This document shows positions 1 to 29,490 of a DNA stretch of 29,490 bases, in pieces. The notes under the pieces were generated by a model. It was not told the DNA's origin. It worked only from the letters and a program-made list of their open reading frames with translations, and made no database searches. The translations under genes were made by a program, and so were the position numbers. The stretch is from a virus: positions 1 through 29,490 of IMG/VR virus record IMGVR_UViG_3300032213_002590, one strand, 5' to 3'. Positions within the stretch are counted from its first letter, which is position 1; the number at the start of each line of letters is the position of its first letter.

Positions 1-200
1 GAGCCTGGTAAGGGAGCCTGGAGCCTGGTAAGGGAGCCTGGAGCCTGGTAAGGGAGCCTGGAGCCTGGTAAGGGAGCCTGGAGCCTGGTAAGGGAGCCTG
101 GAGCCTGGTAAGGGAGCCTGGAGGCTAGTAAGGGAGCCTGGAGGCTAGTAAGGGAGCCTGGAGGCTAGTAAGGGAGCCTGGAGCCTGGTAAGGGAGCCAG
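1..200. repeat. 20-bp tandem repeat array, left end
   Basis: Ten head-to-tail 20-bp units. Units 1-6 (1-120) are identical, GAGCCTGGTAAGGGAGCCTG. Units 7-9 (121-180) carry two substitutions (GAGGCTAG...), and unit 10 (181-200) ends in CCAG before unique sequence begins. The array is richer in GC than the rest of the window and its top strand has regularly spaced GG/GGG tracts. No start codon, ribosome site or reading frame suggests coding. The same array closes the window, so this is probably one continuous array in a circular molecule, or a direct terminal repeat. The true copy number is uncertain because assemblers collapse such arrays. Confidence 0.97.
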
Positions 201-208
201 AAAACAGA

Positions 209-240
209 CAGTTTCACAGTTTCACAGTTTCACAGTTTGA
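209..240. repeat. four 8-bp direct repeats (CAGTTTCA)
   Basis: Three perfect copies of CAGTTTCA and a fourth ending TTGA sit head to tail between the 20-bp array and the first gene, ending 9 bp before its ATG. The position suggests a binding site for a regulator of the first operon, or simple microsatellite slippage. No clear -35/-10 pair is visible around it. Confidence 0.85.
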
Positions 241-249
241 GAGGTAGCT

Positions 250-459
250 ATGAGAATCGGGATCGAGTTTTTCGTTGTCACGGATTCAGTGACAAACAAA
301 AAAGGTCTGCGTATATACCCATACGTCGAGGCAACGGAGAAACAAAAGACAGTTTTAGCTGCTGGCGTAGCAATAATTTTGTTTGCAGGATCATTGCTTT
401 TCTTATCTTGCCAAACACCTGACCCTATTATCCAACCAACCGTAAATCTATTCCCATGA
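250..459 (+). CDS. small single-pass membrane protein
   Basis: A 69-aa protein with one hydrophobic segment at about residues 36-54 followed by a short Pro-rich tail (QTPDPIIQPTV). The ATG at 250 is preceded by GAGGT at a good distance. The stop overlaps the next start (ATGA at 456-459), which implies translational coupling. Its YVEATEKQ segment recurs, as YVEATPKQ, in the protein at 1025. The family was not recognised. The place at the head of a small-gene operon suggests an early or accessory role, which is inference. Confidence 0.75.
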   Translation: MRIGIEFFVVTDSVTNKKGLRIYPYVEATEKQKTVLAAGVAIILFAGSLLFLSCQTPDPIIQPTVNLFP

Positions 460-1028
460 AATCAACATTGCGTTGGTTATATCCTGAAGGAGCGTCAATT
501 ATCGACGCTATGCTATTCTCACGTGAAGAAGTAAGCAGCACACAGGACGAGTTTACAGAAATAGCAAACAAGCATCTAACGATCCTCGATCAGATACACG
601 ACATTCTAAAAGCACCAGAGATAACTCATCCCTGGTGGCATATCTATCTACGTGAAGAGGAAAAGCCATTTTTGGTGTGCTATCCTTTTGGACTCGCAAA
701 GACAAAGCCGTACAACGTGCGTATGTGTATGGATCGTTGTGAAAACAAAGAAATATATGAGGTTGAAATTGCCATACGCTACAACTTGCCTGGCAGTGGA
801 TATACCAATATCTTCCGACCAATTATATGCGACGGATATTTGTCTGTCGTGGATTATCACAGTGTTGCAGCATCTACGCAAGCTATTTTTCACAGCTTGT
901 TTCCTGATCACACTGCCAATATGATGCGCTACAATCCTGAAGTGTTATTCGATAGTGTCAGCGACTACTCAAGTCAACGAACGATACTACCAGTTTACAA
1001 CACACATAGGAAAAAGGCACTGCAATGA
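456..1028 (+). CDS. hypothetical protein, 190 aa
   Basis: A soluble 190-aa protein of mixed composition with no signal peptide or membrane segment. It is coupled at both ends by ATGA overlaps with its neighbours. Visible features are an acidic, aromatic-rich centre (HPWWHIYLREEEKPF) and a Cys pair (MCMDRCENKE) near residue 92. No family was recognised. The full-length frame and operon position support it as a real gene, and ORFs on the opposite strand here are shadows. Confidence 0.75.
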   Translation: MKSTLRWLYPEGASIIDAMLFSREEVSSTQDEFTEIANKHLTILDQIHDILKAPEITHPWWHIYLREEEKPFLVCYPFGLAKTKPYNVRMCMDRCENKEIYEVEIAIRYNLPGSGYTNIFRPIICDGYLSVVDYHSVAASTQAIFHSLFPDHTANMMRYNPEVLFDSVSDYSSQRTILPVYNTHRKKALQ

Positions 1029-1291
1029 AAATCAGCAATAAACTCTATAAACGAGTACAGGTAACCCTGCTAACCAAGCTCGCAGACGGTTCTTTGTTGT
1101 GGCCTGATGAAATAGCATACGTCGAGGCAACACCTAAACAAATTGCCTATGCTCACCCCAGGTGCGAATCGTGCCATCACTTTGATGAGTTCGGGGACTA
1201 TTGCAAACGTCAAGCAAATAACAAAAAACATCCACAAGAATACTGTTCACAACACACATCATTATTGGAGCCTTCTGATGAAATCTCGTAA
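1025..1291 (+). CDS. small Cys-rich (probable zinc-binding) protein
   Basis: An 88-aa protein. Its second half carries CESCHHFDEFGDYC followed by a further C and H (EYCSQH), a spacing that could bind one zinc ion. It starts in an ATGA overlap with the preceding gene. The YVEATPKQ segment near residue 33 resembles one in the protein at 250, with matching DNA (ACGTCGAGGCAAC). The zinc role is inferred from the cysteine pattern only. Confidence 0.7.
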   Translation: MKISNKLYKRVQVTLLTKLADGSLLWPDEIAYVEATPKQIAYAHPRCESCHHFDEFGDYCKRQANNKKHPQEYCSQHTSLLEPSDEIS

Positions 1292-1529
1292 AGCAGTCAC
1301 CATTACGTTATCGCAAGCAGCTATTGATGCGCTTGCAGTACTTTCAGCCCTCGATCATCGTAGCAAGTCGCAGCAGCTTGAGCATTTGATATTTGATGCA
1401 GTCGAAAAGAAAAATGTCAACGTGCCAGGCTATGCACCTACGAACAAGGTAGAAGAAGTAAAGCCAGAGCAGACAAAATCATTTGAGAGCATTGAAAGCT
1501 CCTATACGACAAATGGAACGATCGTATGA
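1278..1529 (+). CDS. ribbon-helix-helix type DNA-binding protein (candidate)
   Basis: An 83-aa protein whose first 45 residues fit the ribbon-helix-helix (CopG/Arc/MetJ-like) pattern: a short beta strand (KAVTITLS) followed by two helices (QAAIDALAVLSAL and KSQQLEHLIFDAVEK). The charged C-terminal half looks disordered. I chose ATG 1278 because GGAG lies at 1267-1270 and the overlap with the upstream gene is then only 14 bp; a longer frame from 1143 lies inside that gene. RHH proteins usually act as dimeric repressors, so this one may control its own operon or the phage's early genes. The assignment rests on pattern recognition alone. Confidence 0.7.
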   Translation: MKSRKAVTITLSQAAIDALAVLSALDHRSKSQQLEHLIFDAVEKKNVNVPGYAPTNKVEEVKPEQTKSFESIESSYTTNGTIV

Positions 1530-1747
1530 ACAAGAAACTAGTTCGCCAGATCAAAGTGTCTATGGCACTAGTTACATCTAGTCTCTTGGCACTCAGCTCT
1601 ATAGTGCTTGTCTACAAAATCGCGGTCAACGGTGATTATGTAACAGGTCTTCCAACATGGCTCAATATCGTTGTCACATTATGTCTGCTCGCACTCGGCG
1701 TAACATTCGCAAGGAGTATTGACGATGAACCACCAACAGAGCAATAA
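1526..1747 (+). CDS. two-pass small membrane protein
   Basis: A 73-aa protein with two hydrophobic stretches at about residues 12-31 and 44-62, a short loop (NGDYVTGLPTW) and an acidic tail (SIDDEPPTEQ). It starts in an ATGA overlap with the preceding gene. No family was recognised. A holin-like size and topology is possible, but the place in the small-gene operon rather than beside the lytic enzymes argues against a lysis role. Confidence 0.7.
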   Translation: MNKKLVRQIKVSMALVTSSLLALSSIVLVYKIAVNGDYVTGLPTWLNIVVTLCLLALGVTFARSIDDEPPTEQ

Positions 1748-2318
1748 CAATAGCAAGCCCACTCCAGAAGCGTATGTCAATCGTTACATACGCTTCGATC
1801 CACCTTCACGTATGCCCAGTCTATTGTGTCCCTGGAGCAATAGCGTACAGGAAGTCATAAATAGTTCTATGCGAATAGGCTGCGCTGTACTCGATGTGTA
1901 TCAGCCAGTGAAAGCCACTGAGATACGTGGTACAAATGCCAGGATGATGGTACGTGATTTTGTCAAGCCACCAGTTCGCGGTTTAGGTCTTTACGATCAA
2001 TTTTGCGTGTTTGAGCTTGACGATGAAGAATCAGCGTACAAGTTTATGGATGCGGTACTGTCAAAGACTGAGCATATAGGCCATAAAATCGAATATCTTG
2101 AAGGCAATACCGATCGCTGCAAGAGATTCGTGGTGCGATCAAAAGATGGCTATGTGCTTTACTGTACGACGAGCATCGGATCTAGATTCGATCCTGATAA
2201 TGACCAAGCAGCCGACCTATTCATTCACTGGCAGATTGACTACTATGCTCCGCGCAAGAGGAAATCAAATCACTCGACTACGGATCGCAACCTATTTGAC
2301 AGTGCAACGGCTGCTTGA
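1725..2318 (+). CDS. hypothetical protein, 197 aa
   Basis: A soluble 197-aa protein. ATG 1725 is preferred over a TTG at 1719 because AAGGAG (1711-1716) lies 8 bp upstream, one of the best ribosome sites in the window. The N-terminus is Asn/Gln-rich and probably flexible. The rest looks like a mixed alpha/beta domain with acidic stretches (ELDDEESAYKFMDAVL) and a basic tail (YAPRKRKSNH). No catalytic motif or family was recognised. Confidence 0.75.
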   Translation: MNHQQSNNNSKPTPEAYVNRYIRFDPPSRMPSLLCPWSNSVQEVINSSMRIGCAVLDVYQPVKATEIRGTNARMMVRDFVKPPVRGLGLYDQFCVFELDDEESAYKFMDAVLSKTEHIGHKIEYLEGNTDRCKRFVVRSKDGYVLYCTTSIGSRFDPDNDQAADLFIHWQIDYYAPRKRKSNHSTTDRNLFDSATAA

Positions 2319-2490
2319 CGAAGGATCGCAGCCCTCAGCAAAAGAGGCATTGAGGTATGTCATAGCCAAGGCCTATCAGAAAAATGTTCCTACAGGTTAC
2401 GATCATTTGTGTAACTTCGACCGAATCTATCGAGCATACAGGATTTTCAACTCCAGGCACAAGACGATTATCCAGAGTTACGTTGTCTAA
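2245..2490 (+). CDS. small basic helical protein, 81 aa
   Basis: The frame is open from 2098, but the upstream part lies out of frame inside the previous gene, so I place the start at the ATG at 2245 (MLRARGNQITRLRIATYL), which still overlaps that gene by 74 bp. The product is rich in Arg/Lys with two or three predicted helices (VQRLLDEG, AKEALRYVIAKAYQ, FDRIYRAYRIFN). It ends 52 bp before a strong terminator, so it is the last gene of the first operon. Start and reality are moderately sure; function unknown. Confidence 0.5.
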   Translation: MLRARGNQITRLRIATYLTVQRLLDEGSQPSAKEALRYVIAKAYQKNVPTGYDHLCNFDRIYRAYRIFNSRHKTIIQSYVV

Positions 2491-2542
2491 GAAACCACAA
2501 GAAACAAAGACAGATGCAAGCGTGACGATAGCACGATGATTT

Positions 2543-2577
2543 ATAGCCCCGTAGAGCGCAGTCTACGGGGCTATTTT
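2543..2577 (+). terminator. intrinsic terminator closing the first operon
   Basis: A perfect 13-bp stem, ATAGCCCCGTAGA (2543-2555) with TCTACGGGGCTAT (2562-2574), a 6-nt loop GCGCAG and a following T run. It separates the small-gene operon from the structural block. The reverse strand has no equally clear T tract, so it probably works mainly rightward. Confidence 0.9.
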
Positions 2578-2621
2578 ACTTTATAGCTCCCTTATCACCT
2601 GATCACGCGAGAATCATATAG

Positions 2622-2927
2622 ATGAAAAAAAGCAATCGTAGCACATATAGTATGGTCGGTGTGGTGCGCTGGCTCATGGGCAAGCATCGTAGCAAGCCTA
2701 GCGAAACTGTGAATGCTGTTATTCCCCTGAGAGATAGAGAAGTGTCTTCGTTGTACGACGACAATCCCGATAGAACCAACCTGCGTGTTCGCAAACGTAG
2801 GCATGGGCGCAGCGCACCGATAGATCATGTAGCCCACGAAGAACGCCGACACGAACGTATCAACTTATCAAAGTGGCTTTGTGAACCAATACGAGATCAC
2901 AAAATCAAACCGTTACGGTTACGGTAA
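2622..2927 (+). CDS. small highly basic protein
   Basis: A 101-aa Arg/Lys/His-rich protein with no hydrophobic segment apart from a short VGVVRWLM stretch near the N-terminus. It includes clusters such as RVRKRRHGRS. It is the first gene after the terminator at 2543 and overlaps the next gene by 47 bp. No family was recognised. Basic composition would suit a nucleic-acid-binding or virion-internal role, which is inference. The long overlap leaves some doubt that both starts are right. Confidence 0.55.
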   Translation: MKKSNRSTYSMVGVVRWLMGKHRSKPSETVNAVIPLRDREVSSLYDDNPDRTNLRVRKRRHGRSAPIDHVAHEERRHERINLSKWLCEPIRDHKIKPLRLR

Positions 2928-3591
2928 CGTATGGAGTCCGCAGTATCGCGGTTCTGCAAGCGTAGTGGGTGGACTGAGCGAGCCTTCAGGTCGTTTTGGC
3001 TGTTTGATTGTTGGTACACGTCCTGATCCTGGCACAAATGAAGAATCGTATTGTGCAGTTTATAGTGCAGCTAACAGGGCAGCAAACTATTTATTCCCGT
3101 ATGCTCCACTGAGTGAGAGCTATGAATACGGTGATATATCATCGTTGTTCAATTACTATGTATCAGGTGTTCGCGCTAACGCTATCCCTGAATACTATCC
3201 CTACAAGAATGAAAAGGGAGTAGTAGTTAATAAACACAACATGGCGGCTGTAATCAAATGGCTACAAGAGCGTATTCCTGCTCTTAAGAAGTACGCCAAG
3301 CCAGATGAGTTTATCAATTATATGTTCTACCACGCAGCGAACCTGTATAATCAGGATATGAAGAACTTTCGTCCTGATTTGTTGTGGCCTATTACGATTG
3401 ATAGTCGCAATCCCGGTCAGCCAGTGATGACTGAGTACTTCAAGAAAAAACAAGGTGAGATTCGAGAAGAATCTAATAAGGGAACAGGCATTGTTTCTGG
3501 TGTAAACGACTTGCTTTCTAATGTTTTGACGGTCATCGTTGTTGGTACAGCGATTTATTTCCTTGCACCAATAATTTTCTCACGTCGCTAA
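2881..3591 (+). CDS. tail-anchored putative virion protein, 236 aa
   Basis: A 236-aa protein with a soluble, Tyr-rich N-terminal region and one C-terminal membrane segment at about residues 213-230, ending in the basic tail FSRR. The start is GTG 2881; no in-frame ATG exists near the N-terminus. The stop overlaps the next ATG by one base (TAATG). The topology (bulk on one side of a membrane, anchor at the extreme C-terminus) is shared by at least six other proteins here and suggests an internal-membrane virion protein. No enzyme motif was recognised. Confidence 0.8.
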   Translation: MNQYEITKSNRYGYGNVWSPQYRGSASVVGGLSEPSGRFGCLIVGTRPDPGTNEESYCAVYSAANRAANYLFPYAPLSESYEYGDISSLFNYYVSGVRANAIPEYYPYKNEKGVVVNKHNMAAVIKWLQERIPALKKYAKPDEFINYMFYHAANLYNQDMKNFRPDLLWPITIDSRNPGQPVMTEYFKKKQGEIREESNKGTGIVSGVNDLLSNVLTVIVVGTAIYFLAPIIFSRR

Positions 3592-4145
3592 TGAAGACGT
3601 TAGTAAGAAATATCGGCAATGGCGATTCAGCGATCATGAAAACACTTGATCACATGATTCGCCTGGCTCGACGTGACGCTAGAACACCAGATGTGAAGAC
3701 TTTGGCAAAGCGATTGGCTTCCTCATGTACGTCTAGTGACATTAACTACCAAGAATACTGCAAAGTAAAGGCTGCATTCGACTGGGTAGTAGACAATATC
3801 ACGTATCGTTTTGATCATCAACACGTACAAGATTGGATCGAAGTCGATAACCCTAATACCACGGAGTTCCTCATCGCACCAAAACACCAACTTGGTGTGC
3901 TTGTAGGTGACTGCGATGATATGTCAATGATGCTCGCTGCTCTTTTAGGTGCGATGGGCTTTAGTGTCAAGTATAAGGTTATCGCATGGCGTGGTCAAGA
4001 ATACACTCATGTGTATGTCGAGGTTCTAATGCCAAACGCTGACGGTGAATACCGTTGGGTTCCTATGGATCCTGTTGCTGGCAAAAACGGTTTTGGCTGG
4101 GAAAAAGCCCCTGTAATTCGCAAACATCACGTAGACGTATTCTGA
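3591..4145 (+). CDS. transglutaminase-fold cysteine peptidase
   Basis: A 184-aa protein with the papain-like/transglutaminase-core pattern. A helix (KVKAAFDWVVDNITY, 58-72) precedes the catalytic Cys in GDCDDMSMMLAALL (C108), followed by His in YTHVYVEV (H140) and Asp in WVPMDPV (D160), in the order Cys-His-Asp and with usual spacing. Proteins of this family occur in many phage structural regions and may process virion proteins or cut peptidoglycan peptides. It lies between two tail-anchored proteins. It has no signal peptide or anchor of its own, so it may act inside the host or be packaged. The fold call is strong; the substrate is inference. Confidence 0.9.
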   Translation: MKTLVRNIGNGDSAIMKTLDHMIRLARRDARTPDVKTLAKRLASSCTSSDINYQEYCKVKAAFDWVVDNITYRFDHQHVQDWIEVDNPNTTEFLIAPKHQLGVLVGDCDDMSMMLAALLGAMGFSVKYKVIAWRGQEYTHVYVEVLMPNADGEYRWVPMDPVAGKNGFGWEKAPVIRKHHVDVF

Positions 4146-4152
4146 GGTAATC

Positions 4153-4404
4153 ATGTGTAACTGCAATAATGGCGTTAATGGTCTTGGTATTGACATTGAT
4201 TGGACGAAAATCGGTGTACAACAAGCATCAGATATCATTAAAAGGCTGCCAAATGAAGATTTGGTGACGATTCTAAAGGGCTTGCCTATTGATATTCAGC
4301 GTCAAATCTGTCAACAAGGCGTTACGCAAGAGGTAACTAGCTACATCCCTTGGATCGTAGGTGGTGGTGCTGTATTGCTTGTAGCATATTTCTTGATGAA
4401 GTAA
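4153..4404 (+). CDS. small tail-anchored protein with NGVNGLG motif
   Basis: An 83-aa protein. It begins MCNCNNGVNGLG, then has a helical segment (ASDIIKRLPNEDLVTILKGL) and a C-terminal membrane segment (WIVGGGAVLLVAYFLMK, residues 67-83) that runs to the last residue, a Lys. GAGG precedes the ATG. The VNGLG motif recurs in the proteins at 6968 and 18612, and the Gly-rich anchor ending in aromatic residues plus Lys recurs in several neighbours. Likely a minor virion membrane protein (inference). Confidence 0.8.
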   Translation: MCNCNNGVNGLGIDIDWTKIGVQQASDIIKRLPNEDLVTILKGLPIDIQRQICQQGVTQEVTSYIPWIVGGGAVLLVAYFLMK

Positions 4405-4408
4405 CGCT

Positions 4409-4624
4409 ATGACTGTTAAGCAGTACCTACAAGGTGCAATCAATTACATGAAAGCGACGTTACGTCCTACTGCATCTATTGAAATCGCTGAGGATAGGTA
4501 CTCAAAATGCTTGCAGTGCGACAAAAGAGCCACCTTTCCTCGTGAAAAATGCTCGTTATGTAACTGCTATTTGCCTCAAAAGACGCTTTTGGTAGATCAA
4601 CACTGTCCCATAGGACGCTGGTAA
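4409..4624 (+). CDS. small zinc-ribbon protein
   Basis: A 71-aa protein with the pattern C-x2-C (KCLQCD, about residue 34), C-x2-C-x-C (KCSLCNCYL, about 48) and a final CPIGRW. This 'CxxC...CxxCxC...CPxGxW' arrangement is a recurring small zinc-binding module in phage structural regions. The function is not established. It lies in the middle of the structural operon, with its stop overlapping the next ATG by one base (TAATG). Confidence 0.8.
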   Translation: MTVKQYLQGAINYMKATLRPTASIEIAEDRYSKCLQCDKRATFPREKCSLCNCYLPQKTLLVDQHCPIGRW

Positions 4625-6024
4625 TGAAACTTGTAACGCTTGAAGACAACTTTGGATCGCTTTCTGCTCCTACTAAGGGATCAGGATTGATCACATCGTC
4701 ATCACCATCGCAGAATAGCCCTACATCGTTGCGTAACGAAGTTCCGCACTTCTCTTGGCTTAACAACGATGATGTGTTGTATGATGCACTTGGTAGCGTT
4801 AATACACGAGTGCCAGGATCAGCATTTGGACTAATAATGCCAGAAACAACTAATAATTCTGGCTTTGGATTGTTCCGCAATCGTCACGACCGACCTATCG
4901 TCGTCGTTACAGAGACATATTCAGGCGATAACACAAATCCGATGTTCCGAAACCTGCAAGAAACAGGTGCATGGGGCAACGATCCAGTCATTATTGAAGT
5001 ACCTCGTGGTGAGGGTGGTGGTTACATGGAACGTACCATCTTCCCAAATATCCGCAACAAGGTCATTCCAGCATTGACGCGATTAGAAAATGAGGGAGCG
5101 AGTAATCGTTTGATCCTTGTCAAGATCGTAGGACGTCCAAGAACGTGGCGATATTTCGGTGAATTGGCCTTGCAATACGCAGAACTTGCGGTAAACCTGG
5201 CTATGGACTACGCAGCACCGTATGTAGGAAAGTTCCTAGACATCCCCGTAAGCGATTTTCTGAATCTTAAGCCATTCATCACATCGCTTGTTAAGGATCA
5301 ACCAGTAGATATTGGAAGCCTGGCACAAGCTGCAAGCCTTGTAGTGCCGTCAGACATACGACCGACTCTCGGTAAGGCTGCTGAATTCTATCAGAACGTA
5401 CAGCAAGGTCAATATACGGCAGCAGCTAAAGACCTCGGTGTTGATCTTAGTGGTGTAGATCGTATTCTAAATGACTTTGCCTCTGATGTGCCTGACGTAG
5501 CTGCTAAGACAGCACAAGGTATTTACATCATGGACACGATCAACCAAGTTCGTGGATCAATTAGAAGTGGTACAGCCAAGCAAGAAATCATCCAGAATGG
5601 CACGATCACAAAGACACCTGCGCTACAGAATCTGATTCTGAGTGCTATGAATACCACTACAGCAGCAGTACCTCGTGCAGTCGAGATCAGCGGTCTAACA
5701 GCTAAAGAGACAAGCGATCTTCAGTCAGCAAAGGAATGGCGTGGTATCTATCAAATCGCACATGGCGTACCAGTGACACCATGTTCTCTTGATCGTATTG
5801 CAGTTCGTGGACTTGTCGAACGCGCACGTGACCTTTATCAAAAGGGTTACAAGACGATGAATATGCCTTCTATCGTTCCTGCTGATAAGCGTGATTGTTT
5901 CTCCGACGAAATCAGAGCGCAAACAGGAATATCAACGACTGGTGGAAGTGGCAAGATTTCTCCAGTGTTCTTGATGGGCGTAGCTGGAGCAGCAGGTCTC
6001 GCATATTTCGCATTGAGGAAGTAA
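4624..6024 (+). CDS. large tail-anchored putative virion protein, 466 aa
   Basis: The largest protein of this block. Residues 1-120 are Ser/Asn-rich and probably flexible; a mixed alpha/beta domain follows (RPIVVVTETYSGD, NRLILVKIVGRPRTW), then a long helical region at about 170-430. The C-terminus carries a GGSG linker and one Gly/Ala-rich membrane segment (SPVFLMGVAGAAGLAYFALRK, from about 446) that ends in Arg-Lys. No catalytic motif or known family was recognised. The anchor matches those of the proteins at 4153 and 6597, so I infer a membrane-associated virion or assembly protein. Confidence 0.85.
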   Translation: MKLVTLEDNFGSLSAPTKGSGLITSSSPSQNSPTSLRNEVPHFSWLNNDDVLYDALGSVNTRVPGSAFGLIMPETTNNSGFGLFRNRHDRPIVVVTETYSGDNTNPMFRNLQETGAWGNDPVIIEVPRGEGGGYMERTIFPNIRNKVIPALTRLENEGASNRLILVKIVGRPRTWRYFGELALQYAELAVNLAMDYAAPYVGKFLDIPVSDFLNLKPFITSLVKDQPVDIGSLAQAASLVVPSDIRPTLGKAAEFYQNVQQGQYTAAAKDLGVDLSGVDRILNDFASDVPDVAAKTAQGIYIMDTINQVRGSIRSGTAKQEIIQNGTITKTPALQNLILSAMNTTTAAVPRAVEISGLTAKETSDLQSAKEWRGIYQIAHGVPVTPCSLDRIAVRGLVERARDLYQKGYKTMNMPSIVPADKRDCFSDEIRAQTGISTTGGSGKISPVFLMGVAGAAGLAYFALRK

Positions 6025-6585
6025 ATGTATATCCCGAATAACACGATGGACACATCACGACGCTATAGCTCTAGCTATAATGGCAAGAATAAGAGCAACA
6101 TTCGGTTGGCAGGTTCTTGTTGTCCGACCAGAAAGTGTGGATGTGGGCGTTATGGAAAATGTGGCTGCGGTGGATCACAACCTCGATACAACGCTGTGAC
6201 ACCAGGAGCAGCATCAGGACAGACAGCTACAATGATGATGCCTAACATCGTTATCAACGTGCAAAGTGGTAATCGTCGATCAAACGACTACACAGACGCT
6301 CATAACGCAAGCACATCGTACAGTCCTCAATCATCTGAGAACAATCCACTGTACTTCGCACCTACGAGTAGTGAACAAAATCCATTCTATACATCGTATG
6401 AGCATGGCGGTAACTACACGTCAGGTAGATACAGTAAGGATGCAGACGTTATTGCACCACAAGAGCCAGAAGTGCTGCCTATGATCCTATCGCCACGAGC
6501 AAAACAAGAAGCAGTTGATCGCAACATCAACCTCGGTGTAGCTCCTGAGCCTGTTGGTCGGGCTTTTCCTGTCGAATTTCCATAA
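6025..6585 (+). CDS. Cys/Gly-rich low-complexity protein
   Basis: A 186-aa hydrophilic protein. Near the N-terminus is an RRYSSSY motif, then a cysteine cluster CCPTRKCGCGRYGKCGCGG at about residues 32-50 that could bind metal or form disulfides. The middle is Asn/Ser/Tyr-rich with two near-repeats (NNPLYFAPTSSEQNPFY) and looks disordered. The start follows directly after the previous stop (TAAATG). No family was recognised; the place and RYSS motif tie it to the structural set. Confidence 0.75.
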   Translation: MYIPNNTMDTSRRYSSSYNGKNKSNIRLAGSCCPTRKCGCGRYGKCGCGGSQPRYNAVTPGAASGQTATMMMPNIVINVQSGNRRSNDYTDAHNASTSYSPQSSENNPLYFAPTSSEQNPFYTSYEHGGNYTSGRYSKDADVIAPQEPEVLPMILSPRAKQEAVDRNINLGVAPEPVGRAFPVEFP

Positions 6586-6596
6586 TAGGTATCAAG

Positions 6597-6956
6597 ATGT
6601 ACGCTAATCCTAATCCATCACAACTCTACGCACAAGGCAAAACGCTTTCTGGTAGCGACTTCATGCCTACGACGTTTACACCGGGTACGCTTAAGGCAGA
6701 TTCAGTCAAGTATTGGGGAGATACAAAGAATCCTTTTCCAAAAGGAAAGATTAGTATTCCTGGTACAGTAGATCAGTATGATCGTGCAGTACCATACGTT
6801 GAGTATGCTCCAGGTAATGAAAACAGAAATATTTACCTGCAACAAGATGGTCAGAAGCAGCAAAATGCAACAACAGAGCAAGAAGGTATGTCACCGTGGC
6901 TCTGGGTAGCGATCGCAGCAGCAGGCGGACTTGTACTATACTACGTAATTAAATAA
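6597..6956 (+). CDS. tail-anchored putative virion protein, 119 aa
   Basis: A 119-aa protein. The soluble part is rich in Pro, Tyr and Asn; residues about 98-118 form one membrane segment (SPWLWVAIAAAGGLVLYYV) ending in Ile-Lys. This is the same C-terminal anchor plan as its neighbours. The frame is well separated from the flanking genes (11-bp gaps). Function unknown; inferred structural. Confidence 0.8.
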   Translation: MYANPNPSQLYAQGKTLSGSDFMPTTFTPGTLKADSVKYWGDTKNPFPKGKISIPGTVDQYDRAVPYVEYAPGNENRNIYLQQDGQKQQNATTEQEGMSPWLWVAIAAAGGLVLYYVIK

Positions 6957-6967
6957 AAGGAATCACA

Positions 6968-8005
6968 ATGTATTGCAACAAGATGCCAAAAACAGGCATG
7001 AGCAATCGTTACAGTAGTATGTCAGGTCTTTCAGATGCTACCTACAACGATCAGAAGTACACATTTACCTTCCCGCAAGACCTTGCAAACGCATTAGAAG
7101 CAGCAAGTCGCTTTCTTAATGCTAACTCCAATGGTCAGGTAGGTACATACACAGTAGCAAATGCACCACAATATCCAGCGGTGTATCAGATCAACAATAA
7201 GCTCTACGCAGTCACACAGTACACGGATAGCATTCCGCAACTAGCGCGACGTGTATTCGGCCCAGGTCAAGGTCTTGTATGGACACCAAGTGCTTTACAG
7301 CGTGGTATTGAGTTTCTTGCGGTAGGTGAGATCGTAGCAAAGACTACATCAGTAACACCGAAGACACCTGATACAGACTGTCCACCTCCAGACAACTGTA
7401 CTGAGAAGTGGGTAGAAAAGACACTCTACGTCAGCTCCAAGCCAAACAAGGATGCTATCGAGATTCCAGTAGCGTTCAAGAAATTGGTTTGCGAAGGTGA
7501 ATCAACTGAAGATCCACAAGTTGACTGCGAAGAATTGCTCAAGGCTCTTCAAGAATCGGTCAGCGAAGGTCAAGTTCCTGGTATGGTCAACGGACTCGGT
7601 GCTGTACCAGCAAATCTTCCACCAGATTGGTGTAAGGACTGTGAAGAAAAGCTCGTCAAGGCATCTGCTTACGTTACAGACTATGCAGTTAAAGGATCAA
7701 AGCCTTTTAAGGTAAAGGTAAAGGTTCTTGTCTGCGAAACATCGGCAGATCCTAAGATCGACTGCGAAGAAGTTGTCAAGGCTCTTGGCGCAGGTCTACG
7801 TTCTAAGAAGTCTAAGACAGTCAACGGATTGTCTGAAGCAACGATTGACACATCAAAATCTTCTGATTCTAAGTCTTCAGGCAAGGAGTTTGACGAAGAA
7901 GAAAAGCGTCTGACCCCTGAAAAGCAAGTACAAGCTGCTGGTTTCCCTTGGTGGATGTGGCTGGTTCTTGGTGGAACAGCAGTGTACGCTGCGCGAAAAC
8001 TGTAA
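6968..8005 (+). CDS. tail-anchored protein with two copies of a Cys domain
   Basis: A 345-aa protein; AAAGGA precedes the ATG. Residues 1-25 contain RYSSMSGLS. Residues about 30-125 form one domain (ARRVFGPGQG, FLAVGEI) that might be LysM-like, though weakly. Two copies of a small domain follow, at about 138-196 (C138, C144, C175, C187) and 222-277 (C222, C225, C256, C266), each ending in a DCEE..KAL helix. Each copy is followed by a VNGL[GS] motif (207-211, 285-289). After an acidic stretch comes the anchor FPWWMWLVLGGTAVYAARKL (326-345). The same Cys domain recurs in the protein at 23091. Probably an exposed virion protein anchored in membrane; function unknown. Confidence 0.85.
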   Translation: MYCNKMPKTGMSNRYSSMSGLSDATYNDQKYTFTFPQDLANALEAASRFLNANSNGQVGTYTVANAPQYPAVYQINNKLYAVTQYTDSIPQLARRVFGPGQGLVWTPSALQRGIEFLAVGEIVAKTTSVTPKTPDTDCPPPDNCTEKWVEKTLYVSSKPNKDAIEIPVAFKKLVCEGESTEDPQVDCEELLKALQESVSEGQVPGMVNGLGAVPANLPPDWCKDCEEKLVKASAYVTDYAVKGSKPFKVKVKVLVCETSADPKIDCEEVVKALGAGLRSKKSKTVNGLSEATIDTSKSSDSKSSGKEFDEEEKRLTPEKQVQAAGFPWWMWLVLGGTAVYAARKL

Positions 8006-8015
8006 TCTCTTTTAC

Positions 8016-8033
8016 TAATCACTATTTACGGAG
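8016..8033 (+). promoter_or_regulatory. shared leader element upstream of the 182-aa membrane protein
   Basis: TAATCACTATTTACGGAG lies 9 bp before the ATG at 8043. Similar leaders precede the genes at 8643 (8616-8634) and 18996 (18969-18987), with a common core TTTACRGG. It includes the likely ribosome site (CGGAG); the AT-rich part could be a translation enhancer or a late promoter -10 region. Confidence 0.45.
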
Positions 8034-8042
8034 TAGTGCTAT

Positions 8043-8591
8043 ATGGCACGCAAGTTTACTCTTCAGATCAACTCGAATCTGAAGCACTCCATGTCAAAGC
8101 AAGAGCTGACCGATGACCTTTCGGCAGTACTTGCAGCAGCGACATGGGTTCTGCCCTCAACTCTCTTGAACCTGAATGGCTATGCAGGTCTCGGAGTCGC
8201 GTTCGCATCGACATGGGGCATCGGTGCTTTGTTCAACATCCCAGGTCTTCGCCGTGCAGCGTGGGCATTGGGTGCGGTTCATCTTGCTTATACAGCAGGT
8301 CGCAAGCCAATCGAAGATTTGCTTGGACAACCTCTCTGGCGCATGGATGAAACAGCTACAGTAGTAGAAGCAGCACCAGCGTCAACGACTACTGGTGGTC
8401 TCGCAGCAGCTATGCAAGCAGGCGCACGTATGACACAACTGCCAAACGGCACATACGCACCTAGCTATGATGGTATGATGGATCGTTTTGCACCAGAGTA
8501 TGCTTCGACAGGTCTCGAAGGCTATAGCGATGGTTACGATTCACCAAATGCTGTAAACAATGCTCCAATGTTCTCATCTAGCCCATTCTAA
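8043..8591 (+). CDS. multi-pass membrane protein, probable virion component
   Basis: A 182-aa protein. The N-terminus is basic (RKFTLQINSNLKHSMSK). Hydrophobic segments at about 26-45, 47-64 and 70-83 suggest two or three membrane passes, and the C-terminal 80 residues are hydrophilic and Ala/Ser/Tyr-rich. It is preceded by a 37-bp gap with a leader resembling those of the candidate capsid gene and the histone-like gene, so it may be abundantly made. No family was recognised. Confidence 0.8.
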   Translation: MARKFTLQINSNLKHSMSKQELTDDLSAVLAAATWVLPSTLLNLNGYAGLGVAFASTWGIGALFNIPGLRRAAWALGAVHLAYTAGRKPIEDLLGQPLWRMDETATVVEAAPASTTTGGLAAAMQAGARMTQLPNGTYAPSYDGMMDRFAPEYASTGLEGYSDGYDSPNAVNNAPMFSSSPF

Positions 8592-8615
8592 GCTAGATAA
8601 CTCAGTCACTAATTA

Positions 8616-8634
8616 TTATTCATCATTTACAGGG
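8616..8634 (+). promoter_or_regulatory. shared leader element upstream of the candidate capsid gene
   Basis: TTATTCATCATTTACAGGG, 8 bp before the ATG at 8643. It is nearly the same as the leader at 18969-18987 (TTATTCACTTTTACAGGAG). It provides the likely ribosome site CAGGG and an AT-rich upstream part, within a 51-bp gap in otherwise tightly packed DNA. Confidence 0.5.
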
Positions 8635-8642
8635 TAATTGCG

Positions 8643-9257
8643 ATGTCGCAAATCGTTCCTGATGGTTTCGGACTACCACCAGCTGGTGCCACCGTCCAGA
8701 ATACATGGGCTATTGGTCATGACGCGGTTCTGATCAATCCAGCCACAGCTCTTGATTCGTCGTACACATTCTTTGATCAATCAGCATCGAAGAGTACGAC
8801 TTATCGCACGAGCGTTCTTTCAGTACTTGCACAACAACGTGCAGTGTACATCAAGGCTCTTCAGCTCAACCACAACCTTGCGTTCGCTGCAAACGAAAGC
8901 GAGCCAGCAGGTTCACAGACTGAAGGCTTTAACCGATTCTCTTTTGTCCAGATCACAATTCTTGGCAAGAGCGAAGACCGCTTCACACTTGAGGATCTCG
9001 TACCATTCTCCTTCATCAACGTGCAGGGAACGGTAACAGCTCAACTCAAGTACGCTCCGATTTTTGTTCTTCCAGAGCCAATCGAAGTTCCAAAGGGTGG
9101 TGACATTCAGATCACTCTTCTCCCGAACTCTGGCTACACGACAGCAGCATCGGCAGCAACAAATCCTCACCTTCCAAACGCTGGCTTCACGACATCAAAC
9201 CGTGGATTCAACGTTACGCTGAAGTACTGGGGTGCTCAGAGCCGTCCAACTGCCTAA
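8643..9257 (+). CDS. candidate major capsid protein (small all-beta protein)
   Basis: A 204-aa protein with no membrane segment and many alternating hydrophobic strands (FSFVQITILGK, VTAQLKYAPIFVL, GDIQITLLP, FNVTLKYWG). A Pro/Gly-rich turn (EPIEVPKGGDIQ) precedes a strand, as is common in jelly-roll capsid proteins. The context supports a capsid role: it is the first of three adjacent beta-rich proteins, it has its own leader, and a strong hairpin follows. No sequence-level family match is claimed. A spike, penton or cement protein is the main alternative. Confidence 0.55.
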   Translation: MSQIVPDGFGLPPAGATVQNTWAIGHDAVLINPATALDSSYTFFDQSASKSTTYRTSVLSVLAQQRAVYIKALQLNHNLAFAANESEPAGSQTEGFNRFSFVQITILGKSEDRFTLEDLVPFSFINVQGTVTAQLKYAPIFVLPEPIEVPKGGDIQITLLPNSGYTTAASAATNPHLPNAGFTTSNRGFNVTLKYWGAQSRPTA

Positions 9258-9319
9258 TGCAGTTTGGATTGTTGTGGGTATCAGCTCAATCGGCCTACAA
9301 CTCAACATCGCTATCAACA

Positions 9320-9351
9320 ACCGTGGCGGATCGGATAACATCCGCCACGGT
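9320..9351 (+). other. strong RNA hairpin between two structural genes
   Basis: A perfect 12-bp GC-rich stem, ACCGTGGCGGAT (9320-9331) with ATCCGCCACGGT (9340-9351), and an 8-nt loop. No T run follows, so a classical terminator is unlikely. It lies in the 128-bp gap after the candidate capsid gene. It may protect the 3' end of the capsid message, or reduce read-through so that the capsid protein is made in excess. Confidence 0.75.
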
Positions 9352-9385
9352 GATAGCGGTAAATTTCCTAACCAACTGAAGTATT

Positions 9386-9811
9386 ATGGAACCGATTACT
9401 CTAATCCCAGCGTCGAATCTTTACGTGTGGACGCTGAAGAACAACATCGTATCAGCGTCAACACCAGCAGATACGACTTTCAAGACACCAGGATTTGATA
9501 TTGATGTGGTATCGGTTCGAGGTGCGTTTTATAACACCACGGGTGCTATCCTTCCAACCAGCACAAACCGTGATAAAATCATGCTGCAAATCGTAGCTGG
9601 TGATACGTCAGCGCAACTTGCATCTACAGCAGCAGATGTATTTGGCTTCTTGTCTATGTGGTATGATTCTAACAACAACGTGCCACAATTCACACTTGCA
9701 AGCAATACAAACTACCAAGTTGTTTTCTCTGTTGATACGTCAACGGCAGTATTCGGCGCAACATATCCGATTCGCTGCGAATTGCAGTTCATTGGCAAGA
9801 AGAAGCAATAA
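9386..9811 (+). CDS. small all-beta structural protein, 141 aa
   Basis: A 141-aa protein dominated by predicted strands (NLYVWTLKNNIVSAS, DKIMLQIVAG, YQVVFSVD, YPIRCELQFIG) with a short basic tail (KKKQ). It starts with ATG 9386 after the hairpin gap and ends 11 bp before the next gene. Size and strand density suit a jelly-roll or immunoglobulin-like capsid or decoration protein. The longer frame starting at 9232 overlaps the capsid candidate and is rejected. Function inferred from context only. Confidence 0.7.
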   Translation: MEPITLIPASNLYVWTLKNNIVSASTPADTTFKTPGFDIDVVSVRGAFYNTTGAILPTSTNRDKIMLQIVAGDTSAQLASTAADVFGFLSMWYDSNNNVPQFTLASNTNYQVVFSVDTSTAVFGATYPIRCELQFIGKKKQ

Positions 9812-9822
9812 TAGAGGCAACA

Positions 9823-10578
9823 ATGCTCGACCACAATCGAATCGAGAAACTTCTCCAAACCCCGGTGTATGACATCCGCACGGCATACTGGTTTTCAACG
9901 ACGGATACAAATCCGACGTTTCAAGAAAACTGGGTTCCTGATGCCAATGCTGGATATTGGCAGACTAATGGGAGTGGAATTGTCGAGCATGACAACCTAT
10001 CTCAAATGCCGACGAGTCCAGGCTCAGACGCATTGGCAGCAAGTCCGTATAGTACACGGCTTAGACCAATGACTGATACGCGCTATCTGCAAACAGCGAG
10101 TAAGGTTGTAGTCACAAAGATTCACTTCCGCGCATACGACCATCGTCTGCCAGGCTCTGCGTATCAGGACGCTGCAACAAACACGGCGATTGATAACAGT
10201 CTTTGCACCTATAGCAGCTATGTAGTGTCACGCTTCCGTGATGGACTTATCAGCGACTGGTCAAACAACTGGTTTCGTCCAGCGTTTATCATCGGTGGTG
10301 TCAACATTCTACGTGACTTGGCTCTTCCAGCTATCGGTTCAACGGACGAGTTTGGCAATCTCTTGACATACAATCTTGGTGATATGTCTGTTGGTATTCC
10401 ATGCCCGTGGGAATTCAACGATATGTATGCTGTGATCAACAACTCAGACGGTCAACAAGTCGTTACAGCACCACAAGTCTATGCACAACTTGTTCAGTAT
10501 ATTCCAGATACAGGACGATATGTGCGCTATCCAGTAAAGTGTATCGCAGAATTTGCAGTAGCACAAGGTGATCGTTAA
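9823..10578 (+). CDS. beta-rich structural protein, 251 aa
   Basis: A 251-aa soluble protein, aromatic-rich and with many short strands. It ends in a strand-like RYPVKCIAEFAVAQ resembling the YPIRCELQFIG end of the preceding protein (pattern YPhrC.h.F), which hints at a shared fold. GAGG precedes the ATG. Together with the proteins at 8643 and 9386 it forms a trio in which one or two could be capsid subunits, as in phages with paired single-jelly-roll capsid proteins. This is inference from size, composition and order. Confidence 0.7.
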   Translation: MLDHNRIEKLLQTPVYDIRTAYWFSTTDTNPTFQENWVPDANAGYWQTNGSGIVEHDNLSQMPTSPGSDALAASPYSTRLRPMTDTRYLQTASKVVVTKIHFRAYDHRLPGSAYQDAATNTAIDNSLCTYSSYVVSRFRDGLISDWSNNWFRPAFIIGGVNILRDLALPAIGSTDEFGNLLTYNLGDMSVGIPCPWEFNDMYAVINNSDGQQVVTAPQVYAQLVQYIPDTGRYVRYPVKCIAEFAVAQGDR

Positions 10579-10580
10579 TA

Positions 10581-11036
10581 ATGGCACTGACATCAAAGCA
10601 AGTAGCCGAACTCGCTAATGCAGCAGTTGAAACAATGCGCCCACGTTTCAAGAGCATTGATCCTAAAATGTGGAAGCGTGTACTTGTTGCACTCGCCTGG
10701 CATGAATCTAAGTTCGATCCAAAGGCTAAGAACAAAAAAAGTTCTGCACGAGGACTAATGCAGATTCTAAAAGGCACACAACTGGACATAGAGCGTCGTT
10801 TGCGTATGACACCACAAAGTAATGACAAGCTCGATGATCCAGGCTACAGTATGCTGTTAGCATCGTACTACTTGGCATGGTTGTACATCAACAAGGCGAA
10901 ACGCTCTTGGGATCGTGCGATCGTAGCCTACAATCAAGGTCATTACAACCTTTCACAAGCTGGAGAAACCTATCGACGCTTGATTTGGAAGGCTTACAAT
11001 GAGCAAGATTGGAATCAAACAAGCCCTTTCGCATAA
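10581..11036 (+). CDS. lytic transglycosylase (SLT-like)
   Basis: A 151-aa protein covering a lysozyme-fold soluble lytic transglycosylase domain. The catalytic Glu is in AWHESKFDP (E42), followed by ARGLMQI (56-62) and AYNQG (116-120), the usual three landmarks of the family in the right order. It would cleave the glycan strands of peptidoglycan. There is no signal peptide, and it sits inside the structural block, so it is more likely a virion-associated entry enzyme than the endolysin. The start lies 2 bp after the previous stop. Confidence 0.93.
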   Translation: MALTSKQVAELANAAVETMRPRFKSIDPKMWKRVLVALAWHESKFDPKAKNKKSSARGLMQILKGTQLDIERRLRMTPQSNDKLDDPGYSMLLASYYLAWLYINKAKRSWDRAIVAYNQGHYNLSQAGETYRRLIWKAYNEQDWNQTSPFA

Positions 11037-11055
11037 CTATTAGGAAGCCCCTCCT

Positions 11056-12033
11056 ATGAGCCTCAAAGAAATTATTGCTGAGAAGAACGGTACGGAAAAG
11101 CGCAAGAATCGCGTTAATCCTCTGCGTTTTCGCAAAGACGTACAGTATGAATATGGTGAGCTGGTCAAAGATTCGGCACTGGATAACCCAGAATGGCGAG
11201 TCAAGCCAGTTATTCGCCCAGGTCAGTACTTCTTGGATAAAGGCTGTAGGACGATCCCTGAGTATCTGGACACAAATCCAGACGCACTTCGTCCTGATCG
11301 CATCTTTACGTTCTACATGATCGGTATTGGTGGTCGTCGGACGTACTTGTATCAGCAAAATCCTGGCGTTCCACAAGCACCAGAAGCTCAAGGCATGGCA
11401 GTTATGAACGATCAAATCTCTGCTGTTCCTGCTCACATGACAATTCCACAAGCTGAACAACCACAAGATCAATCACAACCGATTGATTTGTCGATGATCG
11501 GCACTATGGTACGTGAATCGCTTGAGATTGTTAAAGAGACAAACAGAGACCTTACACGTCAACTTGAACAGTTCCGCACTCAAGAAAGCAATATGCGTCA
11601 GTACTACGAAGAACTCGTAGCAGGGATGCAGCGTGAATTGATCCAGACGAAGCAGGCTCTCGAAGAAGCTAAGGCAGAAAAGAAGGCCGTTGAGGATGAA
11701 TACAACATTCGCAACGAGTATCAGACCCAGGTTAACGGATTGCAGGACAAGATACGCGCAGATGAAGGCAGCCTAGGACTACGTGACATCATCGGCATAC
11801 TGCCTCACGTGATGCCTCTGATTACTCAGCTCTTCAACCGACCAGCGCAGCCACAGTATGTTCCTTACCCTACTAGCGGTAACGGTTATCCTCCTATGCA
11901 AGCAGGTGTCCCGGTGAATATGCCTGGTACGCCACAAAACGGAGCTTATCCGACGATGCAGACAATGGGCAACGGTATGCAATCGGTAAATCCGAATATG
12001 CCTACAGCCAATGTTGTGTCGAAGGAGGCCTAA
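11056..12033 (+). CDS. coiled-coil structural protein, 325 aa
   Basis: A 325-aa protein in three parts. Residues 1-100 are a basic, mixed domain. Residues about 150-235 form a long coiled coil (RQLEQFRTQESNMRQ, QTKQALEEAKAEKKAVEDE). After a short hydrophobic helix (IIGILPHVMPLITQLF, 245-260) the last 65 residues are Pro/Gly/Asn/Met-rich and disordered. The leader AGGAAGCCCCTCCT before the ATG resembles that of the gene at 16241. It could be a scaffold, spike-stalk or DNA-delivery protein; no family was recognised. Confidence 0.8.
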   Translation: MSLKEIIAEKNGTEKRKNRVNPLRFRKDVQYEYGELVKDSALDNPEWRVKPVIRPGQYFLDKGCRTIPEYLDTNPDALRPDRIFTFYMIGIGGRRTYLYQQNPGVPQAPEAQGMAVMNDQISAVPAHMTIPQAEQPQDQSQPIDLSMIGTMVRESLEIVKETNRDLTRQLEQFRTQESNMRQYYEELVAGMQRELIQTKQALEEAKAEKKAVEDEYNIRNEYQTQVNGLQDKIRADEGSLGLRDIIGILPHVMPLITQLFNRPAQPQYVPYPTSGNGYPPMQAGVPVNMPGTPQNGAYPTMQTMGNGMQSVNPNMPTANVVSKEA

Positions 12034-12351
12034 ATGCGTACACTCAACCGAACCGTTCTGGCTAAGGACTTGCCTGATTGGGCAGTAAAATCCTTTGAGA
12101 ATATCGACTACGATTCACTGAATAGCCTAACACGAGTATCGTTGCTTGCAAGCCTGAAGATGTGGTGCAATTCGCAACCACAGCGCAGAAGCAACTACGA
12201 TGCTGTAGAGAAGTCTACGCCTATCCCACAAGATTTGGCTAACGTGATCAACATGGTAGACTTCAACAAGATGACTCGTGAATCAACGATGATCGCTAAA
12301 TCTTTTCTTACAAATCAACTATGGCTTTTCGCACCAAAGTACAAGGGCTAA
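12034..12351 (+). CDS. hypothetical protein, 105 aa
   Basis: A soluble, mostly helical 105-aa protein starting directly after the previous stop (TAAATG), with GGAGG upstream at 12025-12029. No motif or family was recognised. Its last 31 bases overlap a tiny membrane-protein gene at 12321 in another frame. Confidence 0.7.
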   Translation: MRTLNRTVLAKDLPDWAVKSFENIDYDSLNSLTRVSLLASLKMWCNSQPQRRSNYDAVEKSTPIPQDLANVINMVDFNKMTRESTMIAKSFLTNQLWLFAPKYKG

Positions 12352-12434
12352 AGCAAGTCGGACACATCGTGATCCGTATTCTTGCTGCTGCTGGAGTGCT
12401 TTGGGGTAGTCTAAGCCTTATCTCAGCGTGGTAA
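12321..12434 (+). CDS. tiny membrane protein, 37 aa
   Basis: A short frame starting ATGGCTTTTCGC with a basic N-terminus (MAFRTKVQGLKQVGH) and one hydrophobic segment (IVIRILAAAGVLWGSLSLIS). It overlaps the preceding gene by 31 bp and ends 2 bp before the next ATG at 12437. It fills an otherwise empty 85-bp gap, and charge plus topology fit a single-pass membrane peptide, so I think it is real. Possible roles are a minor virion membrane protein or part of a lysis set. Confidence 0.55.
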   Translation: MAFRTKVQGLKQVGHIVIRILAAAGVLWGSLSLISAW

Positions 12435-12436
12435 TT

Positions 12437-12778
12437 ATGTCAGATAGCCGTCACATTCGTCGCAACCTGCGTTCTTTCCTCCGTATTTCTGCTCTGCTTG
12501 CTACAATCATTGTAGTAGGCTCCGTGATCGGGGACTCAGAAGCTATGCGTGTGCTGTTTATCGCTGCACAGGCCGTATTTGCTACCACTGCGATCGCTAC
12601 AATGGCTCAATGGGCGTTCACTAGCCTGAATTTCACTGAGCAGCGGTGCAAGCAGTACGAAGAATCCGTTGATGAAATCATTGTCGCAGCCCGTGTACGA
12701 ACACTGGGCATGATTTACATTGGAGTGTCGATTGTGGTAGGCCTGGTCTACTTCGCGACCTACAGGGGCGCGTTCTGA
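12437..12778 (+). CDS. three-pass membrane protein, holin-like candidate
   Basis: A 113-aa protein with a basic N-terminus (SDSRHIRRNLRSF), hydrophobic segments at about 16-33, 39-61 and 90-108, and a short polar loop. ATG 12437 is preferred to GTG 12428. Its stop overlaps the following CHAP gene (TGATGG). A small multi-pass membrane protein immediately upstream of a cell-wall hydrolase is the usual layout for a holin, but it may equally be a virion membrane protein in this membrane-protein-rich block. Confidence 0.7.
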   Translation: MSDSRHIRRNLRSFLRISALLATIIVVGSVIGDSEAMRVLFIAAQAVFATTAIATMAQWAFTSLNFTEQRCKQYEESVDEIIVAARVRTLGMIYIGVSIVVGLVYFATYRGAF

Positions 12779-13404
12779 TGGACTTTCGTCGCCCACTGAA
12801 GCAAATACGCCTTGCAATGTACATCATTGCAGGGCTTTTAGTGCTTTTGTGGGGTACAGTCATGGCTATCGCATCTGTTCCTCGCTACTCGGCTCAAATG
12901 CCGCCTAAGTATGTTGAACAGGTCATAAAAAATGGATTATCCGACGTAGGGAAAATCGAATATACTGGACGCAACGACGGCAAGCATATTGACAGATATG
13001 CACGAACCGTTGGTATGCCTTTAGGTTCGGCTTACTGCTACGCTGCTATCTATACCTGGTCTAGCGATGCAGCTCATTGCCAGGCACTTGGCAACCCACT
13101 TCCTCGTACTGGCTCGACACAGACGGCATTCACTGTCGCTTCTAAAACATTTGCAGCCTCTAAGTACACGTCGGCTCGTCGTGGGGACATTCTGATATGG
13201 CGCATACCACGTAAGTGGCTTGGTCATGCAGCTCTTATCACTCGTGTACGTCCAGATGGTCTGCTAGAGACGATTGAGGCTAACACATCACGCGGTGGCA
13301 GTGGTGACCAGCGCGATGGTGGTGGCGTATGGACTAAACGTAGATTTATCAATCGAGGACTCGGACGTATGATCGTCCGTGGTCTTATCGGAATAGGCGC
13401 ATAA
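12778..13404 (+). CDS. membrane-anchored CHAP-like peptidoglycan amidase/peptidase
   Basis: A 208-aa protein. Residues about 13-33 form an N-terminal signal-anchor. The CHAP/NlpC-like domain follows, with catalytic Cys in GSAYCYAA (C87), the GDILIW strand (136-141), His in GHAAL (H150) and Glu in IEANTS (E167). It should cut peptide bonds or the amide bond in peptidoglycan from the periplasmic side. It follows the holin-like gene directly. Because the anchor is N-terminal it differs from the second CHAP protein at 17021. Either may be the endolysin; the other may serve entry. Confidence 0.88.
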   Translation: MDFRRPLKQIRLAMYIIAGLLVLLWGTVMAIASVPRYSAQMPPKYVEQVIKNGLSDVGKIEYTGRNDGKHIDRYARTVGMPLGSAYCYAAIYTWSSDAAHCQALGNPLPRTGSTQTAFTVASKTFAASKYTSARRGDILIWRIPRKWLGHAALITRVRPDGLLETIEANTSRGGSGDQRDGGGVWTKRRFINRGLGRMIVRGLIGIGA

Positions 13405-14666
13405 TGGAAAGAGGCATATTTGTCCCGATGATGATTCCTGCCTTCCCAGACAACCCTTGTGGTGGTGGTGGGACAGGTACGGTCACGTCGGTAGCACTTA
13501 CGGCTCCTGCGATTTTCGCAGTGGCAAATAGTCCAGTGACAACGGCTGGATCGCTGGATATTACGCTTGTTAATCAAAGCCCGAACCGTGTATTTGCATC
13601 TCCTACGACGGCTCCAGCAGCTCCACCGACGTTCAGGACGCTGGTAGCTGCTGATCTTGGCACTGGTACGGCTACAGTCAACACGGTTCTTCGTGGTGAC
13701 ATGACCTGGGGTGACGCAACTGCTATTGTAGGCTGGACACCAAGCCTCAATACAAGCTCGCCTAACAACACCGTAAACGCTTCGCGCTTGCTTGTCAATA
13801 GCACAAGCGTCAATGGCGATGCGGTGATCCAGCCTAAAGGCACTGGGGCATTGATTGGTGATCTGCCTGATGGCACGTCTGCTGGTGGCAATAAGCGAGG
13901 TACGTATGCAGTGGATTTACAGCTTGATCGTACCAATGCTAATCAAGTTGCTTTAGGTAATTATTCAGCTCTGATTGCTGGTTATCAAAATCGTGCAGAG
14001 GGTGTGTACTCAGCTGTTCTCGGTGGTGTGTCCAATTTTGTTAATGGATCATCGAGTATTATTCTTGGTGGATCTAGTAATACGATCGCATCAAACAGCG
14101 GAGCCATATTGTCTGGTTCTAGCCATAGCATAACAGCTGAATTTGCAACCATTGTCGGCGGAGGCGGAGGCGTTGCTAACGCATACAATCAAAAGGTATA
14201 TTCTGCCGCAGCTGGTCAGGCAAGTGGGACGAGACAGCAGGAGGAATACATTGTCACTCGCTCGACAACTTCTGGTATTGATGGTAATACCTTAGTAGAA
14301 TTGACCTGCAATGGTTCTGCTCCGTTATTTGCAAGCACTCCCAATCAAATAAGCGTTAGCAATAATGCCGTATATGCTTTTAGGGGTATAGTAGCTGCCT
14401 ATGGAGCAGACACAAATGCTGGTACAAGATACACTTACTGCGCTGAATTTAAGGGAGTTGTCCGTAGGTTGAACGCTGCGACTATCACCTTAGTCGGTTG
14501 TCCTACTGTAACTGTTTTAGCAGATGATAGTTCATCAAAACTTGTATTTGATATACAGGTTGATACAGTTAATAACGCGCTAAGGTTGCTAGGACAAAAT
14601 AATGTTGGCATTAATGCCTATGGCGTTTGGAACGCGCACGTTCAACTCACTAAAATTGGCTTCTAA
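13404..14666 (+). CDS. spike/fibre protein with YadA-head-like repeats (copy 1)
   Basis: A 420-aa protein. The N-terminus has GGGGTGTVTSVALTAP, typical of phage fibre proteins. A segment at about 119-188 (PNNTVNASRLLV, QPKGTGAL, GGNKRGTYAVDLQ) is nearly the same in the next gene. Residues about 185-255 are YadA/Hep_Hag-type repeats (GNYSALIAGYQN, GVYSAVLGGVSN, SSSIILGGSSN), which form trimeric left-handed beta-rolls. The C-terminal 140 residues are beta-rich and probably the receptor-binding or trimerisation domain. Likely host adsorption. The opposite strand is open over long stretches but codes for nothing recognisable. Confidence 0.88.
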   Translation: MERGIFVPMMIPAFPDNPCGGGGTGTVTSVALTAPAIFAVANSPVTTAGSLDITLVNQSPNRVFASPTTAPAAPPTFRTLVAADLGTGTATVNTVLRGDMTWGDATAIVGWTPSLNTSSPNNTVNASRLLVNSTSVNGDAVIQPKGTGALIGDLPDGTSAGGNKRGTYAVDLQLDRTNANQVALGNYSALIAGYQNRAEGVYSAVLGGVSNFVNGSSSIILGGSSNTIASNSGAILSGSSHSITAEFATIVGGGGGVANAYNQKVYSAAAGQASGTRQQEEYIVTRSTTSGIDGNTLVELTCNGSAPLFASTPNQISVSNNAVYAFRGIVAAYGADTNAGTRYTYCAEFKGVVRRLNAATITLVGCPTVTVLADDSSSKLVFDIQVDTVNNALRLLGQNNVGINAYGVWNAHVQLTKIGF

Positions 14667-14668
14667 TC

Positions 14669-15958
14669 ATGCCTAAAGTAAATTACGTTCAGCCGTGTGG
14701 CGGATCTGACATTACTATTACGTACCCTTCGACGAGCGGTACGCTTGCACTGAGCGGTGCTGGATTGACTGGTTTCATTCCTTCGCAGAACACTGCTGCT
14801 CCGAATAACACTGTAAACGCATCACGTTTGCTTGTCGATGCTACAACTGCAAATGCTGATATAGTCTTGCAGCCTAAAGGATCGGGTGCATTCTTAGCAC
14901 AGCTGCCTGATAACGCCACTACGGGTGGTAACAAGCGTGGTTCGTATGCAGTTGATTTGCAAACCCAACGTACAGCTGCTAACCAAGTCGCTGCTGGTAA
15001 TAATAGCGTTATTGGTGGTGGTTACGCTAATCGTATTGACGGTCTGGGTACGGCAAGCGTTATTGCTGGTGGTAACTCTAACTTGCTACAGAACGCTGGT
15101 TATTCATCAATTCTTGGTGGTAACGCTAATGCGGTTTATGCTCAAAATTCATCCGTTGTTGGTGGTTCAGGAAACTATTGCAATAATCAATACTCTTCGG
15201 TCTTGGGTGGTTTTACTAATGCCAACCAAGGATATGTCGCTACTCTTATTTCTGGTGGCAACAATACAATCAACTCAGGTGCAGATTACGGATTGATTGG
15301 CTCAGGTACTAATAATAACGTTAACGCAGCGTATTCAAGTATCATCAACGGATCATCAAATAACAACAGCGCATCATACGTAAGTATAGTCACAGGTCAA
15401 TTTAATACAGCATCCACGGGTTCTTCTACCTATGGTCTTATCGCTGGTGCTTCTTGTGGCGTTTATCACGAAGGTGGGATAGCATTTGGTGTTGCGGCGG
15501 GTACAACTACAAACCACCAAAAAGTTTGGAGTTCAGGACTAGCTACTGGCAATTCAGGGGACGTACAACAAGCCGAGCATCATTTGTACACAACGACCAC
15601 TAATGGATCTAATGTAAATCTGACCATTGGAGGAGCCACGTTATCAAATACAACGTCTGTAGCGGTTCCCCTGAATGGCACATTTTTATTCAAGGCTATT
15701 GTTTCTTGCAAGAGGTCTCCGACTTCTACAGCTGACTTTGGAGCGTGGGAGGTAACTGGTCTAGCAGTCAATCTTGCTGGTACAGTTACACTCTTTGGTA
15801 CAACCGTCACTATTATCCACAGAACAAACGGCGGATACACGGTGAATGCCGTCGCAGACAACACAAACAAAACTGTCAATATCGTAGTACAGGGTGTTGC
15901 TGGTCATACTATCATTTGGTCGGCCTACGTAAACACTATTCGTTCAGTAACTGCATAA
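14669..15958 (+). CDS. spike/fibre protein with YadA-head-like repeats (copy 2)
   Basis: A 429-aa paralogue of the preceding protein, starting 2 bp after it. It shares the PNNTVNASRLLV...QPKGSGAF...GGNKRGSYAVDLQ segment (about 45-110). It has a longer run of head repeats at about 108-265 (GYSSILGGNAN, QYSSVLGGFTN, AYSSIINGSSN) and a C-terminal beta domain that differs from copy 1 but keeps a common layout (QKVWSSGLATG versus QKVYSAAAGQA). It lacks the GTVTSVALTAP start. Two different receptor-binding ends on a shared stem would broaden host range or form a heteromeric spike. Confidence 0.88.
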   Translation: MPKVNYVQPCGGSDITITYPSTSGTLALSGAGLTGFIPSQNTAAPNNTVNASRLLVDATTANADIVLQPKGSGAFLAQLPDNATTGGNKRGSYAVDLQTQRTAANQVAAGNNSVIGGGYANRIDGLGTASVIAGGNSNLLQNAGYSSILGGNANAVYAQNSSVVGGSGNYCNNQYSSVLGGFTNANQGYVATLISGGNNTINSGADYGLIGSGTNNNVNAAYSSIINGSSNNNSASYVSIVTGQFNTASTGSSTYGLIAGASCGVYHEGGIAFGVAAGTTTNHQKVWSSGLATGNSGDVQQAEHHLYTTTTNGSNVNLTIGGATLSNTTSVAVPLNGTFLFKAIVSCKRSPTSTADFGAWEVTGLAVNLAGTVTLFGTTVTIIHRTNGGYTVNAVADNTNKTVNIVVQGVAGHTIIWSAYVNTIRSVTA

Positions 15959-15962
15959 AACA

Positions 15963-16217
15963 ATGGCACTTGTAACACCAATCGTACCAGCGGAAACAAC
16001 TGCTCCAGCCGTCGAAGCACAGATGGTATTCGTCAATACTACATTTGGAGAAGGCGAGCAATATGCTAACGGTCTTATCAATCTGTTTGATGAGAACGGC
16101 AATCTCGTACAATCATCTACTGTAGGCTACACAGAGGAAGAACTTGCTGACTGGGGTACGGACGATGAGTACGTCCTTACGCTCGGCCTACAGAAACTCG
16201 GTTATCAACCCGTTTAA
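15963..16217 (+). CDS. small hypothetical protein after the spikes, 84 aa
   Basis: An acidic 84-aa protein rich in predicted strands (AQMVFVNTTFGEGEQYANGLINLFDENG is the start of the core, given in part). It follows the two spike genes by 4 bp, where phages often place a fibre chaperone or a small fibre-tip protein. No family was recognised. Confidence 0.7.
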   Translation: MALVTPIVPAETTAPAVEAQMVFVNTTFGEGEQYANGLINLFDENGNLVQSSTVGYTEEELADWGTDDEYVLTLGLQKLGYQPV

Positions 16218-16240
16218 TCACTAATCATAGAGAAGCCCCT

Positions 16241-16738
16241 ATGACTAAAGAACTTTCTTGCACGATCGCGGACGCACAAGCTATCGCTAACGCCTACAAT
16301 GCCTTGTCTCGATATGAGCTACCGTGTGCCACCTCGGTGGCTTTCAACGTTAAGCGTATCGTTGACAAGGTACAAGAGCTTGAGAAGCAGCGTATCGACA
16401 TTCTGATGGATGGATGTAGCCTCACGGAAGACGGCAAGCCCCTTTATCGGGTCTACCAACTTGAGACAAATAGCCCAGTGGATGCAGATGCTCCAGCTAC
16501 AGACGATCTGTCGAGCATCACGATCACTGATGCACAGTATGTAGGCTATGCCTTCGATACTGATGAGATCAGGGAACGCAACGACAAGCGAGTTCGTGAG
16601 TTACTTGAGAAGCCAGTTTATTTCGGTTTGCTGTCTGTCATTACAACGGACGACCTTCAGAGCGTTACGATGCCAGCGCAAATTCTATTTCCCTTGTTGA
16701 GCTACGGTTTGGTCATTGAGCAAGAGCATAATGGATAG
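16241..16738 (+). CDS. hypothetical protein, 165 aa
   Basis: A soluble acidic 165-aa protein: helical N-terminal half (NAYNALSRY, VKRIVDKVQELEKQRIDIL), more strand-like C-terminal half. The leader AGAGAAGCCCCT before the ATG resembles that of the gene at 11056 (GAAGCCCCT). It overlaps the next start by 8 bp. No known motif. Confidence 0.75.
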   Translation: MTKELSCTIADAQAIANAYNALSRYELPCATSVAFNVKRIVDKVQELEKQRIDILMDGCSLTEDGKPLYRVYQLETNSPVDADAPATDDLSSITITDAQYVGYAFDTDEIRERNDKRVRELLEKPVYFGLLSVITTDDLQSVTMPAQILFPLLSYGLVIEQEHNG

Positions 16739-17021
16739 CAATTCTACAGTCTTTGAGCTGTTGTGGTCTCTCGTACAGTCGATCGCTACGGCACTTCCTA
16801 TTGCTGGGGGTATCTACATGGCTTGGGTTAAGCACACCAAGATGATGGTAACGTCCTTTACGGACGTTATTGCTGCTGCCGTTACACGTCGCGACGACTG
16901 GCACGACATTCGTGCGCGTATTGACGTAATCGAGGAACGGCAGCATGAAGATGCGGAAACCCTACGACGTATCGACGAGCGCATTGACGAGATTTACAAA
17001 CTGCTGATCAAGTCCCGATAA
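16731..17021 (+). CDS. single-pass membrane protein with coiled coil, holin candidate
   Basis: A 96-aa protein starting at ATG 16731 (a TTG at 16716 would also be in frame). Residues about 10-33 form one membrane segment (VQSIATALPIAGGIYMAWV), followed by a charged coiled-coil tail (IDVIEERQHEDAETLRRIDERID). This plan occurs in small phage holins and holin-associated proteins. It lies directly upstream of a CHAP hydrolase (stop/start share one base), which favours a lysis role; a spike-base protein is the alternative. Confidence 0.75.
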   Translation: MDSNSTVFELLWSLVQSIATALPIAGGIYMAWVKHTKMMVTSFTDVIAAAVTRRDDWHDIRARIDVIEERQHEDAETLRRIDERIDEIYKLLIKSR

Positions 17022-17608
17022 TGGTTCCTGTTAAGACTATAGAAGAAGTAGCAGCTGAATGGTACGCTCGTAACTGTGTAGAGGAACGAGCTAATCGTGG
17101 AGTATGCGTAGACAAGATTCACGAACTATTCGATCCTAAGTGGATCACAAACAAACGCGCTGAAGCCTGGTGTGCGAAGTTCGTATGGGTTGTCTATGAA
17201 GAGGCTGCACGTCGATCTGGAGTCAAGAATCCACTGCCTCGGACGGCTGGAGCGCGTTTAATGCGCGATATGTCCATCAAAGAAGGTTTACGAGTCGATA
17301 AAAAGCCACAGGATGGTGATGTTTTCTATCGTACATCGGAATCTCCCGGCTCAAGTGGTCACGTTGGTATCGTTACAGATGTAAAGGCTGATGGCATTAC
17401 GACTGTAGAAGGCAACTTGAGCAATCGAGTTGCCTATTACCATTACGATTGGGACAAGATCGAGTCTCCTAAGTGGAACTTCAGCTTCATTCACGCAGCG
17501 GACGATTCACAAAGTGGCAGCGGTACTGTGTTAGCAAGCACAAACGGGCTTCTTGGGCTTGTCTTGATCGGTACTGCTGCCCTTTGGTATTTCAATAGGA
17601 AGAAGTGA
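17021..17608 (+). CDS. CHAP-like peptidoglycan hydrolase with C-terminal membrane anchor
   Basis: A 195-aa protein with a CHAP domain: catalytic Cys in AWCAKFVW (C51), QDGDVFY (97-103), His in GHVGIV (H114) and Glu in TVEGN (E130). After a Ser/Gly linker it ends in a membrane segment (about 173-191) and FNRKK. The C-terminal anchor is the same plan as in the putative virion membrane proteins, so this could be a virion-bound entry enzyme, while the flanking holin-like and Rz-like genes point to lysis. The enzyme fold is well supported; role undecided. Confidence 0.9.
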   Translation: MVPVKTIEEVAAEWYARNCVEERANRGVCVDKIHELFDPKWITNKRAEAWCAKFVWVVYEEAARRSGVKNPLPRTAGARLMRDMSIKEGLRVDKKPQDGDVFYRTSESPGSSGHVGIVTDVKADGITTVEGNLSNRVAYYHYDWDKIESPKWNFSFIHAADDSQSGSGTVLASTNGLLGLVLIGTAALWYFNRKK

Positions 17609-18159
17609 TCGTTACGATGCGTCTAACACAGACACATATTACGATCCTTTTGATGCTTGCCGTATTATTTCTCGGCATTATCCTCGGTCGTTGTAGCACT
17701 GACCTAGGTCACAGAGTCATCGTTGAGGAAAAGACCATACCAGTTCAGGTACGAATCCCTCAGATTGAGATACAAAAGACGGTCGATACAATACGAATCG
17801 TTCACACAAGCCCTGATAGCGTGGCTATCCAGCGGCTTATTGGCGTTCGTGATAGCCTTCGCAAAGAGCTTGCCAAGCGTAATGTCGGGGTTTTATTTGG
17901 TCTCGATACCATCACACGCACCCGTGATACGATCCAAGTGACCTGCGATGAGATAGCTCGTCGGGTTACGGCTCGAATTCGCTTTGGTGTGCGTGATACG
18001 GCAGTCAAATACCTTGATACAACGATGCACCTACCTGCTAAGAGCGCAAAACTGGGGCTTTCAGGTGGTTTCGGAGCTGCAATAGTCCTGGAGAACAACA
18101 TACCAGTGCTGAGACCAGCAATTTTCGTTGGAATAACATATTCTCTTTTCAACTTCTGA
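17605..18159 (+). CDS. N-terminally anchored periplasmic protein (spanin-position candidate)
   Basis: A 184-aa protein (180 aa from the alternative ATG at 17617). GTG 17605 overlaps the upstream stop and has AGGA just before it. One N-terminal membrane segment (TILLMLAVLFLGIILGRC) is followed by strand- and helix-rich sequence with repeated 'RDT' stretches (LDTITRTRDTI, VRDTAVKYLDTT). It occupies the place of an Rz-like i-spanin after a holin/hydrolase pair, but it lacks the long Ala/Glu-rich coiled coil of classical Rz, and no o-spanin lipobox gene was found. Role uncertain. Confidence 0.75.
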   Translation: MIVTMRLTQTHITILLMLAVLFLGIILGRCSTDLGHRVIVEEKTIPVQVRIPQIEIQKTVDTIRIVHTSPDSVAIQRLIGVRDSLRKELAKRNVGVLFGLDTITRTRDTIQVTCDEIARRVTARIRFGVRDTAVKYLDTTMHLPAKSAKLGLSGGFGAAIVLENNIPVLRPAIFVGITYSLFNF

Positions 18160-18166
18160 GATTACA

Positions 18167-18574
18167 ATGCGATATTCTAATACCTATGGCCTAAAAGGAC
18201 TTGGTTACACTACACTAAATGATTGTGGATGTTCTGATACTACACTAAGTGGAATCAATAAGAATATAGATGATGTAGTTGATGCTATCAATGATAAGTA
18301 TGACATTTGGGTCGTTGCAATCGAGCGCAAGGATCATATTATCATTGACAGCCTAGACTTAATGGATGAAAAGCGCAACGTAGGCCTCGAAGAGAAGGTT
18401 ATTAAAAAGGTAATGCGTTATGCTAAAAATCAAAACAAGCAAGTTTTTGTCAATCCTCGAACTCCATTTTTCTACGGCGGTAAGATAAACAGCAGTCGAT
18501 TTTGGAAATCTTTGGGCTTCGTAGATAACAAGTATCGCTTCAAGGATCGTTATACATTCGTGTATATCCCATAA
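18167..18574 (+). CDS. stand-alone GNAT-like protein, degenerate
   Basis: A 135-aa protein that aligns by eye with residues about 558-678 of the giant protein at 19378: LNDC..C..D..LS, then a GNAT-like core (DHIIIDSLDLM, KVIKKVMRYAKNQNKQVFV, FWKSLGFV). The acetyl-CoA-binding loop reads RNVGLE (70-75), whereas the giant protein has RNEGIG; loss of the second Gly suggests that it no longer binds acetyl-CoA in the usual way. The N-terminus carries RYSNTYGLKGLG, close to motifs in the structural proteins. It may be a structural reuse of the fold. Confidence 0.75.
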   Translation: MRYSNTYGLKGLGYTTLNDCGCSDTTLSGINKNIDDVVDAINDKYDIWVVAIERKDHIIIDSLDLMDEKRNVGLEEKVIKKVMRYAKNQNKQVFVNPRTPFFYGGKINSSRFWKSLGFVDNKYRFKDRYTFVYIP

Positions 18575-18611
18575 AAATGAAATCAATCAACTTTCAGAAT
18601 GTGAGGTAACA

Positions 18612-18962
18612 ATGGGCTACGGACGCTCATACGGAATGTCGGGTACGGCTGTACCTGAATGGCAACAGGGTCTGAAGAAGTGCAAAGAGACAATGAGCTG
18701 CACGAAGGGTCGCTGTATGTCGTACGATGGCGCAGTGAACAAATGCACTTGTGTCAAATGCGATTCTGAACTGGTCAATAGGCCTAACTCTGGCATTACT
18801 CCTCGCTACTCCAGTAGCGACAATATGCCTGCGCGTTTTGGCAAGGTGACCGGGGTAAATGGCCTCGGTGAGAGCTTCCTCGAATCCATCGGTAACGTAG
18901 CGAACCTGGCGATCATTGGACTCGCCATCTACGGTGGATTTTGCCTGGCAAAGAAATTGTAA
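18612..18962 (+). CDS. Cys-rich tail-anchored protein with VNGLG motif
   Basis: A 116-aa protein with six cysteines between residues about 24 and 56 (CKETMSCTKGRC, CTCVKC), which could bind zinc or form disulfides. A Ser-rich stretch (PRYSSSDN) and GVNGLG follow. The final membrane segment (VANLAIIGLAIYGGFCLAKKL) again ends in basic residues. GAGG precedes the ATG. Same RYSS + NGLG + anchor plan as the protein at 6968; probably a virion membrane protein. Confidence 0.8.
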   Translation: MGYGRSYGMSGTAVPEWQQGLKKCKETMSCTKGRCMSYDGAVNKCTCVKCDSELVNRPNSGITPRYSSSDNMPARFGKVTGVNGLGESFLESIGNVANLAIIGLAIYGGFCLAKKL

Positions 18963-18968
18963 TGCTTT

Positions 18969-18987
18969 TTATTCACTTTTACAGGAG
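18969..18987 (+). promoter_or_regulatory. shared leader element upstream of the histone-like gene
   Basis: TTATTCACTTTTACAGGAG, 8 bp before the ATG at 18996, with AGGAG as ribosome site. It closely matches the leader of the candidate capsid gene (8616-8634). Confidence 0.5.
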
Positions 18988-18995
18988 CCATAAAC

Positions 18996-19298
18996 ATGGC
19001 TGCAAAGAAGAAGACGGCAAAGCGTATGTCGTCGAAGGCAAAGCGCAGTGCTGCTGCTAAGAAGGCATGGGCAACACGTCGCAGGAATGCCAAGAAGACA
19101 ACAGCTAAGAAGGCTGTAAAGAAGACAGCTCGCAAGGCTACAAAGAAGGCAACACGCAAGTCGGCTGCTAAGAAGGCAGGACGCAAGCCAAAGCCTTCTA
19201 AGGCTTGCTCGGTTGCTGGTCGCAAGCTGGTTCGTACAGGTGCAACGAGCGCAGCTCGTCGCCTTGCTACTAGCAAGCGCAGTGGCGGTTGCAAGTAA
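18996..19298 (+). CDS. histone-H1-like DNA-condensing protein
   Basis: A 100-aa protein made almost only of Lys, Ala, Arg, Thr and Ser (AKKKTAKRMSSK, ARKATKKATRKSAAKK), the composition of bacterial histone-H1-like proteins (HC1/AlgP type). Such proteins coat and compact DNA. Placed last in the structural block, just before a terminator and with a leader like that of the capsid candidate, it is probably a virion core protein that neutralises packaged DNA. The open frame on the opposite strand is a compositional artefact. Confidence 0.88.
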   Translation: MAAKKKTAKRMSSKAKRSAAAKKAWATRRRNAKKTTAKKAVKKTARKATKKATRKSAAKKAGRKPKPSKACSVAGRKLVRTGATSAARRLATSKRSGGCK

Positions 19299-19313
19299 GT
19301 ATCGCTACGGTTT

Positions 19314-19342
19314 AAGGGGGTGTATGTTTACACCCCCTTTTC
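19314..19342 (+). terminator. intrinsic terminator after the histone-like gene
   Basis: A perfect 11-bp stem AAGGGGGTGTA (19314-19324) with TACACCCCCTT (19329-19339), loop TGTT, flanked by TTT on the left and TT on the right. The A/T flanks make it plausible in both directions. It closes the long structural transcription unit. Confidence 0.88.
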
Positions 19343-19377
19343 CTATTTTGTGCCAACGTCAAACACGGTCATAACTG

Positions 19378-22300
19378 ATGAAAAAACAACATCGCAACAA
19401 CATCGACAGTATGCTCATGCGCCTTTGCAAGATCAAGGCTCGCAGTAAGGGGTACTATTCAGATGAGCCACAATACAAATCGTATTGCACCAAGCTATAC
19501 AACGCTACAAAAGAAGGCAAAGGTATAGCTGGTCTGGCTGGTGATGCTAACAATGAAGCCACTGCTGAACGTCTCACCAAGCTCTTCAAGGCCATAGGAT
19601 TCCCCTATCGCGTCGAAGCGTCTGGCAAGTTCCTAGACTTCTATGACCTGAATCCTGATGCAGAAGATCCTATTTTGTTTGACGATGATGCGGAAGACGT
19701 TTTCTACGATCAATTTGGCAAGGTTGTCAACTTTAAGGTATTGATTAGCCAGTTTTACGATCGTGATGAAAAGGTCAAGGCTTATGTAGAAAAGAACTTG
19801 TCTTCTAAGCGTCAAGCAAAAAAGACAGAGCCAAAGATCGAACGCGAAGAAGAAGCAGTTGAGGCTGAAGAAAAGGTCGAGATGCCAAAGCCTGTTCGTA
19901 AGACAGCAAAGGCTAAGGTCGAGAAGGTTGTAGAGCCTACGATCGACCCAAAAGAAACCGAAGATGAACAGGTAGTAGAGGCCAAGCAGATAAAGCCTAG
20001 TAAGAAGACAAAGAAGTTTGACGGTCAACTAGGTGGTCTCAACTACGAAGTTCTAACACGAGATGAGTGGTTGCAAGAATATGAACGTGCAACCGACGGC
20101 TATAAAATGGCAAAACGCGATCGTCAGGTGCTTATATCTCGTATTGAGCAAATGAGCGGTGCGGAGCTTCAGGAAAAATTTGGTGATTCGTTTATCAGTT
20201 CTACTGAAAATTCCTTTTACAGTGGCGATAGAGAATGGGTCGCTAAGTGGGCTTTGCGTATCGAGGAATTAGGTATCGTCACAATTACAAGTGCAAGGCG
20301 ATATTCAGACAATGACTCAACTAAGTTTCCTGAATCCTTCCTAAAAACTAATAGGTGGGAAATCAAATTGTTGCTTGAGCCAAAACAATCTTCTATAACA
20401 AAGTTGCAGTGCGATCACGCATCGCACTTTTTTGGTGATACATTCTTTGGTCAAAAGGTAGAACAACCCTTTTATGGTTGCCAAGAAACTAGTTCGTCAA
20501 CGAAGGAGACACCATCTAAACCAGCTAATCCATATAGCATCTTCGATGTAGCTGTAAATGCTGACGCTTGGAGTGATAAGACTGGTAAGTATGTATGGTA
20601 TTTGCTTACTGTCGAAGACTCTTACCGTATATGGAAGAACGCTGGTGGTGCTTTATATCCTCCTACCAAGGTCGCCGAATCTGATGACATTGGTCAATGG
20701 AATAAACTCAAGGATTTCTTTGGCAGTGAACCATTTGAGGCAACACAAAATAATCGAACATACTACCACTATCCTGTTGTTTTGGCGTTTCTAGGTTCTG
20801 GTACTCTTTATGAAGATACTCCACCTTGTCTATTCGGATTTTCATTTCATGAACTAGACAATGACAGAGTAACTTTCTACGTTCATTCTTATCCATTCGC
20901 CGATTCTTTTGGCGGTAAAAGATTCATTGATAGTGAAAAGCATATACTTAATGACTGCTTGAGTCTTCAATCATTTTTGAGTCACGTTGATATTGACATG
21001 AGTCTTGTGTCACCATGCAAAAAGCGTCGTAAAAGAATGAAAATTGAAGAAAAACTGAACGACTGTACCTCATGTGGTAATGATTCATCACTGAGCGATG
21101 ATCAATCATTTGATGGACTCATCGACCAACTCATTGAGGAGCATGACATTGATCTTGATGTATATGATTATGATGATTACATCATTATCAGTCGTATCGT
21201 TGTACCTAAAAACAAGCGTAATGAAGGTATTGGAACCGAAGTCATTGAGAAAATCCTGGAATACGCTGACGATAATGATAAAGACGTTTTTGTAACTCCT
21301 ACATCTGATTTTGGTGGGAGCATGACACGTCTTACTAAGTTCTACAAGTCTTTTGGCTTTGTACCTAACAAGGGCAAATACAGAGACTTCCGCACTCGTG
21401 AGACCATGATTCGCAAGAATAGTACGCTCGATGATCATACCGAGGATATGCCTACGCTTTTCTCCGGCAGCAATAATGTAGATCTTGGCAAACTTGAAAA
21501 CGATGATCGTCACAAGGCTCCTTATCGTGATGATGAAGGGTTTTTCAGCCCTGCCCACGATGTTTCCAAGGCATTTCCTGGTATCTACTCGATGTCGTTC
21601 TCGAAGGCACTCAGAGAGTATGGCACGGGCAACGATTCAGACCCTATGGCACTACAGATTATCCGTAACATACAGGACAATCCTGATGCTAAGGTGAAAA
21701 TCTATCGCGCAGTCGAGAAGGGTTTGCAGGATAACATCGCAGACTTAAAGCAAGATCGTAAGTACATAAAGCGTAATGGCTCTGTTCCACCTTGGGCAGA
21801 CGTACCTCCTCATTCAGCGGAGGAGTATTCAGCCTTTGTCGATTCACAGATTGACAATCTTGGTTCGGTGGAAGGTGCTACGATCCAGGCGAGTATCAAT
21901 CCAAATGAATGGGTAACGATTACTCGACAGTACGCTGTAGATCATGGCGAGTGTTGTGTTCCCGGTGGATATACGATTTTGACAAAGACAGTAAAGGCTA
22001 AAGACCTTTTTACTGAAGGTAACTCGATCCATGAATGGGGCTACGATCCAGGAAACGATACAGGCCTACGTGATCAATCATTTATGCCTCCGAAAGACGT
22101 ACAAGAGGAAGCAGAACGTGGTCTCGAATGGCGACGTGAGTACAACCGAGGTGGTACTTCTGTAGGTGTTGCGCGAGCAAGAGATTTGTCTAACGGCAAG
22201 TCTGTTAGCTATGATACGGTCAAGCGTATGAAGGCTTACTTTGACAGGCATTCGGTAGATAAGGACGCTCAAGGATTCCGTCAGGGTGAGCCTGGCTATC

Positions 22301-23097
22301 CTAGTGCTGGTCGTATTGCATGGTCTCTTTGGGGTGGTGATGCTGGCTATCGCTGGTCTAAGTCCATCGTAAGCAAGCAAGGTCTCGGAGAAATAGATTC
22401 CAACGATCAACTTTCAGGCAAGGTGCTGGACACCCAAGAAAAAGAGCAAAGCAAAGAGGTTGCACCATTGACGACTCAAGAAGTTATCAATATGGATCCA
22501 CCTCAAACGCTGCCACTGAAGGGTGAGATGCGAGATTTCCTGAGTAACCTATTGGCAAAGTTCAATATGCTGATTTGGGGTGGTGCTGGTAGTGGCAAAT
22601 CGTCATTTGTGCTGCGTTTGGCTAATGAACTTGCTGAAACAAATACAGGTCGCGTTCTTTACTACATGACCGAGGAAAAGGTTTCAAGCGGTCGTCTCAA
22701 GGCACGTATGGACTTGATGAAGGCTTACAGTGATAACGTCAACTTCGACGATCACGGTACTTTCGATCGACTGACTGCTCTGGTCAATACTGGTATGTAT
22801 CGTTATGTGATTGTTGACTCAATCAACATGATCAACGTCGAGCAACAACGTATCGTAGACTTAATGCAGACATTCCCAGAAGTGAGCTGGATTTTCATTG
22901 CACAAGCCACTAAGGGAAAGAATGCCTACGCTGGTATTCAGTCCTTGGCTCATGCTGTAGACACTGAAATTTCAACTGCGAACGATAAAGGTACAGCGGT
23001 AGCGGAATTGAAGAAGCACCGTGACGGTGCGCTTAAGACTCATACGATCTTTGGTAGTACTGGTATGCGCGATCCAGGGTGGCAAGCACAATGGTAA
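19378..23097 (+). CDS. giant polyvalent protein: GNAT + ART-like + phage domain + RadA-like ATPase
   Basis: A 1239-aa multidomain protein. Residues 1-140: unknown, acidic. 140-215: Lys/Glu-rich linker. 215-345 and 380-555: two domains not recognised. 558-680: GNAT acetyltransferase fold with acetyl-CoA loop RNEGIG (614-619) and FYKSFGFV. About 725-895: ADP-ribosyltransferase-like domain (KIYRAVEK, R777; WVTITRQYAVDHG, 846-858; AKDLF...IHEWGYDP, E886). About 926-995: phage domain ARARDLSNG...RHSVDKDAQGF...YPSAGRIAWSLWGGDAG. 1050-1239: RadA/RecA-type ATPase with Walker A GGAGSGKSS (1068-1076), YYMTEEK, Walker B YVIVDSIN (1143-1150) and KKHRDGAL. This is the 'polyvalent protein' plan, thought to be injected with phage DNA to counter host defences. 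The ATPase could alternatively help genome packaging. Confidence 0.88.
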   Translation: MKKQHRNNIDSMLMRLCKIKARSKGYYSDEPQYKSYCTKLYNATKEGKGIAGLAGDANNEATAERLTKLFKAIGFPYRVEASGKFLDFYDLNPDAEDPILFDDDAEDVFYDQFGKVVNFKVLISQFYDRDEKVKAYVEKNLSSKRQAKKTEPKIEREEEAVEAEEKVEMPKPVRKTAKAKVEKVVEPTIDPKETEDEQVVEAKQIKPSKKTKKFDGQLGGLNYEVLTRDEWLQEYERATDGYKMAKRDRQVLISRIEQMSGAELQEKFGDSFISSTENSFYSGDREWVAKWALRIEELGIVTITSARRYSDNDSTKFPESFLKTNRWEIKLLLEPKQSSITKLQCDHASHFFGDTFFGQKVEQPFYGCQETSSSTKETPSKPANPYSIFDVAVNADAWSDKTGKYVWYLLTVEDSYRIWKNAGGALYPPTKVAESDDIGQWNKLKDFFGSEPFEATQNNRTYYHYPVVLAFLGSGTLYEDTPPCLFGFSFHELDNDRVTFYVHSYPFADSFGGKRFIDSEKHILNDCLSLQSFLSHVDIDMSLVSPCKKRRKRMKIEEKLNDCTSCGNDSSLSDDQSFDGLIDQLIEEHDIDLDVYDYDDYIIISRIVVPKNKRNEGIGTEVIEKILEYADDNDKDVFVTPTSDFGGSMTRLTKFYKSFGFVPNKGKYRDFRTRETMIRKNSTLDDHTEDMPTLFSGSNNVDLGKLENDDRHKAPYRDDEGFFSPAHDVSKAFPGIYSMSFSKALREYGTGNDSDPMALQIIRNIQDNPDAKVKIYRAVEKGLQDNIADLKQDRKYIKRNGSVPPWADVPPHSAEEYSAFVDSQIDNLGSVEGATIQASINPNEWVTITRQYAVDHGECCVPGGYTILTKTVKAKDLFTEGNSIHEWGYDPGNDTGLRDQSFMPPKDVQEEAERGLEWRREYNRGGTSVGVARARDLSNGKSVSYDTVKRMKAYFDRHSVDKDAQGFRQGEPGYPSAGRIAWSLWGGDAGYRWSKSIVSKQGLGEIDSNDQLSGKVLDTQEKEQSKEVAPLTTQEVINMDPPQTLPLKGEMRDFLSNLLAKFNMLIWGGAGSGKSSFVLRLANELAETNTGRVLYYMTEEKVSSGRLKARMDLMKAYSDNVNFDDHGTFDRLTALVNTGMYRYVIVDSINMINVEQQRIVDLMQTFPEVSWIFIAQATKGKNAYAGIQSLAHAVDTEISTANDKGTAVAELKKHRDGALKTHTIFGSTGMRDPGWQAQW

Positions 23098-23393
23098 GAA
23101 CTCCATGCGATCCTATTGACTGCTATGAAATTGTAGAGTCGATCGTCTTGTACGCTGGATATGAGCCTGCGTATGACGCAATACAAGTACCTGTTTCAGT
23201 AACACTCATGCCTACAATACATGACGAATGTGAGTGTCCTGGTGAAGAGTTTGCTACGTTGTATGTAACAGACTATTATCGTCCTTGCACCAAGGCTTTT
23301 ACGGTTCCAGTCCGTAGAAGAATCTGTCAGGGTTTAAGACTCGATCCACTAACGTGCGAAGAAGCAGTAGAGGCATTAAAAAGGGGCTTGTAA
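23091..23393 (+). CDS. small protein with the duplicated Cys domain
   Basis: A 100-aa protein starting at ATG 23091, overlapping the giant gene by 7 bp. Residues about 48-100 (CECPGEEFATLYVTDYY...VPVRRRICQG...LTCEEAVEALKRGL) match the Cys domain found twice in the protein at 6968, and the N-terminus (CDPIDCYEIVESI) resembles the domain's closing helix. It therefore looks like one and a half copies of that domain without the membrane anchor. Function unknown; perhaps a soluble partner. Its last codons lie inside the terminator hairpin. Confidence 0.75.
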   Translation: MVRTPCDPIDCYEIVESIVLYAGYEPAYDAIQVPVSVTLMPTIHDECECPGEEFATLYVTDYYRPCTKAFTVPVRRRICQGLRLDPLTCEEAVEALKRGL

Positions 23394-23407
23394 GCCCCTT
23401 TTTTTGT
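23378..23407 (+). terminator. intrinsic terminator overlapping the end of the small Cys-domain gene
   Basis: AAAAAGGGGCTT (23378-23389) pairs with AAGCCCCTTTTT (23392-23403) around a 2-nt GT, followed by more T. The stop codon TAA (23391-23393) is inside the hairpin. The A tract on the left makes it potentially bidirectional. Confidence 0.88.
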
Positions 23408-23417
23408 ATGTTCGAGT

Positions 23418-23822
23418 ATGTTTGATGATTGCCAAACGATAGAGCAGATTGAGCGTCGTAAGCGATCGCTCGTCACAGAGCTACATCCCGATGCTGGAGG
23501 CTCCAATGAGCGTTTCCTGGCAATGATGGAGGCGTATGACCGTGCCATAGAGCGCGTCAAGAACCCAGTCAAAAACGAGCCACAAGAGACTTTTCAGGCT
23601 CAACCTAACCCTATGCCCCAGTATGGGCATCAAATGCCACCGCAGGCGTTCTATCAGCCTAGCTTAGAGGATAAAATGAACAATCTCTTCACCTTCATTC
23701 AGCAAGGTGCAGAGATTGTTGCAAAGGCAGCCGTTGTCTACACGACTGTTATGGATCAGCTCGACGCTATCAAGGTTGAAAAGCGTAAGAAAGCGCGTAA
23801 GTCAAAGAAGCGGATTACTTAA
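23418..23822 (+). CDS. mini J-domain (DnaJ-like) protein
   Basis: A 134-aa protein. Residues about 7-46 resemble a short J-domain: helix II (EQIERRKRSLVTEL), the HPD tripeptide (23-25) in HPDAGGSNERF, then helix III (LAMMEAYDRAIER). A Pro/Gln-rich linker (55-80), an amphipathic helix and a Lys/Arg-rich tail (KRKKARKSKKR) follow. J-domains stimulate the ATPase of host DnaK through HPD, so the phage may recruit the chaperone for replication or assembly. Its 3' end overlaps the convergent gene by 8 bp. Confidence 0.85.
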   Translation: MFDDCQTIEQIERRKRSLVTELHPDAGGSNERFLAMMEAYDRAIERVKNPVKNEPQETFQAQPNPMPQYGHQMPPQAFYQPSLEDKMNNLFTFIQQGAEIVAKAAVVYTTVMDQLDAIKVEKRKKARKSKKRIT

Positions 23823-24078
23823 AGAGGTCATAATACCTGTACCCCATAGCCTTAAAATGAGTTTTTGCAGCTTCCAATTTTCCTTTGGCTATTCCTTTCG
23901 CTTGGACTGCTTTCTTATTTCGCCAATCAGCGTGATGCGTTACATACGCAATGTCGACTAGTGCCTGTATCAACTCAAGAATCAACTTTTCTTGGGTCTT
24001 GCTGTATGACTCTGCCGCATCTAATCGCTGCATTAGGTAGATGTCCCTATTTGACTGCATTTCTGGTGATCCCATCAT
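23815..24078 (-). CDS. hypothetical helical protein, 87 aa
   Basis: The last gene of the leftward regulatory cassette: 87 aa, mostly helical, basic at the C-terminus (KLEAAKTHFKAMGYRYYDLFK). It starts in an ATGA overlap with the upstream gene. Its MMGSPE start is strikingly like the MMGIPE start of that gene, with the DNA also similar. No family was recognised. Confidence 0.65.
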   Translation of the reverse strand: MMGSPEMQSNRDIYLMQRLDAAESYSKTQEKLILELIQALVDIAYVTHHADWRNKKAVQAKGIAKGKLEAAKTHFKAMGYRYYDLFK

Positions 24079-24332
24079 TGCTTAGGCTCCTGGGTAAGTA
24101 ATTCGTTGTATCGCTTTTCTAAATCGTTGTACTTCTTTTGCAACTCGATTCTAAGCTCTCTCAACCGTTGGCAACGCTCGAATTCACATTCGTACTCATC
24201 CCATGCCTCTTTTACATCTTCCTCAAGACCTTTGATTTTTACGTGAGCCAACAGTAAACGACGATTCAGCTTTTTGTTTTCCTCAATTAGCTTAACGTCA
24301 GGTATCACGTGCCATTCTGGTATGCCCATCAT
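24075..24332 (-). CDS. small coiled-coil protein, 85 aa
   Basis: I set the start at the ATG ending at 24332 (MMGIPEWHVIPDV), since it overlaps the upstream stop as ATGA and has GGAGG upstream inside that gene; an earlier ATG at 24353 would lie inside the ribosome-site region. Residues about 15-80 are a continuous charged coiled coil (ENKKLNRRLLLAHVKIKGLEED, shortened here). Function unknown. Confidence 0.65.
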   Translation of the reverse strand: MMGIPEWHVIPDVKLIEENKKLNRRLLLAHVKIKGLEEDVKEAWDEYECEFERCQRLRELRIELQKKYNDLEKRYNELLTQEPKQ

Positions 24333-24502
24333 ACTACATCCTCCAAAACGCATTCTTCATATAGATCGCAAAATTTTTGCGCTAGTTCACGGCATTTAGG
24401 ATTGCTGGTTTGTATTGCTGGAGGAATGCACATATCTAATTTCTTATCGAGGATATAGATATAGTCTTGTTCCTCAAGTAGCGTAAATCGTTTCTTAATC
24501 AT
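24329..24502 (-). CDS. short hypothetical protein, 57 aa
   Basis: A 57-aa frame (MIKKRFTLLEEQDYIYILDK ... EECVLEDVV) that exactly fills the gap between two genes, with ATGA overlaps at both ends (24499-24502 and 24329-24332). That coupling is the best evidence that it is real. It contains a Cys-Pro-Pro stretch (DMCIPPAI) and two more cysteines; no family was recognised. Confidence 0.65.
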   Translation of the reverse strand: MIKKRFTLLEEQDYIYILDKKLDMCIPPAIQTSNPKCRELAQKFCDLYEECVLEDVV

Positions 24503-24801
24503 CGCGCAAGCTCCTCAGTAAATTGATGATCGTTAAGCCCTGGCACGTGTGCTAAGGGCTTTTTTGTTTTATGGTCGAGGTAAAGGTTCCTCAGCATACG
24601 AAACCACTTCGTTCCCAGTGCCTGCTCATACTTCTTTGCGTAGAGGATCTTACAAGGCTTTTCTCCCATTTCAACCTTGCGTAAGTAATGCCTAGTTGTG
24701 CCAAGCATTTTTGCTGCGCTTGTGAGACTAACTCCGTACTTCATCCTGATGAAACGTAGCTCATCTCCTTCTACGGGTGTTGTATCGTCCATTTTGCTCA
24801 T
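24499..24801 (-). CDS. XRE/Cro-like helix-turn-helix repressor candidate
   Basis: A 100-aa protein with a helix-turn-helix pattern at about residues 15-45: LRFIRMKYGVSLTSAAKMLG then TTRHYLRKVEMGEKP, typical of the XRE/Cro family or a CII/antitoxin-like relative. It heads a four-gene leftward operon whose genes are all coupled by ATGA overlaps. A 17-bp palindrome (24867-24883) overlaps a candidate promoter upstream, as expected for autoregulation. It may control the early/late switch; lysogeny is not supported since no integrase was found. Confidence 0.75.
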   Translation of the reverse strand: MSKMDDTTPVEGDELRFIRMKYGVSLTSAAKMLGTTRHYLRKVEMGEKPCKILYAKKYEQALGTKWFRMLRNLYLDHKTKKPLAHVPGLNDHQFTEELAR

Positions 24802-24855
24802 GTGATGCCCATTAGGTTACCAAAAACAACCAGTTAAAAGCCAACAAACAGCCAC

Positions 24856-24884
24856 AAAATAGCCACTGCAATACACCATTGCAA
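24856..24884 (-). promoter_or_regulatory. candidate promoter and operator for the HTH operon
   Basis: On the minus strand TTGCAA (24884-24879) and TATTTT (24861-24856) are 17 bp apart, each a 4/6 match to sigma-70 boxes. A perfect inverted repeat TGCAAT-5-ATTGCA (24867-24883) covers the spacer and most of the -35 box, a good place for a repressor dimer. The rest of the 150-bp gap (24802-24951) has no gene. Confidence 0.4.
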
Positions 24885-24951
24885 GCTCTATTTTATGGTT
24901 TTTGCGTTTTTTATGCCTCGAAACTAAAGGACTTACGTCAATTCGTGGTCG

Positions 24952-26676
24952 CTAAAACACGTCTTCAGGGCTATTTTCGTCGCGTAAACCGATTCCGTAG
25001 AGAAAAGCCTGCTTCCCTCTCACCCATTGTCCTGATTCAGAGACGTAACGACATTGCTCATACTCTTTTTTGCATCCGAATCGAGCGATTACCTCACGAG
25101 AAAGTTGATGCGCTGAACGAATGTTGTAGGTATCAGATTCCCAAAGTCTACCTCCCCATTCATCCATCCATTTCTTGTACTCTTTCCAGAGTTCACCAAG
25201 TCTGATCTTTTGCGTATCACTGACTACGATCTTCTCAGAAATAAAGACCTCAAGCAAGTTTGCAGTACCTGCCCATATAGATAGAGCCTTATCTCCACGT
25301 TCAACTCTTGTAAAAGATCCTTGGTTGCGTAACCTCCTAAGACCATCTACTGCTTTGTTGAAGTGACCAGGCAATTCAGCGAGCATTTTTTTCTCTACTG
25401 TTGGATCAGGCTTCTGAATTCTGTACTCGAAGGGCAGCCAAACGATACGCCTGGTAATAGGTTTCAGTGCTTCATGGCTTGAAATCAATGGAGCGCGATT
25501 CATACACAGTATCAATTTGGCTGTATTCTCAAATTGTACGTGATCACCAAACTTGACGTTGGTCGAAAGAGCATCACCCCCGGTGAATTGCTTGAGCAAG
25601 TCAATATTGTCCATACGAACGGCTGCATCTCCACAAAGAGCCATGCGTTTACCTATCACACTGTATAGGTAAAAGTCTTTGCCTAAATCGCGTACTTGAA
25701 ATCCTGTCTTAGTTAAGCTATGACCTACTAGTTCATGCAGCAGCCGTTGCACCGTTGACTTACCGTTAGCTCCATCACCAACAAGCCAAAACATCTTGTT
25801 TATGAAGTAAGGAGCTTGCAAACAAAAGCCTGCCATCTCCCAAAAGCAGTCAATCCAAGCGTTATCACCCAAAGCATACTGATTCAGGATCTCATCAGTA
25901 TAGGGACACTGCGCTTGTGCATTATAGTCATACGATAAACTGTATGTACAGTAATGCTCAGAGTCCTGATTGACCGCTTTGTATAGGTCAAGGTCGTATG
26001 CTGTATTACGAAGGTTGATCAAATGATGTCGAGAGTTGAAAATGTCTGCTCGTACTTCGCACATTGTAGCGACCAATCCAACAATAGCTCCAGCCATCGA
26101 GTCGGTAGCTGTATCACCTATGATACCTACAACGATCTTCTTTACTGTTAGGGTAGTGATTTTCTCCCAGTAGCCAGTCGAATCATTGTATTGATAAAAT
26201 TGTTTGCGTACTCCTAGATCCACGCAAGCCAGTTTTACCTCCTCAAGCACACAATCTGCCGTTGCAGTGTGTATCAGTTTGTTGCCATGCTCTGTTTGCT
26301 TCCAGATACGATCGCTATACTTAGAGGAAAGAGTTGAAAAATCAACTGCTTTGCGTATGCGATCATACGTGTTAGTTCTCTTGACCCCATCATTGAGGGC
26401 ATCATTAAAAGCAGCATGAAATCTCGATCGTATCTCTTGCTCAAGTTCATCATTGTTATTCGACCTACTAATTGCAAATCCGTCAACGATAGGCAATAAC
26501 CTATCTCGTACTTGCAATTCTTGCGCTTCGTTTTCTGCTATGAGACGACCAGCAAACCGTGCATACTCCTCAGTGATCTGATAAGCAGAATCAATAGGTG
26601 CATCATGATCCAAAAGTCTAAGAGCAGACATCAGCCTATTCGCCAGGTCGTTTAGCTGTATGCCATGTTCCGTCAT
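24952..26676 (-). CDS. D5/P4-type SF3 replicative helicase
   Basis: A 574-aa protein. The D5-type helicase domain (about 155-430) has Walker A GDGANGKST (300-308) in the WLVGDGANGKST context, the B motif ALCGDAAV (346-353), sensor-1 strand LILCMNRAP with N393, and Arg residues in TRRIVWLPF (409-410). The C-terminal 90 residues look like a winged-helix DNA-binding region. The first 150 residues show no primase motifs, so it is probably helicase only, or has a diverged primase. It would unwind the origin, which lies 0.7-1 kb away at the head of the same leftward unit. Confidence 0.92.
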   Translation of the reverse strand: MTEHGIQLNDLANRLMSALRLLDHDAPIDSAYQITEEYARFAGRLIAENEAQELQVRDRLLPIVDGFAISRSNNNDELEQEIRSRFHAAFNDALNDGVKRTNTYDRIRKAVDFSTLSSKYSDRIWKQTEHGNKLIHTATADCVLEEVKLACVDLGVRKQFYQYNDSTGYWEKITTLTVKKIVVGIIGDTATDSMAGAIVGLVATMCEVRADIFNSRHHLINLRNTAYDLDLYKAVNQDSEHYCTYSLSYDYNAQAQCPYTDEILNQYALGDNAWIDCFWEMAGFCLQAPYFINKMFWLVGDGANGKSTVQRLLHELVGHSLTKTGFQVRDLGKDFYLYSVIGKRMALCGDAAVRMDNIDLLKQFTGGDALSTNVKFGDHVQFENTAKLILCMNRAPLISSHEALKPITRRIVWLPFEYRIQKPDPTVEKKMLAELPGHFNKAVDGLRRLRNQGSFTRVERGDKALSIWAGTANLLEVFISEKIVVSDTQKIRLGELWKEYKKWMDEWGGRLWESDTYNIRSAHQLSREVIARFGCKKEYEQCRYVSESGQWVRGKQAFLYGIGLRDENSPEDVF

Positions 26677-26685
26677 TTTAGTGCC

Positions 26686-27159
26686 TTATTTGCTAGTGCG
26701 TTGCGTTAGGTGTTGGTATGTGATCATCATTGTTGAGAGACGCTGAAACATATTCTCCATCGTTTGCAGCCAGGCGATGTTGTTTACTGCTATGCGATAC
26801 TCAGGAAGGTGTGTCGCTGCGTTGATTTCCATCTGCTGTTTGATTGAACTGTACTGAACTAGAGCATGGGAGGCCATTCGAGCAAACTGAGGATCGACCA
26901 ACAGCGGGAATTTTTCGGCGATTTGCTCCTCATACGTTGTTGGTCTCGTGCCAATCGAAATCAGTTCATTCTTAGTGTCACGTAGAATCGTAATAGCACG
27001 ACCGATCATTTCATACTCATCAGCCATTCTCTTTACGTCGATGCCCTCTTGCGCCGTGATAACGCTTAAAGGTGCGACGTGATTAGCGGTTAAAACCCAT
27101 TGCATCATATCGTGCGTCATTGCGGTGCATTGATTTAATACCTCAAGCTCTTTGTTCAT
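26686..27159 (-). CDS. hypothetical helical protein between HTH gene and helicase, 157 aa
   Basis: The true start is the ATG ending at 27159 (MNKELEVLNQCTAM), in an ATGA overlap with the upstream gene; a longer frame open to 27441 lies inside that gene out of frame. All-helical, no membrane segment, no Cys cluster. Operon position beside the helicase suggests a replication accessory such as a loader or origin-binding partner; no motif proves this. Confidence 0.75.
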   Translation of the reverse strand: MNKELEVLNQCTAMTHDMMQWVLTANHVAPLSVITAQEGIDVKRMADEYEMIGRAITILRDTKNELISIGTRPTTYEEQIAEKFPLLVDPQFARMASHALVQYSSIKQQMEINAATHLPEYRIAVNNIAWLQTMENMFQRLSTMMITYQHLTQRTSK

Positions 27160-27359
27160 GGCTTCTCCAACGTGATTTGTGTGTGCGCTTGTATTGCGTT
27201 GCGTAGTTCTTTTTGCTGTTGAGGAGTCAGCTTTGATTTTTCTGGCTCGCCATACGTCACCCAAGATCGAACGGTGTGAATGTTTATACCAGTTTGTCGG
27301 GCAATACTTGATAATGCCCCTCGAAAGAGCTTGACTCGCAAGCCATTTGCGTATGCCAT
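27156..27359 (-). CDS. small helix-turn-helix DNA-binding protein
   Basis: A 67-aa protein from the ATG ending at 27359 (80 aa if TTG 27398 is used). It contains LSSIARQTGINIHTVRSWVTYG, shown here in two parts: LSSIARQTG and INIHTVRSWV, a helix-turn-helix with the recognition helix around HTVRSWV. The C-terminus is charged and helical. It is the first gene of the leftward replication operon and faces the iteron region, so it may bind the origin or the palindrome at 27397-27409. Confidence 0.7.
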   Translation of the reverse strand: MAYANGLRVKLFRGALSSIARQTGINIHTVRSWVTYGEPEKSKLTPQQQKELRNAIQAHTQITLEKP

Positions 27360-27396
27360 AGTAGGCTTTCGTGAATGTGAATGATAGAGGGGTCGC

Positions 27397-27409
27397 AATT
27401 ACGGTAATT
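27397..27409. promoter_or_regulatory. 13-bp palindrome upstream of the leftward operon
   Basis: AATTAC-G-GTAATT is a perfect palindrome, 37 bp upstream of the ATG at 27359. Its right part continues as GGTAATTGAT, which recurs at 27778-27787 before the rightward promoter. Probably an operator read by one of the phage DNA-binding proteins. Confidence 0.45.
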
Positions 27410-27480
27410 GATTTGATAGATGGAAGCCCTTTTTTCCACAAGGACTATCAACTTTTGTATAGCAGCGTGTACGCTCAAGG

Positions 27481-27718
27481 TGCGGAAACCCTATTTGACG
27501 GGGTTTCCAGGACATTGTGCGAGTGCGGAAAGAGTGCGGAAAAAAAAAGCGTTTCCGCAGCGACGTTGTAAGTCTATGGCCTGAATAGGTGTTTGTCTAT
27601 GGATTATTGCGGAAAACACGGGGGAGAATGCGGAAACCTGGCAGGCCTCGAATATCATTGTATGCTTGGTTTCCGCAGGTTTTCCGCAGGTTTTCCGCAG
27701 GTTTTCCGCAGGTTTTCC
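27481..27718. other. putative replication origin with ten iterons
   Basis: Within 230 bp there are ten copies of TGCGGAAA or its complement TTTCCGCA: five in forward orientation (27481, 27524, 27535, 27608, 27629) and five in reverse (27552, 27670, 27681, 27692, 27703). The last four are spaced exactly 11 bp, about one helical turn, as GGTTTTCCGCA repeats. It lies in the only long gene-free region, between the divergent helicase operon and the rightward early promoter, with AT-rich DNA just to the right (27731-27760). Iteron arrays of this kind bind an initiator. A transcriptional operator array is the alternative. Confidence 0.75.
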
Positions 27719-27776
27719 ATCAGTGCTAAGTCTTTATATTTCAACTACTTATCTTTTCACCAGTAGCTATGAAACA

Positions 27777-27802
27777 AGGTAATTGATGAGAAATATTTAC
27801 CT
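27777..27802. promoter_or_regulatory. inverted repeat just upstream of the rightward promoter
   Basis: AGGTAA (27777-27782) and TTACCT (27797-27802) form 6-bp arms with centres 20 bp apart, about two helical turns, ending 7 bp before the -35 box. Position suits an activator or repressor dimer site. Confidence 0.45.
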
Positions 27803-27808
27803 GGGGTA

Positions 27809-27837
27809 TTGACTATTGGGTTTTGTGGTGTTATATT
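27809..27837 (+). promoter_or_regulatory. strong sigma-70 type promoter for the rightward early operon
   Basis: TTGACT (27809-27814), a 17-bp spacer and TATATT (27832-27837): 5/6 matches to both boxes with ideal spacing, the best promoter in the window. Transcription would begin near 27844-27846, about 33 bp before the ATG at 27878. Confidence 0.8.
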
Positions 27838-27860
27838 GCATTTGTCAGTCATTCACAACA
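27831..27860 (+). repeat. 30-bp direct repeat, copy 1 (promoter/leader)
   Basis: A 30-bp sequence starting TTATATTGCATTTGTCAGTC covers the -10 box and the start of the leader. It is repeated without change at 28184-28213, each time just upstream of a gene start. Confidence 0.9.
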
Positions 27861-27877
27861 TTCTCAGGGGTTTCGGT

Positions 27878-28168
27878 ATGTGGGAAACAATGAATATCAA
27901 TAACTCGCTCACCTATCGGTGTGATGTGTTCATTCGGTACAAAATAGGCCCTAGTAATGGCCTCAGCTCAGTGACACTCTACCAAAAAAATGGACAGTTG
28001 ATCGGCCTGGAGTTAGGCTACAAAAAATCTTTTGCCATGCAAGAATTATATATCCTCACTGGCCTCGATGCAGCTGCCGATCAGTACCTAGAACAGGCAT
28101 ACCCTATTGACCAGGTTTCTAGAGTTGATTCTGACTATCTGGAGAGTCTGAAAAAAAAGTTTTGGTAA
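27878..28168 (+). CDS. early hypothetical protein, 96 aa
   Basis: The start is the ATG at 27878, with AGGGG 8 bp upstream; the frame is open to 27809 but that part is promoter and leader. The 96-aa product is mixed alpha/beta (VTLYQKNGQLIGLELGYKK) with an acidic C-terminal helix. No family was recognised. First gene after the best promoter, so probably made immediately on infection. Confidence 0.65.
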   Translation: MWETMNINNSLTYRCDVFIRYKIGPSNGLSSVTLYQKNGQLIGLELGYKKSFAMQELYILTGLDAAADQYLEQAYPIDQVSRVDSDYLESLKKKFW

Positions 28169-28190
28169 ATAGTCAATATTGGCTTATATT
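28162..28190 (+). promoter_or_regulatory. second copy of the early promoter (weaker -35)
   Basis: TATATT (28185-28190) with TTGGTA (28162-28167) 17 bp upstream. The -10 and downstream leader are in the exact 30-bp repeat; the -35 box is only a 4/6 match and lies over the stop of the preceding gene. Confidence 0.55.
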
Positions 28191-28213
28191 GCATTTGTCA
28201 GTCATTCACAACA
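28184..28213 (+). repeat. 30-bp direct repeat, copy 2 (promoter/leader)
   Basis: Identical to 27831-27860. It precedes the ATG at 28230 as copy 1 precedes the ATG at 27878, so both transcripts would share the same 5' end. Confidence 0.9.
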
Positions 28214-28229
28214 ATTCAGGATTTTGACA

Positions 28230-28697
28230 ATGGAAAACACAACACAAACATACTACCAGGTAGGGCAAACTATTCTGGTGGCTTTTCCTGCCCTTAATAA
28301 AAACAACACTTTGGAGGAGAATGATCGGCGAATAGCAGAAAACACTCATTCAGAAAAATGTAGAGTATGCCGAGTTATTGAACTCGATGCTGAAGACTAT
28401 GCCAATATTGGCAATAGCTTACTCGATGACTGTGGGCTTTGGTCAAAAATTGGGGGCAGTACCTTGTATGGTGCAGCTGAAAAAGAATTTGACAAAATGT
28501 GTGAGGATCACGGAGTACAAGAAGATCCATACAAATGGATGACTATCCCGGAACTGAGAGAATTTTTCAAGCTACACAGTGTGACAAATGTCGTAGTGGT
28601 ACTATGTGCAGGCAAAGAGCCTTTTTTTGTCAATACTGAAGGCTATGAGTATGCCAGGTATGTAGGCCGAGAATATCAGCAACAAAACAACCAATAA
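28230..28697 (+). CDS. early acidic hypothetical protein, 155 aa
   Basis: Starts at ATG 28230 after the duplicated leader; the frame is open from 28179 but that portion is promoter. Acidic, soluble, 155 aa, with a CRVCRV pair near residue 45 and hydrophobic strands (VTNVVVVLCAGKEPFFV). No family was recognised. Small acidic early proteins often act on host proteins, which is inference only. Confidence 0.7.
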   Translation: MENTTQTYYQVGQTILVAFPALNKNNTLEENDRRIAENTHSEKCRVCRVIELDAEDYANIGNSLLDDCGLWSKIGGSTLYGAAEKEFDKMCEDHGVQEDPYKWMTIPELREFFKLHSVTNVVVVLCAGKEPFFVNTEGYEYARYVGREYQQQNNQ

Positions 28698-28718
28698 ATA
28701 AAACCAAAAGGTACAACA

Positions 28719-28949
28719 ATGGACACAACACAAGAAACAGTAAGTTTCCGCGAGCTTACAATACAATTCTGTGACCTACTCGACGAAATTTGGCCAGCAG
28801 TTAAGATAGGTTCAATCGAATTCAATCCGAGTGATGTTCTGCGGAATTGTGATCCGATAGCTTTTCACTGTGAGCTAGTCGACTGGATTAGTTCGGAGGG
28901 TTATGAGGAAGTCGAGGACGATGAGTATATCCAAACAAACAACGACTAA
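28719..28949 (+). CDS. small acidic early protein (paralogue 1)
   Basis: A 76-aa strongly acidic protein (EEVEDDEYIQ) with AAAGG before the ATG. It aligns by eye along its whole core with the next gene product: FRELTIQFCDLLDE...FNPSDVLRNCDPI...LVDWISSEGYEEV against YGELIEAFEYELNN...LTPTQILKKFAPI...LDNWLEEHDYRPV. No known family; DNA mimicry or host-factor binding is possible. Confidence 0.7.
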   Translation: MDTTQETVSFRELTIQFCDLLDEIWPAVKIGSIEFNPSDVLRNCDPIAFHCELVDWISSEGYEEVEDDEYIQTNND

Positions 28950-28960
28950 AGGGTAAACAC

Positions 28961-29302
28961 ATGAAAAGCTATGACCTGGAAACCGCTGTTCCTGATGATA
29001 TTGTGACACATGACCCAGATTGCACCTGGATCAGAACTTTTCGATCATACGGGGAACTTATAGAAGCATTTGAGTATGAGCTAAACAACTCGATGGCACC
29101 TATCGAGGTATGCGAGCTTATTCTAACCCCCACACAAATTCTCAAGAAATTTGCTCCGATAGAATACGACGAGTATTTGGATAACTGGCTCGAAGAGCAT
29201 GATTATCGACCAGTTGACTCAGATAGAAAATTGTACTTTCGAGACACTCAATATCTAGATTCCTGTTATGGCTCAGTTGGATATAACGAGGGTTACGAAT
29301 AA
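28961..29302 (+). CDS. small acidic early protein (paralogue 2)
   Basis: A 113-aa acidic protein, paralogous to the preceding one but with about 20 extra residues at each end (including a Tyr-rich tail LYFRDTQYLDSCYGSVGYNE). AAGGG precedes the ATG. Last gene before the terminator at 29320. Function unknown. Confidence 0.7.
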   Translation: MKSYDLETAVPDDIVTHDPDCTWIRTFRSYGELIEAFEYELNNSMAPIEVCELILTPTQILKKFAPIEYDEYLDNWLEEHDYRPVDSDRKLYFRDTQYLDSCYGSVGYNEGYE

Positions 29303-29319
29303 GAAATAGACAGAAAACC

Positions 29320-29347
29320 AGGGGGCAAAAAATGCCCCCTATTTTTG
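29320..29347 (+). terminator. intrinsic terminator of the early operon
   Basis: AGGGGGCA (29320-29327) pairs with TGCCCCCT (29333-29340), loop AAAAA, followed by ATTTTTG. It separates the early operon from the 20-bp repeat array. Confidence 0.88.
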
Positions 29348-29357
29348 TGCCTATCAC

Positions 29358-29490
29358 AAGGGAGCCAGGAGCCTGGTAAGGGAGCCTGGAGCCTGGTAAG
29401 GGAGCCTGGAGCCTGGTAAGGGAGCCTGGAGCCTGGTAAGGGAGCCTGGAGCCTGGTAAGGGAGCCTGGAGCCTGGTAAGGGAGCCTGGA
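29358..29490. repeat. 20-bp tandem repeat array, right end
   Basis: A partial unit AAGGGAGCCAG followed from 29369 by six perfect units of the left-end repeat and the two bases GA. The last 122 bases (29369-29490) equal the first 122 bases of the window. Joining the ends by this overlap gives one in-phase array, as expected for a circular genome. Confidence 0.97.

What the first reader, a model, noticed from the sequence alone, without database searches (positions are those of the whole stretch)
2881..18962. Seven proteins share a C-terminal membrane anchor: signs of a membrane-containing virion
Proteins at 2881, 4153, 4624, 6597, 6968, 17021 and 18612 each end in one Gly/Ala-rich hydrophobic segment with aromatic residues and then Lys/Arg at the very C-terminus (AYFLMK, AYFALRK, LYYVIK, VYAARKL, WYFNRKK, CLAKKL, FSRR). 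Multi-pass proteins are added at 8043 and 12437. A structural block with so many tail-anchored proteins is unusual for tailed phages and typical of phages with an internal lipid membrane.
Basis: partly seen in the sequence, partly recalled or inferred. Interest (0 to 1): 0.78.

Follow-up and report, generated by a model that had tools for sequence, protein, structure and literature searches.

The report
Relative of orphan membrane-containing phage SSIP-1
This 29.5-kb genome looks like a tailless bacterial virus that wraps its DNA in an inner lipid membrane, and it links a long-isolated oddity, Salisaeta phage SSIP-1, to a family of proviruses in Bacteroidota genomes.

Summary
A blind rule (one hydrophobic segment near the C-terminus, K/R in the last 8 residues) run on 45 called genes picks exactly the seven named proteins (shuffles 0.12; five tailed phages 3/307); a second scale finds six. 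Two terminase families and one portal family have no match in the window, three relatives or SSIP-1, while a tailed control rings. The transglutaminase-fold gene and the ATPase domain match gp34 and gp40 of Salisaeta icosahedral phage 1 (E 5e-12 and 2e-14), a membrane-containing tailless phage still unclassified, whose gp34, 36, 39, 41, 52 and 54 carry such anchors. Two close IMG/VR genomes share the gene order. Proviruses in five Bacteroidota-phylum genomes and one IMG/VR contig carry the window's capsid-region genes; one also carries gp34, gp40 and gp52 relatives. Not shown: the capsid fold (both AlphaFold2 jobs failed, no useful PDB sequence hit) and the membrane itself. Correction: the multi-pass protein at 12437 is better read as a holin.

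The parts
2881..3591 (+). 236-aa protein with C-terminal membrane anchor (AIYFLAPIIFSRR)
   Evidence: relatives in G001, G002 and the G521 provirus, where it is also C-anchored
3591..4145 (+). Transglutaminase-fold cysteine peptidase; relative of SSIP-1 gp34
   Evidence: Pfam Transglut_core 1.4e-10; phmmer to gp34 4.6e-12; Cys108, His140, Asp160 invariant in 6 of 6 aligned sequences
4153..4404 (+). 83-aa C-anchored protein (GGGAVLLVAYFLMK)
4624..6024 (+). 466-aa C-anchored protein (AYFALRK); 1000-1800-aa relatives stand in its place in some proviruses and L080
   Evidence: relatives
6597..6956 (+). 119-aa C-anchored protein (SPWLWVAIAAAGGLVLYYVIK)
   Evidence: anchored relative in the G627 provirus (E 5e-4); none found in G001
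6968..8005 (+). 345-aa C-anchored protein (PWWMWLVLGGTAVYAARKL)
   Evidence: GES scale; missed by Kyte-Doolittle
8043..8591 (+). Hydrophobic protein with 2 weak segments, immediately before the capsid-candidate genes; same place as SSIP-1 gp44
   Evidence: relatives in G475, G521, G627 proviruses; gp44 position
8643..9257 (+). Capsid-protein candidate 1 (204 aa), 84-96% identical in G001/G002
   Evidence: provirus relatives; fold not determined
9386..9811 (+). Capsid-protein candidate 2 (141 aa)
9823..10578 (+). Capsid-protein candidate 3 (251 aa), 78-98% identical in G001/G002; relatives in 5 of 296 genomes of the phylum
   Evidence: fold not determined
10581..11036 (+). Lytic transglycosylase (SLT)
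   Evidence: Pfam SLT 1.9e-21
11056..12033 (+). 325-aa coiled-coil-like protein, conserved next to the capsid candidates
12428..12778 (+). 3-TM protein, probable holin (ATG at 12437)
   Evidence: placement before the CHAP gene (inference)
12778..13404 (+). CHAP protein with N-terminal membrane segment, probable endolysin
   Evidence: CHAP 2.3e-5, just under the curated cut-off; PHROG endolysin 1e-7
13404..15958 (+). Two repeat-rich proteins (420 and 429 aa), variable between relatives; candidate receptor-binding spikes
   Evidence: 69% and 50% in G002; in G001 only the first 23 aa of the first; function inferred
17021..17608 (+). CHAP peptidoglycan hydrolase with C-terminal membrane anchor; candidate entry enzyme
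   Evidence: CHAP 6.6e-10; anchor; two C-anchored relatives in the G521 provirus
18612..18962 (+). 116-aa C-anchored protein (IYGGFCLAKKL)
18996..19298 (+). Very Lys/Ala-rich basic protein, candidate DNA condenser
   Evidence: sequence; function inferred
19378..23097 (+). 1239-aa multidomain protein; C-terminal P-loop ATPase related to SSIP-1 gp40
   Evidence: phmmer to gp40 1.6e-14; GNAT-like and ParB-C-terminal-like regions
24952..26676 (-). D5-type (SF3) primase/helicase
   Evidence: Pfam D5_N and DUF5906 above cut-off; PHROG DNA primase 4e-51

Best explanation
The window is a nearly complete genome of a tailless icosahedral phage with an internal lipid membrane, in the same lineage as SSIP-1. 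SHOWN: seven C-anchored proteins without signal peptides; a conserved late block (transglutaminase-fold peptidase, anchored proteins, 2-TM protein, three capsid candidates, transglycosylase, coiled-coil protein, anchored CHAP enzyme, ATPase) shared with two close relatives and, in part, with proviruses and SSIP-1; no hit to the tailed-phage packaging families searched. INFERRED: the anchored proteins insert by their C-terminus into the host inner membrane; capsid proteins assemble on the cytoplasmic side of a patch enriched in them, so that their large N-terminal domains lie between membrane and shell while the short K/R tails face the vesicle interior and the DNA; the gp40-type ATPase packages the DNA; the CHAP protein 17021, held in the viral membrane, opens the wall at entry; 12428 and 12778 lyse the cell at exit; the transglutaminase-fold enzyme is a maturation protease or a wall-peptide endopeptidase.
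For: Blind anchor count 7/45 against 3/307 in tailed phages. SSIP-1 homology: gp34 4.6e-12 and gp40 1.6e-14. SSIP-1 has six C-anchored annotated proteins under one or other scale: gp34, 36, 39, 41, 52, 54; two of them, gp34 and gp41, are annotated as virion structural proteins. FLiP, another membrane phage, has 2/15 anchored proteins and both are annotated structural, one as a lytic enzyme. Provirus in G627: gp34, gp40 and gp52 relatives together with window-type 8043, 9386, 9823, 6597 and 12034. G521 and G464 proviruses add SSIP-1 gp43 relatives. No terminase or portal. SSIP-1: T=49, 100 nm, circular dsDNA of 44 kb (passage); gp40 predicted as packaging ATPase (passage); membrane-containing (passages).
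Against: No capsid fold: AlphaFold2 pLDDT 28.8 and 34.4; no useful PDB sequence hits. The window's capsid candidates do not reach SSIP-1 gp45-48 by sequence: nothing significant in the 27 hhalign comparisons and HMM searches. PRD1 and P23-77, true membrane viruses, show no such anchors, so the anchor signature is not general. Lipid can only be inferred. The ATPase is RecA-like rather than clearly of the FtsK/HerA type (Pfam FtsK_SpoIIIE 0.14, Pox_A32 0.021).
Confidence: 0.85

Rival explanations
1. A tailed phage whose membrane-anchored proteins serve lysis, superinfection exclusion or host takeover, with a terminase and portal too divergent to detect.
For: Some PHROGs matched by 10581 and 17021 carry tail labels (baseplate hub/tail lysozyme 1.2e-8, tape measure 2.4e-5).
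Against: Those matches cover only wall-lysing domains. Two terminase families and one portal family are absent from five records while the tailed control 11b rings. PHROG positive controls on 11b and B40-8 terminase and portal rang. gp34 and gp40 relatives point to SSIP-1.
Confidence: 0.06
2. A tailless SSIP-1-lineage virus whose C-anchored proteins mainly act in the host membrane during infection, so that few of the seven are in the virion.
For: No virion proteomics exists for this virus; any membrane-targeted host-takeover protein could have such an anchor.
Against: All seven lie in the late block. The C-anchored gp34 and gp41 of SSIP-1 and both C-anchored FLiP proteins are annotated as virion structural proteins.
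Confidence: 0.07
3. The C-termini are sorting signals of the CTERM/sortase type (motif, hydrophobic segment, basic tail) cleaved by a host enzyme, not permanent anchors.
For: Tripartite look; recurring Gly and Pro-x-Trp before the segment.
Against: Such substrates need an N-terminal signal peptide (established knowledge, recalled); 7 of 7 lack a hydrophobic N-terminus. SSIP-1 and FLiP have similar tails on structural proteins.
Confidence: 0.02

Closest known systems
[quoted passage not shown]
   Same: gp34 (transglutaminase-fold) and gp40 (ATPase) relatives; set of C-anchored late proteins; hydrophobic gene directly before ~200-aa capsid-region genes; no terminase/portal hits
   Different: Window is 29.5 kb against 43.8 kb; the ATPase is the C-terminal domain of a 1239-aa protein instead of a 320-aa protein; the TGase has no C-terminal anchor here but has one in gp34; capsid candidates not alignable by sequence
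Flavobacterium phage FLiP (Finnlakeviridae)
   Same: Membrane-containing phage of a Flavobacterium host; C-anchored structural proteins including a lytic enzyme
   Different: 9.2-kb ssDNA genome with one double-jelly-roll MCP (literature); no gene homology was tested beyond the anchor rule
Helvetiavirae, e.g. Thermus phage P23-77 (two single-jelly-roll MCPs, internal membrane)
   Same: Expected architecture: tailless, membrane inside, small capsid proteins; SSIP-1 is grouped with it in a review passage
   Different: P23-77 has 0/27 C-anchored genes; jelly-roll fold not shown here
Bacteroidia proviruses with a TGase-C10/C11-C4-C5-C7/C8-C2-coiled coil-...-ATPase module
   Same: Same TGase and ATPase families, similar gene order, ~235 + ~130 + ~130-155-aa genes in the capsid place
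   Different: Capsid-place genes have no significant sequence match to the window's

Membership tests
SSIP-1 lineage | Relative of structural transglutaminase-fold protein gp34 | tested here: met
   phmmer 4.6e-12; catalytic triad invariant in 6 of 6
SSIP-1 lineage | Relative of ATPase gp40 | tested here: met
   phmmer 1.6e-14; best phage-collection hit, E 7e-11
SSIP-1 lineage | Several C-anchored late proteins | tested here: met
   window 7/45; SSIP-1 gp34, 36, 39, 41, 52, 54 across two scales
SSIP-1 lineage | Homologous capsid-region proteins (gp45-48) | tested here: inconclusive
   27 hhalign comparisons with SSIP-1 and provirus clusters, best E 0.018-0.022, not significant
Helvetiavirae / single-jelly-roll viruses | Two single-jelly-roll major capsid proteins | tested here: inconclusive
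   AlphaFold2 failed twice; PDB sequence searches gave nothing useful
Helvetiavirae / single-jelly-roll viruses | Internal lipid membrane in the virion | not testable with these tools
   Needs particles
Caudoviricetes | Terminase large subunit and portal | tested here: not met
   PF03237, PF04466, PF04860: 0 matches in window, G001, G002, G004, SSIP-1; 11b rings
Caudoviricetes | HK97-fold capsid and tail proteins by PHROGs | tested here: not met
   40 of 49 listed proteins scanned; 11b capsid protein rings as control
Finnlakeviridae | ~9-kb genome | tested here: not met
   29.5-kb record; MCP homology to FLiP not tested
CTERM/sortase substrates | N-terminal signal peptide on the substrate | tested here: not met
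   0 of 7 with a hydrophobic N-terminus

The most novel reading that the evidence does not exclude
SSIP-1 is not an orphan from brine but the one isolated member of a large lineage of membrane-containing tailless viruses and integrated proviruses of Bacteroidota, defined by a gp34-type transglutaminase-fold peptidase plus a gp40-type RecA-like packaging ATPase, with capsid proteins diverged beyond sequence recognition. The peptidase may be a maturation protease acting on Gly-(Leu/Met/Ile)-Gly sites in the anchored and internal proteins, in parallel with the adenovirus-type proteases of other jelly-roll viruses.
Probability: 0.5. Interest if true: 0.8.

Novelty: new variant of a known kind. Interest (0 to 1): 0.62.

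Why it matters
SSIP-1 has been described as a phage whose genome hardly resembles anything in GenBank (review passage) and is still filed under unclassified dsDNA phages. The window, its two close relatives and the bridging proviruses give it a family, suggest that membrane-containing tailless viruses are an under-counted part of Bacteroidota viromes (lipid phages are lost by chloroform and density protocols, passage), and supply host genomes and a gene set from which capsid, packaging ATPase and entry enzyme can be tested directly.

Tried and rejected
AlphaFold2 on 8643 (3 sequences) and 9823 (4 sequences): pLDDT 28.8 and 34.4, unusable; no fold search was run on them.

PDB sequence searches with profiles of the three capsid candidates: 0 hits, except one at E 0.48.

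hhalign of window capsid candidates against provirus clusters and SSIP-1: nothing significant. An earlier larger run hit the time limit without output.

Gly-(Leu/Met/Ile)-Gly as protease site: enrichment only mild (window late 12 vs 6.3, SSIP-1 late 13 vs 7.7, G521 15 vs 9.8; fraction of 200 shuffles reaching these 0.03-0.045; G475 0.255; Bacteroidia proviruses L060 0.05 and L061 0.155; tailed phages 0.45-0.88). It was tested after being noticed, so it is a lead only.

Transglutaminase-fold profile against the PDB: only weak hits, PeiW at E 0.042 and a 1403-aa transglutaminase-like chain at 0.07, so protease and wall-peptide endopeptidase stay open.

ATPase profile in 395 Bacteroidia genomes: 329 ring at 1e-6, mostly RadA-like frames of about 450-470 aa; about 45 genomes (my hand count of listed rows) have E at or below 1e-20. 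The ATPase alone does not prove a provirus: a transglutaminase gene lay in the same fetched stretch in 11 of 20; several stretches were short.

The original SSIP-1 paper is not held; SSIP-1 facts come from passages of PMC4958249, PMC6356626, PMC6260650 and PMC4124505. PMC9719478 and PMC5099504: passages seen, nothing used. Other papers: search listings only. No title or abstract start in those listings describes SSIP-1-like proviruses in Bacteroidota; most subscription journals are not held.
Full report
WHAT IS THERE. The window is a whole virus record of 29,490 bases. Its ends share an exact 122-base repeat, which lies within a 20-bp tandem array; the related contigs G001, G002 and G004 have exact end repeats of 127, 127 and 144 bases. 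This is what circular or end-repeated complete genomes give, although in the window the tandem array makes the closure less certain. Genes run mostly on the plus strand, with a minus-strand group at 23.8-27.4 kb holding a D5-type primase/helicase.

THE OBSERVATION. The seven C-termini are as described. On the Kyte-Doolittle scale it found six, against 0.55 and 1 of 306; the 6968 segment falls below that cut-off. None of the seven has a hydrophobic N-terminus, so they look tail-anchored rather than secreted. Relatives of all seven exist in G002 and of six in G001. The rule flags six anchors in G002 and five in G001 (in one search one of G001's five is an antisense ORF).

NOT A TAILED PHAGE BY ANY TEST RUN. 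Terminase families PF03237 and PF04466 and portal family PF04860 have no match in the window, G001, G002, G004 or SSIP-1, whereas Flavobacterium phage 11b rings in all three, for PF03237 below the curated cut-off. PHROGs on 40 of 49 listed proteins returned no terminase, portal, HK97 capsid or tail-tube family; nine small or overlapping ORFs were not scanned. Tail-labelled PHROGs matched only the transglycosylase domain of 10581 and the CHAP domain of 17021. As controls, the terminase and portal of 11b and B40-8 and the capsid protein of 11b were all recognised by PHROGs. SSIP-1 gp45-47 also gave no PHROG hit, so silence is expected for this lineage.

LINK TO SSIP-1. The best phage-collection match of the ATPase domain at the C-terminus of 19378-23097 is SSIP-1 gp40, E 7e-11. 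Direct comparison gives gp40 1.6e-14 and gp34 4.6e-12 for 3591-4145. The presumed catalytic Cys, His and Asp of the transglutaminase fold are invariant in six of six aligned sequences. SSIP-1 has its own set of C-anchored proteins: gp34, gp39, gp41, gp52 and gp54 on one scale, gp36, gp39, gp52 and gp54 on the other (each run also flagged a short unannotated ORF at 3575; gp52 and gp54 in both runs were found as ORFs with extended starts). gp34 and gp41 are annotated as structural. In FLiP both flagged proteins are annotated as structural, one as a putative lytic enzyme. PRD1 and P23-77 have none: the signature belongs to some membrane phages only.

THE BRIDGE. A profile of 8643 found relatives in 2 of 395 genomes of the phylum of a Bacteroidia MAG. 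A profile of 9823 found 5 of 296, two of which were in the profile. Their neighbourhoods repeat the window's late block. G521 has relatives of 2881, 3591, 8043, 8643, 9823, 12034 and two of 17021, plus an SSIP-1 gp43 relative at 7.5e-34, next to genes with the secretion-sorting domain Por_Secre_tail. G475 has relatives of 3591, 4624, 8043, 8643, 9823, 11056, 12778, 13404 and 17605, with a tyrosine integrase beside the block. G464 has 3591, 8643, 9823, 12778, 17605 and gp43 and gp34 relatives. G627 has 3591, 4624, 6597, 8043, 9386, 9823, 12034 and 23418 relatives together with SSIP-1 gp34 (2.7e-17), gp40 (3.1e-22) and the anchored gp52 (7.2e-6). G478 resembles the IMG/VR contig L080. So window-type capsid-region genes and SSIP-1-type genes occur in one element. 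Taxon names of these genomes were not available; they were drawn from the phylum of the Bacteroidia MAG. I call them proviruses because the block sits inside long genome contigs (123-373 kb); excision was not tested.

A WIDER PROVIRUS GROUP. The ATPase profile in 395 Bacteroidia genomes and the stretches fetched around 20 of its hits show a module of transglutaminase, then genes of about 200, 235, 130, 130-155 and 106 aa, a coiled-coil-place gene and others, then the ATPase, in 13 loci including two of MAG SW_35. The capsid-place genes of these do not match the window's by sequence, so their membership is a hypothesis based on gene order and two shared genes.

HOW IT MOST LIKELY WORKS. Shown by sequence: tail anchors, enzyme domains, gene order, homology. 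Inferred: an anchored-protein patch in the host membrane is wrapped by the capsid proteins (candidates 8643, 9386, 9823), leaving a vesicle inside the shell; DNA is pumped in by the gp40-type ATPase, perhaps condensed by the basic protein 18996; variable repeat proteins 13404 and 14669 bind the host; the anchored CHAP enzyme 17021 opens the wall at entry, as a counterpart of the anchored transglycosylase-like gp54 of SSIP-1 (assigned by eye) and the anchored lytic enzyme of FLiP; 12428 and 12778 act as holin and endolysin at exit.

LIMITS. The capsid fold is undetermined, no particle exists, and lipid is inferred. The literature facts on SSIP-1 are from review passages, because the original paper is not held.

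Noticed in passing
window 27670-27718; G001 contig 13436-13482: Four exact copies of an 11-bp unit (GCAGGTTTTCC) stand near the replication genes in both genomes, absent from G002: possible iterons of a replication origin.
   Followed up: partly
window 1-262 and 29298-29490: A 20-bp tandem array at both ends of the record; its core was not found in G001 or G002.
   Followed up: partly
window 27831-27860 and 28184-28213: A perfect 30-nt direct repeat at the starts of two neighbouring small ORFs; possible duplicated promoter or leader.
   Followed up: no
window 19378-23097: A 1239-aa protein with GNAT-like, ParB-C-terminal-like and ATPase regions; with SSIP-1 gp43 it resembles giant multidomain 'polyvalent' phage proteins (name recalled). 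PHROG families of the GNAT-like part are also matched by the small protein 18167-18574.
   Followed up: partly
window 7499-7549 and 7736-7786; 23079-23393: Internal repeat in the anchored protein 6968-8005, and weak similarity of 23079-23393 to the 6968 relatives in G001 and G002: a repeated small domain.
   Followed up: no
L040 (G003 contig C55): MAG SW_35 carries a second transglutaminase-module locus besides the one in L026.
   Followed up: partly
L020/L042-L043 (IMGVR_UViG_3300028835_001661): A 35.5-kb record with two transglutaminase matches, a small-gene trio in the capsid place and a Lys/Arg-rich basic protein; looks like a more distant member but has no ATPase-profile match.
   Followed up: partly

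Follow-up and report, generated by a model that had tools for sequence, protein, structure and literature searches.

A probable tailless icosahedral phage genome with a candidate capsid cassette distantly related to Salisaeta icosahedral phage 1

The 29,490-nucleotide stretch of viral DNA analysed here, referred to below as the window, carries three adjacent small genes whose products have no database match of their own, and the locus raises the question of whether these genes could encode the shell of a tailless phage and, if so, to which known viruses that shell would be related. A preliminary description had read the three genes as a tailless capsid module resembling those of P23-77 and SH1. 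We find that the interpretation as a tailless capsid module is probably right; judged by sequence comparison, however, the closest relative of the window is Salisaeta icosahedral phage 1 (SSIP-1), itself distant, and not P23-77 or SH1. Overall, we think it likely that the window holds in full the circular genome of a tailless icosahedral phage with a capsid cassette, a distant relative of SSIP-1.

The window is an entire IMG/VR virus record, and the earlier impression that it is complete was borne out. Its ends have 122 identical bases in common, inside a 20-bp tandem array; two IMG/VR relatives (G1, 35.4 kb; G2, 31.9 kb) have 127-base end overlaps and are permuted with respect to the window; and the genes flanking the window's junction adjoin each other in both relatives. 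Because of the end overlap, the permuted relatives and the contiguity of the junction genes, the window is very probably a complete circular genome. The repeats concerned, together with a candidate replication origin, are as follows:

1..198, + strand: 20-bp tandem repeat array, left end, continuous with 29358..29490 over the circular junction
29358..29490, + strand: 20-bp tandem repeat array, right end
27670..27718, + strand: 11-bp iteron array TTTCCGCAGGT, 4.5 copies, candidate replication origin

The junction-spanning 20-bp array is missing from both relatives. The iteron unit TTTCCGCAGGT recurs in G1 (L010 13436-13482) in an equivalent gene context, and the other relative also has an 11-bp array, although its sequence differs from TTTCCGCAGGT. 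A perfect 30-base direct repeat was also seen at 27831-27860 and 28184-28213; its copies lie 353 bases apart, each where a small ORF region starts.

Terminase, portal, HK97 capsid, tape measure and tail tube genes, which the preliminary description had failed to recognise, were likewise absent from PHROGs (40 ORFs) and Pfam (17 ORFs) searches of the window, the ORFs outside these scans all being shorter than about 130 aa. The features of Caudoviricetes membership (terminase large subunit, portal and HK97 capsid protein) were accordingly not found in the window, no integrase was recognised there, and the ten proteins scanned in the provirus closest to the window (L120) included neither a terminase nor a portal.

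The three adjacent small ORFs are indeed present, with the lengths first described (204, 141 and 251 aa), and are separated after the first gene by an RNA element:

8643..9257, + strand: 204-aa protein, candidate major capsid protein 1, homologue of the SSIP-1 gp45/gp46 family
9307..9360, + strand: very stable RNA hairpin between the 204- and 141-aa genes (z -6.15)
9386..9811, + strand: 141-aa protein, candidate major capsid protein 2, one domain, homologue of the gp47 N-terminal half
9823..10578, + strand: 251-aa protein, candidate third shell protein (14-row family A11), a putative penton or spike base

Their products are 84, 76 and 78% identical, respectively, in the 35.4-kb relative and 96, 96 and 98% identical in the 31.9-kb relative, with gene order kept. 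This conservation, in two relatives and in provirus loci, indicates that the three ORFs are real genes. The intact cassette was recovered in order, downstream of a homologue of the 182-aa protein, in seven provirus loci (L097, L119, L123, L124, L135, L136 and L138), and in part in four others (L120, L121, L122 and L137); it is preceded by a small membrane protein and followed, where coverage allows, by a lytic transglycosylase (SLT) and/or a coiled-coil protein. Few proteins are as well conserved between the window and G1 as the 204-aa one (84%); among the window-like proviruses, conservation within the cassette is highest for the 251-aa protein.

Several finer traits had been attributed to the cassette. 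By propensity ranking alone, the description of all three proteins as beta-rich is clear for the 141- and 251-aa proteins but not for the 204-aa protein, which is middling. The closing pattern said to be shared by two of them is present (YPIRCELQF in the 141-aa and YPVKCIAEF in the 251-aa protein); in the 141-aa family, however, it is restricted to the window's close relatives, and the 141- and 251-aa families show no profile similarity to each other, so we treat the pattern as weak evidence and reject it as proof of kinship between the two proteins. The strong hairpin at 9307-9360 was recovered and has counterparts in both relatives (L002, about 9489-9523, z -4.47; L004, about 10665-10717, z -5.92), in which the stem sequences differ. 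Since no U-tract follows it, the hairpin is not a plain terminator; one possible role of this conserved element is to adjust how much of the first shell protein is made relative to the later ones. The special leader proposed upstream of the cassette has no structural support (8592-8650, z = +0.40).

The genes around the cassette provide its context, and those to which we were able to assign a character or a conserved family are listed here:

3591..4145, + strand: transglutaminase-like protein, SSIP-1 gp34 homologue (Pfam Transglut_core 1.4e-10)
4624..6024, + strand: 466-aa protein with a C-terminal hydrophobic segment, upstream of the cassette, 63% identity in both relatives
8043..8591, + strand: 182-aa membrane-type protein directly upstream of the cassette, present in the window-like proviruses reaching that far
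10581..11036, + strand: lytic transglycosylase (Pfam SLT 1.9e-21)
11056..12033, + strand: 325-aa coiled-coil protein after the cassette, weak similarity to SSIP-1 gp33 (E 0.018)
12034..12351, + strand: 105-aa conserved small protein, found in relatives and proviruses
12778..13404, + strand: CHAP-type endolysin (PHROGs endolysin 1e-7; Pfam CHAP 2.3e-5, just under the cut-off)
13404..14666, + strand: fibre/spike-like protein 1 with a YadA-type-like repeat head (phrog_9625, unknown function, 1.3e-9; repeats read directly)
14669..15958, + strand: fibre/spike-like protein 2, a paralogue of fibre/spike-like protein 1 in its middle part
17021..17608, + strand: CHAP peptidoglycan hydrolase with a C-terminal membrane segment (Pfam CHAP 6.6e-10)
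19378..23097, + strand: 1239-aa multidomain protein with a C-terminal ATPase (about 1045-1239), gp40 homologue (phrog_6891 ATPase 1.7e-23)
24499-24801: repressor-like HTH protein
24952..26676, - strand: D5/DUF5906-type replicative helicase-primase (DUF5906 7e-12, D5_N 4e-7; PHROGs DNA primase 4.4e-51)

The 466-aa protein has matches in several window-like proviruses. In the 1239-aa ORF, the N-terminal part of one protein (747 aa in G1) is fused to the C-terminal part of another (916 aa in G1, 866 aa in G2), and both relatives have two extra genes, of about 460-500 aa, between the counterparts of these parts; it seems that about 3 kb or more is missing at this ORF, lost either in the window lineage or in its assembly. 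Two domains of the 1239-aa protein (~712-891 and ~903-1012) were considered as lineage markers and rejected, as tailed phages carry both.

Compared with annotated phages, the ATPase region matched SSIP-1 (tblastn, E 1e-8), and the homology to gp40 was clear at the protein level (phmmer, E 7.5e-15), as was that of the transglutaminase-like protein to gp34 (phmmer, 2.2e-12; hhalign probability 98% over 130 columns). The capsid facts on SSIP-1 used here come from reviews and from its GenBank record, in which gp34, gp40 and gp44-gp48 are marked structural. We found that the 204-aa family (14 rows) aligned with the gp45/gp46 family (hhalign probability 83%, E 8.7e-6, 133 columns), a link of moderate strength that varied with direction and rows (69-83%, E 4e-5 to 9e-6) and was stable when the gp45 family was enlarged to 14 rows (81%, E 1.1e-5; 0.5% for the reversed decoy). 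The 141-aa family aligned with the gp47 family (76%, E 2.3e-5), and with its N-terminal half at 85% (E 6.9e-6), the window having one of the two gp47 domains. None of the cassette families matched the structural protein gp48.

Note that these hhalign E-values refer to single comparisons, and that decoys are the fairer yardstick; among 132 reversed or shuffled decoys, the best reached a probability of 0.5% (E 0.11). The capsid links to SSIP-1 nevertheless consist of moderate profile scores at 9-17% identity, obtained with family alignments of 13-14 rows each. A first profile comparison, with 3-row families, was negative and turned positive only once provirus rows had been added, so the 3-row comparison was uninformative. 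In HMMER searches of 1792 ORFs, the best non-family match of the 204-aa profile was a gp45 homologue (E 0.071) and that of the gp47 profile was a 141-family protein (E 0.013), both below significance.

The resemblance to SSIP-1 extends to the genome. Both genomes are circular and carry a gp40-type ATPase and a gp34 transglutaminase-like protein, and in SSIP-1 gp44 is followed by adjacent small structural proteins, an arrangement like that of the window, with the 204-aa protein corresponding to gp45/gp46 and the 141-aa protein to half of gp47. The differences are also considerable: the window is 29.5 kb and SSIP-1 43.8 kb; in SSIP-1 there are two gp45-type genes and gp47 is duplicated, whereas the window has a single, one-domain copy of each; no counterpart of the 251-aa protein was found in SSIP-1; the window encodes a D5-type helicase-primase in contrast to the small gp38 primase of SSIP-1; and the window's ATPase, unlike that of SSIP-1, is fused to a long multidomain protein.

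Reviews group SSIP-1 with P23-77 and SH1 among the tailless viruses that contain a membrane and have a pair of single-barrel major capsid proteins (PMC6356626, PMC4958249, PMC5332951); single-jelly-roll viruses (kingdom Helvetiavirae) are placed by the ICTV in a realm of their own, Singelaviria (PMC12714852). From the SSIP-1 link, and from a gene order as in SH1 and P23-77, jelly-roll folds of the cassette proteins, an internal membrane and the shell roles proposed below may be inferred, and any membership of SSIP-1 and the window in Singelaviria would depend on the fold. The AlphaFold models are of too low a confidence to bear on the fold (pLDDT 28.8 for the 204-aa protein with 3 rows and 34.2 for the 251-aa protein with 4 rows, the rows being mostly near-identical), and searches of PDB sequences with profiles A2, A3 and A11-A15 returned nothing credible. 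The 251-aa protein had no match in SSIP-1, the PDB, Pfam or PHROGs, and its family matches its own clade alone.

An obvious alternative is that the window is a direct member of the P23-77/SH1 order (Halopanivirales), a divergent sphaerolipovirus relative in which the 204- and 141-aa proteins would be of the VP16/VP17 or VP7/VP4 type. The gene logic is shared, a membrane or structural gene preceding two small capsid genes (VP12-VP7-VP4 in SH1, VP15-VP16-VP17 in P23-77), and the grouping of SSIP-1 with these viruses (PMC5332951) points the same way. P23-77, a Thermus phage of the Matshushitaviridae, also has a circular genome, two adjacent small capsid genes and wall-degrading enzymes in common with the window, and SH1, a Haloarcula virus of the Sphaerolipoviridae, has a membrane protein followed by two adjacent small capsid genes, as well as, in its group, a single-barrel penton as a known third shell protein (PMC6414509). 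However, every cassette family scored below 1% profile probability against P23-77 VP16 and VP17 and SH1 VP4, VP7 and VP9, the alignment of the window's ATPase with that of P23-77 spans only 24 columns around Walker A, and the SH1 genome, at 30.9 kb, is linear. We therefore regard direct membership as unlikely. Of the likeness to P23-77 and SH1 proposed earlier, what is supported is a tailless capsid module tied to SSIP-1, which is grouped there, but not a direct capsid similarity; likewise, the proposed divergent tailless lineage of about 29 kb is supported as a complete genome of tailless type, but its placement is SSIP-1-like.

The cassette proteins could instead be accessories, such as spikes or decoration, in another tailless architecture (double-jelly-roll as in PRD1, PM2 or FLiP, or a new shell) whose shell is built from another ORF, for example the large and conserved 466-aa one. 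Judging by its sequence, that protein seems mostly helical and ends in a membrane segment, both the 204-aa and the 141-aa protein have matches among the structural proteins of SSIP-1, and the high conservation of the 204-aa protein in G1 fits an accessory poorly, so that we hold this to be quite unlikely. Many ORFs have no match at all, and SLT, CHAP and the two domains of the 1239-aa protein occur in tailed phages too, all of which would suit a tailed phage, or a fragment of one, with head and tail genes too diverged to recognise and the three proteins serving as tail or baseplate components; but the genome is circular and complete, terminase and portal are absent from it and from the proteins scanned in L120, and there is positive homology to SSIP-1 structural proteins, and we consider this reading highly improbable.

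Under the preferred reading, that of a tailless SSIP-1-like phage, the virion module would begin near the transglutaminase-like gene (3591) and extend to roughly 18960. The choice of two major capsid proteins among the three is one that we infer: the capsomers would most likely consist of the 204-aa protein, as the gp45/gp46 homologue, and the 141-aa protein, arranged on a membrane vesicle, and the 251-aa protein would most likely form the pentons or a spike base; HCIV-1, for comparison, has a third single-barrel protein as its penton (PMC6414509). The 182-aa protein and many small proteins with C-terminal membrane segments may belong to the internal membrane, the gp40-like ATPase is the putative packaging motor, passage through the wall at entry or exit would depend on the SLT and CHAP enzymes, and attachment to the host on the fibre proteins.

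To what extent such viruses are represented elsewhere was addressed in bacterial genomes and in IMG/VR. A phylum-wide ATPase search recovered SSIP-1-type proviruses, with homologues of gp33, gp34, gp35, gp36, gp40, gp44, gp45, gp47 and gp48 in varied combinations, and one window-type provirus; ten more window-type loci came from the order and class of the first window-type host genome. Matches of 436-476 aa in the ATPase search were considered as RadA, an identity that was rejected since they cluster with the SSIP-1-type ATPases and their genomes also carry gp45 homologues. SSIP-1-type capsid genes were present in 15 of 395 genomes sampled from the phylum, and window-type loci in 7 of 123 genomes of one order. 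In the closest provirus, L120, matches were found to the 204-aa protein (9e-31), the transglutaminase-like protein (8e-40) and the 251-aa protein (7e-33; 7e-38 with the enlarged profile); its SLT gene (1e-19) and its 105-aa gene are placed as in the window.

A further type was reached through the ATPase alignment, in a provirus of a Bacteroidia metagenome-assembled genome (L025), whose capsid candidate of ~235 aa has homologues in 34 of 395 genomes of one class. The conserved gene run of these proviruses (L025, L027, L057-L076), which consists of transglutaminase-like, membrane-type, ~235-aa, ~128-aa, ~126-aa and ~107-aa proteins, resembles that of the window in its transglutaminase-like gene, its membrane-type protein, and its ~235-aa protein with two small proteins; several have a gp40-type ATPase, and a coiled-coil protein is present as in the window. 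The 204-aa family aligned with the ~235-aa (M234) family at a probability of 38%, rising to 66% (E 5.7e-5) when joined with gp45/gp46. The small proteins M128 and M126 are paralogues of each other (98%), and no link between them and the 141-aa family was detected by profile.

The provirus loci indicate that relatives of the window are temperate, and of the sampled Bacteroidota genomes, several percent carry similar elements, as identified by homology, in their chromosomes. In IMG/VR, by contrast, a pattern scan of 2.9 million contigs, which was not exhaustive, gave three window-type relatives (L002, L003 and L139), and a likewise non-exhaustive scan with A16 for the Bacteroidia-type candidate, covering the subtype searched, gave two contigs (L140 and L141). 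Set against 34 of 395 genomes, these two contigs suggest that viral surveys miss Bacteroidia-type proviruses.

The second shell protein occurs in more than one form. In SSIP-1 and its relatives, gp47 is an internal duplication (N half against C half, 97%, E 3e-10), and the 141-aa protein has in L120 (9992-10843) a homologue of 283 aa that arose by tandem duplication, its halves being 26% identical (blastp, E 3e-13). A broader reading, tentative and in our judgement slightly short of probable, is that the window, SSIP-1 and the Bacteroidia proviruses represent three clades within a single large and undescribed lineage of tailless viruses whose hosts are Bacteroidota and Rhodothermota. Its lack of the usual hallmark genes would explain why viral sequence collections contain hardly any of it, and within it the second shell protein would be single (141 aa), tandem (283 aa in L120, and gp47) or perhaps paralogous (M128/M126). 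If this is true, these forms would document how single barrels became fused double ones. SSIP-1 has until now been treated as an isolated oddity, and the window shows a whole lineage to exist, represented by circular genomes in the free state as well as by many integrated copies; should the folds be confirmed, surveys of these hosts would be overlooking a class of tailless virus, and the single and tandem-duplicated shell proteins would make the origin of fused double barrels directly testable.

Finally, one 35.6-kb IMG/VR contig (L021) possibly represents a further tailless group: small proteins, some of them with a membrane segment at the C terminus, follow its transglutaminase-like gene (3e-13), and it gave no other match to the profiles used here.

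What the first reader, a model, noticed from the sequence alone, without database searches (positions are those of the whole stretch)
19378..23097. 1239-aa polyvalent protein combining GNAT, ART-like and RadA-like domains
One gene joins an acetyltransferase fold with an intact RNEGIG loop, an ADP-ribosyltransferase-like domain, the ARARD...WGGDAG phage domain and a C-terminal RecA/RadA-type ATPase with good Walker A and B, plus two large unrecognised domains (215-345, 380-555). Such polyvalent proteins are thought to enter the cell with the DNA and modify host proteins. Fusion to a RadA-like ATPase at the C-terminus is notable, and it is the only ATPase besides the helicase, so it may have been recruited to packaging.
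Basis: partly seen in the sequence, partly recalled or inferred. Interest (0 to 1): 0.8.

Follow-up and report, generated by a model that had tools for sequence, protein, structure and literature searches.

The report
Packaging-type ATPase fused to virion effectors
A 1239-residue phage protein joins enzyme-like domains that probably alter the host cell to a RadA-like ATPase that recurs throughout a group of tailless viruses of Bacteroidota and is probably their DNA-packaging motor, so the effectors and the motor may travel in the virus particle together.

Summary
The ORF is real: 19378-23097, 1239 aa, one uninterrupted frame. The C-terminal ATPase is RadA-like (profile against PDB RadA 3.5e-12). 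[quoted passage not shown] It is one of only two Walker-A proteins in the window; the other is the SF3 helicase.

Two close relatives show that the gene is a fusion. In them the N-terminal part is a separate protein, and ART-like, WGGDAG and ATPase domains follow a JAB-like domain in another gene. The window alone lost a MoxR gene, a VWA-like gene and the JAB domain, and gained GNAT.

In Bacteroidota genomes the ATPase is either free, beside a giant polyvalent protein and SSIP-1-type capsid genes, or fused to varied effectors (RadC+LPD1, a DdrB-ParB-like domain, others). Eight of nine such C-terminal fusions carry an xGL[GSE] motif in the linker before the ATPase, a candidate processing site.

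GNAT is supported. ART is only weakly supported. WGGDAG is a head-protein domain, usually fused to prohead protease, capsid, portal or MuF. RadA domains in polyvalent proteins were already known (Iyer 2017). New here are the tailless-virus context, the packaging reading, and the linker motif. Function is inferred throughout.

The parts
19378..23097 (+). Fused gene, 1239 aa
   Evidence: Single open frame
19378..19797 (+). Residues 1-140: N-terminal domain of the 'N-protein' that is a separate gene in relatives; GLA motif at residues 52-54
   Evidence: 32% to L003 over residues 4-384; 47% to G001 over residues 3-153
19798..20019 (+). Residues 141-214: charged K/E-rich linker
   Evidence: Composition; poorly conserved in alignment
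20020..20487 (+). Residues 215-370: conserved domain of unknown function (LGGL...CDHASHFF...PF.GC)
   Evidence: Invariant columns in three viruses; no Pfam match in relatives
20515..21042 (+). Residues 380-555: region without a recognisable relative
   Evidence: No clear homology in the alignment with relatives
21136..21429 (+). Residues 587-684: GNAT-type acetyltransferase domain
   Evidence: phrog_10691 2.7e-20 and phrog_11975 4.9e-9; PF13508 1.5e-4; aligns with the GNAT of a 1855-aa phage protein in L014
21496..22053 (+). Residues 707-892: putative ART-like domain (H712, IYRAV, EWVT..YA..HG, SIHEWGYDP)
   Evidence: Conserved in 19 homologues; AF2 pLDDT 88; fold assignment weak; BFVD matches include a large polyvalent protein
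22087..22380 (+). Residues 904-1001: WGGDAG head-associated domain, all-helical in the model
   Evidence: phrog_2859 1.2e-32; fused to prohead protease, capsid, portal or MuF in tailed phages; model
22378..22392 (+). Residues 1001-1005 QGLGE in the WGGDAG-ATPase linker: candidate processing site
   Evidence: Equivalent motif in 8 of 9 C-terminal ATPase fusions
22465..23094 (+). Residues 1030-1239: RadA-like RecA-superfamily ATPase of the SSIP-1 gp40 family
   Evidence: phrog_6891 1.7e-23; PDB RadA 3.5e-12 by profile; fold
22579..22602 (+). Walker A GGAGSGKS
22807..22821 (+). Walker B (VIVDS, D1147)
23418..23822 (+). Downstream gene with a J-domain-like HPD motif, conserved after the ATPase gene
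   Evidence: Present downstream in L037, L003 and provirus L164
18996..19298 (+). Upstream Lys/Arg/Ala-rich, histone H1-like basic protein
   Evidence: Sequence; similar genes in L003 and G001
18167..18574 (+). Separate GNAT-related gene (paralogue of residues 559-673) with a short GLG leader
   Evidence: 37%, 1.1e-17; only its leader is shared with the gene at this place in G001
3591..4145 (+). Transglutaminase-like fold protein with C-H-D residues, homologue of SSIP-1 structural protein gp34; candidate maturation protease
   Evidence: PF01841 1.4e-10; 9e-14 to gp34; alignment
8643..10578 (+). Candidate capsid genes 8643-9257, 9386-9811, 9823-10578, collinear with a Bacteroidota provirus
   Evidence: 96-98% in G001; collinear in L164, third gene 5e-6 by BLASTP

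Best explanation
The gene encodes a virion-associated fusion protein of a tailless virus of Bacteroidota. Its C-terminal 210 residues are a RadA-like ATPase that most likely drives genome packaging, taking the place that FtsK/HerA-type ATPases hold in other tailless membrane-containing viruses. The upstream domains (GNAT, ART-like, WGGDAG and an N-terminal protein) are cargo that would be brought to the particle by the motor, enclosed, and delivered with the DNA to modify host proteins. Shown here: the fusion, the ATPase family, its recurrence with SSIP-1-type capsid genes, and the head-protein context of the WGGDAG domain. Inferred: packaging, encapsidation, delivery, and all enzymatic activities.
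For: The ATPase is in the family of SSIP-1 gp40 (phrog_6891), which the record lists as a structural protein and which was predicted to be the packaging ATPase (PMC4124505). A profile of these ATPases matches RadA over about 200 residues (3.5e-12). Only two Walker A motifs occur in the window, this one and the SF3 helicase. In 296 Bacteroidota genomes the family is separable from cellular RadA. Five of its loci lie with SSIP-1 capsid and gp34-type genes (L166-L169, L173) and one with a gene order matching the window (L164). The ATPase sits next to giant polyvalent proteins (SSIP-1 gp43 2319 aa; 1872-2416 aa in L166, L167, L168, L173) and is fused at its C-terminal side to a gp43-like tail in L169. 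WGGDAG is fused to prohead protease in 24, HK97 capsid in 17, portal in up to 10 and MuF in 4 of 41 proteins scanned.
Against: No experiment shows packaging by any member. The window's capsid proteins show no sequence relation to those of SSIP-1, so the shared virion type is inferred from synteny, the ATPase and the gp34-type protein. RadA-like domains also occur in Bacteroidota elements where no gp34-type homologue was found (L165, L170-L172). The ART assignment is weak. No virion proteomics exist for this virus.
Confidence: 0.6

Rival explanations
1. The RadA-like domain is not a packaging motor but an injected DNA-processing factor that acts on the incoming genome (branch migration, circularisation, protection), as proposed for SMS/RadA domains of polyvalent proteins.
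For: Iyer 2017 suggests this role for the same domain class (PMC5512222). Sequence kinship is to RadA, a branch-migration ATPase. Some carriers lack a detectable gp34-type gene nearby.
Against: The free form is conserved beside capsid genes in SSIP-1-like viruses and no other packaging-type ATPase was seen: in the five SSIP-1-like regions the ATPase gene carries the only Walker A motif apart from one other gene in L168.
Confidence: 0.25
2. The protein is not in the virion: it is a late or accessory intracellular protein, and the fusion only coordinates expression.
For: No direct proteomic evidence in this virus; GNAT and ART-like domains also occur in many phage proteins of unknown location.
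Against: Homologues gp40 and gp43 are annotated as structural in SSIP-1; the WGGDAG domain is typical of head proteins.
Confidence: 0.12
3. The single 1239-aa frame is an assembly or sequencing artefact that joins two genes.
For: Both close relatives have the N-terminal and C-terminal parts in separate genes, and only this genome has the fusion.
Against: The junction is in frame through an extra GNAT domain, with uninterrupted coding and collinear flanks. Other lineages carry independent ATPase fusions.
Confidence: 0.03

Closest known systems
Salisaeta icosahedral phage 1 gp40 (phrog_6891)
   Same: RadA-like ATPase core, 31% identity over 166 residues; a gp34-type transglutaminase-like protein in the same genome; a giant polyvalent protein nearby
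   Different: gp40 is a free 320-aa protein; gp43 is separate; capsid proteins of the two viruses show no sequence similarity
Polyvalent proteins with SMS/RadA, GNAT and ART domains (Iyer et al. 2017, PMC5512222)
   Same: Mix of protein-modifying and DNA-related domains in one chain; SMS/RadA reported in Bacteroidetes; GNAT next to ART reported
   Different: There SMS/RadA was assigned mainly to conjugative elements or plasmids and to processing of incoming DNA; here it belongs to a tailless-virus ATPase family
Bacterial RadA/Sms
   Same: RecA core and motif order; the KNRFG-like motif is KHRDG at 1213-1217 here and KNRWG in L129
   Different: No zinc-finger cysteines and no C-terminal Lon-like domain
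Relatives L037/G001 and L003/G002
   Same: ART-like, WGGDAG and ATPase domains in one gene; collinear genomes
   Different: N-protein, MoxR, VWA-like and 100-aa genes are separate; a JAB-like domain stands in place of GNAT and the N-protein

Membership tests
SSIP-1 gp40-type ATPase (phrog_6891) | Significant profile match over the ATPase core | tested here: met
   1.7e-23 for the window, 2.6e-79 for gp40
SSIP-1 gp40-type ATPase (phrog_6891) | Located in the virion | not testable with these tools
   gp40 is annotated as structural; there are no virion data for this virus
RadA/Sms | RecA-type ATPase core related to RadA | tested here: met
   PDB RadA 3.5e-12 by profile; TIGR00416 4.7e-7
RadA/Sms | N-terminal C4 zinc finger | tested here: not met
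   No cysteine in residues 901-1239
RadA/Sms | C-terminal Lon-protease-like domain | tested here: not met
   The protein ends 22 residues after the KHRDG motif
FtsK/HerA-type packaging ATPase | Closest kinship to FtsK/HerA rather than RadA | tested here: inconclusive
   Pfam FtsK_SpoIIIE 0.14, below cut-off; PDB profile search gives RadA and no FtsK/HerA; fold rows are RadA, RecA, KaiC, Rho and others
Polyvalent proteins | Several unrelated effector-type domains in one polypeptide | tested here: met
   GNAT and RadA-like ATPase assigned, WGGDAG and a putative ART-like domain conserved
Polyvalent proteins | Recognised large polyvalent domain (LPD, MPTase, ParB and others) | tested here: not met
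   No Pfam LPD in the window protein; relative L129 has RadC and LPD1
Polyvalent proteins | Transferred into the host with the DNA | not testable with these tools
   Inference only
ADP-ribosyltransferase | ART fold | tested here: inconclusive
   Only KptA/Tpt1 rows span the domain, Z 4.5-5.0; no Foldseek match
ADP-ribosyltransferase | Known ART profile match | tested here: not met
   No ART-family match among 19 members at E up to 10
GNAT | Acetyl-CoA loop R/QxxGxG/A | tested here: met
   R614-N-E-G617-I-G619; PHROG 2.7e-20

The most novel reading that the evidence does not exclude
The fusion is a maturation polyprotein. A virion protease, perhaps the transglutaminase-like protein at 3591-4145, cuts at [NKQ]GL[GSE] in the linker and frees a gp40-like packaging ATPase while the effector part stays in the particle. 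The same short motif marks leaders and linkers of other late proteins of these viruses.
Probability: 0.35. Interest if true: 0.78.

Novelty: new variant of a known kind. Interest (0 to 1): 0.62.

Why it matters
It links RadA-type polyvalent proteins to a lineage of tailless viruses and gives their ATPase a testable job. If the motor is RadA-like, packaging in this group does not use the FtsK/HerA-type ATPase usually assumed for tailless membrane-containing viruses. The recurrent coupling of motor and effectors, adjacent or fused, suggests how host-directed enzymes could be loaded into a particle without a tail. The linker motif offers a simple prediction for mass spectrometry. The WGGDAG domain, found in hundreds of viral loci and in head proteins, also gains a use beyond HK97-type capsids.

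Tried and rejected
Sequence search for the window's capsid proteins in annotated phages: no match. Profile comparison of window and SSIP-1 capsid proteins: no relation detected. Genome scan with the three-sequence ATPase alignment: nothing; the four-sequence alignment gave L129. Structure prediction of residues 1-555 was not attempted: three or four thin homologues and no alignment for 380-555. PDB sequence search with the WGGDAG profile: no match, so its fold and function stay open. PADLOC: only weak ATPase matches. Rfam: none. Reading the ART-like domain as 'ParB C-terminal' from the PHROG name (phrog_2579) was rejected: the match is to 58 residues at the end of that profile and the name probably refers to another domain. 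Assembly error was considered and judged unlikely. No FtsK, HerA or terminase row appeared among the fold matches, which does not exclude a relation.

Full report
The observation. The ORF at 19378-23097 encodes 1239 residues in one frame. The window is a 29,490-base IMG/VR virus record with 20-base tandem repeats at both ends. One close relative has identical 127-base ends, as expected of a circular genome.

Domains. GNAT: residues 587-684, with the acetyl-CoA loop RNEGIG. Pfam matches are below cut-off but PHROG matches are strong, and it aligns with the GNAT of a 1855-aa phage protein that also carries the ART-like domain (L014). ART-like: residues 707-892. The family is conserved in many phages and models well (pLDDT 88), but no ART profile matches, and only KptA/Tpt1 structures span it, weakly. 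I therefore call it ART-like with reserve. WGGDAG: residues 904-1001. Of 41 proteins with this domain, 24 carry a prohead protease, 17 an HK97 capsid, up to 10 a portal and 4 a MuF domain, so it is a head-associated domain. Residues 215-370 are conserved in relatives; 380-555 are not.

The ATPase. A profile from the window, two relatives and SSIP-1 gp40 matches RadA structures at 3.5e-12 over about 200 residues. Fold comparison places it among RadA, RecA, KaiC and Rho with tied scores. The RadA zinc finger and Lon-like domain are missing. It is in phrog_6891 with SSIP-1 gp40. The SSIP-1 record marks gp40 as structural, and a review lists it as the predicted packaging ATPase (PMC4124505). The window has only two Walker A motifs, this one and the SF3 helicase.

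The fusion. In relatives L003 and L037 the N-terminal part is a separate protein of 747 or 714 aa, followed by a MoxR-type AAA gene, a VWA-like gene, a 100-aa gene, and a gene for JAB-like, ART-like, WGGDAG and ATPase domains of 916 or 866 aa. The flanks are collinear, with candidate capsid genes 96-98% identical in G001. In the window the intervening genes and the JAB-like domain are gone and a GNAT is present. A GNAT paralogue lies just upstream at 18167-18574.

The wider family. In 296 Bacteroidota genomes the profile separates about 20 loci from cellular RadA. Many are free ATPases. Five regions examined contain SSIP-1 gp34- and capsid-type genes (L166-L169, L173). Four have a 1872-2416-aa protein directly downstream whose C-terminus resembles SSIP-1 gp43, and in L169 the ATPase and a gp43-like tail are one protein. 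Other loci have C-terminal fusions: RadC plus LPD1 in L129, a GNGR-motif domain that I read as DdrB-ParB-like in L164, others in L165 and L170-L172. L164 also matches the window's gene order, including a capsid-candidate match at 5e-6 and the J-domain-like gene.

Linker motif. Eight of nine C-terminal ATPase fusions (all but L135) have [NKQ]GL[GSE] 41-88 residues before the P-loop, while free ATPases begin about 37-47 residues before it. The motif was chosen after inspection. G[LM][GSA][DE] occurs 6 times against 1.15 expected in the window's late proteins (0 of 1000 shuffles) and not in the remaining genes. GLG occurs 11 times against 1.8 expected in the L129 viral genes and not in its flanking genes. 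It is not significantly enriched in SSIP-1 or in several other proviruses, where other leaders such as SGFLxD appear. Processing is a hypothesis.

Mechanism. I think it most likely (0.6) that the ATPase packages the genome and that the fused domains are virion cargo acting on the host after entry. The main rival is an injected RadA-like DNA-processing factor (0.25), as proposed by Iyer et al. (PMC5512222). All functional steps are inference.

Novelty. Polyvalent proteins with SMS/RadA, and GNAT next to ART, are published. The placement in a tailless-virus lineage, the repeated coupling of motor and effectors, and the linker motif are, as far as I could check here, new. Interest 0.62.

Noticed in passing
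L166:3805-19049: Late proteins of this SSIP-1-like provirus carry short leaders SGFLxD: 6 occurrences against 0.01 expected. Different viruses of the group may use different leader motifs.
   Followed up: partly
L003:5804-8691 and L037:1623-4480: A MoxR-type AAA ATPase gene followed by a VWA-like gene inserted between the N-protein and the JAB-ART-WGGDAG-ATPase gene; absent from the window.
   Followed up: partly
L003:3559-5802, L037:14-1621: The N-protein of relatives has two RGRGRPPGSKNKPK repeats that look like AT-hooks; the window version lacks them.
   Followed up: no
window 1-202 and 29358-29490: 20-base tandem repeats (GAGCCTGGTAAGGGAGCCTG) at both ends of the record, probably one array of a circular genome.
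   Followed up: no
window 27670-27724: Head-to-tail 11-base units TTTCCGCAGGT in a non-coding stretch between divergent genes; iteron-like, possible replication origin.
   Followed up: no
window 27831-27860 and 28184-28213: Identical 30-base repeat, 353 bases apart.
   Followed up: no
window 13404-15958: Two adjacent paralogous repeat-rich genes (YadA-head-like GGxxN repeats), possible receptor-binding proteins; they cross-match in G001 at about 46-50%.
   Followed up: no
L008:11142-14015: In a tailed phage one 957-aa gene joins WGGDAG, a P-loop motif and an HK97 prohead protease, next to a 1777-aa gene with the ART-like domain.
   Followed up: partly
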